Source: Paenibacillus sp. W2I17
GTDB lineage: Bacteria; Bacillota; Bacilli; Paenibacillales; Paenibacillaceae
Reading direction: 5' to 3'
Length of the DNA: 64,000 bases
Assembly: GCF_030815985.1 (NCBI RefSeq)
Contig: NZ_JAUSXM010000001.1
Coordinates: 6,262,001 to 6,326,000 of the forward strand
Of this stretch, positions 1-64,000 are shown piece after piece (position 1 is the stretch's first letter; every line of letters starts with the position of its first letter). The translations under genes were made by a program, and so were the position numbers. Under the pieces are notes generated by a model. That model did not search any database, was not told where the DNA came from, and saw only the letters and a list, made by a program, of their open reading frames with translations.

Positions 1-1
1 C

Positions 2-1237
2 AGCAAAGGAATTGTCAACTGGAAGGAAACTTTTGTGGGTACACGGGAGCTGCTCTCGAAGGTGGGACTGAGCGAAAATCCAAACACGCTGGTATCCAGC
101 ATCGGGGTAGGCAAGCAGCAACTGGTCGAAATTGCGAAAGCGCTCTCCAAAAAGGTGCGACTGCTAATTTTGGATGAGCCGACCGCTGCATTGAACGAGG
201 ACGACAGTGAAAATCTGCTGCAATTGATGCTGGAATTCAAGAAACAGGGCATCGCCTGTATCCTGATCTCACACAAGCTGAATGAGGTATCCAAGGTATC
301 CGATTCCGTGACCATTTTACGGGACGGTAAGACAATTGAGACGTTGGATATGAAGAACGAAAAAGTGACGGAGGACCGGATTATTAGCGGAATGGTAGGA
401 CGTGATCTCACTAGCCGTTATCCGGAGCGTCATGCCACCATTGGTGAAGTTATCCTTGAGGTAAAGGACTGGACGGTATATCACGAACATCATGCCGAGC
501 GGAAAGTACTGGATCAGATCGATATGAATATCAGACGTGGTGAAATTGTAGGGATTGCCGGGCTGATGGGCGCTGGGCGTACTGAGCTTGCCATGAGTAT
601 CTTTGGCAAATCCTATGGCCGGAATATTTCGGGACAGCTCATCAAGAATGGTAAACCGATCCACAACAATACTGTCACGGAGGCTATTCAGAACGGGTTT
701 GCTTATGTGACAGAAGACCGCAAGGAATACGGACTCATTCTGATGGATGACATCAAGCGCAATATTTCTTTAACGGGTCTGAGCAAGCTGACGCGAAACG
801 CAGTAGTGAACGAGCGTGAAGAAGTACTGGTGGCGGAAAAGATGAAGAAAAGCATGAACATCAAAGCACCAAGCATTTTGCAGAAGACCGGTAATCTGAG
901 TGGAGGCAACCAGCAAAAAGTGGTGCTCAGCAAATGGATTTTTGCCGGACCAGATATTCTTATACTGGATGAACCTACCCGCGGTATTGATGTGGGAGCG
1001 AAATTCGAAATCTATACGATCATTCATCGGCTTGCTGCTGAAGGCAAGGGCGTACTGGTAATCTCATCCGAGCTTCCGGAGGTTCTTGGCCTGTGTGACC
1101 GGATCTATGTGATGAATGCCGGGCGAATCACCGGTGAAGTCAGCCGGGAGCAAGCATCCCAGGAAACATTGATGAGATATATGACCAAGTCTGGAGGCGG
1201 CAAGCATGGAAATGATAACAAAACTGTTCAAAAATAA
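2..1237 (+). CDS. Sugar ABC transporter ATP-binding protein, 5' partial
   Basis: This is the energising ATPase of a CUT2-type monosaccharide importer (XylG/GguA/MmsA family), acting on the inner face of the membrane. The frame is open to the left edge, so the gene starts outside the window; the GTG at 35 is internal. The visible part covers the signature region and Walker B of the first nucleotide-binding domain ([11 protein letters not shown]), then a full second domain with a degenerate Walker A ([10 protein letters not shown]), the signature LSGGNQQK and Walker [13 protein letters not shown]. Two fused ABC domains of about 500 residues are usual for the family, so roughly 90 residues are missing. 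The 3' end overlaps the permease gene by 32 bp, which indicates one operon. The substrate cannot be read from the ATPase. Confidence 0.93.
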
Positions 1238-2369
1238 TATCCGTCAATACGGCATGATTATTGCCTTGGTAGTGATTATGCTCTTGTTCGAGGTACTTAC
1301 AGGCGGGCTGTTACTCAAGCCGATTAATATTACAAATTTGATTTTGCAGAACAGCTACATTTTGGTGCTGGCGATCGGAATGGTGCTGGTCATCATTACC
1401 GGGCATATTGACCTGTCTGTTGGTTCCATTGCAGCCTTTGTTGGTGCCGTTGCCGCGATTATGATGGTTGATTGGCAGCTTCCGGCTTGGCTTGCAGTCA
1501 TCGCTTCTTTGCTGGTTGGCGCTTTGATCGGTGCATGGCAGGGCTTCTGGATCGCCTATGTGCGGATTCCGGCATTTATCGTGACGCTGGCAGGCATGCT
1601 GCTATTCCGCGGCTTAACGATGATTGTGCTGGAGGGGCAATCGATCTCTCCTTTTCCGGGTGGTTTCCAGAAAATAAGCTCTGGCTTCCTGGCGGACATT
1701 CAATTCTCAGGTTTCGGTCTGGTATCCATCATAGTGGGTCTTGTGCTCACCGTCTGGTACATTGTCAATGAACTGCGGGAACGCCGTTCCCAGCGAAAAT
1801 ATGGATTTGAGGTCGTGTCACAGGGACTGTTCTTGCTCAAGTTGATTGTGGTGGCTGTTGTGACAAATCTGTTTACGTTTGTACTCGCAAGTTATGCAGG
1901 TATTCCGAATATCCTGGTCCTGCTGTTTGTCTTGATCGTTGTGTACTCCTTCGTTATGAATCGTACTGTCATGGGACGGCATGTGTATGCGCTTGGAGGT
2001 AATGAGAAGGCCGCAGGTCTGTCCGGAGTCAAAACAAAAAAGGTAACCTTCTGGGTTTTCGTGAACATGGGTACACTTGCCGCGGTATCCGGGTTGATCT
2101 TCGCCGCACGTCTGAATGCAGCTACGCCAAGAGCGGGTACCAACTTCGAGCTGGATGCCATTGCGGCCTGCTTCATCGGTGGTGCTTCCGCTTCAGGGGG
2201 CATAGGTACGGTATTTGGTGCCATCATCGGTGGTTTGGTTATGGGTGTGCTGAATAACGGGATGTCCCTGATTGGTCTCGGTATTGACTGGCAACAGGGG
2301 ATTAAGGGATTGGTACTGCTGCTCGCTGTAGCGTTTGATATCTATAATAAAAATAAAAGATCAGCGTAA
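1206..2369 (+). CDS. Sugar ABC transporter permease (GguB/MmsB/XylH type)
   Basis: Membrane-spanning subunit of the CUT2 importer, predicted to form the translocation path for a monosaccharide together with the upstream ATPase. The 387 residues contain about ten hydrophobic segments. The motif [13 protein letters not shown] near residue 60 and the late [20 protein letters not shown] stretch are typical of the branched-chain/ribose-type permease family. A charged insertion ([13 protein letters not shown]) between central helices is characteristic of the XylH/GguB subgroup. The start overlaps the ATPase gene by 32 bp, suggesting translational coupling. A hairpin follows directly, so this is the last gene of the operon. 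Xylose would suit the xylan-degrading genes elsewhere in the window, but that is inference. Confidence 0.92.
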
Positions 2370-2385
2370 CACTTGATAAAATGAA

Positions 2386-2420
2386 AAAACAGACCTTGAT
2401 CTCAGGATCAGGTCTGTTTT
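2386..2420. terminator. Bidirectional rho-independent terminator
   Basis: The arms CAGACCTTGATC and GATCAGGTCTG pair with one bulged base. The stem is flanked by an A-run on the left and TTTT on the right, so it can serve both the permease gene and the convergent mgtE gene. Confidence 0.8.
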
Positions 2421-2438
2421 GCTGTATGCACAACTTAT

Positions 2439-3809
2439 TTACATCAAGGCATCGAGGAAACGTGTGGCGATCCCAAAATAGATAAACAGGGACAAGATAT
2501 CATTCAATGTGGTGATTAACGGGCCAGAGGCAACAGCCGGGTCAACTTTGAAACGACTAAGTAGAAGCGGGATGCATGTACCGGTCAGTGTACCAATGAC
2601 AAGAGTGAGGAACAGAGATACCCCAATAATGGCGCCCAGCAGCCAGTCCCCTTGCCAGAAATAAGCGATGACAGTAATCAGCAATCCACATACCAAGCCA
2701 ATCATTATGCCTACCTTGATCTCCCGACCAATCAGTGCGAGTACGGTGGCTTTGTCGAGTTTGCGTCCGATCAGTCCGCGTACCACAACAGCCAGAGACT
2801 GCGTTCCTGTGTTACCGGTCATACCTGCGATCATCGGCATGAAGAATGCCAGTGCTACAACTTGATTCAATGTATCCTCGAAGAAATCCACAATACTTCC
2901 CGAGATTAGACCAATCAGCAGCAATAGAATGAGCCAGGGAAGCCTGCGTCTGACGGCAACGAGTGGTTTGGTATCAAAGTCGATATCTTTACCGCCGCCC
3001 CCCATCTTGGCCAAATCTTCACTGGCTTCATCCATAATAATATCGATGACATCATCCATCTGAATGATACCGCATAACCTGTGATTTTCATCCACCACCG
3101 GAAGTGCAATAAACTCATAACGCTGTAGAAGCTGTGCTGCTTCTTCCTGGTCCATATCTACCGTTGCATGGATCACCCGCTGGGTCATCAGTTCTTCAAC
3201 CTGGGTCTTATCGTCAGCCAAGGCAAGGGATCGATAACTCACGACACCGACCAGTTTGCCTTCATTATCGGTTACATAGAGATAACTGGAGGCTGAGATA
3301 TGCATGGTACCTTGCGATTGTCGTAAGGCTTCCTTGGCTGTCTCATGAGCGAGCAAGGTCCGATATTGATCTGTCATGATGCGTCCTGCCGTCTCCGGCG
3401 GGTAATTAAGCACGGATCGGATAATGGCAGAGTGATCCAGGTTCATATTGGTCAGCAATTCTTCTCTGCGTTTGGAGGGTAAATCGTGCATGAACCGAAT
3501 CAGATCACTTTTGTCCATCTGCTGCATGACTTCAAGTGTTCGTTCCGGCCCAAGTCGTTCAAACAGTTGAATCTGTTCGTGCAGCTTCAAGGTCTCGGCG
3601 AGATCCGCCAGAGCATCGGGTTTGAACAGGAGCAAAAACCGATTAGTTTCTTCTTCAGGGAACTTTTTATATACAAGTGAGAGGTCGTAGGGATGCAGTT
3701 CTTTCACCAATTTATAGAAATCGGGAAGGTTCCGGGATTGTACATGTTGCACGAGTTGTTCGGTGATCTCCTCCACGGAGAAATCTTTTTTGGTATGAGG
3801 TCCGTTCAT
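2439..3809 (-). CDS. mgtE: Magnesium transporter MgtE
   Basis: Mg2+ channel/transporter of the cytoplasmic membrane. The 456 residues have the standard order: an N-terminal superhelical MgtE_N domain (about 20-130), two CBS domains (about 135-255, with the second ending near MDDVIDIIMDEASEDL), a connecting helix, and five hydrophobic segments from about 285 to the end. The pore region includes the family motif MPMIAGMTGNTGTQSLAVVV. The ATG at 3809 is preceded by AGAAAGGAGTG at good spacing. The gene is monocistronic and convergent with the sugar permease. Only about 120 bp separate it from the next gene upstream, and I saw no M-box riboswitch fold there. Length and motifs are complete. Confidence 0.96.
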   Translation of the reverse strand: MNGPHTKKDFSVEEITEQLVQHVQSRNLPDFYKLVKELHPYDLSLVYKKFPEEETNRFLLLFKPDALADLAETLKLHEQIQLFERLGPERTLEVMQQMDKSDLIRFMHDLPSKRREELLTNMNLDHSAIIRSVLNYPPETAGRIMTDQYRTLLAHETAKEALRQSQGTMHISASSYLYVTDNEGKLVGVVSYRSLALADDKTQVEELMTQRVIHATVDMDQEEAAQLLQRYEFIALPVVDENHRLCGIIQMDDVIDIIMDEASEDLAKMGGGGKDIDFDTKPLVAVRRRLPWLILLLLIGLISGSIVDFFEDTLNQVVALAFFMPMIAGMTGNTGTQSLAVVVRGLIGRKLDKATVLALIGREIKVGIMIGLVCGLLITVIAYFWQGDWLLGAIIGVSLFLTLVIGTLTGTCIPLLLSRFKVDPAVASGPLITTLNDILSLFIYFGIATRFLDALM

Positions 3810-3999
3810 ATCGACACTCCTTTCTAAACGGTCAGCTTCATATTTTTAAACGAAATGGGTTGGCGGTTAAACAAAATCGAGAAAAAGAGAATATCCAAAA
3901 TGATATTGTAATCTTGCTCAAACATTCGATATGGGCTTACAAACAGCCGCTGCAAGGATATACTTGTTGTACAGCAACAGACGAGGAGGACATGCGCTA

Positions 4000-4704
4000 G
4001 TGGAAGTAGATATCAGAACACAATTGCTCAGCATGGTTGAGCCGGAGTATCAGAAATTCTCGGCTGCACTTATTCCCAACATCACGAATGTACTAGGTGT
4101 CAGGTTGCCAACCTTACGAAAAATTGCCAAGCAACTTGCCGCCGGGGACTGGCGCACGTATCTGGAAACGGCAGAGGATGAATATTTTGAAGAAGTGATG
4201 TTGCAAGCGATGGTCATTGGACATGTACAGGCTGATCTGGACGAACTGTTAAAGGCTATTGAAACATTTGTACCCAAGATTGACAACTGGTCGGTGTGTG
4301 ACAGCTTCTGTGCGGGACTGAAATATACGAAGGTTCATTCGGAGCCCATGTGGGCGTTCTTGCAGCCCTATCTGAGATCAGATCAGGAATATGAAATCCG
4401 GTTTGGTGTGGTAATGCTGTTGAATTTTTATCTGAATGAGCGATATATCGATCAGGTTCTATCCGCATTGGATCAGATTAGGCACGAGGCGTATTATGTG
4501 AAAATGGCAGTTGCTTGGGCCATCTCAATGGCTTATGTGAAACAACCTGAGGTGACTATGTGTTATCTGAACCATAATACCCTGGACGATTTTACGTATA
4601 ATAAGGCACTTCAGAAAATCACGGAATCTTATCGCGTGGATCAGGAGAGCAAGCAAATCATCCGCAATATGAAACGTAAGGTGAAGAAGCAGGTTACCTC
4701 CTAG
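4000..4704 (+). CDS. alkD: DNA alkylation repair protein, AlkD-like
   Basis: HEAT-like-repeat DNA glycosylase family that excises N3- and N7-alkylated purines. Family hallmarks are VLGVRLPTLRKIAKQ near the N-terminus, VPKIDNWSVCDSFC in the middle (the conserved W and D that contact the lesion) and VKMAVAWAISMAYVK. I place the start at GTG 4000, because GAGGAGGA lies 9 bases upstream and this gives about 234 residues, the usual family length. An in-frame ATG at 3931 would add 23 residues without a clear ribosome binding site. It is followed 42 bp later by ogt, so two alkylation repair activities sit together. A decayed inverted copy of its 3' end lies at 14.7 kb. Confidence 0.92.
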   Translation: MEVDIRTQLLSMVEPEYQKFSAALIPNITNVLGVRLPTLRKIAKQLAAGDWRTYLETAEDEYFEEVMLQAMVIGHVQADLDELLKAIETFVPKIDNWSVCDSFCAGLKYTKVHSEPMWAFLQPYLRSDQEYEIRFGVVMLLNFYLNERYIDQVLSALDQIRHEAYYVKMAVAWAISMAYVKQPEVTMCYLNHNTLDDFTYNKALQKITESYRVDQESKQIIRNMKRKVKKQVTS

Positions 4705-4746
4705 TTCTAGCATTAAGCATTCCACCAGGGAGAGGGCGGTAAACGA

Positions 4747-5301
4747 ATGAGAAAAAAGTTGATGTACACCACGATGCAGTTGGACGGTCGTCCATGGGTA
4801 CTGCTCGCTACGGAACAGGGATTGTGCCGAGTGGTCATGCCAAACGAAACATTGGAAGATTGGAACGGCTGGATACAGAAAGTTGCACCTGGCGTGGAAC
4901 TGGAAGAGAACGAGCATGCTCTGAAACAAACAGGTATGATGGACTGGCTACAGTCCTATTTTGCAGGAGAATCCATGGCTTATACAGATGCGATCCCACT
5001 GGACTTGATCGGAACGAACTTCCAACAGGAGGTATGGAGAGAGCTAGGGCATGTGCCTTACGGTGAAATTCGGACCTATGGTGATATAGCTGCTGCAATT
5101 GGAAGACCTTCGGCTGTGCGAGCAGTTGGGGCTGCCAATGGGGCCAATCCAATTCCGGTTCTGCTACCATGCCACCGCATTATCGGGGCTAATCGCAAGC
5201 TGACCGGGTTCCGTGGAGGCCTGGAGATGAAGCGCAGACTGCTGGATATCGAACAGATTGAAGGTGTGACCGATGGAGGGCATGCGCGGTTTCATTTTTA
5301 A
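4747..5301 (+). CDS. ogt: Methylated-DNA--protein-cysteine methyltransferase
   Basis: Suicide repair enzyme that transfers alkyl groups from O6-alkylguanine or O4-alkylthymine in DNA to its own cysteine. The 184-residue protein has the N-terminal ribonuclease-like domain and the C-terminal DNA-binding domain. The latter carries the active-site sequence LPCHRIIG, the helix-turn-helix TYGDIAAAIGRPSAVRAVG with its arginine finger, and LTGFRGGLEMKRRLL. GGAGAGGGCGG precedes the ATG. It is probably co-transcribed with alkD upstream. Its last 51 bases recur with about 80% identity at 14941-14991, beyond the lanthipeptide island. Confidence 0.95.
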   Translation: MRKKLMYTTMQLDGRPWVLLATEQGLCRVVMPNETLEDWNGWIQKVAPGVELEENEHALKQTGMMDWLQSYFAGESMAYTDAIPLDLIGTNFQQEVWRELGHVPYGEIRTYGDIAAAIGRPSAVRAVGAANGANPIPVLLPCHRIIGANRKLTGFRGGLEMKRRLLDIEQIEGVTDGGHARFHF

Positions 5302-5435
5302 GCCTGATAATAGTTAGAAAGTGAAAGTCCAATATGAATTAAAGCATATTTATTATTTAGAGAGCATCATAAACAATTTTGATTATCCTTGTTTTTCTTT
5401 ATTTGGAATAAAATAAGTGATTTGTAATATGAAAG

Positions 5436-5446
5436 TGGTATATAAT
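5436..5446 (+). promoter_or_regulatory. Candidate extended -10 promoter for the yfzA-like gene
   Basis: The bases TGGTATATAAT form a TGn-type extended -10 element in an AT-rich stretch about 90 bp before the yfzA-like gene. No convincing -35 element is seen at 17 bp. The rest of the 237-bp gap after ogt is AT-rich and shows nothing else I can name. Confidence 0.35.
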
Positions 5447-5538
5447 CTATGTGTGGTATATATATATCTTAAATACAACTACTAGGAATATGCATATTCA
5501 ATGAGGATTCAAATTTAATTCAGAAAGGAGGAACTACG

Positions 5539-5844
5539 ATGTCGTATGCTCCTCAAAAGCGTCATTCTAATCGAGCAAAGCGCTGGATCATTACGATTGG
5601 AATATTCATAGTTGTTCAAATAATTTTTATCGCCATTGATGGCACTTTCTTGGAACCCAGTATAAACGATAGTGACAACGTATTGGCCAAAACGGTAAGA
5701 GGGATTTTGGAATCAAAATTACTCACCGAACGGATTGCCCCGTATTCTTTTCCATTTTTTAATTTGTTTTTGATAGTTCACGTTGTTGCAATATTGATTC
5801 AAGCATTGGGAGATAGTATATCAGCTATATTTGCAAAAAGATAA
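5539..5844 (+). CDS. YfzA-like small membrane protein
   Basis: A 101-residue protein of unknown function that resembles the Bacillus YfzA family. It has a short charged N-terminus, one hydrophobic segment at about 15-38, a central polar stretch containing NDSDNVLAKTVRGILES, and a second hydrophobic segment near 75-95. An extracellular or loop region of about 40 residues between two membrane spans is implied. AAAGGAGGAACT precedes the ATG at good spacing. It stands alone between a candidate promoter and a hairpin. It is the first gene of the AT-rich island; nothing in the sequence ties it to the lanthipeptide genes. Confidence 0.8.
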   Translation: MSYAPQKRHSNRAKRWIITIGIFIVVQIIFIAIDGTFLEPSINDSDNVLAKTVRGILESKLLTERIAPYSFPFFNLFLIVHVVAILIQALGDSISAIFAKR

Positions 5845-5890
5845 GCAAACAAATGGCATGATACTAAAAGATTTATAGAAATCCAATTTG

Positions 5891-5932
5891 CAAGCTGGTT
5901 ATGGTAAACACCAGGAGCCAGCTTGTTATTTT
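5891..5932 (+). terminator. Rho-independent terminator after yfzA-like gene
   Basis: The outer stem CAAGCTGG / CCAGCTTG encloses a smaller TGGT/ACCA pairing, and the hairpin is followed by TTATTTTTT. Confidence 0.8.
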
Positions 5933-6165
5933 TTCTGATGACGTTCTCTTAAGATCACCTTATCTATAATTCCTCTTTTTCAGCTTTCTCTCCACATCAG
6001 TCACTTCTAAATATCAAATGTGCAGTTTCAGAACATTTTAATAATTCAAACGCATAAACAAGAGTGAGTTCTCAAAGAGTCGATGTTACGTGAGGAACGT
6101 CCGTTTGCAGCAAAGTGGAATTTTGAATTATTTTGGCAATTATGGTAGAACTATATGATAGGTTA

Positions 6166-6174
6166 TGATACAAT
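6166..6174 (+). promoter_or_regulatory. Candidate extended -10 promoter for the lanthipeptide operon
   Basis: TGATACAAT fits an extended -10 (TGn followed by TACAAT), about 125 bp before the first M16 gene. The -35 position is weak. TTGGCA at 6133 followed by TATGAT is an alternative, but its spacing is short. The remainder of the gap from 5933 to 6297 is AT-rich with no open frame or hairpin that I can support. Confidence 0.35.
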
Positions 6175-6297
6175 AGTGGAAAAAATATGTAAATGTAGAT
6201 TATTTAGTTTACTATCTTGGTGATCATCAATTAATATATTTATGGATTTGGACATAAAAAGAATTCTTACATAGATATATGAGGGGGGAAATCACAG

Positions 6298-7572
6298 TTG
6301 GAAGATATACATATAAGTTCCGAGGAGTTAAACGGCGTACATCTTCACCTGTACAACACGAATAAATTTAAGACAGTAAGCATTATGTTAACGATGAAGT
6401 CGCCTCTCCAAGAGAGTTTGATCACTGCAAGAGCACTCATTCCCCATATCCTGAACGGAGGGTCAATACATTACCCGAATCGTAAGTTGATACAACAAAA
6501 ACTTGATAAATTGTACGGAGCAACTCTCCTTCTAGATGTACAAAAAAAAGGTGAAGATCATAGCATTGTTTTTAGGATGGAGATACCTGCGGACAAATTT
6601 CTTGATGATTCTGCTTCATTACTGAAGTCGTCTCTTGAGTTATTGCATGAGATCGTTTACAATCCCTTAATTGAAAATGGAGGGTTTCATTCTATAATTG
6701 TTGAACAAGAGAAACGTTCCTTAAAACAACGGATTGATTCAATACATAATGAAAAAATGCTATACGCGAATGTTCGCTTGCTAGAAGAGATGTATAAAGG
6801 TGAGCCTTACCAAATTCCAGCATTCGGAAGAAAAGAAGATATTAATTCACTGGATGCAATATCAATTTATCAAGCCTACGAAAATATGCTTCAAACGGAT
6901 CGTTTTGACTTATTTATTGTGGGTGCGTTTAACGAAGATCAGGTCAAATTAATGGTGCAGAACATCTTTTGTGAACAACATAACAATGAATTTATGAAAG
7001 GGTTTTCTTCTGCAGGTGTAACTGTAAATGATATTAAAGTTATTGAAGATAAAATGGACGTAAAGCAAGGTATCCTTCTGTTAGGGTACAGAATTTCTTC
7101 GACAATACAAGATGAGGATTACGAGGCTGCAAGAGTGGCGAATGCTATTTTTGGCAGGTTCCCATCTTCCAAGATATTTCGTAATATACGTGAAAAGGAA
7201 AGTCTTGCTTACTTCTCTCATTCCCAAATGGAAAGCAATAAAGGATTATTGATCGCTATGGCAGGGATTGATTTCATTCATTATGAACGTGTAGTTGAAA
7301 TGATTAGAGAACAAGAGCGTGCCATGAAACAAGGAGAATTTACAGATGCGGAAGTTGAACAAGGTAAAGGAATGTTGATTAATCTATTACTGGAAGCGCA
7401 TGATTCTCCTGTAGGAATTATGGACATATTCATTCAATCTGTGGATAGTGGATTATCTATTGATATACATGATCAAATTCAAAGAATTAGTAAAATATCA
7501 AAAGCTGATGTTATTTGCGCCGCTAAAAAGTGGGAACTGGATACGATCTACTTCTTGAATAGAGAGGAGTGA
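6298..7572 (+). CDS. M16 family peptidase-like subunit without zinc site
   Basis: A 424-residue M16B-type (pitrilysin superfamily) protein. At the position of the zinc motif it reads ALIPHILNGG, so HxxEH is absent and the subunit should not be catalytic alone. It keeps the other half-site of M16B heterodimers: the sequence FRNIREKESLAYFSHS carries the conserved Arg and Tyr that position substrate. The start is TTG 6298, seven bases after GAGGGGGGAA. It overlaps the next M16 gene by four bases (GTGA), so the two are translationally coupled. Known heterodimeric M16B pairs consist of one HxxEH subunit and one R/Y subunit; PttP1/PttP2 process the class III lanthipeptide paenithopeptin. By inference this pair removes the leader of the LanA peptides encoded downstream. 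Confidence 0.88.
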   Translation: MEDIHISSEELNGVHLHLYNTNKFKTVSIMLTMKSPLQESLITARALIPHILNGGSIHYPNRKLIQQKLDKLYGATLLLDVQKKGEDHSIVFRMEIPADKFLDDSASLLKSSLELLHEIVYNPLIENGGFHSIIVEQEKRSLKQRIDSIHNEKMLYANVRLLEEMYKGEPYQIPAFGRKEDINSLDAISIYQAYENMLQTDRFDLFIVGAFNEDQVKLMVQNIFCEQHNNEFMKGFSSAGVTVNDIKVIEDKMDVKQGILLLGYRISSTIQDEDYEAARVANAIFGRFPSSKIFRNIREKESLAYFSHSQMESNKGLLIAMAGIDFIHYERVVEMIREQERAMKQGEFTDAEVEQGKGMLINLLLEAHDSPVGIMDIFIQSVDSGLSIDIHDQIQRISKISKADVICAAKKWELDTIYFLNREE

Positions 7573-8861
7573 ATGAATTGCACACCATTATTTACGAGGG
7601 ATTAGAAGAAACCATATATTATGAAAAGCTCGCCAATGGCCTTGAAGTGTACATACATCCCAAGAAAGACTTCCATAAAACAGTTGCTACATTCACAACT
7701 AAGTACGGTTCGGTAGATAACAAATTTTCACCTGAAGGAAAAGATTATTTTGTTCAATTCCCGGATGGAATAGCCCATTTTTTAGAACATAAGATGTTTG
7801 AATGTGAAAAATGGGATGCATTTCATAAATTTGCAGAGCAAGGAGCCTTTGTTAATGCATTCACCGGTTTCACTCGTACGGCATATACATTATCGGCTAC
7901 ATCTCGCATAAAAGAGAATCTCACAACTCTTCTTGATTTTGTTCAGGAACCCTATTTTACAGATGAAACGGTAGAAAAGGAAAAAGGTATCATTGAACAG
8001 GAAATAAAAATGTATGACGATAATCCAGATTGGCGTGCACGATTTGGTGTTCTGGATAATCTGTATAAGAGTCATCCAGTTAAAATCGATCTTGCAGGAA
8101 CAATTCCTTCTATTCAACAAATTACAAAAGAGGATTTGTACACTTGCTATAATACATTTTATCACCCGAGCAACATGTTGCTTTTCGTTATTGGACCTGT
8201 AGTTCCTGAAGAAATTTTAAGGCTTGTTCGAAGCAACCAGGAGCAAAAAGAATTTCCGGAAACTAAAAAGATTCGCCGTTTTTTTCCTGAAGAAGGTGCT
8301 GCAGTGAACAAAAGCTCAAGTGTTATAAAATTGCCAGTTCCGATTCCTAAAGTTTTTATTGGATACAAAGAATCATTTCCGATAAAACAAGGACAAGAGA
8401 TACTTAAATATGAGTTGTCATTAAATGTTTTGCTTGAGTTGATGTTCGGAAGCGGTTCAGAAACTTATGAGAAAATGTATGAGAATGGTTATGTGGACAA
8501 ATCATTTAATTTCGAATATACACATGAAAAGAATTTTGGGTTTTCGATCATAGGTGGAAACAGTCATTCGCCTGAAGACGTAATTAAAATTATAAGTGAA
8601 ACCATCGAGAAATTTAAAAAGGACTCCATCAATCAAGACGATGCAGAACGTGTTATTAACAAAGAGATTGGTGCATTTTTAAGTGCCATTAACTCGCCTC
8701 AATTTATCGCTAATCAATTTACACGTTATCGTTTTAATGACTTGGACTTATTTGACGTATTGTCAACACTTGAGAGCTTAACAGCATCTGATCTTGAAGA
8801 TGTACTGCATGTACACTTTTCGGATGATTCAAGAACAACATTAATTGTAAAGGACAAATAG
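7569..8861 (+). CDS. M16 family zinc metallopeptidase, catalytic subunit
   Basis: A 430-residue M16B peptidase with the inverted zinc motif intact in GIAHFLEHKMFE (two His and a Glu). The expected downstream third ligand lies in EKGIIEQEIKMYDDNP. The GTG start at 7569 overlaps the stop of the preceding M16 gene, which implies stoichiometric production of the two proteins. It is the catalytic partner of a predicted heterodimer. A general processing role like YmfH is possible, but the location directly upstream of an ABC exporter, a class III lanthipeptide synthetase and three precursors argues for leader-peptide removal. There is no signal peptide, so cleavage would occur in the cytoplasm before or during export. 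Confidence 0.9.
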   Translation: MNELHTIIYEGLEETIYYEKLANGLEVYIHPKKDFHKTVATFTTKYGSVDNKFSPEGKDYFVQFPDGIAHFLEHKMFECEKWDAFHKFAEQGAFVNAFTGFTRTAYTLSATSRIKENLTTLLDFVQEPYFTDETVEKEKGIIEQEIKMYDDNPDWRARFGVLDNLYKSHPVKIDLAGTIPSIQQITKEDLYTCYNTFYHPSNMLLFVIGPVVPEEILRLVRSNQEQKEFPETKKIRRFFPEEGAAVNKSSSVIKLPVPIPKVFIGYKESFPIKQGQEILKYELSLNVLLELMFGSGSETYEKMYENGYVDKSFNFEYTHEKNFGFSIIGGNSHSPEDVIKIISETIEKFKKDSINQDDAERVINKEIGAFLSAINSPQFIANQFTRYRFNDLDLFDVLSTLESLTASDLEDVLHVHFSDDSRTTLIVKDK

Positions 8862-8887
8862 AAGACAGAAAATCAGGAGGTGAGAGA

Positions 8888-9740
8888 ATGTCAAATCTTT
8901 TAGAAATTAAAAATGTTAGAAAATCCTATGGAAACAAGGTTGTCTTAAAGGGGATTTCATTTAATGTCCCATCCGGATCAATTGTTGGTTTTATTGGCGA
9001 TAACGGTGCGGGGAAATCAACAACATTCAAAATTGTATTAGGGTTAATTTCCAATGACGATGGCATGGTGAACATATTTGGAGAAGAAAATATAAATAAA
9101 AACCCTAAAATCAAAGAGAAGATTGGCGTCGTATTTGATGCAGCTAATCTGCCGGCTCATCTTACAATAAAGCAACTGAATAAAGTTTTTGGCAAATTGT
9201 TTGATTCTTGGGATCAGGATAACTTTCATCGTTTAGTTAGTTCTTTTTCTCTTCCTGTAGATAAAAAGGTAAATGAATTTTCACGTGGGATGTCAATGAA
9301 ACTGTCAGTTGCTGTTGCATTATCGCATAATGCACAATTATTGCTTCTTGACGAAGCGACGGGAGGGCTTGACTCCTCATCAAGAGAAGAGATGTTAAAT
9401 GAGTTAAAAAGTTTTTGCCAGCAAAGAAAACGGAGGTATATTACTTTCCTCTCATATAATGAGTGATATTGAGAAAATAGCTACTCATCTTGTCATTATA
9501 AAGGAAGGTGAAATTTTGCTGAATGCAGAGAAAGATGAAGTTTTTGAAAACTATACAATTGTAGATATGGACATGGAAAAACTTAATTCACTTAACCAAG
9601 ATATCGTGGTTGCCAAAAGAAACCTTGATACGTATTACAGTGTACTTGTATCCGATAAAAAGCAATTACCGCATGATCTGGTGACAAAGCCCATCTCAAT
9701 GGATGACATCAGCTTATTATTAACAAGGAGTAATGAATAA
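8888..9740 (+). pseudogene. ABC exporter ATP-binding protein, single-base frameshift
   Basis: ATPase of a two-component ABC-2 exporter, expected to drive export of the mature lanthipeptide or confer immunity. It has Walker A GDNGAGKST, the signature FSRGMSMKL in place of LSGGQ, and Walker B LLLLDEATGGLD. As written, the frame ends at 9466 after an aberrant tail, and the true C-terminus (SDIEKIATHLVIIKEGE) continues in another frame from 9459 to 9740. Removing one A from the AAAGAAAA stretch at 9423-9430 restores the H-loop region ENGGILLSSHIMSDIEK and one protein of about 283 residues, so the break is a +1 insertion. Whether it is real or a sequencing error cannot be decided here; similar breaks elsewhere in the window favour error. 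CAGGAGGTGAGAG precedes the ATG. Confidence 0.88.
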
Positions 9741-10382
9741 ATGAACGGTTTATTATTGACAAGTTATTATTTAGTTTATCGGAGTTCCTTTTTATATACG
9801 GGACTGGCCATACTGTTATCGGTCATCATTTTAACATTTGCAGATGCCTCTATGCACCGGTTAGTTGCACTGTTAAATATCTTGCTTATGGTGATGTCTG
9901 CCCTTGACGTAATCAAATTCGAGGGTAAGTCGGGTTATGATAAATATGTTCTTACTCTACCTGTCAGTAGAAGTACTATTGTACAAAGTCACTACCTCTT
10001 CTATTTTTTGGTGGTAATTTACGGAGTTATACTATCGTATAGCATCTTTTATATATATGATCTGGTGTCAGGCAAGCCGATCAATGAGATGTCCAATTCT
10101 ATCTTTTTTGGGATTTTCGCAGTTCTTCTCACTGGTGCAATAAATTTTCCACTGTACTACATCTTTGGTCCAGAAAAATCGGATTCCATTACATTGGGGA
10201 GTGTAGGTGGGGCGATATTGATTACGATTGTTTCACAAAGCTTGGTTGGTTATGTGGCATCATTCTTTAACCCGAACAATCCAGATCTACTTGCCCCGTT
10301 TATTTACTTAATATTTGGTGTTATTGTCTATATTGTATCTTTATGGTCTGCTATTCTAATATACCGAAGGAAAGAATTTTAA
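9741..10382 (+). CDS. ABC-2 type exporter permease
   Basis: A 213-residue membrane protein with six hydrophobic segments, matching the length of short ABC-2 permeases found with bacteriocin exporters. Its ATG follows the ATPase stop codon directly, with AAGGAGTAATG as ribosome binding site, so it is the partner of that ATPase. The LDVIKFEGKSGYDKYVLTLP loop and the PVSRSTIVQSHYLFY stretch resemble the YtrC/DrrB-like permeases of Firmicutes. Expected function is export of, or immunity to, the lanthipeptide made by the downstream genes. A hairpin follows before the synthetase gene, so the protease/transporter block and the synthetase/precursor block may be separate transcripts. Confidence 0.85.
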   Translation: MNGLLLTSYYLVYRSSFLYTGLAILLSVIILTFADASMHRLVALLNILLMVMSALDVIKFEGKSGYDKYVLTLPVSRSTIVQSHYLFYFLVVIYGVILSYSIFYIYDLVSGKPINEMSNSIFFGIFAVLLTGAINFPLYYIFGPEKSDSITLGSVGGAILITIVSQSLVGYVASFFNPNNPDLLAPFIYLIFGVIVYIVSLWSAILIYRRKEF

Positions 10383-10397
10383 GAATGACAAGTTTAT

Positions 10398-10433
10398 AAA
10401 ACAGGCTCAAAAATTTTTTTGAAGGCTGTTTTA
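10398..10433 (+). terminator. Probable terminator or attenuator after exporter genes
   Basis: AAAACAGGCTCAAAAA pairs imperfectly with TTTTTTTGAAGGCTGTTTT. The hairpin is AT-rich and ends in a short T-run, so partial read-through into the synthetase gene is plausible. Confidence 0.5.
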
Positions 10434-10506
10434 ATATGTAATTCGTCTAACAACGTTAATTATTTCGATAATAGAGTACGTTAAAGCTAAATCGGAGGGG
10501 TTATGT

Positions 10507-11946
10507 ATGGAAGGAAATATGCTATACAATCTATATTTAAAACCAAACTCGGAATATTACGGTAAATTGGAGAATGATGCAAAAAAGCAGAATAGGTATG
10601 AACTTGGTGACATTCCTGATACATATGCGGTTATCTCAGATCGTGAATCGGTTTGGAAGCACTATCATGTTAAAGGTTCACGACTTCCTGATCAGGGATG
10701 GAAAATTCATGTTACAGCGTTATTCGAAGAATCACAGAACCTGTTAGATCGGGTTTCTAAATTATGTATAGATGAGCGGATTGAGTTCAAGCACCTCAAG
10801 GATAGACAAAGTTTTATCAAAACGAATTCGAAGAATGCCAATCGTGCTTCTTCGGGGAAGTTTATAACAATATACCCTGTGAATAACAATGTCTTTGTAA
10901 AATTGTTAGACATGTTATGTCTGGCAACCCAAGGGTTTAAGAAAGGCGCGTATATACTTAGTGATAAGAGATGGAAAAATAGTAATGTATTTTACAGATA
11001 TGGTGGATTCAGGAGTATATATAATGAATATGGAGAACATTGTATTAAGGATGGACAAGGTAATCTAGTTAAAGATGAGAGAACGCCTTTTTATCAGGTT
11101 CCTGATTTTGTGAAAGATTTTGATGATTATCTGAATTCACTAAATTATTCTGATGATCTGGAAACTAAAGGGGATGGCAATTTAGAGCGATATGAGATTG
11201 AAAGTGCACTTAGCTATAGTAATGCGGGTGGGGTATACCGTGCGACTCGAAAGAAAGATAACCTGAATGTGATTATCAAGGAAGCCAGGCCAAATGCTGG
11301 TTTGGACGGTTCAGCTCATGACTCCTTATCGAGACAGATAAAGGAATATGATGCTTTAGCGAAGCTTAAAGATGTAACGGGCGTTGTAAGTTTAATAGAG
11401 TATTTTCAAGAATGGGAGCACTACTTTTTGGTGGAGGAATTCATTGAAGGGGGAGACTTAAGGCAGTGGCTCGCTCAACACTTTCCATTCTTTAGAGACG
11501 ATGAGCGTATGCGTAATCATGCCGCAAATGTTAAAAAGGTATTGTTGCAACTTTTTACACTGATAGATCAGATGCATAAGAAAGGAATAGCCATGGGTGA
11601 TTTTCAGCCAGCGAATATAATGGTGGCTGATGACTTAACCGTGAGGCTAATTGATTTTGAAACAGCTATGCATGTAACCTCCAAAGACAAACCCACTATG
11701 ATGACCATCGGATTCGCATCCCAGGAAATGAAGATCAGTGGAGCGAGAGATTGGTTTGGATTAAAGAAATTAACAAAGTATCTGGCTCTTCCAGTGTTAT
11801 CTTCGGAAGTTTTAGATGAGTACCTACAATACAATCATTTCAGATGGATAAAAGAGATTTATGAAGACTCATTTTACCAATTTATTGTAGATTTACAGGA
11901 GAAATGTGACCGAAAAAATAAGAAATTACCAAGAGTATTTTCCTAA
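10507..11946 (+). CDS. Class III lanthipeptide synthetase, lyase-kinase part (LanKC N-terminal)
   Basis: The N-terminal two-thirds of a LanKC enzyme, which phosphorylates Ser/Thr in the precursor core and eliminates the phosphate. Residues 1 to about 215 correspond to the phosphoSer/Thr lyase domain and about 227-479 to a protein-kinase-like domain. The kinase motifs are visible: glycine-rich YSNAGGVYRA, ATP-anchoring Lys in VIIKEARP, catalytic loop MGDFQPANIM, and a DFE metal motif in LIDFETAM. LanKC proteins normally also carry the cyclase domain in the same chain (about 850-900 residues), but here the frame stops after the kinase and the cyclase begins in an overlapping frame. GGAGGGG precedes the ATG at 10507. 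Confidence 0.9.
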   Translation: MEGNMLYNLYLKPNSEYYGKLENDAKKQNRYELGDIPDTYAVISDRESVWKHYHVKGSRLPDQGWKIHVTALFEESQNLLDRVSKLCIDERIEFKHLKDRQSFIKTNSKNANRASSGKFITIYPVNNNVFVKLLDMLCLATQGFKKGAYILSDKRWKNSNVFYRYGGFRSIYNEYGEHCIKDGQGNLVKDERTPFYQVPDFVKDFDDYLNSLNYSDDLETKGDGNLERYEIESALSYSNAGGVYRATRKKDNLNVIIKEARPNAGLDGSAHDSLSRQIKEYDALAKLKDVTGVVSLIEYFQEWEHYFLVEEFIEGGDLRQWLAQHFPFFRDDERMRNHAANVKKVLLQLFTLIDQMHKKGIAMGDFQPANIMVADDLTVRLIDFETAMHVTSKDKPTMMTIGFASQEMKISGARDWFGLKKLTKYLALPVLSSEVLDEYLQYNHFRWIKEIYEDSFYQFIVDLQEKCDRKNKKLPRVFS

Positions 11947-13120
11947 AGAAATGGTCCTTTCTGATAAAACAAGTGACTTTAACATCTCCTCAATCACGAA
12001 GAAATTAATAGAGGGCATGCAGGATAATTTAACAAATGATGAAAGATTTGTTCATGGAGATATCCGCCAGTTTGAGATGAATGGGGGTAAATTCAACTTT
12101 TTAACTGGTGGGACTGGTGCTGCTTTTACACTTATCAAAAATAATACGAACTCTCTAGAAGTCGATAAGTGGATCCAAGACTTTTTGTTAGGAAATTTAA
12201 ATACTATTGAAGCCAATGGTATGTTTGATGGGAAAACAGGGATATTGGCTTTATTGTATGAAACAGGTTATGAGGCAGTTGTCTTAAATGAATTGAAGAA
12301 CATAAGAGCTAATATGAACGAATCCAATATTTCTTTGCGCTCAGGTCTTTCAGGAATAGGACTGTTCGTCATCAGTTTATATATCGAGACAGAAAACGAT
12401 GAATATTTACAGTTTGCGAAGGAAATTGAAGAGTCAATTGAAAGAAATCGAAATAACGATGCGCGGTTTAGCACGAATGATTGGATGGCAGTAGGGATAG
12501 GAGTAATTGATGGGTTATCAGGTGTCTCTCTCTTTTATTCCGCCATGTATTCCATCACGGATGATAAACAGTATTTGGAGAGAGCTAGACAATTAATAAA
12601 GGAGGATCTAGAAAAAACAATATTTGATGAGGTAACCGGCTCCCTACAAACATTGGATAATCGAAATCGTCAATTGCCCTATCTTTCAGGAGGGTCGATT
12701 GGAATTGGAATTGCAATATGGTTTCTAAATCATGTAAGTGGAGAAGAGGCTTATCAAGAAGAAATCAATGCGATTACAAAGTTGTCACAGATCTGTTCCA
12801 CTATTAGTGGTGGGTTGTTCGATGGGGCAGGAAGCTTCCTTTTAATTCCTTCTTTGATGAAAAATAACGGGGATCGTGAAGTAATTATTAAAGAGGTATT
12901 GAGCCTGCTTAATTTATTCTTAATTGATAAAAATGGATATTATGTATACCCGGGTCAATTCTCATATAGGCTAGCGGATGATGTGTATACAGGTAGCTCG
13001 GGAATAATACTGGCATTGATGGGGATCGTCAAAGATAACCCGCTCTATTGGTTGCCACTAGTCAATTCAGATGAATTTCTGACAAGAACTAAAGCTCACG
13101 ATGTTTCAGTAACGAGTTAA
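11906..13120 (+). CDS. Class III lanthipeptide synthetase, LanC-like cyclase part
   Basis: A LanC-like alpha/alpha toroid of about 404 residues that would cyclise dehydrated residues onto Cys. Glycine-rich repeats typical of LanC are present (FLTGGTGAAFTL, LSGGSIGIGIA, YTGSSGIILAL). The Cys, Cys-His zinc ligands of class I, II and IV cyclases are replaced, as is normal for class III. The frame opens with GTG 11906 after AGGAGA and overlaps the kinase frame by 41 bases. It could be a genuine split subunit. Alternatively, deleting one A from the A6 run at 11912-11917 would fuse the two parts into a standard LanKC of roughly 875 residues. Total length and domain order fit the fused form. Confidence 0.88.
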   Translation: MTEKIRNYQEYFPKEMVLSDKTSDFNISSITKKLIEGMQDNLTNDERFVHGDIRQFEMNGGKFNFLTGGTGAAFTLIKNNTNSLEVDKWIQDFLLGNLNTIEANGMFDGKTGILALLYETGYEAVVLNELKNIRANMNESNISLRSGLSGIGLFVISLYIETENDEYLQFAKEIEESIERNRNNDARFSTNDWMAVGIGVIDGLSGVSLFYSAMYSITDDKQYLERARQLIKEDLEKTIFDEVTGSLQTLDNRNRQLPYLSGGSIGIGIAIWFLNHVSGEEAYQEEINAITKLSQICSTISGGLFDGAGSFLLIPSLMKNNGDREVIIKEVLSLLNLFLIDKNGYYVYPGQFSYRLADDVYTGSSGIILALMGIVKDNPLYWLPLVNSDEFLTRTKAHDVSVTS

Positions 13121-13185
13121 TAAAAATTAGTTGAGAAATATATGGGTATATTGTTGAACATAAATTTTAGGAGGAGGTGAAAACA

Positions 13186-13311
13186 ATGAATGCAGTGTTG
13201 GAATTGCAGAAATTATCCAATAACAAAGAGGGCAAAGGTCATGCCGTGGAAGCAACAGTAACAACAATTACAGTAACCATTTTTCTTTCAACATTAAGTA
13301 ATCATTGCTAA
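13186..13311 (+). CDS. Lanthipeptide precursor LanA1
   Basis: A 41-residue class III precursor peptide, too short for routine ORF calling. The leader has the class III recognition motif LELQKL at residues 5-10. The charged stretch NNKEGKG is followed by a Thr-rich core. The C-terminus reads S35-T-L-S38-N-H-C41, the SxxSxxC pattern from which labionin or methyllabionin-type rings form. GGAGGAGGTGAAAA lies just before the ATG. It diverges from the two following copies in the core (Ile for Trp, His for Ser near the end), so at least two different products are possible. Confidence 0.9.
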   Translation: MNAVLELQKLSNNKEGKGHAVEATVTTITVTIFLSTLSNHC

Positions 13312-13347
13312 AAAGTGAGTATCATTCCGGAAAAGGAGGTGAAAACA

Positions 13348-13476
13348 ATGAATGCAGTATTGGAATTGCAAAAATTAGCAAAAGACAAAGAAGGTAAAGG
13401 CCAAGCTGTGGATGGAACAATTACAACCACATGGACTGTAACTACGTTCCTTTCAACAATCAGTAACAGCTGTTAA
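13348..13476 (+). CDS. Lanthipeptide precursor LanA2
   Basis: A 42-residue class III precursor with leader motif LELQKL at 5-10, a lysine-rich linker KDKEGKG, a Thr-rich core with one Trp at 29, and the ring-forming sequence S36-T-I-S39-N-S-C42 at the C-terminus. AAAAGGAGGTGAAAAC supplies a very strong ribosome binding site. The encoded protein is identical to LanA3. Only the terminal Cys is available, so a single ring is expected, with the upstream Thr residues available for dehydration. Confidence 0.92.
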   Translation: MNAVLELQKLAKDKEGKGQAVDGTITTTWTVTTFLSTISNSC

Positions 13477-13512
13477 AAGTATGATTTCCACTTAGAAAAG
13501 GAGGTGAAAGCA

Positions 13513-13641
13513 ATGAATGCAGTATTGGAATTGCAAAAATTAGCAAAAGACAAAGAAGGTAAAGGCCAAGCCGTGGATGGAACAATTACAACCACATGGA
13601 CTGTAACTACGTTCCTTTCAACAATCAGTAACAGCTGTTAA
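13513..13641 (+). CDS. Lanthipeptide precursor LanA3
   Basis: A 42-residue peptide identical in amino acid sequence to LanA2. The gene differs from lanA2 by one silent change (GCT to GCC). The same LELQKL leader motif and SxxSxxC terminus are present. It is the last precursor before a strong hairpin, so the three lanA genes end a transcription unit. Confidence 0.92.
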   Translation: MNAVLELQKLAKDKEGKGQAVDGTITTTWTVTTFLSTISNSC

Positions 13642-13697
13642 AAAATCTATGAAATAGAACTGCAAAAAACGCGCCATTTTACTAACTTCAATAACTG

Positions 13698-13742
13698 GTT
13701 GCTTAGCTGATTTTAGCTGATCTTCAGCTAAGCAACGCATTA
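13698..13742 (+). terminator. Terminator hairpin after lanA genes
   Basis: GTTGCTTAGCTGA pairs perfectly with TCAGCTAAGCAAC across a 13-base loop, giving a 13-bp stem, followed by GCATTATTTT. The T-run is interrupted, so some read-through to the methyltransferase gene is possible. Confidence 0.75.
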
Positions 13743-13787
13743 TTTTAGATACAAACCAACCAATAAAAATTCAATAGAGGTGAAAAA

Positions 13788-14621
13788 ATGGAGAAATTAC
13801 TGGATATAGCTAAAATTCCCGAGCCATTTGAGGAAGGATCAGTACAAATCTGGCTTGACTCAAACCGTGCTGACTTTGTTTTGAAAGCTCATTTTGATGA
13901 AAATATTCCTGGTGGAAGCAAGGGGAACGATTTTATTGATGAAACTGTTAATTTTATTAGCGAAATTGCACCGTTGACGAAGTATAAAAAGATCATTGAT
14001 TTAGGTTGTGGCCCAGGCCTGTATTCCCAAAGTTTAGCTGCTAGGGGATATGAGGTTGTTGGTGTGGATTTTAATGAAAAATCAATTGAATACGCAGTTC
14101 ACGAAGCCCAAAAAAAGGGTTTAATAATAGATTACAGAATCGAAGATATGACTAACATTGAGATTGAACAGGAGTTTGATCTTGCTCTACTAATCTATGA
14201 AATCTATAGTGTCTTTAATCCGGAAAACAGAAGAAAAATACTTAGCAATATCCATCGTGGTTTAAAGTCCGGAGGATTAGTTCTATTAGATGTGTTATCG
14301 GAGAATAGTTACGAAAAATTTGAGCAAAATTTTATGTGGGGTTTAACTAGAAAAGATAATCCATTTTCGGATAAAAAACATTTATCTTTATTTGCTTCAA
14401 TAAAATACCCTGATCATGTGACTTTGTCAAAAAATGTTCTCGTTTTTGGAGATGGTGAGCTAGTTAATTATCATTACTGGAATCAACATTTTACGATTGA
14501 AAGTCTGGAAAAAGAAGTGAATGATGCCGGATTTACTCTCGAAAAAATATACGCAGATGTGAATGGCGGAGAGTATCAAGCGGAGGGTGAGTCTTTCGCG
14601 GCGGTTTTAAAGAAGAAATAA
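13788..14621 (+). CDS. Class I SAM-dependent methyltransferase
   Basis: A 277-residue methyltransferase with motif I IIDLGCGPGLYSQSLA near residue 68, the acidic end of strand 2 in VVGVDF, and a DLALLIYEIYSVF motif IV region. A C-terminal substrate-binding part of about 120 residues follows. AGAGGTGAAAAA precedes the ATG. It lies 146 bp after lanA3, beyond a hairpin, and has the same AT-rich composition as the lanthipeptide genes. The class III lanthipeptide andalusicin is N-terminally dimethylated by a clustered methyltransferase, so a tailoring role is a reasonable inference. The sequence does not prove the substrate, and small-molecule methylation is also possible. Confidence 0.85.
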   Translation: MEKLLDIAKIPEPFEEGSVQIWLDSNRADFVLKAHFDENIPGGSKGNDFIDETVNFISEIAPLTKYKKIIDLGCGPGLYSQSLAARGYEVVGVDFNEKSIEYAVHEAQKKGLIIDYRIEDMTNIEIEQEFDLALLIYEIYSVFNPENRRKILSNIHRGLKSGGLVLLDVLSENSYEKFEQNFMWGLTRKDNPFSDKKHLSLFASIKYPDHVTLSKNVLVFGDGELVNYHYWNQHFTIESLEKEVNDAGFTLEKIYADVNGGEYQAEGESFAAVLKKK

Positions 14622-14699
14622 GGATTATGACCCGCCACCGACAGTTTTCACATTAAATGCTTTGTCTCGAACGTCCTCTCTCTCCAGTCATGCATGGAA

Positions 14700-14825
14700 T
14701 TACCCCGGTTCTTTACTTTTCGGTTCATGCTGCGGATCCTCTGCTTACTCTCTCGATCAACGCGAGAGGATTCCGTTATTTTCTGGAGAGACTTATGATG
14801 TGAAAAATCATTCGGAGCAGTATAC
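14700..14825 (-). pseudogene. alkD 3'-end remnant, inverted
   Basis: Read on the minus strand, this encodes a fragment with SLQKITESSRVDRESKQRI, matching ALQKITESYRVDQESKQII at the C-terminus of the AlkD protein at 4.7 kb. DNA identity is also high across this part. There is no start, no upstream domain and no ribosome binding site, so it is a relic. Its orientation is opposite to the intact alkD. Confidence 0.8.
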
Positions 14826-14940
14826 TTCAGATTATCCATATCACTTCATGTTTATCATCATAAAGCCTGGAGATAGTCCAAGCAAGCGTCATATTTACAT
14901 AATAAATTTTGTATGCTATTAGAGCGTTTACTTAAGCGAC

Positions 14941-14991
14941 CAGCACATTGAAGGCATGACGGATGAAAGGCATGCGCGGTTTGGTTTTTAA
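14941..14991 (+). pseudogene. ogt 3'-end remnant, direct orientation
   Basis: These 51 bases align without gaps to 5251-5301, the last codons of ogt, with 41 identical positions by my count. They end with the same stop codon; the encoded tail HARFGF replaces HARFHF. No other part of ogt remains. Together with the alkD relic just upstream, it marks the right side of the AT-rich island. Confidence 0.75.
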
Positions 14992-15236
14992 TGAGATTGG
15001 ATGAATGTATAGACAGATGGATGGAAAATAAATCTCTGATAGGAGATTGAACGCGTAGGACAGGCACTGGATTGTGTCTGTTTTTTGGCATTCTTTGATC
15101 CGTAGCGAGCCAAACGTTCCGCATATGGAACACCAACCTTTTACGTATTTTTGCCCGGTGAAACCGTATGGTACCATGGATCATAGATCAATCGGTATCC
15201 GGGGGGCGTAATGCCGGGTAAGAAAAGAGGGATGAC
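14992..15236. other. Intergenic region before amidohydrolase
   Basis: No supported gene. On the minus strand an unanchored frame contains YVKGWCSICGTFG, which looks like a zinc-ribbon fragment (EF-G-binding protein C-terminus is one possibility). It lacks a start signal and upstream domain, so it may be another relic. Confidence 0.3.
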
Positions 15237-16466
15237 ATGATGAAACAGGCTTATTGGTTAACAAACGTGACTGTGGAGCGGGGTTATGTTCGGGAGGGGG
15301 AACAGGTGACGGGGACACGGACAAGCCCCGCTCATCTGCGGATTAAAGATGGAGTGATCGCGGAGATTGTGGAAGGAAACAACCCGCTGTCTAGCGATCT
15401 ACCACAAGTAGATAGCAAGGGACTTCTGCTGTTACCTTCGTTCGAGGAGGCACATATTCATCTGGATAAAACCTACTACGATGGGCCGTGGACAGCCGTT
15501 AAACGTATCTCCAGTATTTTCGAACGTATTGAAGAAGAGAAGGTTCTGTTGCCCAAGCTGCTACCAGATGCCAAGCGTCAAGCGGAGAGTATTCTGACCT
15601 TGATTCAGGGGTACGGCTCCACTCATGTACGTAGTCATTGCAATATTGAACCCGTCAGTGGCTTGAAAAGACTGGAAGCGACGCGGCAGGCTCTGGAATC
15701 ATTTTCGGGCAAAATCTCTTCGGAGATCGTGGCTTTCCCGCAGCATGGACTGCTTCGCTCCCATTCAGTGGAGCTTATGGGCCAAGCGATGAAGGAAGGT
15801 GCAACGCATGTGGGCGGACTTGATCCTCATACGGTGGACGAACAGATTGAGAAATCACTGAACGCCATGGTTGAACTGGCTGTTCAGCACCAGGCGGGCA
15901 TCGATATTCATCTGCATGATGGCGGGCAGGCCGGCAAACAAACGCTGCTGGAACTCGCAAATCTGACCGAAGCAGCAGGGCTTCAGGGTAAAGTTACGGT
16001 AAGTCATGCGTTCTGGTTCGCCCGCGCAGAGCACCAGGAAGCAGAAGACATGGCGCAGCGAATGGCCTCGCTTGGGATGAGCATTGCTTCCACGGTGCCT
16101 ATTGGCAGAACTATGATGCCTCTTCCCATGCTCCACCGTATGGGTGTGAACGTGAAGCTGGCCACAGACAGCCTGACGGATCATTGGTCTCCTTTTGGCA
16201 ATGGGGATCTGCTTGAGAAAGCGGGGCGCTTTGCAGAACTGTATGGATACAGTGACGAACTGTCCTTGTCTCAATCTTTGGCATGGGTAACAGGCGGTAT
16301 TACACCGCTGGATTCACAAGGGGAACAAGTCTGGCCGAAGGTAGGCGACACCGCGAGTTTTGTATTGGTGCATGCGAGTTGTTCGGCGGAAGCCGTTGCG
16401 CGGCGATCTGCGCGGCAGGCCGTATGGTACAAGGGGCAATTGGTCAGCGGATCAACAGCGGATTGA
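15237..16466 (+). CDS. Amidohydrolase family protein, cytosine deaminase-like
   Basis: A 409-residue metal-dependent hydrolase of the CodA-like branch of the amidohydrolase superfamily. It is expected to deaminate or hydrolyse a heterocyclic substrate in the cytoplasm. Metal and catalytic residues are visible in order: EEAHIHLDK (HxH pair), VRSHCNIE, GIDIHLHDGG, VSHAFW and the late Asp in ATDSLTDHW. These match the cytosine deaminase arrangement. The ATG ATG start follows AAAAGAGGGATGAC. Base composition returns to the higher GC of the flanking chromosome here. It stands alone, with a hairpin directly after it. Cytosine itself is not certain as substrate. Confidence 0.85.
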   Translation: MMKQAYWLTNVTVERGYVREGEQVTGTRTSPAHLRIKDGVIAEIVEGNNPLSSDLPQVDSKGLLLLPSFEEAHIHLDKTYYDGPWTAVKRISSIFERIEEEKVLLPKLLPDAKRQAESILTLIQGYGSTHVRSHCNIEPVSGLKRLEATRQALESFSGKISSEIVAFPQHGLLRSHSVELMGQAMKEGATHVGGLDPHTVDEQIEKSLNAMVELAVQHQAGIDIHLHDGGQAGKQTLLELANLTEAAGLQGKVTVSHAFWFARAEHQEAEDMAQRMASLGMSIASTVPIGRTMMPLPMLHRMGVNVKLATDSLTDHWSPFGNGDLLEKAGRFAELYGYSDELSLSQSLAWVTGGITPLDSQGEQVWPKVGDTASFVLVHASCSAEAVARRSARQAVWYKGQLVSGSTAD

Positions 16467-16486
16467 GGAAAATAGAGCGGGTGCAG

Positions 16487-16508
16487 CCACGGGAAACCGT
16501 GGTTTTTT
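16487..16508 (+). terminator. Rho-independent terminator after amidohydrolase
   Basis: CCACGG and CCGTGG pair around GGAAA or GAAA and are followed by TTTTTT. Confidence 0.85.
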
Positions 16509-16594
16509 GGCATGGGAGAAAAAGAGGAAAGAACTGTTCGCATATACCACATTTTGGGTTATGATGGACGTAGTTAATGAAGGGAGTAATTCAA

Positions 16595-16999
16595 ATGAAG
16601 ATTGAGTATGCAACGGAAGCTGACTATGACTATATCATTGAAAGAGATCGGCATATCCATCAGCCACTTGTGAAAACGAAGATTAGTGAGAAAGAAATAT
16701 TCATCCTATGGGACGAGGGAACAAGAGTTGGATGGATGAGGTACGGGTACTTTTGGGACAACCTTCCCTTCATGAATATGATCTGGATTGATGAACCCTA
16801 TCGAAACGGCGGACATGGCAAAAAAGTGGTGCATCACTGGGAAAATCTAATGAAGCAACAAGGCTTTGATACGGTGATGACTTCAACGCAATCAGACGAA
16901 CATGCCCAACATTTCTATCGAAAGCTGGGGTATGTTGATGCAGGGGCTCTGTTGCTGGATACACAACCTTTGGAGATTATATTGATCAAGAAAATTTAG
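16595..16999 (+). CDS. GNAT family N-acetyltransferase
   Basis: A GNAT-fold acyltransferase of 134 residues with the acetyl-CoA loop YRNGGHGKKVVHHWE and the C-terminal motif HAQHFYRKLGYVDAGAL. I start it at ATG 16595, because GAAGGGAG lies at the right distance upstream; an ATG at 16577 would place this signal inside the gene. The substrate is unknown. It is the first of three consecutive GNAT genes on the same strand. Confidence 0.85.
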   Translation: MKIEYATEADYDYIIERDRHIHQPLVKTKISEKEIFILWDEGTRVGWMRYGYFWDNLPFMNMIWIDEPYRNGGHGKKVVHHWENLMKQQGFDTVMTSTQSDEHAQHFYRKLGYVDAGALLLDTQPLEIILIKKI

Positions 17000-17025
17000 T
17001 GAGTTAGCTGCAAGGAGAGATGATT

Positions 17026-17481
17026 GTGGATATAGAGCAAGTGACGTTACAACCCATAACCAAAGAAAATGAACTCGAGTGCATCCACCTTAAACCACGG
17101 GAAGATCAGATAGATCTGGTCGCAAGCAATGCGGATTCATTGATTCATGCAACGAAGGAGATTACGTCCAAGCCATACGGTATTTTGGCAGATGATCAAA
17201 TGGTCGGTTTTATTTTATTTGATAACGAGATCTACAATGATGGGTATTACTGGATTCTGCGCTTCATGATTGATGAGAAGTACCAGGGGAAGGGTTACGG
17301 CAAACTTGCTATTCAAGAAGTGGTTCGTATGTTGCAAGAGAGAAGTGACTGCCAGCAAATCAGGGTATCCCATGTTCCACATAACATTGCGGCAAATGTG
17401 CTGTACAAGCGTTGCGGGTTTCAAGAAACGGGAGAGTTTGAAGACAATGGTGATATCATTTTAAGTTATCAAGTGAGGTAA
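17026..17481 (+). CDS. GNAT family N-acetyltransferase, BltD-like
   Basis: A 151-residue GNAT resembling Bacillus polyamine acetyltransferases of the BltD/PaiA type: LQPITKENELECIHLKPRE at the N-terminus, the CoA-binding loop YQGKGYGKLAIQEVV, and ANVLYKRCGFQETGEFE near the C-terminus. AAGGAG at 17012 favours GTG 17026; the ATG at 17020 is too close to it. Polyamine acetylation is inference from family resemblance. Confidence 0.85.
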   Translation: MDIEQVTLQPITKENELECIHLKPREDQIDLVASNADSLIHATKEITSKPYGILADDQMVGFILFDNEIYNDGYYWILRFMIDEKYQGKGYGKLAIQEVVRMLQERSDCQQIRVSHVPHNIAANVLYKRCGFQETGEFEDNGDIILSYQVR

Positions 17482-17498
17482 CAGGGAGGGGGAGCTTG

Positions 17499-17926
17499 AT
17501 GATAAGAGAGGCAGAAGCTAGAGATGCAGCGGTTATCGAAAGGTTATATAAAGAATTATTGCCGAACAACTTAAACACGAAGGTACTGGCAGAACGGATT
17601 GAAGAGGTTCGGAATAACCCAACAGTTTCTTGTTTGTGTATGAAATGTGTGATCAGGTGATCGGCACGGCTCATTTACATATTTGTCTGGATGCTTTGGT
17701 GGAAAATAGACCATTCGGCGTAGTTGAGCGGGTTATCATTACGGAACATGTGCAGAGCAAGGGATATGGATCTGAATTGATGAAACATTTAGAGCATGTA
17801 TGTGAGCAGAAAAATTGTGTGAAGGTGTTTCTTACGAGCGGATCATCCAGAAACGAAGCACATCACTTTTATACGAAATTGGGGTACAACGGAGAATCCA
17901 GCAAGGCATTTAAAAAGTATTTATAA
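17499..17926 (+). pseudogene. GNAT family N-acetyltransferase, frameshifted
   Basis: A third GNAT. The ATG at 17499 follows GGGAGGGGGAGC and opens a frame beginning MIREAEARDAAVIERLYKE, which leaves the family sequence near 17625. The rest (LFVYEMCDQVIGTAHLHICL, the CoA loop EHVQSKGYGSELMKH and HHFYTKLGYNGES) lies in another frame to 17926. Adding one base to the GTTTCTTG stretch at 17625-17632 restores about 142 continuous residues. The break is therefore a single-base deletion, either real or an assembly error. Confidence 0.8.
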
Positions 17927-17967
17927 CTTATAACATTTATCAAGGAAAAGGAAGTAGAAGCAAAGAA

Positions 17968-18705
17968 ATGAAAGATAACAAACATCCGGTTCAAGATGTC
18001 CGACTCATCGTTACCTTGCTCGTGGCTACTTTATGTTGTCTAGGTGTTGTGATGTATTTACGTGCTCAAACAGATACGAATATGTATCGATTTTTAAGTT
18101 GGGACATGTTCCTGGCATGGGTACCATTCATCATCTCATCCTGCATTAGATACATATTCAATAAGAAATTAACCACAACGAGCATGATATGTATGGGGCT
18201 GATGTGTGGAGTATGGCTCTTTTTTCTGCCCAATGCGGCCTACCTTTTTACGGAGATTCTGCATTCATTCAGATATTTTGATGCTCAAGGGGAGGTTAGA
18301 TTTTGGGTTAATATTGATTTTTGGTATGGACTCACCCTGACGTTTGCCGTAGCGATCATCGGATTGCTGCTCTCGACTTGTTCGATCATTCATATCCATG
18401 GAATGTTAAACAAATTAATAAATAGGTACATTAGTATGATGGTTGTCGGTGTTATTTTGCTATTGAGCAGTGTAGGAGTCTACATTGGTAGATTTAATCG
18501 GTGGAATTCGTGGGATATATTAACCCGACCTGGGAAGATTTTCGTGGATCTAATGAATGATTTTAATGCAGCGAACAGCATAATGGTTGAGTTTGTCGCC
18601 ATTGTATTTACGGTTCAACTTTTTGGATACGTTATTTTATCTTTGCTAACAGCAGGGTCTAGCAGTTCATCTTCATTGGAAAGGGCAAAGGATCTGAAAT
18701 TATGA
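17968..18705 (+). CDS. DUF1361 family membrane protein
   Basis: A 245-residue integral membrane protein with six to seven hydrophobic segments. The signatures of the DUF1361 family are present: LSWDMFLAWVPF, WLFFLPNAAYLFTEILH and YIGRFNRWNSWDILTRP. Family function is not known. It ends in an ATGA overlap with the next frame at 18702, so the two are probably translationally coupled. Confidence 0.85.
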   Translation: MKDNKHPVQDVRLIVTLLVATLCCLGVVMYLRAQTDTNMYRFLSWDMFLAWVPFIISSCIRYIFNKKLTTTSMICMGLMCGVWLFFLPNAAYLFTEILHSFRYFDAQGEVRFWVNIDFWYGLTLTFAVAIIGLLLSTCSIIHIHGMLNKLINRYISMMVVGVILLLSSVGVYIGRFNRWNSWDILTRPGKIFVDLMNDFNAANSIMVEFVAIVFTVQLFGYVILSLLTAGSSSSSSLERAKDLKL

Positions 18706-18987
18706 AGGCGATAACGCAGAAAATTACGGAAGAATTGTTGGCTGTGATGTATGTTCAAGAATACAGAAACAGGGCAGACATTAGAGGTTTTCCTTGGTCA
18801 TCCAGCGGATGTGGGCAACATGGATCCCTACTTTTTTTACAATTTTATAAAAACAACGCCAGAGCTTGCATACCTGACTTCGTATTTCGAGAATCCGTTT
18901 AAGGATATGTTGGATTTCTTCGAACGTATGGAGGAACAGCATGTGTTAATTCATGTTTACGGGGTGGCGTATAGAAAAATGATTTGA
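18702..18987 (+). other. Small hypothetical gene, probably frameshifted
   Basis: A short frame starts at ATG 18702, overlapping the previous stop, and reads ITQKITEELLAVM before drifting. From 18751 another frame carries a more protein-like sequence (TGQTLEVFLGHPADVGNMD, then a helix-rich end) to 18987. Removing one T near 18750 would join them into about 94 residues. I do not recognise the family. The second frame could also be an independent 78-residue gene. Confidence 0.5.
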
Positions 18988-19025
18988 TTGCTTTCCATTT
19001 AATTAGAATTGAGGAGGAATTACGT

Positions 19026-19955
19026 ATGAGTTTAACTAAGTGGTCTACAGATATTCTTCAATATGATCTGTCGGATGAATATTCGATTCGCAAAGCTGAT
19101 TTTGCCGAATGGGGATTATATTGCACGGTTTATTATGATATGCGTTATGTCGGATTTTTCAGGGAAGAAGAGTTCAGTTCTCCCAAGATCAGTGCGTACT
19201 GGATTTACAAGGGGGAAAGCAAAATAGGTGGCGTGAGAATGGAGCCTAATCAGATGTATCATTTGTTTTTTGTCCCGCCATTCCAGCAGTGTTTTGAGGT
19301 ATTGAAACTTCTGAAGCATAAATTATTACAGTGGTCGGATCGCACCAAACGTATTCTGACCTTTGAGATTCTTCCAGACCAAGTCGATCTATATGCAAGA
19401 GCTGGATTCTGGCCAGTGGAGTTCAGATGTCGCTGGATGCAGCGGCCTACGGATCATTTTGAAATCGAATGGGACAGCAGGGTAACCGTGAAGAGTCCAG
19501 AGATTATTGAAAGTGAAACCGGCAATAGAAAATATGTGAATGAAGATGAAATTGCTCAATGTGACCTGGAGAGTTTTGCAGGAAGTCTTGAAGCTACACG
19601 AAGAAATAAAACCTCCCTTGCAGATTTTATACCAAGCGATGATCCTAATTATACCAATGAAATTCTGACTCAAGCCTCCACGCTTGTATATGACAAGGAA
19701 ACGGGACAGCTTATTGCAAATTGTCGCTTGTGCTTGCAAGATAATCAGGCTGCTGTGTATAGCATAGGTGTTCGTCCGGCCTATAGAGGAAGAGGGCTTG
19801 CTACACTGATGTTACAGAGAGCATTAAATGAACTTAAAGGTAAGTATCCCGTGCTGCGATTGTATGTGATGCAAGGAAATGATGCGGAGTCCGTGTATCT
19901 GAATCTGGGCTTTAATTCCGGGTGTGCAGGAGATTCAGACGATGTATATTCCTGA
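19026..19955 (+). CDS. GNAT family N-acetyltransferase, two-domain
   Basis: A 309-residue protein with a full GNAT domain in its C-terminal half: SIGVRPAYRGRGLATLMLQR (acetyl-CoA loop) and GNDAESVYLNLGFNSG. The N-terminal half looks like a second, degenerate GNAT fold containing IGGVRMEPNQMYHLFFVPPF. The start at ATG 19026 is set by GAGGAGGAATTACGT. The next gene starts 12 bp after its stop, so the two may share a transcript. Confidence 0.82.
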   Translation: MSLTKWSTDILQYDLSDEYSIRKADFAEWGLYCTVYYDMRYVGFFREEEFSSPKISAYWIYKGESKIGGVRMEPNQMYHLFFVPPFQQCFEVLKLLKHKLLQWSDRTKRILTFEILPDQVDLYARAGFWPVEFRCRWMQRPTDHFEIEWDSRVTVKSPEIIESETGNRKYVNEDEIAQCDLESFAGSLEATRRNKTSLADFIPSDDPNYTNEILTQASTLVYDKETGQLIANCRLCLQDNQAAVYSIGVRPAYRGRGLATLMLQRALNELKGKYPVLRLYVMQGNDAESVYLNLGFNSGCAGDSDDVYS

Positions 19956-19967
19956 GGATGAATCACA

Positions 19968-20708
19968 ATGAAGGTTGCCATCTTAACCGATATTCATGGG
20001 AATGTTCCTGCGCTTCAAGCGGTATTGGTTGATATCGATTCCAGAGGAGACATTGAGCATACATTTTGTTTGGGAGATATGATCGGTATTGGCCCGTACT
20101 CCAATGAAGTGATCGAGATGTTGTACAGCCGTGAAAATATGATAGCGATTTCGGGGAATCACGAAGAGGCCGTATTGAGTTTGCTTCAAAATAAGGGTCC
20201 ATTAAAAGGGCACAAAGGCATGGCGGAGCATCACGAATGGATTGGTCGGCATTTGAGTGCAGAATCGATCAAGAAAATTCAAGCTCTACCGAAATTCGTT
20301 GAAAAAGAGGTAGAAGGACATCGGTTCCTTTTGACTCACTATCATATGAACAACGACAAGTTGGATGTCATTGATAAAGAACCATCCGGGACCAAATTGG
20401 ATGCAAGATATCAGGGGACGGCCCATGATTTGGTTTGTTTTGGTCATTACCATATTCTTCATTATTATAAGACAGATCAAAGAGTATATATGAATCCGGG
20501 CGCTCTAGGCTGTAACGATCTTGCCATAGCTAGATATGGCATCGTGGATCTCCAAGAGGGCAAAGTGGACGTGAAATTCATTGGCGTTCCATATGACAAC
20601 ATGGAGTATCTGAAATCGTATGAACGGTTGAACGTTCCGGATCGGGCTTTTATTTTGAAGGCATTCCATGGGAATCAGTTGGAGAGAGAGGATAGTGAAC
20701 GTTCGTAG
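19968..20708 (+). CDS. Metallophosphoesterase family protein
   Basis: A 246-residue calcineurin-like phosphoesterase of the YfcE/diadenosine-tetraphosphatase-like type. Metal ligands appear in order: TDIHGN (DxH), CLGDMIG (GD), SGNHEE (GNH), LTHYH and FGHYH. The fold is complete. It is probably a cytoplasmic phosphodiesterase or phosphatase; substrate unknown. Confidence 0.88.
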   Translation: MKVAILTDIHGNVPALQAVLVDIDSRGDIEHTFCLGDMIGIGPYSNEVIEMLYSRENMIAISGNHEEAVLSLLQNKGPLKGHKGMAEHHEWIGRHLSAESIKKIQALPKFVEKEVEGHRFLLTHYHMNNDKLDVIDKEPSGTKLDARYQGTAHDLVCFGHYHILHYYKTDQRVYMNPGALGCNDLAIARYGIVDLQEGKVDVKFIGVPYDNMEYLKSYERLNVPDRAFILKAFHGNQLEREDSERS

Positions 20709-20742
20709 CAATGTGCTGCTACTTTGGAAAGGAGAGATGTAC

Positions 20743-20892
20743 TTGGGAATGATCATTATGTTGGTGGTGTATCTGTTCCTCGGTATTTATGTTGTGAAAG
20801 TTGGAATAGATAACTCAAAAAATAGCCAGCACACCAAAGAGATATTATCAGAGTTAAGGGAAATTAAGGACCTGTTGAAAGAGCAAAGGTAA
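20743..20892 (+). CDS. Small single-pass membrane protein
   Basis: About 49 residues: a hydrophobic segment (MIIMLVVYLFLGIYVVKVG), then a hydrophilic, probably coiled-coil tail with KEILSELREIKDLLKEQR. I choose TTG 20743, since AAAGGAGAG ends at 20736; ATG 20737 is too close and ATG 20749 a little far. It may share a transcript with the phosphoesterase. Function unknown; the layout resembles small scaffold proteins of Bacillales. Confidence 0.6.
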   Translation: MGMIIMLVVYLFLGIYVVKVGIDNSKNSQHTKEILSELREIKDLLKEQR

Positions 20893-20946
20893 AGATTGAT
20901 TAGGCTTGTGCTTCAAAATTAGCTGAGGAGCAGCATTTTCCGATGA

Positions 20947-20976
20947 CTCCCTCTCCTGTAGGTCAGGAAAGGGAGA
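20947..20976. terminator. Hairpin between convergent genes
   Basis: CTCCCTCTCCTG pairs with CAGGAAAGGGAG (one mismatch) around a short loop. It lies between two genes that converge. The following T-run is poor. Confidence 0.55.
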
Positions 20977-20996
20977 TTCTTGTGCAGCTAGCCACT

Positions 20997-21899
20997 TTAA
21001 CCCAATACACGAATAACAATATCCTGATCATGGTTACCAAAACCGGCACCATAGATCGTTAATCCTCCTACGTTGGGGCTTTCCTCGTCAACTGTGAAGC
21101 GAAGCGTCCAGAACGGTTCGCTAAGCTTAATATCCGCGAGAGTAACGTCTGACATCCGCTCACCATCCATATAGGTACCGTAGGCATCAATACGAATAGT
21201 CTTCAACAATCCATACTGATTCACATTGCGATGCCACCATTCTGGCGTATATTTGCCGCGTGCTGCTCTGCCAAAGTCGGCAGGGCTTGTCCACGTTCCA
21301 AGTGAAATGCCATTGAAGGTGAAACGAATATCCGAAGGCCAATGATCTCGCAATCCCGGAGCTTCAGACGCCAGTTCCATCGAAATTTCAATAGCATCGG
21401 TTGTCTGATCCGGTAGTACAAAGTTAGGTGTTTTATATTCAACATAGCCCTTCCCAAACCACAGGATAGCGGCGTGTACCCGCTCGGGATCAAGGAAGTA
21501 ACGTGGATCATCCCATACGCCGATTTCTTTCTCAAGTGTTCCTAGCCCACAGGTAGGGTGGATATCAAAAGCAGTGTAGTGTCCAACGGCTATCGTCTGT
21601 TCTCTGGTTCGTGAAGTTTGGCTTGCGGATGGCAGCTCGATCTCAATCTGATTTTGCTTGAGGTAACATAATTTGTGCGTCCCTCCGTTGATCCGAACTC
21701 GTCTGCTCCCAATTAGACCCGCATCCTCCAGTTTGCGAATATGCATCGTGACAATAGAGGGGCTAAGCTCTAAGGCTGCGGCAATATCCTTCACATTCAT
21801 TTCGCGATCTGCAATCATATCCATGATTCTCCATCTGACTTCGCTTGCAAGCGCCTCATATAAAGGAAGGAACTGGGGCTCTCCATTTGCTTTGATCAT
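20997..21899 (-). CDS. ArsR-type transcriptional regulator with C-terminal sensor domain
   Basis: A 300-residue regulator. Residues 10-75 form a winged helix of the ArsR type (YEALASEVRWRIMDMIAD, then DIAAALELSPSIVTMHIRKL). The remaining 220 residues form an uncommon C-terminal domain rich in beta strands and aromatic residues (ILWFGKGYVEYKTPNF, FTFNGISLGTWTSPADFG), which may bind a sugar or effector. The gene is divergent from the GH43 glycosidase, sharing a 180-bp spacer, so it most likely controls that gene. No metal-binding Cys cluster is seen, so metal sensing is unlikely. Confidence 0.85.
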   Translation of the reverse strand: MIKANGEPQFLPLYEALASEVRWRIMDMIADREMNVKDIAAALELSPSIVTMHIRKLEDAGLIGSRRVRINGGTHKLCYLKQNQIEIELPSASQTSRTREQTIAVGHYTAFDIHPTCGLGTLEKEIGVWDDPRYFLDPERVHAAILWFGKGYVEYKTPNFVLPDQTTDAIEISMELASEAPGLRDHWPSDIRFTFNGISLGTWTSPADFGRAARGKYTPEWWHRNVNQYGLLKTIRIDAYGTYMDGERMSDVTLADIKLSEPFWTLRFTVDEESPNVGGLTIYGAGFGNHDQDIVIRVLG

Positions 21900-22079
21900 C
21901 TGTACAACTCCCTACCCTCAATCTTCTAAAATCACATATATATTAATTTAATAAAATTAGCTCCAAGATGCAATCCATATTCATTGCATGTTTATGCCCG
22001 ATGGTGTTTAATTTTTGTAGTTGTTACGAAATTGAATTCTTATATATATGAATTTTATAATAAGAGATGGAGTGGAGTA

Positions 22080-23570
22080 ATGAAATACAATAACCCTGTT
22101 GTAAAAGGTTTTTATCCAGACCCTAGTGTGATTAAGGTGCACGATACCTACTATATGGTGTGTAGTTCTTTTCAATATTTTCCGTGCGTACCGCTCTTTG
22201 AAAGCAAGGATCTGCTGAATTGGAAGCAGATTGGTCACTGCCTGACTCGTAAAAGCCAGATTCAGCTCGAGACGGTGAACAGCTCCGGGGGTGTATTTGC
22301 CCCAACCATCAGGCATAATGACGGGCGTTTTTATATGGTCACAACGAATGATACGACGCATCAAAATTTCTATGTCTGGACGGATAATATCTACGGAGAA
22401 TGGTCTGAGCCTATCTATGTGGATCAAGGCGGAATTGATCCCGATTTGTATTTTGAAGATGGAAAGACCTTGTTTATGAGTAACGGGGTGGATGATAATG
22501 GCGTTGGTGGAATTGTCCAGTGCGAGCTTGAAATTGAAACTGGCCGCAAACTGACCCCAAGTTGTTCGATATGGAACGGAACAGGTGGACGATATCTGGA
22601 AAGTCCGCATCTCTATAAAATGAACGGTTATTATTACCTGCTTGCAGCTGAAGGCGGCACCGAATATGGTCATATGGTTACGTATGCTCGGGGCACTTCT
22701 ACTTGGGGACCGTTCGAAGCCTATGCGCACAATCCAGTTCTGACCAACCGCAATCTGGGAGGTTATGAGTTGCAGGGAGTAGGGCATGGTGATCTGGTTC
22801 AGGATGATCGGGGGAACTGGTGGCTCTTTCACCTGGGATTCCGACAGATTGGCAGATGGGCTACGTACCATCATTTGGGCCGAGAAGTATTTCTGACTCC
22901 AATTACGTTTGGTGAAGATGGATGGTTTACAGCTGGGCATGAAGGCACAACACTGACGAGTTTTGAGACCAATCGTATCCCGGATACGGTGGTCCAGCAG
23001 GATAAGAAGAATTATACGTTTGAAAATACAGACTGGAACCTCGACTGGTGTTACCTTCGTCATCCAAATAAAGAGCATTATCAGCTTGAATCAGATAAGC
23101 TTACGCTAACAGGAACCGATGTAACGCTGGACGTTCCGGCATCCCCAACGTTCATCGGGTTACGTCAAAAAGACTTTAATGCAACAATTACAGTTGATGT
23201 CAGTGTAACGAATGGAGAAGCCGGTATCACGATCTACATGGATGAGAATCATCATTATGAATTGGCTATTGGTGGACAGCAGGACGGTTATAAGGTGATC
23301 GAGCGTCTAAATATCGGTGATATCAAATCAATAGAACATGAAGTGGATCTGGGAAATAAACAGCATGCAACGCTGTTGATCCGCTCAAGCCAAGAACGCT
23401 ACAGTTTCCTGTTTCAAGCAGATGGTGAAGAGATTCTGCTGGGCACGGCACAGACGAGATACCTATCCTCGGAGGTGGCAGGAGGTTTTACAGGCGTACT
23501 TATTGGGTTATACGCGAGCGGGCAAGATACTTCAGCTGAGTTCACAAATTTCAAGTGTGAATATCAATGA
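22080..23570 (+). CDS. Glycoside hydrolase family 43 (beta-xylosidase/arabinofuranosidase)
   Basis: A 496-residue GH43 enzyme without a signal peptide, thus cytoplasmic, acting on short xylo- or arabino-oligosaccharides. The three catalytic acids of the five-bladed propeller are visible: the base Asp in FYPDPSVIK, the modulating Asp in GGIDPDLYF and the acid Glu in LESPHLYKM. The C-terminal 190 residues form a beta-sandwich (LRQKDFNATITVDVSV onward) as in XynB-type xylosidases. The start is ATG 22080 after AGATGGAGTGGAGT; the upstream in-frame ATG at 21984 has no such signal. A hairpin follows. Confidence 0.93.
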   Translation: MKYNNPVVKGFYPDPSVIKVHDTYYMVCSSFQYFPCVPLFESKDLLNWKQIGHCLTRKSQIQLETVNSSGGVFAPTIRHNDGRFYMVTTNDTTHQNFYVWTDNIYGEWSEPIYVDQGGIDPDLYFEDGKTLFMSNGVDDNGVGGIVQCELEIETGRKLTPSCSIWNGTGGRYLESPHLYKMNGYYYLLAAEGGTEYGHMVTYARGTSTWGPFEAYAHNPVLTNRNLGGYELQGVGHGDLVQDDRGNWWLFHLGFRQIGRWATYHHLGREVFLTPITFGEDGWFTAGHEGTTLTSFETNRIPDTVVQQDKKNYTFENTDWNLDWCYLRHPNKEHYQLESDKLTLTGTDVTLDVPASPTFIGLRQKDFNATITVDVSVTNGEAGITIYMDENHHYELAIGGQQDGYKVIERLNIGDIKSIEHEVDLGNKQHATLLIRSSQERYSFLFQADGEEILLGTAQTRYLSSEVAGGFTGVLIGLYASGQDTSAEFTNFKCEYQ

Positions 23571-23575
23571 GAAGT

Positions 23576-23610
23576 TAAGGGGAGGGCCTAAGGGTCCTTC
23601 TCTTTTTTTA
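23576..23610 (+). terminator. Rho-independent terminator after GH43 gene
   Basis: GGGGAGGGCC pairs imperfectly with GGGTCCTTCTC across a TAA loop and is followed by a run of seven T. Confidence 0.7.
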
Positions 23611-23776
23611 AATTTGTGTCAAAATATAGATATATTAATAGAGGCCAGTAGAGATTTAACTTGGAAAAAGCTCCTGTTATCTATATGGCATCACTAAATA
23701 ATCTACATGTAACAAAAGGGTAAAAGAACGTGTTATTTAATTATATAGCTTGATTGGATAACCAAGGAGGAGTTGT

Positions 23777-24322
23777 ATGGAGGATCAATGGAGTATTGCA
23801 AAGTATGATCCGAAATGGCGTGATTTGTTTCTCGAAACGGGTTCGAAATTAAGAGAAGCGTTAGGAGAAAAGGCCGTACGGATTGATCATGTTGGGTCCA
23901 CTTCAATTGTGGGAATAGACGCCAAACCCATCATAGATATACAAATATCAGTTTCTAATCATGAGAATCTGTTGGACTACAAACGTGAGATCGAAACAGT
24001 CGGATTTGTATTCAGAGCAGAAAATCCGGATAAGACTAAACGTTACTTTCGTGAAGAACCCGGAAGCAGAAGGATACATATACACGTTAGACAGGCAGGC
24101 AGTTTCTCCGAACAGATGACCTTGCTGTTCAGAGACTATTTAAGGGAGCACCCAGAAGATTGTTTGAACTATGCGGAAGAAAAGCACAGACTCATGTCAT
24201 TGTATAAAGATCAGCGTCCCAAATATGTTGAAGGAAAAGGACCAATGGTGTGGAGCATATTACAGAGAGCACATCGTTGGTCTCAAGAAATCGGATGGCA
24301 GCCGGCAAAATCTGACGCATGA
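23777..24322 (+). CDS. GrpB family (UPF0157) nucleotidyltransferase-like protein
   Basis: A 181-residue GrpB-type protein of the nucleotidyltransferase superfamily. Motifs: IDHVGSTSIVGIDAKPIIDI (the GS and DxD-like region) and HIHVRQAGS. Many bacteria carry it; the biochemical role is unsettled. CAAGGAGGAGTTGT precedes the ATG. Confidence 0.9.
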   Translation: MEDQWSIAKYDPKWRDLFLETGSKLREALGEKAVRIDHVGSTSIVGIDAKPIIDIQISVSNHENLLDYKREIETVGFVFRAENPDKTKRYFREEPGSRRIHIHVRQAGSFSEQMTLLFRDYLREHPEDCLNYAEEKHRLMSLYKDQRPKYVEGKGPMVWSILQRAHRWSQEIGWQPAKSDA

Positions 24323-24363
24323 GCACATCCAATGAATAGAGATAACTGTATTGGAGTGATGAG

Positions 24364-24786
24364 ATGAACATGGGAAGAAAGCTGATGACAACCGTTCTAA
24401 CCATCATTTGTTTTACTTTGGCTGCAAGTCTCATATCGATGAATGAAACCTACAGTTTTGATTTTTACATTCTTATTTATCCGATATACGCGACTCCCTT
24501 GATCCTGTTGATCGGGCTACCTTTATCGATATTGCTAGACTATCTGCTCAGCCGAATACAATTCCCTAATCATGTGTTGTATCTAAGTACGAGGATATTA
24601 GGCTATGCATGTGCTGGAGTTTTGGGCATGTACATCTATTATCTGGTCATGGGCGCAGGAGAAGCAATCTTGAATTTCAAAGAGACGTTAGTTCTGACCT
24701 TATTTGGCGTTCTTGCCGCTATCCTATTTGTACTGATCGATATGGGATTGGAAGTTTTGTTAAAGGTACGAAGAAGAAAGAGTTGA
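24364..24786 (+). CDS. Hypothetical four-helix membrane protein
   Basis: A 140-residue protein with four clear hydrophobic segments (residues about 5-25, 33-58, 75-97, 108-130) and a basic C-terminus (KVRRRKS). GGAGTGATGAG precedes the ATG. I do not recognise the family. It lies in a run of co-directional genes from GrpB to the isochorismatase-like enzyme. Confidence 0.75.
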   Translation: MNMGRKLMTTVLTIICFTLAASLISMNETYSFDFYILIYPIYATPLILLIGLPLSILLDYLLSRIQFPNHVLYLSTRILGYACAGVLGMYIYYLVMGAGEAILNFKETLVLTLFGVLAAILFVLIDMGLEVLLKVRRRKS

Positions 24787-24816
24787 ATTAAATTGATTTG
24801 TTAGGAGGAAAGCAAG

Positions 24817-25338
24817 ATGACAACGCATTGTGCACTTCTAATTATTGACGTACAGGTAGCGATGTTTGATGAAGCAGATCCCGTATATCAAGGGGAACGA
24901 TTGCTTCAAAAGATCCAGGTGTTAATTGCCAGGGCCCGTGAAGCAGAGCATTCCATCATATATATCCAACACTGCGAAGGGCCAGGCAGTCCACTGGAAC
25001 GAGGAACACTGGGGTGGGCCATTCATCCGTCCATCACACCGATTGCTGGTGACCTCGTTATCGAAAAAGAGACACCGGATTCGTTTCACAAAACCAATCT
25101 GCATCTGAAATTGCAAGAAGATGGCGTGACGGAGTTGATTCTCGCGGGTATGCAGACTGAGGTATGTGTAGACACGACTTGCCGCAGAGCGTTCAGTCTG
25201 GGATACACGGTCAATCTGGTCCAAGATGCGCACAGCACATGGAATTCAAAGACACTTAAAGCGGAGCAGATTATTGCACATCATAATACGGTACTGAGAT
25301 TGTTTGCCAACGTGGTGGATACGGAGAATGCGCTGTAA
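24817..25338 (+). CDS. Isochorismatase-family cysteine hydrolase
   Basis: A 173-residue hydrolase with the catalytic triad visible: Asp in LLIIDVQVAMF, Lys near IEKETPDSFHKT, and Cys in AGMQTEVCVDTTCR, preceded by the usual cis-peptide region. The family includes nicotinamidases, N-carbamoylsarcosine amidases and isochorismatases; the substrate here is not evident. TTAGGAGGAAAGCAAG precedes the ATG. Its stop overlaps the next start by one base. Confidence 0.9.
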   Translation: MTTHCALLIIDVQVAMFDEADPVYQGERLLQKIQVLIARAREAEHSIIYIQHCEGPGSPLERGTLGWAIHPSITPIAGDLVIEKETPDSFHKTNLHLKLQEDGVTELILAGMQTEVCVDTTCRRAFSLGYTVNLVQDAHSTWNSKTLKAEQIIAHHNTVLRLFANVVDTENAL

Positions 25339-25820
25339 TGCTAGGAAAACGTAGGCGATTCTGGTTTTTCATAGGTGCGGCAATCATGTTTTTGTATTTT
25401 CTAATCACGAGTAACTCAGATCCAAATAAGCCGATTTCAAGAAATCAAGTGATAAGCACAGAGATGAGCATAGTCGTGTACACCAGGACAGGCGACGGTG
25501 GAGCACACGTTAGCATTGACAATGTTACGTTAAGTAAAGAAGACATTAGCCGTATAGTCGGCTGGCTGAATGCAGCCCCGGAATCAGCCAAAATACCAGT
25601 AGATGATGTCACAGGAAGCATTAGTGCAGGAATTGCTTTGAGATTAAAGCATAACGCTGAAATTACAATTCAATACAATCGGAAACAGATTATTGTATCC
25701 AGAAAAAGCAGATTTAATAGAGATTCGAAATATATACTTGATCAAAAGGACTTAAGAGACTTTATGGATCAAAAGTTGGAAGGGACATATTTTGGTGAAG
25801 ATACCGTTAGTGTTGAATAA
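25338..25820 (+). CDS. Hypothetical membrane-anchored protein
   Basis: A 160-residue protein with an N-terminal membrane anchor (FWFFIGAAIMFLYFLI after a basic start) and an extracytoplasmic domain of about 130 residues. That domain contains SIVVYTRTGDGGAHVSIDN, suggestive of a small beta-rich fold. The ATG shares an A with the preceding TAA, so it is coupled to the hydrolase gene. I do not recognise the family. Confidence 0.7.
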   Translation: MLGKRRRFWFFIGAAIMFLYFLITSNSDPNKPISRNQVISTEMSIVVYTRTGDGGAHVSIDNVTLSKEDISRIVGWLNAAPESAKIPVDDVTGSISAGIALRLKHNAEITIQYNRKQIIVSRKSRFNRDSKYILDQKDLRDFMDQKLEGTYFGEDTVSVE

Positions 25821-25832
25821 GGGGGAAATGTA

Positions 25833-26111
25833 TTGACAATTAACAAAAGAATAATGAATCTATCAGCCTGGCTTGCTGTATTAGCCATCCTATGTATTCC
25901 TGGAACTTTACATACTGAAGATGGACCGCTCCGAACAGAGTATGGTTTCCCGCTCCGATTTTTTACGGATTATCATTATGCTAATTCTGAGGGAACTATC
26001 TGGTTTATATCTGGTATCTATTTAAATGTACTTCTATATTTGTTCAATGTCCTGTTTATTTATGCAGGAATTCATGTAATCTTCTATATAAAAAAGAAAT
26101 TAACTAAATAA
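25833..26111 (+). CDS. Hypothetical two-helix membrane protein
   Basis: A 92-residue protein starting at TTG 25833 after GGGGGAA. It has a hydrophobic N-terminal segment (residues 8-24, possibly a signal anchor) and a second span near 58-82, ending in a lysine tail. It lies 12 bp after the preceding gene. Family unknown. Confidence 0.65.
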   Translation: MTINKRIMNLSAWLAVLAILCIPGTLHTEDGPLRTEYGFPLRFFTDYHYANSEGTIWFISGIYLNVLLYLFNVLFIYAGIHVIFYIKKKLTK

Positions 26112-26119
26112 ATTGAACT

Positions 26120-26277
26120 GAATATTTACACGAAACGGAGAGGACAGAAAAAACCTGAAGAAGCGAAGTGTTCGCCTTTATCCCCGGAGTTTCCCATTAT
26201 AAAATGAATCAAAAAAATCTGGGGATAACAGCGATCGGAAGGTTGTTCTGTCATCGGAGTGGTAAGTGTAAATATTC
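26120..26277. repeat. 158-bp inverted-repeat element (MITE-like)
   Basis: The ends are a perfect 12-bp inverted repeat, GAATATTTACAC and GTGTAAATATTC. Inside, further arms match: GGACAGAA with TTCTGTC, and TTATCCCC with GGGGATAA, so nearly the whole element can fold into a long hairpin. It has no reading frame. It resembles a miniature inverted-repeat element or a dispersed intergenic repeat; AT-rich flanks (AATTGAACT / AATAGTTTAATT) adjoin it. Confidence 0.75.
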
Positions 26278-26319
26278 AATAGTTTAATTTATTTAGAATA
26301 TAAAGATGGAGTGATTACG

Positions 26320-26856
26320 ATGAAACAACTTCCAGTAGAATGGAAGTCAGACCGACTTATTGTCTCGAATGTGGAAGAATCCGATATTCCTGAACTCGAG
26401 TCCATATATGAGACCAGTCGGTACTTGCATCAATGGGATGGACAAGAGCATGATCGGAACTATGTGAAAGAATGTTTTGAAGAAGGCCACCTTCCGCCGG
26501 GAGGCAGGCTGGAGAATTATCGAATTCAATCCATTCGCACGAATGAAGATGACCGCTATATTGGTTTGTTAAGTGTATACCATGGGTATCCCTCCGAGGA
26601 TTCGATCTATCTCGAATTCCTATATATCCAGAGCGAGATCCAGAAGCAGGGATATGGACAAGAATTAATTCAGGCACTGACTCTTCACTTTTCTGAGCTT
26701 GGTTACAAGGGAATTCGAATTAACGTGGCACTCAAAAATTGGCCTGCTTTACGCTTCTGGATCAAATCCGGATTCAATCAGATTAGCGGAATTTATGGTG
26801 ATCTTGAACATTCGGAGGATACCTTTGCCAATACAGAATTGATCAAATCTCTATGA
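26320..26856 (+). CDS. GNAT family N-acetyltransferase
   Basis: A 178-residue GNAT protein with the CoA loop QSEIQKQGYGQELIQALT and the C-terminal motif WPALRFWIKSGFNQISG. GATGGAGTGATTACG favours ATG 26320 over the GTG nine bases upstream. Substrate unknown. Confidence 0.85.
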   Translation: MKQLPVEWKSDRLIVSNVEESDIPELESIYETSRYLHQWDGQEHDRNYVKECFEEGHLPPGGRLENYRIQSIRTNEDDRYIGLLSVYHGYPSEDSIYLEFLYIQSEIQKQGYGQELIQALTLHFSELGYKGIRINVALKNWPALRFWIKSGFNQISGIYGDLEHSEDTFANTELIKSL

Positions 26857-26883
26857 AAAACATCGATAAAGGGGAATATACCA

Positions 26884-27363
26884 ATGGAAACATTCTTTCG
26901 TTATAACTGGATGGTGCGTGAGCAATGGTATGTATGGTGTGAAGATGTACCGCTTGAAGAATTGCTTCGGCCTCGCACGGGCGGAGTAGGCAACATATTA
27001 CAAACATTATTTCATATCATTGATGTAGAGTGGAGCTGGCTTCAGTTGCTTCAGGGCAAACCGGATGATGCGGAAGATTTTGCAAACTACCAGAATCTTG
27101 AAGCGGTGAGGCGACTCGATCGCAAGTTACGACCTGATGTGGAGGCATTTGTTACAGCATGGGACTCGAGTATGGAAAAAAGAGCTTTTATTGATCATCG
27201 CTCAGCTGGCAAGGCCAGTACAGATTCATGGGGAGAAGTTATGCGACATATGATCGCCCATGAGATTCACCATATGGGACAGCTGTCGGTATGGGCCAGA
27301 GAATTGGGCAAACAGCCAGTATCCGCCAATGTCATTGGCAAAGGCCTGATTATACCTGACTAA
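26884..27363 (+). CDS. DinB family protein
   Basis: A 159-residue four-helix-bundle protein of the DinB/YfiT metal-binding superfamily. The three metal-ligand histidines are visible: LFHIIDVEW near residue 44, and HEIHHMGQL near 123-130. Members include thiol-dependent S-transferases and damage-inducible proteins. AAAGGGGAATATACC precedes the ATG. It lies between two GNAT genes and probably shares their transcript. Confidence 0.88.
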   Translation: METFFRYNWMVREQWYVWCEDVPLEELLRPRTGGVGNILQTLFHIIDVEWSWLQLLQGKPDDAEDFANYQNLEAVRRLDRKLRPDVEAFVTAWDSSMEKRAFIDHRSAGKASTDSWGEVMRHMIAHEIHHMGQLSVWARELGKQPVSANVIGKGLIIPD

Positions 27364-27405
27364 CAGGGAGAGAGCGGCATGACATGAATGAACGGAGGAG
27401 AAGTG

Positions 27406-27834
27406 ATGATTCATTGCAGGAGAGCTACGATTCAGGATGGCGAAGTGATGAGCCAATTATCCCATCAACTGGGTTATGTCAGCACAACTGAAGAAATCAA
27501 GGAGAGACTAACTCGCCTCTCTTCCTTACCAGACCATTATGTATGTGTGGCTGAGATTGATTCGAGGGTCGTAGGCTGGGGCCATGTACAGGGAAGACAT
27601 GTCATTGAGAGTCCATCTTTTGCCGAGATTGGTGGACTAGTTGTGGATGGGAATCATCAAGGGATGGGGATTGGTAAGATAATCATGAGCGAATGCGAGG
27701 AATGGGCTCGGGTTAACGGCTTTGATAACATTCGGGTACGTTGTAACGGAAAAAGGGAATCTGCACATCGGTTTTATATAGCTATCGGATATGAAGAGAA
27801 GAAATGGCAGAAGGTATTTGATAAACGATTATAA
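27406..27834 (+). CDS. GNAT family N-acetyltransferase
   Basis: A 142-residue GNAT enzyme (HCRRATIQDGEVMSQLSHQL at the N-terminus) with the CoA loop NHQGMGIGKIIMSECEEWA and the C-terminal helix ESAHRFYIAIGYEEKKW. GGAGGAGAAGTG sets the start at ATG 27406. It resembles aminoglycoside/small-amine acetyltransferases, but the substrate is not established. Confidence 0.85.
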   Translation: MIHCRRATIQDGEVMSQLSHQLGYVSTTEEIKERLTRLSSLPDHYVCVAEIDSRVVGWGHVQGRHVIESPSFAEIGGLVVDGNHQGMGIGKIIMSECEEWARVNGFDNIRVRCNGKRESAHRFYIAIGYEEKKWQKVFDKRL

Positions 27835-27867
27835 TCTAATCTTGTGTATCATGGAAGGAGGAGAACG

Positions 27868-28740
27868 ATGACGATTCAACTTAGCCAGATGAATTGGATA
27901 GAACTGGATGAACGTATCCAGCAGGTGATTGAACAGGAGTATCAGATCATTCCCTTGCCACCTGGACTGGAAGCAAGTGTGATGAGAATCGAAATGGATG
28001 ATCAGCGGTATGTATTGAAAGTTTGGGACAAGGATTCTAAACCGGATATCGCCAAACAATATCGACTATTGTCCAAGCTTTATCAAAGTGGAATTCGTGT
28101 TTCCAAACCCTACGGTTGGGGATTAGACGAGCAAGAGAATCAAGTGCTGTTAACGAGCTATGATGGAGAGCGGATTACCCAATTAACACAAACCAAACTG
28201 ACACATTTGGCTGAGCGATTAATGGAGGTCCATCGTTATCCGGTGAATGAAGTGGGTACTGGAGAAGATGAAGAATACATATTCAGGTACGATTTTGTTC
28301 AATACTTTTTTCCTCAAATTGAGTTGCATGACGATATAAATGATCTTCTGGCAAACTTGATCCAGCAGGTCCAGATCAGACAGGATCGCTTGATTCATGG
28401 CGATTATAATCTGGGAAACATTCTTGAAATGGACGACCATTACACCATGATCGATTGGACTAATGGGCAATATGGTGATCCAAGGTACGATATGGCATGG
28501 TCTGTGTTTCTGATCACCATCTATAATGGGGAAAGTTACGGTGAGATGTATCACGCTCAATTTGCACGTTCTGCAAGTTATACGTACACGCTGGAAGAGG
28601 AGCAGGTTTTTGAAGCTGTAGCTTGTCTTCGCTGGATTCTGTTAAAGCGCGTTGGGGATGTACCCATGGGGCCAGATGTAATGGAAAGGGTTCACAGCAT
28701 GGCTGTCCATAATCCGTATTTGAATGAACACCTGCTGTAA
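27868..28740 (+). CDS. Phosphotransferase (APH) family protein
   Basis: A 290-residue small-molecule kinase of the aminoglycoside phosphotransferase/choline kinase fold. The catalytic loop is LIHGDYNLGNIL and the metal motif MIDWTNGQYGDPRYDMAW. GGAAGGAGGAGAACG precedes ATG 27868. It follows the GNAT gene by 33 bp. It could be a homoserine kinase-like or resistance-like enzyme; the substrate cannot be told. Confidence 0.87.
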   Translation: MTIQLSQMNWIELDERIQQVIEQEYQIIPLPPGLEASVMRIEMDDQRYVLKVWDKDSKPDIAKQYRLLSKLYQSGIRVSKPYGWGLDEQENQVLLTSYDGERITQLTQTKLTHLAERLMEVHRYPVNEVGTGEDEEYIFRYDFVQYFFPQIELHDDINDLLANLIQQVQIRQDRLIHGDYNLGNILEMDDHYTMIDWTNGQYGDPRYDMAWSVFLITIYNGESYGEMYHAQFARSASYTYTLEEEQVFEAVACLRWILLKRVGDVPMGPDVMERVHSMAVHNPYLNEHLL

Positions 28741-28875
28741 TCGTAATACGGGGATACACAATGACGACAGTATACAATTGAGTAATAGAAAGACCACTTT
28801 TTTCAAATAAAATAAACAGCCAGTCCTAAACTAGCGATCCTCGCATACCTATGATAGTAGAGGAGCGTGATCGAT

Positions 28876-29223
28876 ATGGAGCAGAAAGTGCAAACCTACT
28901 TTGACCTGAAGCAGCAGCAAAAAGATATTGAGCAGCAGTTGTCTGTACTACGAGATGAGATTGTCGCGTATTGTGCGGAACAAGGGGTGTATGAGACGCA
29001 GGTTGGTGGTTACACCGTGAAAACAGTGCTTCAGAACCGTAAGGAATACGATGATCAGAAGCTGTATGCTTCTCTTCCAGACCCGGACATCTGGCGATTG
29101 TTGTCCAAGGTAGACAGCCATAAGCTGAAAAGCCTCATCAAGCTGAACATTCTGTCCGAGGAGCAAATTAACCCGGCATGCACAGTGAAACAGGTGACCT
29201 TGTTACAGGTGGACAAGCTGTAA
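28876..29223 (+). CDS. Hypothetical coiled-coil protein
   Basis: A 115-residue protein whose first 40 residues are glutamine-rich and likely helical (DLKQQQKDIEQQLSVLRDEI). A small alpha/beta region (VGGYTVKTVLQNRKEYDDQ) and a C-terminal helix follow. Similar proteins occur near phage and recombination genes, but no such context is seen here. GAGGAG at 28860 favours ATG 28876. Function unknown. Confidence 0.7.
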   Translation: MEQKVQTYFDLKQQQKDIEQQLSVLRDEIVAYCAEQGVYETQVGGYTVKTVLQNRKEYDDQKLYASLPDPDIWRLLSKVDSHKLKSLIKLNILSEEQINPACTVKQVTLLQVDKL

Positions 29224-29403
29224 CGCTTCATACCCTCTTTGTATATGAGTTGAATTTAATTGAACATCCCGATCACAAAACACCTTCCGAGAAATGTTCT
29301 GTTGCGATGAGCAGTGGAACAAACATGGAGGTGTTTTTGTTGCGCGAGCAGGGCCGAGGATCATAAATAGTTAAATATGAGGGGGAAGAAGTATAATTTG
29401 TTC

Positions 29404-29433
29404 ATTGTAAGCGTATTCAACAAACGATATGAT
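29404..29433 (+). promoter_or_regulatory. Xylanase promoter with overlapping cre site
   Basis: TTGTAA (29405-29410) and TATGAT (29428-29433) are spaced by exactly 17 bp. The sequence TGTAAGCGTATTCA at 29406-29419 matches the CcpA cre consensus WWTGNAARCGNWWWCAWW at all but one flanking position and covers the -35 box. Carbon catabolite repression of the xylanase gene is predicted. Confidence 0.72.
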
Positions 29434-29462
29434 GGATAGAAAATGGCAGGGAGGAATTGTAA

Positions 29463-30464
29463 ATGTCAACCGAAATTCCATCACTACATGCTGCGTACAC
29501 TAATACGTTTAAAATAGGTGCTGCTGTACATACCAGAATGTTGCAGTCCGAAGGGGATTTCATCGCCAAACACTTCAATAGCATCACGGCTGAAAATCAG
29601 ATGAAATTTGAAGAAATTCACCCGGAAGAGGATCGTTATACATTTGAGGCGGCCGATAAAATTGTTGATTTTGCTGTTGCCCAAGGTATTGGGGTTCGCG
29701 GACATACTTTGGTCTGGCATAATCAAACATCGAAATGGGTCTTTGAGGATACCTCAGGTGCTCCCGCTTCCAGAGAGCTGTTATTATCTCGCTTGAAGCA
29801 ACATATTGATACGGTAGTAGGTCGGTATAAGGGGCAAATATATGCGTGGGATGTCGTCAATGAAGCTGTTGAAGATAAGACTGACCTGTTCATGCGGGAC
29901 ACGAAGTGGTTAGAGCTGGTGGGGGAAGATTATTTGCTGCAAGCGTTCAGAATGGCTCATGAAGCTGATCCAAATGCCCTTCTTTTCTATAATGACTACA
30001 ATGAGACGGATCCGGTCAAACGGGAGAAGATCTACAATCTGGTTCGTTCTTTGCTGGACAAGGGAGCGCCTGTACACGGGATTGGGTTGCAGGGGCATTG
30101 GAATATTCATGGTCCTTCGATTGAGGAGATCCGAATGGCTATCGAGCGTTATGCTTCACTGGATGTACAGTTGCATGTTACGGAGCTGGATATGTCCGTG
30201 TTTCGTTATGAGGATCGTCGAACGGACCTCACCGCGCCAACTTCGGAGATGGCTGAGTTACAGGAGCGTCGATATGAAGAAATCTTTAATTTGTTCCGTG
30301 AGTATAAATCATCCATTACCTCTGTGACGTTCTGGGGAGTAGCGGACAATTACACCTGGCTGGACCATTTCCCGGTTCGTGGGCGCAAAAATTGGCCTTT
30401 TGTTTTTGATCAGCAGTTGCAGCCTAAGGAATCATTTTGGCGTATCATTAACCCTATGTCCTAA
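29463..30464 (+). CDS. Endo-1,4-beta-xylanase, GH10, intracellular
   Basis: A 333-residue GH10 xylanase consisting of the catalytic TIM barrel only. The acid/base Glu is in AWDVVNEAVED and the nucleophile Glu in LHVTELDMSVF; substrate-binding VRGHTLVWHNQ is also present. There is no signal peptide or carbohydrate-binding module, so it acts in the cytoplasm on imported xylo-oligosaccharides, as known for intracellular GH10 enzymes of Paenibacillus and Geobacillus. GGGAGGAATTGTAA precedes the ATG. A catabolite-repressed promoter lies directly upstream and a hairpin follows, so the gene is monocistronic. It would complement the GH43 at 22 kb. Confidence 0.95.
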   Translation: MSTEIPSLHAAYTNTFKIGAAVHTRMLQSEGDFIAKHFNSITAENQMKFEEIHPEEDRYTFEAADKIVDFAVAQGIGVRGHTLVWHNQTSKWVFEDTSGAPASRELLLSRLKQHIDTVVGRYKGQIYAWDVVNEAVEDKTDLFMRDTKWLELVGEDYLLQAFRMAHEADPNALLFYNDYNETDPVKREKIYNLVRSLLDKGAPVHGIGLQGHWNIHGPSIEEIRMAIERYASLDVQLHVTELDMSVFRYEDRRTDLTAPTSEMAELQERRYEEIFNLFREYKSSITSVTFWGVADNYTWLDHFPVRGRKNWPFVFDQQLQPKESFWRIINPMS

Positions 30465-30484
30465 ACATCAGGGAAGTGGAGAGA

Positions 30485-30511
30485 ATCGGTCACGATGTGG
30501 CCGGTTTTTTG
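30485..30511 (+). terminator. Rho-independent terminator after xylanase
   Basis: ATCGGTCAC pairs with GTGGCCGGT (with G-U pairs) around GAT, followed by TTTTTT. Confidence 0.82.
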
Positions 30512-30662
30512 TTGTAGTCAATATAGATTATACAGTGCGGCTATCTCGTTCGTGATAGAGGTGTTGATTTGTGTGGATAATAAAAATATGGTATTAAATG
30601 GGATTTTGTGATAAGGTTGAAGAAATGGTGAACCAAATTCTTTCCTGAAATGAGATGAGAAG

Positions 30663-30833
30663 ATGGATTACATCCGAAACTATATAATTACTTTTGCCGG
30701 AAATTTTACATTTAGTTATTATATCTTTGAAGAAGGTACTTTTGCCAAACCGCTGGTGTTTGCTACATTCATGCTGTTGCTGATTATGACTATCGATTAC
30801 ATGAAAAGTAGAAACAAATATACATTGGATTAG
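30663..30833 (+). CDS. Small hypothetical membrane protein
   Basis: A 56-residue frame with two hydrophobic parts (YIIYTFAG-like start and LVFATFMLLLIMTID) and a basic tail YMKSRNKY. The ribosome binding site is weak (GAGATGAGAAG), which lowers confidence, but a good hairpin terminator follows within 20 bp. It is the only candidate gene in the 534-bp gap between the xylanase and the phosphorylase; the rest of that gap shows nothing I can name. Confidence 0.5.
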   Translation: MDYIRNYIITFAGNFTFSYYIFEEGTFAKPLVFATFMLLLIMTIDYMKSRNKYTLD

Positions 30834-30850
30834 GGTATGTCCATGTTTTT

Positions 30851-30881
30851 AAACGATTCTGGAGCATAGGGTCGTTTTTTT
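30851..30881 (+). terminator. Rho-independent terminator
   Basis: AAACGATTCT pairs with AGGGTCGTTT (two G-U or mismatched positions), followed by a T-run. Confidence 0.7.
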
Positions 30882-30998
30882 ATTGTATATAGAACAGCTT
30901 CCATTTACATCAAGACCATTGTTCATTACACTTGATGAGTAGTACCTCATTAACTCAGTTTTTGTTAACTCAATTCAGATCATCAGGAGGATATCATT

Positions 30999-31817
30999 AT
31001 GCATCAATCCGCACATATTCAGGAAGCAAGAGATTACATATTAAACCGAATCCATACCAAACCAGCCGTAGGCATGATTCTGGGTTCGGGACTGGGAGCG
31101 CTCGCGGACGAAATTGAAGATGCGACCGTTATCCCGTATACAGATATTCCGTATTTCGCTCAATCGGAGGCTATCGGTCATGCCAATGAATTGGTTATTG
31201 GTGAACTGATGGGCAAAACGGTTGTAGCGATGAAAGGCCGCCTTCATTATTATGAAGGTTTTACATTGGACGAAGTGACTTTCCCCGTTCGGATCATGAA
31301 GGCGCTGGGTGTCGAGCAATTGCTTATCACCAATGCCTGCGGAGCCATCAACACAAGCTTTGAGCCGGGTCAACTGATGCTCATTACAGATCATATTAAC
31401 CTGGTAGGCAATAACCCTTTGATGGGGCCTAATAATGCTGAATTGGGTGTGCGCTTCCCAGACGTATCACAGGTATACAATCGCGAACTGCGCAGCATCG
31501 CCCTTAAGGTTGCAGAAGAGCAGAATGTTGGCCTGCAGCAAGGTGTCTATGCATGGTGGAGTGGCCCGGCATATGAGACACCAGCGGAGATTCGCATGAT
31601 TCGTACGATGGGTGCGGATGCAGTGGGGATGTCGACGGTACCTGAAGCTATTGTTGCCATTCATGGCGGTATGAAGGTACTAGGCATTTCCTGTCTGACC
31701 AACATGGCCTGTGGTATTCTGGATCAGCCGTTAAGTCATGATGAAGTTATTGAAGTGGCTGCGCAAGTGAAAACAACCTTTATCGGACTTGTAAAAGGCA
31801 TCCTGAAAGAAATCTAA
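30999..31817 (+). CDS. punA: Purine-nucleoside phosphorylase (trimeric type)
   Basis: A 272-residue PNP of the trimeric class, splitting purine nucleosides with phosphate in the salvage pathway. Motifs: phosphate loop MILGSGLGALAD, VAMKGRLHYYEG, the family signature LLITNACGAINTSFEPGQ, the purine-binding Glu in SGPAYETPAEIR and the base-selective Asn in ISCLTNMACG. TCAGGAGGATATCATT precedes the ATG. It stands alone, and a strong bidirectional hairpin separates it from the convergent LacI regulator. I saw no purine riboswitch in the leader. Confidence 0.95.
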   Translation: MHQSAHIQEARDYILNRIHTKPAVGMILGSGLGALADEIEDATVIPYTDIPYFAQSEAIGHANELVIGELMGKTVVAMKGRLHYYEGFTLDEVTFPVRIMKALGVEQLLITNACGAINTSFEPGQLMLITDHINLVGNNPLMGPNNAELGVRFPDVSQVYNRELRSIALKVAEEQNVGLQQGVYAWWSGPAYETPAEIRMIRTMGADAVGMSTVPEAIVAIHGGMKVLGISCLTNMACGILDQPLSHDEVIEVAAQVKTTFIGLVKGILKEI

Positions 31818-31886
31818 TCGCGAGATGATTTTTATCTAGGCCGCGATGGATAGGATAGAGTTTTCATCCAACCCAATCAAAACCAC

Positions 31887-31938
31887 AAAAAAACGTATGC
31901 TTCACGAGCTGTTACTCGTGAAACATACGTTTTTTTAT
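31887..31938. terminator. Bidirectional terminator
   Basis: AAAAACGTATG and CTTCACGAG pair with CTCGTGAA and CATACGTTTTT around a CTGTTA loop. A-run and T-run flank the stem, so it serves both the phosphorylase gene and the convergent lacI-type gene, whose stop codon lies inside it. Confidence 0.9.
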
Positions 31939-33011
31939 TTTGCAGAACTATGAACCATCTGAGAATGATCGGCCATAATTGCTGGTGTGGACTCCCTGAT
32001 GATGGGTTTGGTCACAATGTGTGAGACCTGATACGGCTGTGTCGGGCTATTAATCCGGGATAACAGCATCTCCGCAGTCTTAATGCCCATCTCATTACTA
32101 TAAATATGAACCGTCGTTAATGCAGGCTCAATAATTCGAGATTGGGGTGCATTATCGAATCCACATATCGCAATATCCTGTGGCACAGCGACATTTCTGT
32201 CTTTTAACGCCCTGATCAGATCAACTGCAATGAAGTCATTCGCGCATACGTAAGCGGAAGGTAGGGATGCCAGCTCTGCCACTCGCTGGTTCAACCATCC
32301 TGGCTTGGAGAAACACAGGCGATCATTATCTAGGATGCAATGGGACAGGTCGACCTGCAACCCCGCTTCCAGCATAGCACGGTGATATCCAACCCATCGT
32401 TCATTAAAGCTCTTGCAGTGATTGTAATCTCCGACGAATCCGATACTTGTGTAGCCGCTCTCAATTAATTTTGTGGTTAGCTGGTAGATGCTATGTTCAT
32501 TCTCCATGAGTAGCAAATCTGCTTGGAATTCGGGATAACATATGTTGGAAGCGCAATCGATAAAGATGGTGGGAATGCCCAAATCGATAATCAGTTTTGT
32601 ATATTCCAGATCAAATAATTCAATGCAAATAATGCCGTCTACTTTGGCTATATCAAAATTGTTGGGAAGTGTAAGTGTATCTTGATCGTCTTCACGCACG
32701 ATATGAATCGAGAGATTGTATCCCTCCGCACTGATTCTTTTCTCCAAACCGCTGATTAACAATGAACCAAAGTGAGATGTATTAGGCAAGTTTTCAGTTA
32801 ACAGGGCGATATTGCCCGGAGGCTTGGTTAGAACATGCTCATTGTCCATATAGGCAAACTGTTTATATTTAAGTTCAATTGCTTTTTTAATTACACGATT
32901 TCGGGTCTCATCCGGGATGTTTCCGCTATCATTTAATGCTTTGGAAGCCGTATTCCTGGAGATCCCCAAAGCATCAGCGATGTCTTGTATCGTGACTTTT
33001 TCCTTTGCCAT
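31935..33011 (-). CDS. LacI family transcriptional regulator
   Basis: A 358-residue LacI/GalR regulator. The N-terminal helix-turn-helix reads TIQDIADALGISRNTASKAL, followed by the hinge helix region and a periplasmic-binding-protein-like sensor domain. That domain has VCANDFIAVDLIRALKDRN and ICGFDNAPQSRIIEPALTTV, typical of the family. It is divergent from the sucrose/fructan ABC-GH32-fructokinase operon across a 430-bp spacer and is the likely repressor of that operon. The effector is probably a sugar or sugar phosphate. The start ATG follows AGAGGTGAAGC on the minus strand. Confidence 0.92.
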   Translation of the reverse strand: MAKEKVTIQDIADALGISRNTASKALNDSGNIPDETRNRVIKKAIELKYKQFAYMDNEHVLTKPPGNIALLTENLPNTSHFGSLLISGLEKRISAEGYNLSIHIVREDDQDTLTLPNNFDIAKVDGIICIELFDLEYTKLIIDLGIPTIFIDCASNICYPEFQADLLLMENEHSIYQLTTKLIESGYTSIGFVGDYNHCKSFNERWVGYHRAMLEAGLQVDLSHCILDNDRLCFSKPGWLNQRVAELASLPSAYVCANDFIAVDLIRALKDRNVAVPQDIAICGFDNAPQSRIIEPALTTVHIYSNEMGIKTAEMLLSRINSPTQPYQVSHIVTKPIIRESTPAIMADHSQMVHSSAK

Positions 33012-33331
33012 CTAATGCTTCACCTCTAATCATAAATAGTCATCCATATTCTTCTCTAAGTCAAATGTATAATAGAACGGGACAAATAGCAATCTCTGTT
33101 TTACAAATGCACAATTACATTTACATTTAGATAGGCGAATTCTAGTTTCATAATTTTTCCAGAAGTTTCGTTAACTAGTGTAACAATGATGATCTATTAC
33201 AGTCATGATATAGAAATATCTAGGCTGGCATTAACGATTCAGTGCTGTATATATGCAAATTTAATCCTCTTTAGTTACATTAATGCAAAGATAAAATGAT
33301 CAAATGCACAAATAATTTTTTACAAAACGTA

Positions 33332-33421
33332 TTGACTAAATCTGTTGAAACCTGATAAATTGTAAATTATCAAATAGGCAATTGTAAATATTGAAAGCCC
33401 TTACTGAAAACAATTGTCAAC
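33332..33421 (+). promoter_or_regulatory. Candidate promoter and operator repeats of the sugar operon
   Basis: TTGACT (33332-33337) and ATAAAT (33355-33360) are spaced by 17 bp. The element AATTGTAAAT occurs at 33358 and 33380, and a related AATTGTCAAC at 33412, that is 22 and 32 bp apart or close to whole helical turns. They overlap and follow the -10 box, the position expected for LacI-type operators. The rest of the 33012-33331 spacer is AT-rich and shows no gene. Confidence 0.45.
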
Positions 33422-33443
33422 TTCTAGAATGAACGGGGGTATC

Positions 33444-34412
33444 GTGTTGGATAACATAGCCGACAGCAAAAAGGGCGAAGGAAGGTTACTGAAAGTGAGG
33501 ACGACAAGCAGTCATAGGTTGCAGCAGCTCAAAAAAAATTACTTTTTATATATGTTGCTTGCACCAGCCTTAATTTTGACTCTTATCTTCAAGTACATTC
33601 CGATGTACGGAGCCATCATTGCGTTTAAGGATTTCAGTCCGATCAAAGGCATCATGGGAAGTGATTGGGTAGGACTGAAGCATTTCGAGAAATTTATAGC
33701 TTCACCCAATTTCGATATCATATTAATGAATACGCTTAAACTCAGCTTTTTGGGATTGATATTCAGTTTCCCGGTGCCCATTTTACTGGCACTCATGCTG
33801 AATCAGGTACGCAAAGCTGGCATCAAGAAAAATATTCAATTGTTTCTGTACGCACCCAATTTCATCTCGGTTGTTGTTGTTGTGGGTATGCTGTTCATCT
33901 TCCTCTCACCGACAGGCCCGATTAATCAATTAGCCACATGGATTACAGGTCAGCCAATCATGTTCATGTCTGAACCGGAATATTTCCGCTGGATCTACAT
34001 TTTGTCCGATATCTGGACCGGAGCGGGCTGGGCTTCCATCATATACGTCGCGGCTTTGGCCAATGTTGATCCGGAGCTTCACAATGCGGCTAATCTGGAT
34101 GGAGCCAATCTCCTTCAGCGTATTCGCCACATTGACCTTCCAACGATTCGTCCGATTATGGCTATCGTCTTTATCCTTGCAGCTGGCGGGATTATGTCCA
34201 TTGGATTTGAGAAGGCCTATCTGATGCAGACGTCCATGAACCTGCCTTCCTCCGAGATTATTGCCACGTATGTCTACAAGGTGGGGTTACAGTCTGGAGA
34301 TTACGCTTATTCTGCGGCAGTTGGATTGTTCAACTCGGTTATCAATGTGATTTTGCTGGTGACGGTGAATCTGATTGTGAAGAAATTGAATGAAGGCGAA
34401 GGCCTCTATTAG
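33444..34412 (+). CDS. ABC transporter permease (LplB/YtcP type), subunit 1
   Basis: First inner-membrane subunit of a CUT1-type carbohydrate importer. It has six membrane spans and the EAA-type loop HNAANLDGANLLQRIRHIDL that contacts the ATPase. The N-terminus is extended and polar. The start is uncertain: ACGGGGGT is followed by GTG 33444 and TTG 33447, while TTG 33414 and ATG 33429 are further upstream. The operon carries no ATPase gene, which is usual because a shared MsmK-type ATPase serves several CUT1 systems. Downstream GH32 and fructokinase point to sucrose or fructo-oligosaccharides. Confidence 0.9.
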   Translation: MLDNIADSKKGEGRLLKVRTTSSHRLQQLKKNYFLYMLLAPALILTLIFKYIPMYGAIIAFKDFSPIKGIMGSDWVGLKHFEKFIASPNFDIILMNTLKLSFLGLIFSFPVPILLALMLNQVRKAGIKKNIQLFLYAPNFISVVVVVGMLFIFLSPTGPINQLATWITGQPIMFMSEPEYFRWIYILSDIWTGAGWASIIYVAALANVDPELHNAANLDGANLLQRIRHIDLPTIRPIMAIVFILAAGGIMSIGFEKAYLMQTSMNLPSSEIIATYVYKVGLQSGDYAYSAAVGLFNSVINVILLVTVNLIVKKLNEGEGLY

Positions 34413-34428
34413 GAAAGGAGTATTATCC

Positions 34429-35310
34429 ATGGTTGTTAAACACACGGGAATGGATCGATTGATCCTCACACTCAATGCCATCTTTCTCACCTGTGCTGTA
34501 CTGGTTGTGGTTGTTCCCCTGATTTATATTGTTATCGCCTCATTCATGGACCCCACGGTGCTACTGAATCGTGGACTGTCCTTTAATGTATCGGACTGGA
34601 GTCTGGACGGATATCAGATGATTTTGTCCAATCCAGCCATGATCCGGGGGTTTGCAAATGCGGTATTGTACTCGGTTTCCTTTGCACTGATCACCGTGAC
34701 CGTATCCATATTTGCAGGTTATGCATTGTCGGATGATAGGCTCGCGGGACGTGGATTTTTCATGATTATCTTTATCATTACAATGTTCTTCGGCGGGGGA
34801 TTAATCCCTACTTATCTACTCATACGTAATCTCGGCATGCTTGATACGGTGTGGGCGATCATCATCCCTGGAGCCGTTAACGTCTGGAACATCATTCTCT
34901 CCAGAACCTTTTTCAAAGGAGTCCCTCGAGAACTGAAAGAAGCTGCAAACGTGGATGGCGCCTCTGAGATGAAGATTTTCTTCCAGATCGTCATTCCGTT
35001 GTCGAAACCGATCATTTTTGTACTCGCACTTTATGCGTTCGTTGGGCAATGGAATTCCTATTTTGATGCAATGATCTATCTTGATAATCCGAACCTGCAT
35101 CCGTTACAGCTCGTTCTGCGTTCCATTCTGATTCAGAATCAGGCTGCACCGGGCATGATCAGTGATCAGCTCGCGATGGCAGAACTGAAACGGCTCTCCG
35201 AGATGATTAAATACTCAGCGATTGTCATTTCGAGTCTGCCACTCATCATCATGTACCCGTTCTTCCAGAAGTATTTCGAAAAAGGTGTCATGGTCGGTTC
35301 CCTCAAATAG
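34429..35310 (+). CDS. ABC transporter permease (carbohydrate), subunit 2
   Basis: Second permease of the CUT1 importer, 293 residues with six hydrophobic segments and the EAA loop ELKEAANVDGASEMKIFFQ. GGAAAGGAGTATTATCC sets the start at ATG 34429. It ends with the conserved KYFEKGVMVGSLK tail of this subfamily. It lies 16 bp after subunit 1, in the same operon. Confidence 0.92.
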   Translation: MVVKHTGMDRLILTLNAIFLTCAVLVVVVPLIYIVIASFMDPTVLLNRGLSFNVSDWSLDGYQMILSNPAMIRGFANAVLYSVSFALITVTVSIFAGYALSDDRLAGRGFFMIIFIITMFFGGGLIPTYLLIRNLGMLDTVWAIIIPGAVNVWNIILSRTFFKGVPRELKEAANVDGASEMKIFFQIVIPLSKPIIFVLALYAFVGQWNSYFDAMIYLDNPNLHPLQLVLRSILIQNQAAPGMISDQLAMAELKRLSEMIKYSAIVISSLPLIIMYPFFQKYFEKGVMVGSLK

Positions 35311-35365
35311 TGAACAGCCTGCGATACAGTAAGTTGATCCAATCCAACTCATGGAGGTCATTATT

Positions 35366-36973
35366 ATGAAAAAAGTGAACAAGTCCAGAAAAGCCGTTAC
35401 AACGGCGTCCATTTCCATGTTATCTGCAATGCTCTTTCTAACCGCCTGTGGCGGGGGTGGAGGCGGCGCGGCAAGTGAGGCGCAATCCCCTGATGGCAAG
35501 GTGACATTGAATTTTATAACACAGAGCTCTCCGCTGGCTCCAGCTGATCCAAACGACAAGCTGATTAACAAGCGACTCGAAGAGAAAACCAATGTGCATA
35601 TCAACTGGAAGAACTATACGAGTGATGTGTTTGCAGAAAAAAGAAATCTGGCGGTTGCCAGCGGTGATTTGCCGGATGCCATTTTTGATGCAGGTTACGG
35701 GGATTATGATCTCCTGAAACTGGCGAAGGACGGGGCGATCATTCCACTTGAGGACATGATTGAACAACACATGCCCAATCTGAAAAAGGTGCTGGAGGAA
35801 GCTCCCGAATACAAGAGCATGATCACGGCCCCAGACGGACATATCTATTCATTCCCATGGATTGAAGAACTCGGAAGTGGCAAACAACGGATTCAGTCAG
35901 TGGATAACTTGCCCTGGATTAATGTGGAATGGTTGAACAAACTTGGACTGAAGATGCCAACGACAACCGAAGAACTGAAAGAAGTATTGATCGCGTTCAA
36001 AACTCAAGATCCAAACGGCAACGGTAAAGCCGACGAAATTCCGTTATCTTTCATTAACAAACCGGGCGGAGAAGACCTGACATTTCTCTTTGCGGCATTT
36101 GGACTCGGAGAGAACTGGGATCATACCGTAGTAACCAATGATGGGAAAGTGGTCTTCACGGCAGCTGATGAAGGCTACAAGGAAGCGGTTAAATACATTC
36201 ATGAGTTGGTTCAGGAAGGTCTCGTGGATGTCGAATCGTACCAGCAGGATTGGAACACGTACCTGGCGAAAGGCAAGGATAATAAGTACGGCATGTACTT
36301 CACATGGGATAAGGCTAACATTACAGGCATGAATGATACGTATGATGTTCTGCCTCCGGTTGCCGGGCCTAACGGAGAGGTCAATGTCACAAGAACAAAC
36401 GGAATAGGACTTGATCGTGGTCGCATGGTCATTACCAGCAGCAATAAAAACCTGGAATCCACAGCGAAGTGGGTAGACCAACTGTACGATCCGCTCCAAT
36501 CTGTGCAGAACAACTGGGGTACCTATGGAGATGAGAGTCAGCAAAATATTTTTGAATTCGATGAAGCCAAAGGGATGCTGAAGCATCTTCCACTGGAAGG
36601 ATCTGCACCTGTGGAACTCAGACAAAAAACCAGTATCGCAGGACCATTGGCCATTCTCGACAGTTATTATGACAAATACACAACCAAACCGGAAGATGCG
36701 GCTTGGCGGATGGAACTTCTCGACAAGGTTATGGTTCCGCATATGAAAGCGGAGAACGTATATCCAAGTGTGTTCTTCTCCATTGATGAACTGGATCGAT
36801 TGTCCACGATTGAGACCGATCTCTTCGCCTACGTGTTACGTCTGCGTACAGAATGGTATCAGAACGGGAAAATAGATCAGGAATGGGATGCTTACTTGAA
36901 AGAGCTGGATCGCCTTGGATTGCAAGAATGGCTACAGATTAAACAAGCGGGATATGACCGTAATAACAAATAA
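35366..36973 (+). CDS. Extracellular solute-binding lipoprotein (carbohydrate ABC importer)
   Basis: A 535-residue substrate-binding protein of the LplA-like family 1. It has a lipoprotein signal peptide with lipobox LTAC at about residue 30, followed by a glycine linker. GGAGGTCATTATT precedes ATG 35366. The mature part contains the NGNGKADEIPLSF calcium-site-like motif seen in this family. It captures the sugar outside the cell and delivers it to the two permeases. The chain is longer than maltose-binding types, as expected for oligosaccharide-binding members. Confidence 0.93.
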   Translation: MKKVNKSRKAVTTASISMLSAMLFLTACGGGGGGAASEAQSPDGKVTLNFITQSSPLAPADPNDKLINKRLEEKTNVHINWKNYTSDVFAEKRNLAVASGDLPDAIFDAGYGDYDLLKLAKDGAIIPLEDMIEQHMPNLKKVLEEAPEYKSMITAPDGHIYSFPWIEELGSGKQRIQSVDNLPWINVEWLNKLGLKMPTTTEELKEVLIAFKTQDPNGNGKADEIPLSFINKPGGEDLTFLFAAFGLGENWDHTVVTNDGKVVFTAADEGYKEAVKYIHELVQEGLVDVESYQQDWNTYLAKGKDNKYGMYFTWDKANITGMNDTYDVLPPVAGPNGEVNVTRTNGIGLDRGRMVITSSNKNLESTAKWVDQLYDPLQSVQNNWGTYGDESQQNIFEFDEAKGMLKHLPLEGSAPVELRQKTSIAGPLAILDSYYDKYTTKPEDAAWRMELLDKVMVPHMKAENVYPSVFFSIDELDRLSTIETDLFAYVLRLRTEWYQNGKIDQEWDAYLKELDRLGLQEWLQIKQAGYDRNNK

Positions 36974-36998
36974 AGAGAAGTACGGAGGAGAAACCATA

Positions 36999-38471
36999 AT
37001 GTCGACAATTCTTAAACAAGATTACAGAAATCAATACCATTTTTCACCGAAAGAGAAGTGGATGAACGACCCAAACGGCATGGTGTTTTTCAATGGGGAG
37101 TATCACTTGTTCTATCAGCATCACCCACATGGAACTACATGGGGCCCCATGCATTGGGGCCATGCAGTGAGCAGGGACCTGATCTCCTGGGAGGAACTTC
37201 CGATAGCCTTACTCCCCGATGAGAATGGCACTATATTCTCGGGAAGCGCCGTAGTGGATTGGAATAATACGAGCGGATTCTTTGAGGGTGAGCCAGGATT
37301 GGTTGCTATTTTCACCCATCATCTTGAAGTTAAAAACCAAGATGCCATACAAACCCAGAGTCTGGCGTATAGCAAAGACAGCGGCAGAACCTGGACTAAG
37401 TACGAGGGTAATCCGGTATTGAAGCATGAGTCCTTTGTTGATTTCCGTGATCCCAAAGTGTTCTGGCATGAGCAATCCGAAGAGTGGATTATGATTATCG
37501 CTTGTGGTCAAACGGTATGTCTGTATCGTTCTCCCAATCTGAAGGATTGGACCCTAGGAAGTGAATTTGGCGCCGGGATTGGTTCACACGATGGCGTGTG
37601 GGAATGCCCCGACCTGTTCCCGCTCGCAGTGGATGGAGATTCAGGGCAGGAGAAATGGGTGATGCTCGTTAGCATCGGTGCAGATCCTGCTTTTATTGAA
37701 GGCTCCAGAACACAATATTTTACCGGAGATTTTGATGGAACTACATTTGTCCCAGACGAGGCATCCCATACGGTTCGCTGGATTGATTATGGTCGGGATA
37801 ACTACGCAGGAGTTAGTTGGTCTGACGTTCCTGAGGAAGATGGAAGACGCCTCATTATCGGCTGGATGAGCAACTGGATGTATGCCAACCAGACGCCAAC
37901 CAATGATTACCGTGGAGCAATGACGATTGCCCGGGAGTTGACACTGGAGACAAGAGCGGGAGAAGTTATATTGATTCAACGTCCTGCACGTGAACTTGAG
38001 CAAGCCCGTACGCCAGTACTGTCCCTACAGGATGTTTCGATTCAGCAAGTGAGTGAGCAGTTGAACACTTTGCAACTCGTGAACTATGAGATCCATGCAG
38101 AGTGGACTCAGGATCAGTCGTTACATTTTGCACTAAGAAGCGGCGCAGATCACGAGACGGTCGTTGGTGTAGACTCGATCCGAAGTGAAGTGTACGTTGA
38201 TCGTAGTCGATCGGGCATCGGCAATTTTCATGAACTTTTCCTGAGCCGTCATACAGCTGAGTTAAAAGAAGTAACCGGAAATCAAAGTTTGCGTATCTTT
38301 GTAGATCATTCATCTGTGGAGGTATTTGCAAAAGATGGTCAGGCGGTTATTACGGATCTGATCTATCCGGATGCGGATTGCCAAGGCATCTCTGCTCATG
38401 CAGAAAATACAGATCTGGTCTTCTCTTCACTTCATATCTATGAGATATCACCGACCAAGGCTAAGGGTTAA
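36999..38471 (+). CDS. Glycoside hydrolase family 32 (sucrose/fructan hydrolase)
   Basis: A 490-residue GH32 enzyme that cleaves beta-fructofuranosyl bonds. The nucleophile Asp is in WMNDPNGMVFF, the transition-state Asp in FVDFRDPKVFW, and the acid/base Glu in VWECPDLFPL. A C-terminal beta-sandwich follows from about residue 340. No signal peptide is present, so it acts inside the cell on sugar delivered by the ABC importer. The transporter is not a PTS, so the substrate should be free sucrose or fructo-oligosaccharide and not sucrose-6-phosphate. GGAGGAGAAACCATA precedes ATG 36999. Confidence 0.94.
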   Translation: MSTILKQDYRNQYHFSPKEKWMNDPNGMVFFNGEYHLFYQHHPHGTTWGPMHWGHAVSRDLISWEELPIALLPDENGTIFSGSAVVDWNNTSGFFEGEPGLVAIFTHHLEVKNQDAIQTQSLAYSKDSGRTWTKYEGNPVLKHESFVDFRDPKVFWHEQSEEWIMIIACGQTVCLYRSPNLKDWTLGSEFGAGIGSHDGVWECPDLFPLAVDGDSGQEKWVMLVSIGADPAFIEGSRTQYFTGDFDGTTFVPDEASHTVRWIDYGRDNYAGVSWSDVPEEDGRRLIIGWMSNWMYANQTPTNDYRGAMTIARELTLETRAGEVILIQRPARELEQARTPVLSLQDVSIQQVSEQLNTLQLVNYEIHAEWTQDQSLHFALRSGADHETVVGVDSIRSEVYVDRSRSGIGNFHELFLSRHTAELKEVTGNQSLRIFVDHSSVEVFAKDGQAVITDLIYPDADCQGISAHAENTDLVFSSLHIYEISPTKAKG

Positions 38472-38499
38472 TTGTAATGAAGGAAAGGAGCCCAGAACG

Positions 38500-39399
38500 A
38501 TGCGTATTGGAGCCATAGAAGCGGGCGGAACAAAGTTTGTATGTGGTGTAGGGAATGAGCATGGACAGATTGAAGATCGGATCAGCTTTCCAACAGAACA
38601 TCCGGAGACCACTCTTGCCAAGGTGATCGACTATTTCAAGGATAAAGACGTGGAAGCAATCGGGATAGGCTCTTTTGGTCCGATTGATCTGCAACCGGAT
38701 AGTCCCACCTATGGTTATATTACGACCACACCTAAGCCTGGGTGGGGGAACTGTAATGTGATTGGAACCTTGAAGCAGGAATTTCCGGTTCCTTTTGGAT
38801 GGGATACGGATGTGAATGCTGCCGCGCTCGGTGAAGTGACGTGGGGAGCGGCTCAAGGACTGGACAACTGTGTATATTACACGATTGGTACAGGCGTTGG
38901 TGTCGGACTTGTGGCAGGGGGCAAACGAGTACACGGATTGTTACATCCCGAGGGTGGACATATTCGGACAAGACGCCATCCGGACGATCACTTTGCCGGA
39001 TTATGCCCGTATCATGGCGATTGCCTGGAGGGAATGGCAGCGGGTCCAGCCATTGAAGCTCGCTGGCAGATCCCTGGCAGTGAACTGCCGGCAGAACATC
39101 CGGCGTGGGAGATCGAATCCTTTTACATTGCGGAGTCGATTACTACGGCCATCTTGCTTCATTCGCCGCAGAAGATCATCCTGGGCGGTGGTGTGATGCA
39201 GCAAGATCATCTGTTTCCTATGATTCGGGAGCAGGTAGTGCGGAATCTCAATGGTTATGTAAATGCAGCCCCAATCACGCAACATATCGACCAATATATT
39301 GTGCAGCCCGGATTGGGCCAGCATGCAGGCCTATGTGGTGCGCTAGCATTGGGTCTGGAAGCATTCCAACATGCAGCACAAGCTTCACATGTTTCATAG
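38500..39399 (+). CDS. scrK: Fructokinase (ROK family)
   Basis: A 299-residue ROK kinase that phosphorylates the fructose released by the GH32 enzyme. It has the phosphate loop GAIEAGGTKFVCGVG, IGIGSFGPIDL, the sugar-binding and catalytic Asp in FGWDTDVNAAALGE, and the zinc-binding segment HPDDHFAGLCPYHGDCLEG typical of ROK fructokinases. AAGGAAAGGAGCCCAGAACG precedes ATG 38500. It is the last gene of the operon, followed by a hairpin. Confidence 0.94.
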   Translation: MRIGAIEAGGTKFVCGVGNEHGQIEDRISFPTEHPETTLAKVIDYFKDKDVEAIGIGSFGPIDLQPDSPTYGYITTTPKPGWGNCNVIGTLKQEFPVPFGWDTDVNAAALGEVTWGAAQGLDNCVYYTIGTGVGVGLVAGGKRVHGLLHPEGGHIRTRRHPDDHFAGLCPYHGDCLEGMAAGPAIEARWQIPGSELPAEHPAWEIESFYIAESITTAILLHSPQKIILGGGVMQQDHLFPMIREQVVRNLNGYVNAAPITQHIDQYIVQPGLGQHAGLCGALALGLEAFQHAAQASHVS

Positions 39400-39431
39400 T
39401 TTTCTATAATAATCTACAATCTACATCCCAG

Positions 39432-39498
39432 AAAGGGATGGCTGCGGGTTCGCTTATTGGTATAAGCAAGACTGCACCGTCCTTTTTGGGCTTTTTTA
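39432..39498 (+). terminator. Terminator of the sucrose/fructan operon
   Basis: A branched hairpin: outer arm AAAGGGATGG with CCGTCCTTTT, inner stem GCTTAT / ATAAGC. It is followed by T-runs (CTTTTTTATTTTTTT). The outer pairing has gaps. Confidence 0.6.
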
Positions 39499-39651
39499 TT
39501 TTTTTGAGGAGTTCAATATGTTTGAAAAAAATGGTGCGTTCTAAAATCCGATGTTGCTCAAGTGAGCTGCCAAAGGTATGATTTTTAGTGTTCTATAGTG
39601 CGATAAGACATTCAAAAATTAAAGTGTCTCCACTGGAAAGGAATTCAACAA

Positions 39652-40089
39652 ATGAACCCAATAACAATGCGTCAAGCTGTACAAGAAGATCAAGAGCAAC
39701 TCGCTGATTTGCGAGCCTTGGTATTATACGATGATCTAACCAGGCTGGTAAGGTACGATGATGTGAAGGTGCGTGAACGTTTCCGGAATACATTCGACCC
39801 TGCCCAGACACAGATCATTGAACTTGAAGGATCAATGGTGGGTTGTGTAGCATTGAAGCCCAAGTCTGAGGCATATCTATTGGAACATTTCTACATACAT
39901 CCCGATTATCAAGGCCAGAGAATAGGAACTCAGGTACTGAACATGCTGCTGGAACAGGATGAAGTTCAGGGGAAACGGGTTATTTTAAATGTTTTGCAGG
40001 GAAGCCCTGCTCGGCGATTGTATGAACGATTTGGATTTATATTGGACAGTGAAGATGAGGTCGATGTATTTATGTCAAAGCACCTTTGA
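39652..40089 (+). CDS. GNAT family N-acetyltransferase
   Basis: A 145-residue GNAT with the CoA loop YIHPDYQGQRIGTQVLNMLL and the C-terminal helix SPARRLYERFGFILDSE. GGAAAGGAATTCAACAA precedes the ATG. It lies between the sugar operon and the PKS/NRPS cluster and could belong to neither. The function is not evident. Confidence 0.83.
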   Translation: MNPITMRQAVQEDQEQLADLRALVLYDDLTRLVRYDDVKVRERFRNTFDPAQTQIIELEGSMVGCVALKPKSEAYLLEHFYIHPDYQGQRIGTQVLNMLLEQDEVQGKRVILNVLQGSPARRLYERFGFILDSEDEVDVFMSKHL

Positions 40090-40177
40090 GAGAATGAATC
40101 CTTATCGCAAGATAGGGATATCATCGTGAAGGTGGAAACCTATTAAATATTTGTGAATACATGGCAATAGTGATTGC

Positions 40178-40645
40178 TTGACTCAGGAAGATTATGATAG
40201 TATCGAAGTCAGAGAATATATGGAATATTTACAAAATGTAGGACTTTTTTGTTCCGATTCCTATACTCTTAGGCAAACGTTCGAACAGATTCTGATCACA
40301 GAAATGGTGTCACAAAAATGGATTTTCAAAGATTACATGTCTCACATGGAGGAGGAATCTTTTTTGCAAGAATATCCTGTGGCTTATGATCAGTTTGATA
40401 TTCACTTCTATCAGGTCGTGGAAATGTTTTCTGAACAAAAGCTGGATGTAAGTGCGTTGGATGAGGATTTAAGAGTTCTTGGATTAAACTCCATTTCATT
40501 TATCAAACTGATCATTGCCTTGGAGAACGAATTCAATATTGAGATGGACGATGAGTATCTTGAATTGGAGAACTTCACAACATTGCAACATCTGAAAGAC
40601 AGTTTGCGTAAGTGCATCAATTATGAGATTCCCAATGAGTCATAA
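40178..40645 (+). CDS. Stand-alone acyl carrier protein with N-terminal extension
   Basis: A 155-residue protein whose C-terminal 80 residues form a carrier-protein four-helix bundle. The phosphopantetheine site is the Ser in LGLNSISFIKLI near residue 107. The N-terminal 65 residues are helical and do not match a typical ACP. The TTG start at 40178 lacks a clear ribosome binding site; ATG 40220 is an alternative that would shorten it by 14 residues. It is followed by an acyl-CoA dehydrogenase gene. ACP plus acyl-CoA dehydrogenase pairs supply unusual extender or starter units in PKS/NRPS clusters, so this is probably the left end of the cluster. Confidence 0.78.
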   Translation: MTQEDYDSIEVREYMEYLQNVGLFCSDSYTLRQTFEQILITEMVSQKWIFKDYMSHMEEESFLQEYPVAYDQFDIHFYQVVEMFSEQKLDVSALDEDLRVLGLNSISFIKLIIALENEFNIEMDDEYLELENFTTLQHLKDSLRKCINYEIPNES

Positions 40646-40737
40646 AGGGAAAATGACGAAACAAGCTCATATCAGACAATCACAGCATCGAGTTCCATTT
40701 ATTGGACTTATAACCTCAAAATCAGGAGTGATATGTG

Positions 40738-41935
40738 ATGAAAGTTGAACTGAATGCGGAGCAATTGATGTGGCAGGAACAATTCAAGGATTTTGTAGAC
40801 AGTGAGATTATTCCATATGCTAGTGTAAATGACAGCGAAGAACGAATTCACCCGGAACTCCTTGCGAAAATAACTGAGGCTGGTTATCTGGGCTCCATGT
40901 TGCCAAAAGAATATGGGTGGGATGGAACTGGACAATATCACTATCGGGATTCTTAACGAAGAGGTTGGACGTGGCTGCTCCTCTGTTAGAAGTTTGTTAA
41001 CCGTTCAGGGGATGGTGGGTTTAGCGATCTTGCGTTGGGGAACGGAGCAACAAAGACAGTACTGGTTACCTGCATTAGCTACGGGAACAACTTTGGGTTC
41101 ATTCGGATTGACAGAACCGAGTGTTGGAAGCGATGCCAAAAGCATTGAAACAACGGCCGTATTAGACGGAGACGAATACATACTTAACGGTCATAAAAAA
41201 TGGATAACCATGGGACAGCTTGCAGACGTATTTTTGATTCTTGCCCAATGTGAAAACAAGCCGACAGCGTTTATCGTGGAGAGAGATTCCATTGGGTTCA
41301 GCGTTGAACCTATGAGCGGGTTGCTTGGAGCGAGAGCATCGATGATTGCTGAACTTAAAATGGATTCTTGTCGAATTCCGAAGGAAAACCTCCTGGGTCA
41401 AGTCGGTACAGGGTTATCACATGTTGCTTTACCTTGTCTGGATTATGGAAGATACACGATCGCTTGTGGCTGTGTCGGTTTAGCCAAGGCATGTCTGGAT
41501 GCATCGGTACATTATGCTAATTCCAGAATCCAATTCGGAAGAGCTATACGCGAGAATCAAATGATACAAAAAATGATCACTGAAATGTCAGTGAATATGA
41601 AAGCGGCACGGATGCTGTGTTACAGAGCAGGATATTTAAGAGATGTGGGTGATCCAGAGAGCATTATGGAAACTTGGACTGCCAAATACTTTGCTTCAAC
41701 CATGGTGAATAAAGTTGCCAGTGATGCTGTTCAGATTCATGGTGCCAATGGTTGCCATCGAGACTATCCCGTAGAGAGATATTATCGGGATGCCCGGATC
41801 AATGAAATTATCGAAGGCACGACTCAAATGCATGAGATTTTAATCGCAACACAGGAGGTTGTAACACACCGCCGAGAAATGAGACGTTCAAATAAAGCAG
41901 AAAAAGTTAAGGATGGCGCGAATCGAAACGTTTAG
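40738..41935 (+). pseudogene. Acyl-CoA dehydrogenase, single-base frameshift
   Basis: A flavin-dependent acyl-CoA (or acyl-ACP) dehydrogenase of about 399 residues when the frame is repaired. The start ATG 40738 (or GTG 40735) follows ATCAGGAGTG. The first 60 residues end in LGSMLPKEYG, after which the frame is lost; the rest (GGMELDNITIGILNEEVGRG and onward) is in another frame. Removing one G from the GGG at 40916-40918 gives continuous KEYGGMELDN. FAD and substrate motifs are normal (GSFGLTEPSVGSDA; the late EGTTQMHEILIA). The base Glu region IIEGTT is present. With the adjacent ACP it may oxidise a carrier-bound acyl chain for the assembly line. Confidence 0.85.
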
Positions 41936-41958
41936 ATTTTGCATTGCAGGACCTAAGG

Positions 41959-42016
41959 AAGAGCCCTTTTTTTTGCATTAGGCAGGATCATTCATTATGC
42001 TATGAAAAAAGGGCTT
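41959..42016. repeat. Inverted repeat between dehydrogenase and phosphotransferase genes
   Basis: AGCCCTTTTTT and AAAAAAGGGCT form a perfect inverted repeat separated by about 33 bases. It may act as a terminator or transcript stabiliser. The stem has its T-run inside, not after it, so a standard terminator is doubtful. Confidence 0.4.
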
Positions 42017-42079
42017 GATCATTAGGTTCTTTGATGTTTTACCATAATTGATTTAGGAAAGATACGGAGTTGATTAGGA

Positions 42080-42886
42080 TTGAAACGGATTGGGCAGGGA
42101 CAGACAGCGGAAATATTCAGACATGGTGAAACTTCAATTTTGAAACTCTTCAGAGAAGATTTCTCTGAGGAAGCGATTCAGCATGAGTTTGATAATACTC
42201 GAATCGTTTTGGAACTTGGAGTTAAATGCCCACAAACAATTGATATGGTGACGATCAATAATCGTAAAGGTATCATATTTGAGTTGGCCAGTGGAAGGAC
42301 ACTTTTGGAAGAGATGATTATTAAACCATGGTCCATTGAGCGCAGAGCAAGGCAGATGGCAGCACTTCATCATCAAATACACCAGCAATCAGGTGAACAG
42401 ATTCAACAAAAGCATAAGACTGTATTAGAGAAGAATATATCAAACGCAAGCGATCTATCGGACATGGAGAAGCAACAGATTATGGACTATGTACATAGTT
42501 TGCCGGAAGGCAGATCTCTATGTCATGGGGATTTCCATCCCAATAATGTGATTACAGGCAAAGAATCCTGGATCATAGACTGGATGACAGGCGCATCGGG
42601 CTGTCCAGCAGCAGATGTGGCAAGGACGCTGGTATTATTAAAATACGGAAATTTGCCAAAAGGCACTCCAATGATGATGAAAGTTCTGCTGAAGATAATC
42701 AAAAGCAGGATGAGTAAAGCGTATATCGAGTATTACTTGTCCCTCTCGGGCATGGACATTCGCGAGATACATCGATGGGTTCTTCCCATTGCTGCAGCCA
42801 GACTAACGGAGTGGATACCACCTGAGGAAAAAAAAGATTTATTGGATTACATTCGTAATCAGCTTAAAAAATTCAACACAACTTAG
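42080..42886 (+). CDS. Phosphotransferase (APH) family protein in the cluster
   Basis: A 268-residue aminoglycoside-phosphotransferase-fold kinase. The phosphate-binding region starts at GQGQTAEIFRHG, Lys is in SILKLFRE, the catalytic loop is LCHGDFHPNNVI and the metal motif IIDWMTGASG. The start is TTG 42080 with a weak upstream GGAG. It lies between cluster genes on the same strand. Phosphorylation of the product as self-protection, or of an intermediate, is possible; neither can be shown from sequence. Confidence 0.85.
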   Translation: MKRIGQGQTAEIFRHGETSILKLFREDFSEEAIQHEFDNTRIVLELGVKCPQTIDMVTINNRKGIIFELASGRTLLEEMIIKPWSIERRARQMAALHHQIHQQSGEQIQQKHKTVLEKNISNASDLSDMEKQQIMDYVHSLPEGRSLCHGDFHPNNVITGKESWIIDWMTGASGCPAADVARTLVLLKYGNLPKGTPMMMKVLLKIIKSRMSKAYIEYYLSLSGMDIREIHRWVLPIAAARLTEWIPPEEKKDLLDYIRNQLKKFNTT

Positions 42887-42960
42887 ATCAAGATTTGGAA
42901 TGAATGTATAGCACCGTACTTGTCAAAACCGTCCGAAAAACAATCAGGAGGTTAACGATA

Positions 42961-43767
42961 ATGGATTTCCAACTACGTTCTGTTGTTTCTTATGATATGG
43001 TCGTCCGTGAAAAAAAACATCTATTTGACTTGTCTCTCAGAAGACAGATTGCCATATTTGAGGTTATGGATGCATTGGAAATCAGTGTGTTTAGCAAAAC
43101 GGTGCAGGTTAAGGCAGGGGCTGTGCTGCTGGCAAATAAAATAAGACTGCAAAACTATGATAAACCTGTTCTGAAAATGAGAGGTATTATTTTTGGATCG
43201 GATCTGCTTGAGCGACTGCCAAGCTGTCACATATTAAGTGAGAATGGTAGCAAACACTATGATCTTGCTTTAAGTCTGTTGAACCGAACGGTAGAGAGTA
43301 GAGAAGACATCGAAATAGCTGAAAGAGATTTTCTTGAAGTATACTCCAGTTACTATCAAACGAATCTGGCTAATTTGATGCGACCGGAAACGGATCGGGA
43401 GGACTCGGTCAAACGGAACTTGATCATGATATGCAAGTATATCCAAAACAATTATGAGCAGCCAATTACTCTGCAATTTCTGGCGGATATGGTTGGTTAT
43501 AATCCAGTGTATCTGTGTAATCTGTTTTCTAAGGTTTTCAATGTTTCGCCACTGAAGTACCTACAGCAGATTCGGGTGGATAAGGCACAGGAGTACGTAA
43601 CCAAGACGGATCTTCCAATCTCTGAAATTACAACGAAGTTAGGGTACAGTTCTAGTACACAATTTAGTGCAATGTACAAGAAAAAAGTGGGCAAAACTCC
43701 GACCGAACATCGCAATCAATTCAGAAGCAACAAGGGAAATTTGCCCCTATCTATTCAATCTACATAA
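42961..43767 (+). CDS. AraC family transcriptional regulator
   Basis: A 268-residue regulator. The C-terminal 100 residues hold two helix-turn-helix motifs (ITLQFLADMVGYNPVYLCNLF and ISEITTKLGYSSSTQFSAMY) with the AraC signature. The N-terminal 160 residues form an unassigned sensing domain. CAGGAGGTTAACGATA sets the start at ATG 42961. Its position immediately before the thioesterase and FAAL genes suggests it activates the PKS/NRPS operon. The 76-bp AT-rich spacer after it probably holds the promoter, but I could not fix the boxes. Confidence 0.9.
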   Translation: MDFQLRSVVSYDMVVREKKHLFDLSLRRQIAIFEVMDALEISVFSKTVQVKAGAVLLANKIRLQNYDKPVLKMRGIIFGSDLLERLPSCHILSENGSKHYDLALSLLNRTVESREDIEIAERDFLEVYSSYYQTNLANLMRPETDREDSVKRNLIMICKYIQNNYEQPITLQFLADMVGYNPVYLCNLFSKVFNVSPLKYLQQIRVDKAQEYVTKTDLPISEITTKLGYSSSTQFSAMYKKKVGKTPTEHRNQFRSNKGNLPLSIQST

Positions 43768-43855
43768 TGTATTCAATAACACAGAAAATATTGTATTTTT
43801 TTACGTAAAATGATAAATTACGATAAAAATAAGAATACGAGGAATGATAGGGCTA

Positions 43856-44563
43856 ATGAAGAAAATTCAACTTTTTTGTTTGCCTCATGCAGGTGGGTCA
43901 GCCATGATTTTTCATCGCTGGAAATCATCTTTAAGCCCTTTTATTGACGTAATACCGATCGAATTAAAAGGAAGAGGCGCTCGGGTGGGGGAACCATTCT
44001 ATGAAAGCTTTGAAGAAGCGATTGAAGATATCTACCCCACGGTTTCCTCACTAATTCATGGGCCTTATGCTATTTTCGGACATAGCATGGGAAGCTGGAT
44101 GGCGCTCGAACTATATTACCGACTTGCACAGTCAACGAAACAATTGCCTGAACATATGATGCTTTCAGGCAATCGTGCACCACATATTTTCAAGGATGAG
44201 AATATTCACGCATTGCCAGACGAAGAGTTCAGAGAGACGATTCAGAACATGGGTGGAACGTCGGATGAGGTCTTTACCAATAAAGAGCTCTTTTCGTTAT
44301 TTGCACCTGTACTTAGAGCCGATTTCAGGATTGTCGAACTCTATCGTTTTCAGCCTAAGCCTTTCAAGGTTCAGAGTGATATTACCGTGTTAACTGGCAG
44401 AAGCGATACCCGAGTGAAATCTAGTGATCTGATCGGATGGAAAAAGTACGCTGGTTCACAATGTGACATTGTCAAATTGGATGGAGGACACTTCTATATC
44501 CAGGAAAATATTCAGGAAACAACGAGAATTATAAATGAAAAGCTGCAACCTTATGTAATCTAG
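43856..44563 (+). CDS. Type II thioesterase
   Basis: A 235-residue alpha/beta hydrolase of the GrsT/SrfD type that clears misprimed or stalled acyl groups from carrier domains. The N-terminal motif LFCLPHAGGSAMIFHRW, nucleophile elbow FGHSMGSWMA and the late His in DGGHFYIQE are diagnostic. I prefer ATG 43856, as the family begins close to this point; ATG 43844 is also in frame. It is followed by the FAAL gene after 23 bp. Confidence 0.93.
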   Translation: MKKIQLFCLPHAGGSAMIFHRWKSSLSPFIDVIPIELKGRGARVGEPFYESFEEAIEDIYPTVSSLIHGPYAIFGHSMGSWMALELYYRLAQSTKQLPEHMMLSGNRAPHIFKDENIHALPDEEFRETIQNMGGTSDEVFTNKELFSLFAPVLRADFRIVELYRFQPKPFKVQSDITVLTGRSDTRVKSSDLIGWKKYAGSQCDIVKLDGGHFYIQENIQETTRIINEKLQPYVI

Positions 44564-44586
44564 TTGACAAGGAGTGTGTTCCAGTT

Positions 44587-47151
44587 ATGAGCATGGATAA
44601 CTTGGCTCAATTATTTAACTCCCTTGGTTCAGTCACAGACAGAGGTATTACTTTTCTGAATGGCAGCAAAGAAGAAAAGGTTGTATCGTACCAGTCCCTT
44701 GTGCAATCAGCCAAAATCCGATTAGGAGAGCTTCAAGCATTCGGGATGCAGCCGGGTAATGAATTGATCTTCCAACTGAACTCTGAAGAAGAGTTTATTG
44801 TCACCTTTTGGGCGTGCACGCTTGGAAAAATCATACCGGTTCCGATAACCGTAGGTGGAAATCAGGAGCAAAGAATGAAGCTTTACAATGTGTGGAAAAC
44901 GTTGAACCATCCGTTTATTGCTGCTGATCAGGATCTCACGGAAAGTTTGGACAAGTTTGCCCGGAAGAATGGACTGGAAGAGGTTGTCCGCGAAATGCAT
45001 GCCCGAATCTTTATAGTAGAGGACATCTCGAACTTGCGAGAAGAACCTATTGTTGAGGGAATTGAAGCTAGCATCCAGCCGGATGACATAGCCTTTATCC
45101 AATTTTCTTCAGGTTCTACAGGACAAACCAAGGGTGTAGTAATTAGACACCGCAATGTCATGATAAATATACAAGCTATGAATATAGCAACCCAAATCTC
45201 CTCTAATGACCGTTCTTTGAGTTGGTTACCCCTGACCCATGATATGGGTCTGATTGCGTTTCATCTTACAAGTACCTTCCAAGGTCTGCAACAGTTTATT
45301 ATGCCGACTTCCTTATTCATCCGTCACCCTACATTATGGTTAACCAAAACTTCTGAACACCGTGTCACCCAACTATATGCTCCAAATTTTGCTTATAAAT
45401 ATTTCCTGGATTCATATAATCCACTAACCTTTGCATCAACCGATTTGTCTTCGGTACGTTTTATTATGAACGGTGCTGAGCCGATATCTCCGGCACTTTG
45501 TTTCAATTTTTTGGAGGCGATGAGTCCTTATGGACTGGCTTCCAATACAATGCTGACGGCGTACGGCTTGGCCGAAGCAACCGTTGGTGTTTCCTTTGGT
45601 AACGTCGGTGATTTGACTTGTTATGTACTGGACAGAAGATATTTGGAGAACGGGAAACCATTCATAGAAGCTGAACCGGGCTCAGAACATGCTGTTTCTT
45701 TTGTAGAAGTAGGCAAGCCGGTTCAAAATTGTGATGTACGAATATGTGATGATTATGATAAGCCGGTCGAGGAATTGGTGCTAGGCAGTATTCAAATTAA
45801 AGGATTGAGTGTAACAAGCGGTTATTACAACAATGCGGCAGCTACGGAAAAAGCTAGTACAGCCGATGGATGGATTCGTACTGGAGATATTGGATTTATG
45901 AATGATGGCGCAATAGTCATTACGGGCAGAACCAAGGACATTATATTCATCAATGGTCAAAACGTATATCCGCATGATATTGAACGTGTAACGGAGGAAC
46001 TGGAGCAATTTGATCTGGGGAAAGTCGCTGTATGTGGTGTCTCCAATCCACTTACAGGTTCGGAAAGCGTTGTAATGTTTGTACTGTATAAAAAGGACTT
46101 GCCATCTTTTATTCCAAGAGTTGGAGAAGCCAAAGCACATATTCAGCAGCGGATGGGAATTGAAATCAAGTCCGTACTACCCATTAAGCAAATTCCTAAA
46201 ACGACGAGTGGAAAATTTCAACGTTACAGGCTTCAGGAGCGGTACGAAACAGGAGAATTTAGTGAAATCGAACAATCCATTCAGAGCATGTTAAGCCATA
46301 TGCAGGAGATCAAAGAAGTACAACCAGCTCGTGATCATATTGAACAAAAGCTGATTGAGATTGTTGAGTCCGTAGCGGGACTTAGGAATGTCGGAGTAAC
46401 GGACAATCTGGCTGAAGCTGGATTCGATTCGCTAAAAGTAACGCAGATTCATCAGGCAATCGATGATGCATTTCCAGCCAAAATGGCAATTTCCAGCTTG
46501 TATTCACATACCTCTATTGTCTCATGGGCGAATCTGATCAGACAAGACAGAGTGGAACTGGAGCCTGTACGGATGGATCGGAGCTTTTTCCATACGGATC
46601 GAGGTTACGAAGCCTTGTCGTATCAATTCACTCTCCCAGCTTCATTGGTACAGGATATGCGACTGATTGCACAATCCGAAGCGATCAGTATTCATGTATT
46701 GGCATCAGCTATGTATGCTTACTTGTTACACACTTTGTCAGAACAACCCTCTATTGATATGCACGTATCCTATGGTACAGCGAGAATGATTACACCTGTA
46801 CGATTGAATTTCGATCAATACAAGACAATGAAAGAGCTCTTTCAAAATGTTCATCAACAGATCATAACCATGCCTTCGGATCGAGCGTTTACCGTCGAGC
46901 AGATGAGCCAGATCAGAACAAGCAGCACGGAGTGGGCAGTTATTCCTTTATATGGTGAACAGCATCTGTTCAAGGCATCGGACGATGTACTGAACTATTA
47001 CGATCTGATTATCCTAGTGTCGGACGAAGGTGATACTCTGCAGTGCAATTGTCGTTTTAATGGACGCAAATTAAAACAGAGCCGTGTGAAGCGTCTTATT
47101 GCCAATTATGTGAGAGGACTTCAACTATTGGTACAACCGGAATTGAAATGA
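44587..47151 (+). CDS. Fatty acyl-AMP ligase - carrier protein - half condensation domain
   Basis: Loading protein of the assembly line, 854 residues. Residues 1 to about 560 are a fatty acyl-AMP ligase with FSSGSTGQTKGVV (P-loop), YGLAEATVGVSF and GRTKDIIFINGQNVYPHDIE, the last being typical of FAAL-type adenylation domains. A carrier domain follows with the Ser in EAGFDSLKVTQIH near residue 613. The last 190 residues resemble the C-terminal lobe of a condensation domain, without the catalytic HHxxxDG half. A comparable segment ends the NRPS protein at 62.4-63.0 kb. Activation of a fatty or other carboxylic acid as starter is expected. GACAAGGAGTG precedes ATG 44587. The stop overlaps the next frame. 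Confidence 0.9.
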   Translation: MSMDNLAQLFNSLGSVTDRGITFLNGSKEEKVVSYQSLVQSAKIRLGELQAFGMQPGNELIFQLNSEEEFIVTFWACTLGKIIPVPITVGGNQEQRMKLYNVWKTLNHPFIAADQDLTESLDKFARKNGLEEVVREMHARIFIVEDISNLREEPIVEGIEASIQPDDIAFIQFSSGSTGQTKGVVIRHRNVMINIQAMNIATQISSNDRSLSWLPLTHDMGLIAFHLTSTFQGLQQFIMPTSLFIRHPTLWLTKTSEHRVTQLYAPNFAYKYFLDSYNPLTFASTDLSSVRFIMNGAEPISPALCFNFLEAMSPYGLASNTMLTAYGLAEATVGVSFGNVGDLTCYVLDRRYLENGKPFIEAEPGSEHAVSFVEVGKPVQNCDVRICDDYDKPVEELVLGSIQIKGLSVTSGYYNNAAATEKASTADGWIRTGDIGFMNDGAIVITGRTKDIIFINGQNVYPHDIERVTEELEQFDLGKVAVCGVSNPLTGSESVVMFVLYKKDLPSFIPRVGEAKAHIQQRMGIEIKSVLPIKQIPKTTSGKFQRYRLQERYETGEFSEIEQSIQSMLSHMQEIKEVQPARDHIEQKLIEIVESVAGLRNVGVTDNLAEAGFDSLKVTQIHQAIDDAFPAKMAISSLYSHTSIVSWANLIRQDRVELEPVRMDRSFFHTDRGYEALSYQFTLPASLVQDMRLIAQSEAISIHVLASAMYAYLLHTLSEQPSIDMHVSYGTARMITPVRLNFDQYKTMKELFQNVHQQIITMPSDRAFTVEQMSQIRTSSTEWAVIPLYGEQHLFKASDDVLNYYDLIILVSDEGDTLQCNCRFNGRKLKQSRVKRLIANYVRGLQLLVQPELK

Positions 47152-47171
47152 AATTTCATAGGGGGACGGCC

Positions 47172-50100
47172 ATGCTTGATCAATTGTTCGACAGAGAGCA
47201 ATGGGAAGAAGAAGATGACCAGGACACTTCTATTGAACTGGATATAACAACGGATAATAGACATGATATAGCTGTTATAGGTATCGGTGCGAAGTTGCCG
47301 ACCGGAGAGTCGCTGGATGAATTTTGGAAGATGCTTGATTATGGAATTGATTGCATACGTGAATTGCCCAATCGTCGAAAGGGCCAGTTGGATCAATACT
47401 TGCTTCATAAGCAAGGTTCATTGGAGCATGTACGTTATTTGAACGGAGCTTATCTGGACGAAATCGATGAATTTGATTATTCCTTCTTCCGTATGAGTGC
47501 ACAGGAAGCCAAGCTGATGAGTCCGGTTCAACGATTGTTTTTGCAAACGGTATGGCGTGCGGTTGAGGATGCAGGTTATGGTGGTGACCGTTTGGCCGGA
47601 AGTTCAACAGGGGTGTACGTGGGTGTAATCGGAGATCAAGAAGGTTACAAGTACAAACAGATGGTCGAGGAGTTAAGTCCGGACATGTTACCAATTGCCA
47701 CCGTAGGTAATCTTTCGTCCATCATTCCTGCAAGAATTGCTTATCTACTTAATCTGACGGGGCCGGCTATGGTTGTAGACACAGCATGTTCCTCTTCGCT
47801 GGTTGCTCTGGATATGGCAGTACGTGCGTTACGTGAAGGAAGTTGTGATATGGCTATCGCTGGAGGGATCAGGCTGAATATGATTCCACTGGATAAAGAG
47901 TATTACAAAATCGGTATTGAATCCAGTGATGGAACAACAAGAACCTTTGATGAAGATGCGGATGGATCAGGAACGGGTGAGGGTGTAGTAAGTGTTGTAC
48001 TTAAACCTGTGGAACAGGCATTGCGGGATCATGATCATGTGTATGCAGTCATAAAAGGCACAGCTGTGAATCAGAATGGGTATTCGGCAGGGATCACAAC
48101 TCCCAATGCGGTAGCTCATGAAAAAGTACTGACGCATGCTTGGCGTGATGCTGGAATTCATCCTGAGAGTCTTTCCTATCTGGAAGCACATGGAACAGGT
48201 ACGCTCATTGGGGACCCGATTGAACTGGAAGGAATCCAATCGGCTTTTCGCAGATTTACGGACAAAAAACAATTCTGTGCGATAGGATCGGTTAAGTCCA
48301 ATGTTGGCCATTTGTACGACAGTGCAGGATTAGCGGGTCTGCTGAAGGCGATAATGGCACTCAGATCCAAACGTATTCCCTCTACACTTCATTTTAATAA
48401 GCCCAACCCAAAATTTGAATTTGATAAATCACCAGTCTATGTCAATGTCATTTCAAGAGAGTGGGAAGGAGCGGCCACTCCTCGAAGATGTGGAGTCAGT
48501 TCATTTGGGTTAAGCGGCACCAATTGCCATGTCGTACTGGAAGAAGCTCCGAACATATCAGTGGAATTGGGGCGCGATGACCATTATCCCTTTTTGATCT
48601 CCAGCGTATCATCCGGAAATCTCTCCCGTCAGGTGCAATCATATGTGAAGTGGATCAATGAGAACCCGAAGGCCGATGTGAGGGATGTATGCTGCACAGC
48701 AGCTACTGGAAGACAGCATCATGCACACCGAGCGGTGTGGGTGGTCAGTTCGTTGGATCAATTGCTGCAGCATTTAAACGACTTTCTTGCTGAACCCAAG
48801 ACCGGTAAATATGAACAAGATACATTCAGGAAAAGTAATCAGTTATTCACTACAGAAGAACTTATCTCGAACTGGCATATCGAAGGATACGATAGATCAA
48901 CCGTGCTAGAGGAGTTGTGCACACATTATCAAGGCGGTGCTCAGATCAATTGGTCAAGAATCTATCCAGATGTGACCTATAACAAGTTGAGCTTGCCCAC
49001 ATATTCATTTGAGGAGAGTAAGTGCTGGATTGATACTAACCCCGATAATTCGGTACAGACTGAGGAAGAAGCGATGTATTATTCATTGTCATGGAAGCCT
49101 TGGAGCGAGATCGGCAAGACTAACTCATCCAGCATCCATAATGTTGAACGTGTTTTATTAATGCGAGATGATACACAGCTACATGCAAGCCAGTTGGTGA
49201 ACCAAATTCGTGAAGCTGGAGTAGCAGTTATCGAAGTGATATTGGGAACATCCTACCTTCAACAGGATGCACAGACATATGTAATTCGAAATAACGAGAG
49301 TGATTACATCAAACTTTTGCAGGAAGTGTCCTTTGGAGGGCCCTATCGGATCGTGCATATAGCATCACTTGACCATACAGAAATTAAGGAGAACAGGCTG
49401 GACAAAGGTCTTATGTCTGTATGGAGACTTACCAAGGCATGCTCACACGTCATTGCAGAGCCGGTTGAGATGATTTTGGTGACAAGCTTTGCTAATGATG
49501 TGACGGGTGACGAGAAAGTTCTGTATCCGGAGAATTCGGCGATGCTGGCTTTCGGACAGACGGTACAGCGTGAGATTCAGAATCTCGAATGCTTCTGTTT
49601 AGATGTTGACCAAGATTGGGATACCTCTCAGTATATGCGTTACATTTTGGGGCCGTTGGAGAAGAAGTTTTTGGCGATTAGAAAAGGACAAGCATATCAA
49701 GCTGAATTTGCACCTGCTGATATCTGTTCCATGCCTGATGCTGAGATGAACTGGAAAGAAGACGGCGTATACATTATTACAGGTGGACTTGGTGGTCTGG
49801 GGATGGAGATTGCTGAACGCTTACTGTCATTAGGACGTATGAATCTGGCTTTGATTGCAAGAACGCCACTGCCCAAACGTCACAATTGGGACATCATTCT
49901 AAATGCAAAAAATACTTCACCAGTTCTAAAAAGCAAGCTTCTCCGGTTGCTTGATTTGGAGAAACGGGCCGGACAGATGACGTATCTTGGAGCTGATGTT
50001 GCCGATGCGGATCAGTTAAGTCATGCCATTGAACAATTGAGAAATCGATTTGGTTGTATACGTGGCATCATCCATGCAGCAGGCGTTGGGAGTACACAAC

Positions 50101-51030
50101 ATGCTGACCAGATGACCGAGGAAGAATTTACAGCAATGCTGGCTCCGAAAGTGAAGGGGACTCATCTACTGGATCAGCTAACAGCCGAAGATCAGCCAGA
50201 TTTTCTAGTCATGTTCTCGTCCGTCGCTACGTTATTTGGATCTACTGGACAGGCTGCTTATGCCGCCGCAAATGCATATCAGGATGCCTATGCCCCGATG
50301 CGGAACCGCAAAGGGATGCGTACGATAACGCTGAATTGGACTACCTGGAAAGAGGTAGGCATGGCTTCCAGAGCCGGATTTGATTTTGACACCTTATTCA
50401 AAGCGATGCCCAAAGAGAGTGGGCATTGGATCGATTGTTCGAAATAATGGGAAAACAGACCGACCGTCTGCTGGTGGGGGAAATGAACTGGAATTCACCC
50501 TATTTAAACATTTTGAATAACTACCACTTTCATCTTGCTGCCAACATCGGACAAAGGTTACAAACATTGATGAAAATACCGGAGAGGTCAAAGCAAATAT
50601 CAATGAAGAAGGAATCCGCTTCTACTGTTCAGATCCCAACGGAAGAGTATGAACTTGAATTGGAATCTTCCGTGGAGATGGACCGGACTATTGCGAATAT
50701 AGTTGGACCATATTTAGGCATTAAAGAGATGAATGTGCATGACAGCTTTTTCGAACTTGGTGCAGACTCCATTGTGATTAAGCAGATTTTCTTGAAATTG
50801 GACAAAACTTACCCTGGAAAACTCATACTGACCGATCTGTTTGAATATCCAAGTATTTCCCGACTGACTACTTATATGAGCACCACAGAAAAGCAGAAGC
50901 CTCACCAGTCTCCTCAAAAAAGGAAACTTTCGAAGAGAAAAGGGATACAGATCTTGAGAATCTGTTCGATGAGATCGAACGTGGAGCAATGGATCTGGAT
51001 GAAGCAATCATCAACCTTCAAAAGATGTAG
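47172..51030 (+). CDS. Polyketide synthase module KS-KR-ACP (two single-base frameshifts)
   Basis: A PKS protein of about 1286 residues when repaired, with no AT domain, as in trans-AT systems. The KS has all catalytic residues: Cys in DTACSSSL near 204, His in EAHGTGT and His in KSNVGHL. A linker ends in LPTYSFEESKCWID. The KR has TGGLGGLGMEIAE, FSSVATLFG and the Tyr/Asn in AYAAANAY. The ACP Ser is in LGADSIVIKQ. As written, the frame breaks twice. One G is missing at the GGG run 50421-50423, and the ACP then continues from 50426. One A is missing at the A6 run near 50918, after which the correct tail ERGAMDLDEAIINLQKM ends at 51030. AGGGGGACGGCC favours ATG 47172; ATG 47148 is also in frame. 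The expected product keeps a beta-hydroxyl. Confidence 0.9.
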
Positions 51031-51043
51031 GGGGACGTGAAGC

Positions 51044-54000
51044 GTGGAGAAAATTCTGAAGCTCCTGGTAGAGAGTGTCAAGGACCAGAAGATGAACAAA
51101 ACAACGGCGGCTCAGATCGTGAAAATGCTAAAAGAAGGGGAAAAGAAACCCGTCAAGGATATCGCCATCATCGGTATTTCAGCCAAGTTGCCCAATATGG
51201 AAACACTGGATGACTACTGGGATAATATCCAGAGCGGTGTAGATTGCATACGTCCCATTCCCAAGACACGAAAATCGGATATGGACGCTATTCTCTCTTA
51301 TATGGATATACCTGAGGGAGATATTCAATATTACGAGGCGGCGTACCTGGACAATATCGACCAATTCGATCATGAATTCTTTCGTTTGCCTCCCAAAGAA
51401 GCCAGCTTAACGGATGTTAATCAGCGTTTGTTTATGGAGACGGCATGGGATGCCATGGAGGATGCAGGATACGGTAACGATAAATTATCGGGCACCAATA
51501 CAGGTGTCTATGTAGGCTTTTCCAACAATATCAAAGATATGTATATGCGATATATTACCGAAACGATGCAGACAAGCGCACTGTCCATTGTTGGAAATTT
51601 GGCTTCCATATTATCCAATCGAATCTCGTATCTTCTGAATCTGAAGGGACCCAGTATTGTTGTTGATACAGCGTGTTCCTCTTCACTCGTAGCTGTCGCC
51701 ATGGCATGTCAGGCCATTCGGAACAAGGAATGTGAAATGGCAATTGCGGGCGGTGTGAAACTTCATCTCATGACACGCGAGAATCAGAATGAGAAAATCG
51801 GGATGGAATCTCCAGACTACCGGACCAAAACATTTGATGATTCTGCAAATGGGGCTGGAATGGGCGAAGGAGTCACGGCTTTATTGCTGAAACCACTAGA
51901 CGCTGCAATGCGTGATGGGGATCAGATCTATGCGGTAATTAAAGGTTTGGCCGTCAATCAGGATGGAAGTTCTGGCGGATTGACTGTACCAAACCCATCC
52001 ACTCAGGCTGAGTTGATTGTAAAAGCGTGGGAGGACGGTAACATTGATCCCGAAACGATCTCGTACTTCGAACCGCACGGTACGGGGACGGAATTAGGCG
52101 ATCCCATTGAGATTAAGGGAATTCAGAACGCGTTTAAGAAATATACTTCCAAGAAACAATTTTGTGCGATCGGTTCGGTTAAAACCAATATCGGTCATCT
52201 GTACGAAGCGGCTGGAACTGCTGGCTTAATTAAAGCAATTCTGGCACTGAAAAATAAAAAACTCCCTCCAACCTTGAACTTTGAAAAGCCAAATAGAGCC
52301 ATTGACTTCAGTGGATCGCCGGTTTACGTGAATACTACACTGCGAGAGTGGACCACGGATGGAACAACTCCAAGACGGTGCGGTATCAGCTCTTTTGGTA
52401 TTGGGGGAACCAACTGTCATCTAGTGCTTGAGGAAGCACCTGATCGGGCAACTGCCGGGCATAAAGCGAACACTTCTGTAACAGGTCCATCCATTCTGAC
52501 GTTGTCCGCCAAGTCTGAGGAATCGCTACGTCAGATGATCAGTAAGTATATCTATTTTCTTGAAAAAAATGAACTGCCGACATTACAAGATATATGTTAT
52601 ACCGCGAACACGGGAAGAGGGAAATTTCCATATCGGGTAGCAATCATAATGAACAGCAACATCGATTTGCATCAGAAACTTACCCAGTTGGAGCGTTCAA
52701 AACAGCTATTTGGTACTTCACATGGTTCGCACATCTATACCGGTTTTCACAAGCTGGTTCAAGATGAGGAGGCAGCGGATCAGGAATTCAGAATGTCGCT
52801 CTCATCCAGGCATGAGCTGAGCGTATCGCTGGGACAAGCTCTTGGAGAATTCATGAACAGTGGGCAGCAAGACATCAATGCGTTACATCAGGCTGCTTCA
52901 TTCTATGTCTCTGGGGGCGATGCTGACTGGGAAGCGCTTTATGCGAACCAGAGTGTATTCAAGGTCAGTTTGCCATCCTACGCATTTCAGACGCACAGAT
53001 GTTGGATCGACATTCCAAAACGTAACAGAAGATCGGAAAAGGTACAGGCAGAGGGCATGTTTTATCAAGCTGTATGGCAACGATACACGCCCGTATCTCG
53101 AGATTCTGTCGTCTCAAAAATGAAAGGCACCGTACTTCTCTTCCGCGGAAACGATCAAGTCAGTGCTGCCTTGACGGTCCGATTGGAGCGTGAGCCCGAA
53201 GCACGAGTCATTCAGGTAGCCTGGGGGGATCGTTACGAGAAGTATGATGATGCGCACTATGTGATTCGTGGTGATGAAAGTGACTACATTCAGTTATTGG
53301 ATGATATCAAGGGTCAGGGGCTAACCCGTATTATTCACGGGTTTACTCTGGCAGAGAATGATTCAGATGATTATTTACAAAGCGAGGAACAATTAAAGTT
53401 AAGCCAGGACCGTGGAATTCAGAGTGCATTCTACTTGACCCGTGCGATTCTACATCATCATATGACAGAGGGACTTCAGCTTCAATTCATATCCTCTCTA
53501 GCGAATGCAGTTACGGGTTATGAAAGTCAGGTAAGACCGGAAAATGCAACGCTTAACGGATTCGCAAAAGTCATTGAACAGGAGTATCCGGAGATATCCT
53601 GCCGATTCATTGATGTGGATTCAGATACCGATGCGGATACGATCTATGCAGAATTGAATGGCTCCCATGACCGTTTCCAAGTGGCGTATCGACATAATCA
53701 GTCATACGTTGAAGAATTGGATATTGCCAACATTCTGGAAGCCAGTCATGAGGAAGTGACTATTCGTGAGAACGGTTTATATCTTATTGCTGGTGGAACA
53801 GGCGGAATTGGTTTGCAATTCGCGAAGCATCTGGCTGATGAACGCTGCATTCGTCTGGCGCTAATCAGTCGTACGGCGATGCCTGATCGCACTGTGTGGG
53901 ACAAGCTTATTCAAGAAGAAGATCCAAAGATAATATCCATTGAAATGATTGAACGAATGAAAACCATTATGGAGCTTGAAGCCGGAGGATCAAGTGTTGA

Positions 54001-57000
54001 ATTAATCAGTGCAGACATCTCCGATCTGGAGCAGATGACTCAGGTTGTGCAGAGGTTGAGAACAAAATATGGACAAATCCATGGGGTAATTAATAGCGCT
54101 GGTGTTGCCAATGATGGCTTGATTATCCGTAAGGAAGAGGCTGCATTCCAAGAGGTTCTGAGACCGAAGGTTCAGGGAACCTGGGTTCTGAATCAAGTAA
54201 CAGCGCAGGAACCACTGGATTTCTTCGTTATGTTTTCTTCTGGCATATCCATGTTAGGCGAACCGGGACAGAGCGATTATGTTGCTGCAAACTGTTTTCT
54301 GGATAGCTTTGCGTCTTACCGTGCAAATGGGTCGGGCCGAACGCTAACCATTAACTGGCCTGCCTGGAAGGAAACCGGGATGGCTGCCAGATTTGGTCTG
54401 AATGTGGATACAGCATTCAAGACATTAGCAACTCATCAAGCGATCAGTGCTTTTGACATGGTATTGAGCCGTCGTATACGCCGAGTGTTGATCGGTGAGC
54501 CCAATTATGCGAGTGAACTCCTACCGTTGTTAGAGTCGTCAAGGGTTATCCGATTCTCGGAAGCCATGACAGTTCGAATTCAACAGGAACGTAATCATTT
54601 GAATTATCATAACAACCAGCTGACGATAACTGAATATGAACAAAAGGTTGAACTGCACGGACGAGATAACGGTATATATACAACTACGGAGAAGGAACTT
54701 GCCCAACTGGTTGGACACGTTCTCGGGTTTACCGGGTTAGATGTATACGACAACTTGTTTGAACTCGGCGTTGATTCAATATCAATGATGCGCATTATTA
54801 CTGAAATACGGGTACGCTACCATGTTCACCTAAACTACCACACGTTCTTTGAAGGTATGAATCTGGCGAAGCTTGCCATTCATCTGATTGGTGCACTCAA
54901 GGAAACTGGAGCGATATCCGAGTATCCCCAGCAAGAGCCGGAACCGGCGACCCTGTATGAGGACTTCCCTTTGACAGAAGTACAGATGGCTTATCTGTTA
55001 GGTCGAGACGAGCGGTTTGAAATGGGGGGAACATCCACTCACTATTATCTGGAATTGGAAACCAAATTGAACATGACGCATTTCCAGACTGCATTGCAAA
55101 AAGTGATTCAGCGCCATCCAATGCTGCGAGCGGTCATATTGCCTGAGGGCATGCAACGAATATTGCCACAGGTACCAGAATATCAACTGGAAATCGTTGA
55201 CGTGTGCCATCTGAATGAGCAGGAAAAGTGGAAACACATTGAGGTGGAACGGGATCGAATGTCCCATCATGTGTTTGAGCCGAGCCAATGGCCGCTGTTT
55301 GAATTCAAAGCTTTTAAAATAGATGATACACGGCATTACCTGTTATTCGGCTATGATCTGCTGATTTGTGATAGTGCGAGTATCCAGATCCTTGGAGAGG
55401 ACCTGGTGCATTATTGCCGTGAGCCAGAAACGGAACTTCCTGCACTGAAGTTTTCGTTCAAGGATTATATGATGGCATACGGAGAACTGAAAAATGGTGA
55501 GATGTACGCACGTGACAGGAAGTACTGGATGGATCAGTTGGACACATTCCCTTCCGCTCCAGCACTTCCGCTGAAGCAGGAACCTAGACATATCAAGAAA
55601 CCACAATTTTCAAGGCTAAGCTGGATATTGGAACAAGATCCGTGGGAGCAATTAAAGCATAAGGCGCAGCAAAAAAATGTAACACCTTCCGCGCTTCTGT
55701 GTACTGCCTTTGCTCGAGTTTTGGCCCGTTGGAGCAATCAGGATCGACTTGCCATCAATCTGGCGGCATTCAACCGCTTTCCATTTCATGAAGAAACCAA
55801 TCAAATTATCGGTGATTTTACATCCATCATGTTGCTCGAAATTAACGAACAAAAAAACAAACCTTTTTGGGAACAAGCAAGAGACGTGCAGAGTGGCATG
55901 CTCAATATGTTGGAACATCGACATTATGACGGCGTGGAGTTCATTCGAGAACTGGCCCGTCATCGAGAAGCGGGTACTTCCGCCATTATGCCGATTGTAT
56001 ATACCAGCACATTATTTGTGGATGCCATTGGAAGCTGGCAGCATATCGGAGATCTGAAAATGGGTATCAGTCAGACCTCCCAAGTCTACCTTGATAATCA
56101 GGTAATGGAGACTGACGGGAGACTGACCATTAACTGGGACTATATTCAGGATCTTTTTCATTACGATACACTTTCCGCCATGTTCGATGATTATACAGCG
56201 ATAATTACTCATCTGTGTGAGCAAGAGAATATCGAGTTTTTACCAGATTTGCCTGAACAGGATAAGGCCATCTGGAATGCATTTAATGCAACAGCACAAT
56301 CATTTCCAATATCTACACTGCATGGGTCTTTTATGGAGCAGGCGACCAAGACTCCTTATCAGACAGCATTGATTTACGGTAATCAGCAAATGACTTACCA
56401 ACAGCTGGATGAACGTTCCAATCAGCTCGCTCATTTTTTGACGCAACAAGGAATAACACGGGGAGACCGGGTGGGGTTGTTAGCCAAACGTGGTATGGAG
56501 ACAATTGTGAATACCATCGGCATTCTCAAAGCAGGAGCGGTATACGTGCCTGTTGATCCCGATTATCCTGAAGATCGTCAGCAATACATTTTACAAAATA
56601 GTAACTGCAAAATGCTGTTATTACCCGAACTTTATACGTTTGAGGGACTGGCTGAATTGCCGGTAGAGCCACTGGAAAATAACGCAGCACCTGACGATCT
56701 TGCCTACATTATTTATACGTCTGGCAGCACGGGAACTCCAAAAGGGGTAGCTACTGCCCATGGCCCGGCAATGAATACCATTCGGGATATCAATATGAAG
56801 TTTGAAGTGACGGATCAAGATCGGATGCTTGGTATCTCTTCAATGTGCTTTGATCTGTCAGTCTATGATATTTTCGGTGCACTTGCGACGGGTGCAGCAC
56901 TTGTGATCATTGCTGACCAGCGTGATATTCATGACATGTACGACGCAATACAACAGCATAAAGTAACCATCTGGAATTCAGTTCCAGCCATTATGCAACT

Positions 57001-60000
57001 GATGGCAGATTACGTAACCGATCAAACCAATGAACAATTAAGACTCATCTTGCTCAGTGGGGACTGGATACCAAAGAAATTGCCAGAGCAAGTACATGGG
57101 CGTTTTCCTTCGGCACAGGTTATCAGCTTGGGAGGTGCGACAGAGGCATCCATTTGGTCTATCTATTATCCCATTGATACTGTCAAGTCTGATTGGAAGA
57201 GCATTCCTTATGGAAGACCACTTGCGAATCAGACATTCTATACGCTTGATTACACGGGGTGCCTGAGCCCAGTCGATGTCATTGGTGAGCTCTGCATCGG
57301 TGGAGCAGGATTGGCTCAAGGGTACTTTAATGATCCGGTGAGGACCGACAATGCATTTTTTAATCATCCGGAATTGGGACGCTTATACCGCACAGGCGAT
57401 TTTGGAGTCTTGCGAAGAGAAGGGTACATTGAATTCCTTGGCAGACGGGATTCCCAAGTGAAAATCAGGGGTTACCGGGTTGAACTTGGAGAAATTGAAA
57501 GCCGATTATCTACAGTTCCTAGCGTGAAGCAGGCTGTCGTTATAGATAAAGTGGACATGCAAGGAACAAAGGTACTGGTAGCCTATTACTCAGCGGAGCG
57601 CAGCTATGACGAATTGGAGATGAAGCGTCTTTTGGCAAAAGCACTTCCGGATTACATGGTTCCTCAGCATTTAATCCAGTTGCCTGAATTTCCACTTACA
57701 CCCAATGGAAAGATTGATCGGAAAGCGTTACCGGAACCAACCTTTGGACAACAGTCCAGTGCACTTGCAGGAACAGAAAGCCAAACGGAGCAAAAGCTGA
57801 TTGAACTCTGTGAATCCGTATTCGGTATGAATGGAATAGGAACTCACGACAGCTTTTTCCAGATGGGGATCAATTCAATTCTAATGGTGCAGCTGGTGAA
57901 TCGGATTGGGCAGGAATTCAATCAACGTCTCAGCTTCAAGGAATTTATGGCCCTGAGAGATATTTATGAACTGGCGGCTCTGCTTGAGAGCTCTGTGGAA
58001 AATGAAGATTCAGTGGGAACAATTCATTATCCGCAGCATGATCCATGCCCTGATCCTGAAGGCCGGCCATTCCCGCTGACCGAGGTACAGATGGCTTATG
58101 TCGCAGGAAGAAGTCAGGCTTTTGAAATGGGGGGCACTTCGACACACGGGTACCTCGAATTCGAAACACAACTGGAGATGACGCGCTTTAATGAAGCACT
58201 AATCAAGCTGATTGAACATCATCCTATGCTGCGGGCAATTATCCTGCCTACCGGAGAGCAACGAATCCTGCCACATGTACCAGTATACCGGATGGATATT
58301 GAAGATATCAGTGGTTTGAGTCCTGACGAGATGGAACGGGTGATCATAGCCGAAAGAGAACGCATGTCTCATCATATTTTTGAATTGGAGCAATGGCCAT
58401 TATTTGAAATACGTGCGAAAAAAAATATCTAAGGATACACATCTGCTGTTGTTTGGATATGATCTGCTTATTGCTGATGGGGCAAGCATACAGATCTTCA
58501 ATAATGATCTACTGAAATTCTATCATCATCCCGAGATTGATCCGGAGCCTAATCCATTTACATTCCGCGATTATATTCTTGCTTACAATGAATTCCGTAA
58601 ATCGAATACGTACCTGGCTGACAAACAATACTGGCTTACCCGAGTAGAGGAGTTCCCAGCAGCACCTGCACTCCCATTGAAGACAGATCCTGCACAGATC
58701 AGCGAGCCAAAATTCAAGCGACTTAATGAAGTGTTTGAACCACAGCGTTGGGAGATATTGAAAAAGATTGCTAATGGACACGGGCTAACACCTTCAGCGC
58801 TTCTCTGTGCAGCCTATGCCCAGATCTTATCGTACTGGAGCAATCAACAGAAGATTGCACTGAACCTGACAGTCTTCAATCGTTATCCATTCCACCCAAG
58901 CATACAGGATATCATTGGGGACTTTACTTCCATGATTTTAATTGATGTGGATATGGCTTCGGGGAATGATTTTATGGGTCATGTGCGTCATGTTCAGGAC
59001 AGTATACTGGAGGCGCTGGAGCACAGGCATTATGAAGGTATCGAATTCATACGTGATCTCTCCAAGCATCATCAAATGGGGAACAAGACCGTAATGCCAA
59101 TTGTCTTCACAAGTATGATCTTTAATGAACGTGAGACAACTGAAGCAACTCAGGGACTGATTGGAAAGGTTCGAACTGGGGTCAGTCAAACATCGCAGGT
59201 ATATCTGGATCATCAGGCTTCGGATGCGGGAGGTCAGCTAACGCTCACCTGGGATTACGTGGATGACTTGTTTGACCAACAGGTGGTCGAAACGATGTTT
59301 GCGCAATATATTGCGCTGTTGGATGGCCTAATTGTGGGAGAAACGATTACGGGGCCTGACATTCCTTCAGTCGATCGCAGCATTTTGGAAAGGTATAACC
59401 AATCAGAAGAAAATATCATGCCAACAACATTGCAACATTTGTTTGATCGTATGGCTAAACATTATCCAGATCAGGATGCATTGTTGTTTGAGGATGAGCG
59501 GATGACCTATTCGGAGCTGGACCGAAGATCCGGTCAACTGGCAGGATATTTACTTGAACAGGAGATCGGGCGAGGGGATCGAGTTGGCGTTGTAGCAAGG
59601 CGCCGCATGGAGACCATTGTAAATGTAATGGCTATACTTCGCACTGGTGCGGCATATGTACCACTTGATCCGGATTATCCTGAAGATCGGCAAGCTTACA
59701 TGCTTAAGAATAGTGATTGCCGAATTGTATTGGACGTGGATGCCTATGATCAGGTCTCGGCTTCAGGTTATCCTCTACTCGAAGGTGAGCCATCTGGAAC
59801 ACCTGATGACATTGCATATGTAATCTATACCTCGGGAAGTACGGGTAGACCGAAGGGCGTTGCCATTACTCATGGGGCTGTAACGAATACGATTCAGGAT
59901 ATGAACAGAAAGTTCGGTGTTCATGAGAAGGATCGCATGCTTGGCGTATCTTCCATGTGTTTCGATTTATCCGTATATGACGTGTTCGGTGCACTTTCCT

Positions 60001-62987
60001 CGGGTGCAGCTCTCGTAATTGTATCCGACCAAAGAGATATCCGAATGATGAAAGAGGCCGTTGATCGCCATCAGGTTACAATCTGGAATTCGGTTCCAGC
60101 GATTATGGATATGTTCATGGATCGCCTGGAATCCGATGCTGGACGAAGCTACCGTTGGGCAAGTGATGAAGAGATTCAGGCGTCAACCCAACTGGCTGTG
60201 GAGAAAGAGTCAGTTGAATCGGTGTACCACTGGTCGTTCTCCACGCTGTGGCGAATGGATGGAAAGCATATCTACGTGGATGAGTTCAAATGCCCTGAAT
60301 ATGCAACAGGTATGTTCCCTGAACTGTATTTCTTGGCACAAAAGGGGATTCGGCAATCCGAGATTGCTTCTTTCTTCCCGAATGTACCTGCTAGTGAAGT
60401 GAATTCGCTCATGGAACTGCTCATTCGCAAACGTGCTTTGGTCAGCGGACTTATGGAGCCAGCGGAAATTTTCAAGAAGCAGACGCAGTTATTCCGCAAT
60501 CCGTATGACGAAAAGGTAGCATACGATGCACAGGCATACGAGGAATTCAAAAAAATACAGTTGCATCGTAATTTCGGTGAGAACACCACACTTGAGGTCT
60601 CACTGGAGCGTGGTGTTGAATATCCTGATTTCATCTCCAAGCGACGTTCTCATCGTTCCTTTAAGGAGGATCAGCCTGTCACCATGAAACAGTTCTCCGA
60701 TCTGATGGGAATACTGGGTCAGTATGATCAAGGACAGGAAATTCGGTATTACTATCCTTCTGCGGGAGGACTATACCCGATAGATGTGTTTGTGTATGTG
60801 AAGGAAGGAAGAGTTGCGGGAATGGAGGCGGGCTTGTACTACTTTAGTCCAGTGGATCACACGGTACGCCTTATTCATGGGAATCAGTCATTCACTGATG
60901 AAATGCACTATTACACAAACAGGTCCATTTATCAGTCTTCAGCGTTTACTGTTTTCTTCATTTACAACGCGGAAGCAACCATGCCGAAATATGGCGCGCA
61001 AGGTTACTTATACTCCCTTATTGATACCGGAATTATGGTATCCACACTAAATAGTGTTGGAGAGATGTTGGGCATTGGGATGTGTTCGATCGGAGATATG
61101 CCTTTTGAGAAAATAAAACCGTTATTCAATTTAAATGAAAATCAGATCTGGCTTCACACGGTGGAAGCAGGATTGAAGCCAGACGATGAAATGGCTTCTA
61201 CGGAAGAATGGAGCAGCAGAAATTATATCAGACAAAATCCAAGCGTATCGGTATCCTATGGCGAAAACCCAATGGCTGCTGACCCAACCCTATTATCGGA
61301 ACGTTCCGTAGCAGTCCTGGGTGCACAGACCGCTCCGCTGGCTAATTTAAATATCCAAAGTTCTGATATAGAAAGAGCAGTAAACATCACCAACGAGGGT
61401 AACCATCCAAGCAGTCTTCGTCTTATACTACTCAGCGGTGACTGGATACCTCTATCGTTACCGGGTAAAGTCAGAAATCTGTGTCCTGATGCAAGCATTG
61501 TGAGTCTCGGTGGTGCAACAGAGGCTAGTATTTGGTCCATTTATTATCCTATTAATTCAATATCTGATGCGTGGAACAGTATCCCTTACGGGTATCCGTT
61601 GGCGAATCAAACATTCCATGTGCTCGATTATAAACTGCGTCCATGTCCGGTTGATGTTCCAGGTGAGATGTTTATCGGCGGAGTAGGTCTTGCACATCAA
61701 TATGTGAATGACTTGGATAAAACGGAGAAAGCATTTATTCAGCATCCGCTTCTTGGTCGATTGTATAGAACGGGAGACCATGGCGTCATGCGCAAAGAGG
61801 GATACATTGAATTTTTGGGCAGAAAGGACAACCAGATCAAAATCAGGGGGCATCGCGTGGAACTTGGTGAAATTGAAGCGATATTCATTCAGCACCACGC
61901 CTTGAAGCGTGTGTATGTAATGGACAGGCAGAACGAGCAAAAGAAAAAATATCTGTGTGCCTATTATGTCTCTGATCAAGAAGTTTCCATTGCTGAATTG
62001 CGAGAGTTTCTGATATCCAGATTGCCGGAGTACATGGTGCCTTCATTCTTTATCCGGTTGGAAGCTATCCCTCTAACAGCGAATGGAAAAATCAATCGTA
62101 ATGCATTACCTGAACCAACAGCTCTACACACCGCTCAGGTCCAGTACAAGGCTCCCGCCAATGATATTGAGAAACAATTGGTACAGATATGGAGCGAAGT
62201 ACTTGGCAATGCTCACATTGGTGTGAATCAGCATTTCTTTGAGATCGGCGGCGATTCTGTTCTGATGATCAAGGCACATGCCAGACTTGATGACCAATAT
62301 CCGGGAATTGTGAAAATAACCGACATGTTTAATTTGCCAACTATTTCGGATATTACCGCATTTATCGAGAATCAGTTGGAAGAGATGGATGTAATCCATG
62401 TATCCCGCTCCCGCATTCCCTTGTCCATGGATTATTTCGTGGAAGGAGATTCAACATCAAACGAAACAGAAGAGTTGCAGTTTGCCATATCAGCAGAACT
62501 CTATGATCGTGTGGTGAATGCTGCCAGCAGGTGGGACGTCGAGGTGGATGATATTTTATTTGCCGGCTTTGCGTACCTTCTCGCACAGACCTCCAACAGT
62601 GATCGGATGAGTATGCATGCAGCCATTGGGCAGTCCGATTATATTCAAGTATTTGATCTGGACTTTGGCTCGTTGGAACAATTTAATGAATTATTCCAGC
62701 TTATCCATCAATCCAAGGATCAAGATGGCAGGGAGACATTCCACACCAAGCATGTTAGTACCCTTTTACAGGAACCCGGTACTGGAACATTACCTTTGTT
62801 CTATAACGCTGGTGCAGTTGCTTCGGGAGTGCCGGTGTCTGAACTGTACGACTTAACGTTACAAGTGGTTCATCAGGAGGACAGCCTGCACTTTGTATGT
62901 GGATTCCGTTCAATGAAATGGCGGAAGAGCAAGGTCGAGTCACTCTTGCAACTCTACTTTAAACTACTGAACCCGATACTCGAATGA
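51044..62987 (+). CDS. Hybrid PKS-NRPS: KS-KR-ACP-Cy-A-PCP-Cy-A(Ox)-PCP-half C (one frameshift)
   Basis: A giant protein of about 3980 residues when the frame is repaired. GTG 51044 follows AGGGGGACG. Order: KS (DTACSSSL near 208), KR (AGGTGGIGLQ near 912; Tyr in DYVAANCF), ACP (GVDSIS near 1242), Cy1 (DLLICDSAS near 1438), A1 (about 1760-2230), PCP1 (GINSIL near 2275), Cy2 (DLLIADGAS), A2 carrying an FMN oxidase insert (60136-61405), PCP2 (GGDSVLMI), and a final half condensation lobe. Both A domains give the ten-residue code DLYNLSLIWK, known for cysteine. The break is one extra A in the A8 run at 58420-58427; the two frames are 51044-58432 and 58380-62987. Two thiazoline/thiazole rings are predicted, with the Ox domain oxidising one or both. 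Confidence 0.9.
56320..57735 (+). other. Adenylation domain A1, predicted Cys
   Basis: Uninterrupted A domain. Core motifs: A3 YTSGSTGTPKGV, A4 MCFDLSVYD, A5 LGGATEASIWS, A8 QVKIRGYRVELGEIE, A10 NGKIDRKAL. The segment between A4 and A5 is only the short ADYVTDQTNEQ linker. Pocket residues read D, L, Y (A4 region), N (WNSVPA), L, S (LILLSGDW), L, I, W (A5 region) and K (A10). Confidence 0.85.
60136..61405 (+). other. FMN oxidase (Ox) domain inserted in A2 between motifs A4 and A5
   Basis: A2 runs like A1 as far as TIWNSVPAIMDMFMDRLE and resumes at SLRLILLSGDWIP. The 420 residues between are foreign to an A domain. The second half is a nitroreductase-fold dehydrogenase of the McbC/SagB type, with RRSHRSFKE, YYYPSAGGLYPIDVFVYV, GLYYFSPVDHTVRLI and LGIGMCSIGD. 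The first 130 residues look like the winged-helix-type N-terminal part that SagB-type proteins carry. Such domains oxidise thiazoline to thiazole using FMN. Confidence 0.85.
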
Positions 62988-63015
62988 TCTCAAGCCGACT
63001 GTAAAGGAGAGCAAA

Positions 63016-64000
63016 ATGAGAAAAGGATTAATGGGAAGTATTAAACTGGATGATCTCCTGGAATCCGGGGCAGAATCGGTCGATATCGAAAGTGTTTCGA
63101 CTAAGGACATTGCCATTATTGGAATGTCCGGCAGATTCCCGGGTGCAGAGGAACTCGAGGCATATTGGAGCAATCTGGTTAACGGTGTGGACAGTATCAG
63201 CGATTTTCCCGCAGAACGACAATCTTTCACAGATTATTATATGAAGACACGGGGAGAGTCGGTCGCGTATACCAAAGCAGGTTTTTTGAAACATATTGAC
63301 CGATTCGATTATCGTTTCTTCAACCTGTCTCCCCGTGAAGCTTCTCTCATGGACCCCAATCAGCGGTTGTTTCTTGAAACGGCTTGGCACGCCATTGAGA
63401 ATTCGGGATATGGAGGCGGGAAACTTAAAGGAAGCAACACAGGTGTGTACGTTGGGTTTCGTAACGATGAAGTATATGACTACAAAAGATTAATCACTGA
63501 CTTGGAACCGCAGGCAGATCCCAGTGCAGTTCCAGGTAATCTGGCCTCCATTCTGGCTAGCCGGATTTCTTACTTGCTGGATCTGAAGGGGCCGAGCCTT
63601 TGTCTTGATACAGCATGTTCATCTTCTCTCGTAGCCATCCATCTCGCGTCCCAGGCCATTCGAAACGGGGATTGTGATCTGGCTGTCGCTGGTGGCGTCA
63701 AGATACGTTTGTTTCCCCTGGATGAAGGGAACAAGCTTGGTGTGGAAGCGCCAGATGGCAAAGTGAAGGCGTTCGATGCAGATTCGGATGGGACGGTGTG
63801 GGGTGAAGGCGCTGCCGCTATTATCCTCAAACCTTTGAACAAAGCACTCAGGGATCGAGACCATATTTACGCAGTCATCAAAGGAAGTGCTGTGAATCAG
63901 GATGGAACTTCCGTAGGCATCACAGCGCCCAATACCGCTTCACAGACAGATTTGCTGGTGAAAGCATGGAAAAATGCGGGGATTAACCCGGAGACGCTAA
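63016..64000 (+). CDS. Polyketide synthase, N-terminal KS, 3' partial
   Basis: Starts at ATG 63016 after AAAGGAGAGCAAA and runs open to the right edge (about 328 residues visible). A 30-residue N-terminal segment precedes the KS core: IAIIGMSGRFPGAEELEAYW, SPREASLMDPNQRLFLETAW and the active-site Cys in LDTACSSSLVA. The KS His residues lie beyond the window. It is the next protein of the line and should extend the thiazole-bearing chain. The N-terminal stretch before the KS may be a docking element. Confidence 0.92.
   Translation, partial: MRKGLMGSIKLDDLLESGAESVDIESVSTKDIAIIGMSGRFPGAEELEAYWSNLVNGVDSISDFPAERQSFTDYYMKTRGESVAYTKAGFLKHIDRFDYRFFNLSPREASLMDPNQRLFLETAWHAIENSGYGGGKLKGSNTGVYVGFRNDEVYDYKRLITDLEPQADPSAVPGNLASILASRISYLLDLKGPSLCLDTACSSSLVAIHLASQAIRNGDCDLAVAGGVKIRLFPLDEGNKLGVEAPDGKVKAFDADSDGTVWGEGAAAIILKPLNKALRDRDHIYAVIKGSAVNQDGTSVGITAPNTASQTDLLVKAWKNAGINPETL

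Follow-up and report, generated by a model that had tools for sequence, protein, structure and literature searches.

A trans-AT polyketide-peptide island of Paenibacillus with a FAAL start, a predicted bithiazole block and lone condensation lobes as candidate docking elements

The zwittermicin A line of Bacillus cereus is a PKS/NRPS hybrid that uses hydroxymalonyl carried on a loose ACP and possesses ATs for ACP-bound units (PMC4207774), and in its hybrid make-up and predicted extender supply the island described here resembles it. NRPSs in which an RRE-like-Ox didomain is embedded number 13 in one report, with a similar insertion point throughout and with linkers taken from Paenibacillus tianmuensis and Bacillus pseudomycoides (PMC8795117). 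Four-helix bundles and DHD represent the two key docking classes of trans-AT lines, a lone condensation lobe not being among those named in the consulted portion of PMC9113145. Additionally, trans-AT families without assignment are present in Paenibacillus (PMC7930024), and Paenibacillus sp. EDO6, a strain near P. xylanexedens, contains two novel trans-AT hybrids, clusters 12 and 13 (PMC7789753).

The island examined here is located in the 7.0 Mb, single-contig genome of a soil Paenibacillus (G000), and was approached from a window of 64,000 nucleotides, the whole stretch that was analysed, whose base 1 corresponds to C1:6,262,001; coordinates above 64,000 refer to the same contig past the window end. 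The cluster is real, conserved and uncharacterised, a trans-AT FAAL/bithiazole/polyol line that constitutes a further member of a familiar class and is probably broken in this strain. An initial reading of the window from its letters (the sequence-only reading) had recognised about the first half of the cluster, which runs from 40,077 to near 90,019. It had not noticed the frame breaks, the membership of the loose ACP and the dehydrogenase in a hydroxymalonyl cassette, four further ketide modules, the Gly/BtrH end or the lone lobes.

Borders, spread and frame breaks of the island

Flank alignment to genome G041 places the island at 40,077 to about 90,019 (G000:C1 about 6,302,077-6,352,019; ~50 kb), of which 40077..64000 falls inside the window, and all of its genes, from the loose ACP to a 341 aa protein, are on the plus strand. 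The site is empty in G041, where only 37 bases separate the left flank, aligned as far as 40,076, from the right flank, which resumes at 90,020, and is occupied by 2.6 kb of other DNA in G068. The cluster is carried by six of 75 genus genomes: G033, G067, G003 and G029 align across 40.1-90.06 kb at about 97% identity, and G037 holds a copy that is about 80% identical. The island was probably gained by lateral transfer. Among 394 family genomes, the Cy-A(Ox) protein was matched at E 1e-180 or better in eight, these being the six carriers together with G172 and G258, which share with it solely the Cy-A stretch (49%). The Cy-A pair of G258 suggested kinship, yet seed searches found no KS there, while G172 possesses KS-KR, one Cy-A and Ox but in a different order, and neither was retained as a relative of the line. 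In the plasmid collection all FAAL matches were less than 60% identical, the best (37% over 97% of the query) being from Niallia taxi. A GNAT gene at 39652-40089 was considered as a self-resistance gene of the cluster and rejected, since it is a common gene of the genus (52 of 75 genomes, six of these with the cluster) and the island begins just behind it.

Four island genes have broken frames in the window genome, namely those for the acyl-CoA dehydrogenase, the first PKS (split 1099+204 aa), the PKS-NRPS (split 2462+1535 aa, cut within the second Cy) and 3HCDH, while four relatives encode each of them in one frame, of 399, 1290-1292, 3980 and 286 aa, respectively. The domain order given by the sequence-only reading stands, with the correction that the dehydrogenase, the first PKS and the PKS-NRPS are not single open frames here. 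The window copy differs from each of the four relatives by the same five coding length differences that are not multiples of three (a pair in the first PKS and a single one in each of the acyl-CoA dehydrogenase, the PKS-NRPS and 3HCDH); two more shared length differences fall between genes. Since four genes are frame-broken, the assembly line is probably inactive in the window genome, unless the breaks are sequencing errors and the line is intact after all. Such errors are a serious possibility that falls somewhat short of even, as two of the five coding differences sit in runs of six and eight equal bases, yet the remaining three sit in runs of three or four. Furthermore, many ORFs of the upstream region have the same length as in G003 (14 by hand reading of the list), and the other giant synthase genes of the window genome are open (frames of 3968 and 1409 aa), which argues against frequent read error. 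The window copy may thus be decaying, though read error could also account for its state. In the G037 copy PKS4 is split and the FAAL is short with its start missing; intact copies of the cluster exist in relatives of the window genome.

Gene order and predicted chemistry of the line

The island opens with a stand-alone ACP (40178..40645), whose PP-binding match occupies residues 81-139 of the mechanical ORF, so that the actual start is probably internal to it. The acyl-CoA dehydrogenase of the extender cassette (40735..41935, in two frames here) is followed by an APH-family phosphotransferase (42080..42886) with a possible role in self-protection or tailoring, an AraC-family regulator (42904..43767) and a type II thioesterase (43844..44563, with a GHSMG motif), and Pfam thereby recovered all the accessory genes that the window had been said to contain. 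The starter protein (44587..47151) consists of a FAAL, an ACP and the first lone C-terminal condensation lobe (46549..47148, from profile comparisons). Its order, AMP-binding then PP-binding by Pfam at the very start of the line, is that of a FAAL-initiated line; the best NCBIfam family of the FAAL is NF006624 (fatty acyl-AMP ligase), at 335.9 bits and below the whole-protein cut-off of 600. Ketide module 1 (KS-KR-ACP, 47148..51040) is encoded by two overlapping ORFs (47148-50447 and 50426-51040). The next gene (51044..58432) carries ketide module 2 (KS-KR-ACP), Cy-A-PCP with a Cys code and the start of the second Cy, the remainder of which is encoded at 58380..62987, together with an A domain that has a Cys code and an FMN-type oxidase inside it, a PCP and, at the NRPS-to-PKS handover, the second lone lobe (62397..62984, from lobe profile comparisons). 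A 2581 aa KS-KR-ACP-KS-KR-ACP protein (63,016-70,761, with 63016..64000 in the window) and a KS-KR-ACP-KS-KR-ACP-C protein (70,739-79,732) come next. These are followed by 3HCDH (family match, from 79,751), a second loose ACP (about 80,648, taken from the reading frame rather than a family scan), FkbH (80,862-82,010), a free AT of 424 aa (82,041-83,315), two ABC transporter genes, a half-C-A-PCP-BtrH protein (85,289-88,975) and the 341 aa protein (88,968-89,993), for which the Pfam scan gave no family. A BtrH-like nature of this last protein was discarded, as a profile comparison with the BtrH domain was negative (probability 0.2%; model pLDDT 47).

In total the line comprises six KS-KR-ACP modules, two Cy-A-PCP modules, a C domain and, at its end, an A-PCP that reads Gly and is joined to a domain of the BtrH type. 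Every domain listed in the sequence-only reading, from FAAL-carrier to the further KS, was found by Pfam, and the modules it expected outside the window materialised as four more ketide modules in total, the line ending near 90.0 kb. The active-site Cys, His and His are present in all six KSs, a YxAAN motif in all six KRs and the Ser in the carriers, while the C domain reads HHLVTDG and both Cy domains retain DxxxxD; with motifs intact in the six KSs, the six KRs, both Cys and the C domain, the domain set is confirmed as real and far beyond chance. Pfam identified no AT domain in any of the six KS-KR-ACP modules (window PKS ORFs and 64,000-79,732), and the trans-AT assignment was supported, as modules past the window end also proved free of an in-cis AT. 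No methyltransferase, DH or ER families were detected in the island proteins scanned. In the Gly protein, the BtrH_N match includes one Cys, one His and one Asp that are conserved in all three aligned copies, and a catalytic role for this Cys-His-Asp set may be surmised.

The A-domain codes were extracted by hand from alignments, using position rules of the GrsA structure and code-to-amino-acid assignments (Cys, Gly, Lys-like). Both Cys-type A domains have the code DLYNLSLIW, in agreement with the two adjacent thiazol(in)e units that had been proposed from the window, and the last A domain has DILQMGMIW, near the Gly code DILQLGLIW. The oxidase within the second Cys-type A domain is of the nitroreductase type by Pfam, and two consecutive Cy-A(Cys)-PCP modules with an Ox constitute a predicted bithiazole-forming block; the bithiazole modules of colibactin likewise combine Cys-reading heterocyclisation with an FMN oxidase.

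The order of work was deduced from the order of genes and domains, and substrates and product are predicted accordingly from the codes and families. First, the FAAL would adenylate an acyl starter and load it onto its own ACP, whereupon two KS-KR modules would add two beta-hydroxy ketide units. Two Cy-A-PCP modules would then add and cyclise two Cys residues, and the inserted oxidase would convert one or both thiazolines to thiazoles. Four further KS-KR modules would contribute four beta-hydroxy ketide units, and the C domain would couple the chain to Gly on the last PCP, from which the BtrH-type Cys-His-Asp domain would release it, probably onto an amine or water. A single free AT would supply all modules, and FkbH, 3HCDH, the acyl-CoA dehydrogenase and the loose ACP would produce hydroxymalonyl-ACP, so that an extra hydroxyl is expected on some units. 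At the two FAAL/NRPS-to-PKS handovers the lobe on the carrier protein would dock with the KS protein that follows, at its short N-terminus, PKS-to-PKS handovers being mediated by ordinary helical docking segments. We consider this scheme as a whole, lobe docking included, to be probable. The product predicted for the cluster is a polyhydroxylated bithiazole, so far unreported, that starts with an acyl group and ends in glycine.

Related lines with the same ending are found in G005, G036 and G053, and G051 was assigned to them by FkbH and lobe hits alone. The sister line comprises a carrier-lobe protein, six KS-KR modules, C, 3HCDH, acyl-CoA dehydrogenase, FkbH, AT and half-C-A-BtrH, and seed searches of G005, G036 and G053 found neither a FAAL nor Cys modules. 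In G053 a KAS III gene and an ACP-lobe protein precede the first PKS. The last A domain of the sister lines has the Lys-like code DTESIGTVC. In the KS tree, in which 7 of 23 inner branches are supported and which holds no named reference KSs, the island KSs form a loose group with further AT-less KSs, and very long branches lead to the two KSs that the genome encodes in another cluster. The island's final KS clusters with its counterparts at the end of the G053 and G036 lines (support 95/88), and this grouping together with the content of the sister lines suggests that the island represents the sister backbone to which a FAAL start and a bithiazole block were added.

The extender set is complete for hydroxymalonyl-ACP, with FkbH (TIGR01686 of NCBIfam, 278.5 bits against a cut-off of 146.65), 3HCDH, acyl-CoA dehydrogenase and two loose ACPs, and lacks an O-methyltransferase; its dehydrogenase and 3HCDH are among the genes frame-broken in the window genome. 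It was identified against the full zwittermicin hydroxymalonyl gene set, and by this analogy FkbH, 3HCDH, acyl-CoA dehydrogenase and ACP would form a cassette of the zwittermicin kind. The free AT was located, as the sequence-only reading had advised, by extending to the right: of five AT matches in the genome it is the sole one within the island, 18 kb past the window end, and is of the FabD type (274.8 bits against a cut-off of 260.9). Its motif is GHSMG, and GHSxG is typical of CoA-using ATs, in contrast to the GYSxG of both ACP-unit ATs of zwittermicin (PMC4207774), which the free AT does not have. A hand alignment, however, shows Q-V-T where CoA-using ATs carry the R/K of the carrier-recognition motif, and this R/K is also missing in the two ACP-using zwittermicin ATs (PMC4207774). 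As GHSMG resembles CoA-using ATs, yet the R/K is replaced, the evidence on specificity is split, and the AT may transfer hydroxymalonyl from ACP. Were malonyl alone used at all six modules, as the GHSMG motif would permit, the cassette would serve a tailoring step or another pathway. This alternative is somewhat unlikely, given the Q-V-T replacement, the unbroken cassette genes in four relatives and the recurrence of the cassette in sister clusters with the same ending.

Lone condensation lobes at the handovers

Residues 655-854 of the FAAL protein match condensation domains in their C-terminal half alone. Searched by profile against solved structures, this segment obtained six hits within E 10, each of them the condensation part of an NRPS chain (best E 0.00098, the rest 0.06-0.66), and in a profile-profile comparison with the island's own C domain the lobe aligned to residues 199-417 (probability 92%). 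The lobe at the NRPS end matched the FAAL lobe at 98%, while on its own it obtained no condensation hit in two profile searches and a weak one in Pfam. A structure predicted for the lobe with moderate confidence (pLDDT 64) points the same way, as nearly all of its best 50 PDB rows were, by title, NRPS condensation, cyclisation or epimerisation chains. Neither lobe is a full condensation domain, both covering the C-terminal part of the profile alone; the Gly protein opens with a different, longer half-C that is above the Pfam cut-off. Both window lobes match Pfam below the curated cut-off, the match being weaker again for the lobe of G053 and absent for that of G030, and it is for this reason that the lone lobe escapes routine annotation.

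To follow its spread, a lobe profile (A9) was built from eight lobes, including those of the island, G053, G030 and Niallia. With E 1e-10 as the limit, it matched in 105 of 394 family genomes and in 82 of 392 sampled across the order, the two sets overlapping and at most eight candidates being scored per genome. We inspected 56 lobe loci, 36 from the profile searches and 20 weaker ones hand-picked down the rest of the family list; these are not all independent, since six of the 36 are island copies and four are sisters. All 56 loci show a match to a carrier profile immediately ahead of the lobe, and the lobe ends within 25 residues of the protein end in 55, the exception being a partial match with 84 residues left. 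A strict HHxxxDG was absent from the 260 residues before the lobe in every case (0/56), and a looser form of the pattern occurred in one of the 20 weaker loci. The gene after the lobe gene starts with a KS in 31 of 56 loci and with an AT in 14; in the other 11 it has no assignment or falls outside the stretch. Of the 56 loci, 42 have a KS-start ORF somewhere downstream in the same orientation, and in the remaining 14 the stretch covered contains none.

It is conceivable that such lobes are dead remnants of full condensation domains, left by recombination of NRPS and PKS genes and without a role in handover. Their lack of an N-lobe and of HHxxxDG in all 56 loci would suit this explanation, as would an identity to the FAAL lobe that falls to 15-25% among members of the profile alignment. 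Remnants would nevertheless be expected to decay and scatter, whereas placement at the C-terminus behind a carrier is kept in 56 of 56 loci and the profile recurs in more than a hundred family genomes, and we regard this explanation as improbable.

The proteins downstream of the lobe provide a further argument against it. In the island, a helix-turn-helix-like segment of the kind seen in trans-AT docking opens the two proteins that follow an ordinary ACP (starting at 51,044 and 70,739), and a matching segment closes the partner upstream of each, a typing done by eye. The two proteins behind a lobe (47,148 and 63,016) are without such a segment, and no four-helix-bundle docking pair was found at lobe-fed junctions. 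Across the collection, the helical docking pattern occurred in none of 42 KS starts downstream of a lobe, compared with 11 of 11 KS starts that are not lobe-fed; the pattern was defined after the sequences were inspected and the 42 include near-duplicates. The 11 controls came from G000, G005, G036, G053 and G172, with starts that were cut or had more than 120 residues before the KS filtered out, and one G016 ORF that is without the helical pattern and whose feeder was not established was omitted. A short hydrophobic pattern was present in 21 of 28 lobe-fed KS starts and in 4 of 11 controls; shuffling of the former gave a mean of 14.0, and 2 of 1000 shuffles attained 21. As the pattern was chosen post hoc from the data it is a lead and suggestive at most.

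The position of the lobe was read directly from the proteins, and from it, together with the lack of helical segments on the KS proteins downstream, we infer that the lobe may be a docking element at the FAAL/NRPS-to-PKS handovers. The wider proposal is one we hold to be evenly balanced: that assembly lines of the Bacillales type make general use of a lone C-terminal lobe from the condensation superfamily for docking. Placed at the end of FAAL-ACP, starter ACP and NRPS PCP proteins, this lobe would capture a short linear motif located N-terminally in the following AT-less KS protein, and would stand in for the four-helix bundle that serves from PKS to PKS. Condensation domains bind carriers, and every examined lobe is directly behind one, so that the lobe might instead be a gate or a carrier-orienting surface, for example by holding the acyl chain or excluding hydrolysis, rather than a passive dock. 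This seems unlikely, as the lobe is without a known catalytic motif and the missing helical segments on downstream KS proteins point to docking. If the lobe is indeed a docking element, it would explain how peptide and fatty-acid starter proteins locate a ketosynthase in AT-less lines, and would offer engineers a new coupling part.

Comparison with known systems

No product or close characterised cluster was identified among the matches listed in the open-access literature, in keeping with the sequence-only reading, which had not recognised the order from any characterised pathway. The zwittermicin A line differs from the island in that its hydroxymalonyl AT is in cis (ZmaA-AT), and the consulted portion of its description mentions no FAAL, Cy or thiazole modules (PMC4207774). 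Bleomycin BlmIV/BlmIII shares the Cys-reading heterocyclisation modules and an FMN oxidase that lead to a bithiazole, although the Ox of BlmIII is placed after the PCP (PMC8795117). The NRPSs with an embedded RRE-like-Ox share an oxidase inside the A domain and a Bacillales origin, the likeness being drawn at the level of the A domain (PMC8795117).

Regarding the lobe, a search of open-access literature on truncated, partial, half or incomplete condensation domains returned no lone C-terminal lobe like that of the island among the matches listed, which is weak evidence of novelty. None appears in the consulted part of a C-domain review (PMC11546977), and a truncated or partial condensation domain is mentioned in passing in PMC9600693. 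The palmerolide line has a 133-residue terminal condensation domain, which was rejected as a counterpart since it is reported to keep much of the HH motif and is thus different (PMC8739492).

Cluster 13 of Paenibacillus sp. EDO6 shares with the island its trans-AT nature, four PKS genes and one hybrid gene and was called novel, and its similarity to pellasoren could reflect the extender cassette, but it is almost 35 kb in size and is reported to contain a DHt domain (PMC7789753). Compared by description alone, EDO6 may carry the same cluster type (PMC7789753). Finally, the docking domains of trans-AT lines share with the lobe a position at subunit ends and a part in intersubunit handover (PMC9113145), and beside them the lone condensation lobe looks like a new, seemingly overlooked coupling part of the line.

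Boundaries of the island

The left junction of the FAAL-started trans-AT PKS/NRPS island, at window coordinate 40,076 behind a GNAT gene, was compared in three genomes (G041, G051 and G068). The site is empty in G041, and in G068 it is filled by a different stretch of DNA, 2.6 kb long; it may be a recurrent insertion point. Towards the opposite end of the island, past the window on the same contig, a 341 aa protein (88,968-89,993) had no family found in Pfam, and displays 83-99% identity across the three relatives compared.

A BtrH-type domain at the end of the NRPS

The NRPS encoded at window coordinates 85,289-88,975 (L007:11289-14975) carries a BtrH-type papain-like domain fused to its end, in which one Cys, one His and one Asp are conserved. 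This terminal domain is a candidate for an unusual release step.

Related loci in W2I17 and in other genomes

Further FAAL loci were observed in the W2I17 genome itself. A second cluster (G000:C1 6,580,000-6,607,000; loci L009, L010 and L093) contains FAAL-KS, a free AT, FkbH, 3HCDH and acyl-CoA dehydrogenase, as well as a synthase with its AT in cis. Additionally, a 3968 aa synthase with FAAL adjoins another free AT (G000:C1 402,400-405,900; L012), and relatives carry frames similar to it in length.

The lobe, the lone C-terminal half of a condensation domain, was also observed behind an Ox-interrupted A domain (G429:C41:97206-97772; L138) in a genome from another family of the same order as the host. 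On the Niallia taxi megaplasmid pMEGANia, a cluster around 1,213,500-1,225,200 (L046), present without gene annotation in the plasmid collection, is ordered TE, FAAL-ACP-lobe and AT, followed by a KS protein that includes an FkbH-like part. The sister clusters (G005 C1 2,068,000-2,104,000, split into many frames, and homologous regions in G036 and G053) start with carrier-lobe, continue with six KS-KR modules and end in BtrH; their A code is Lys-like.
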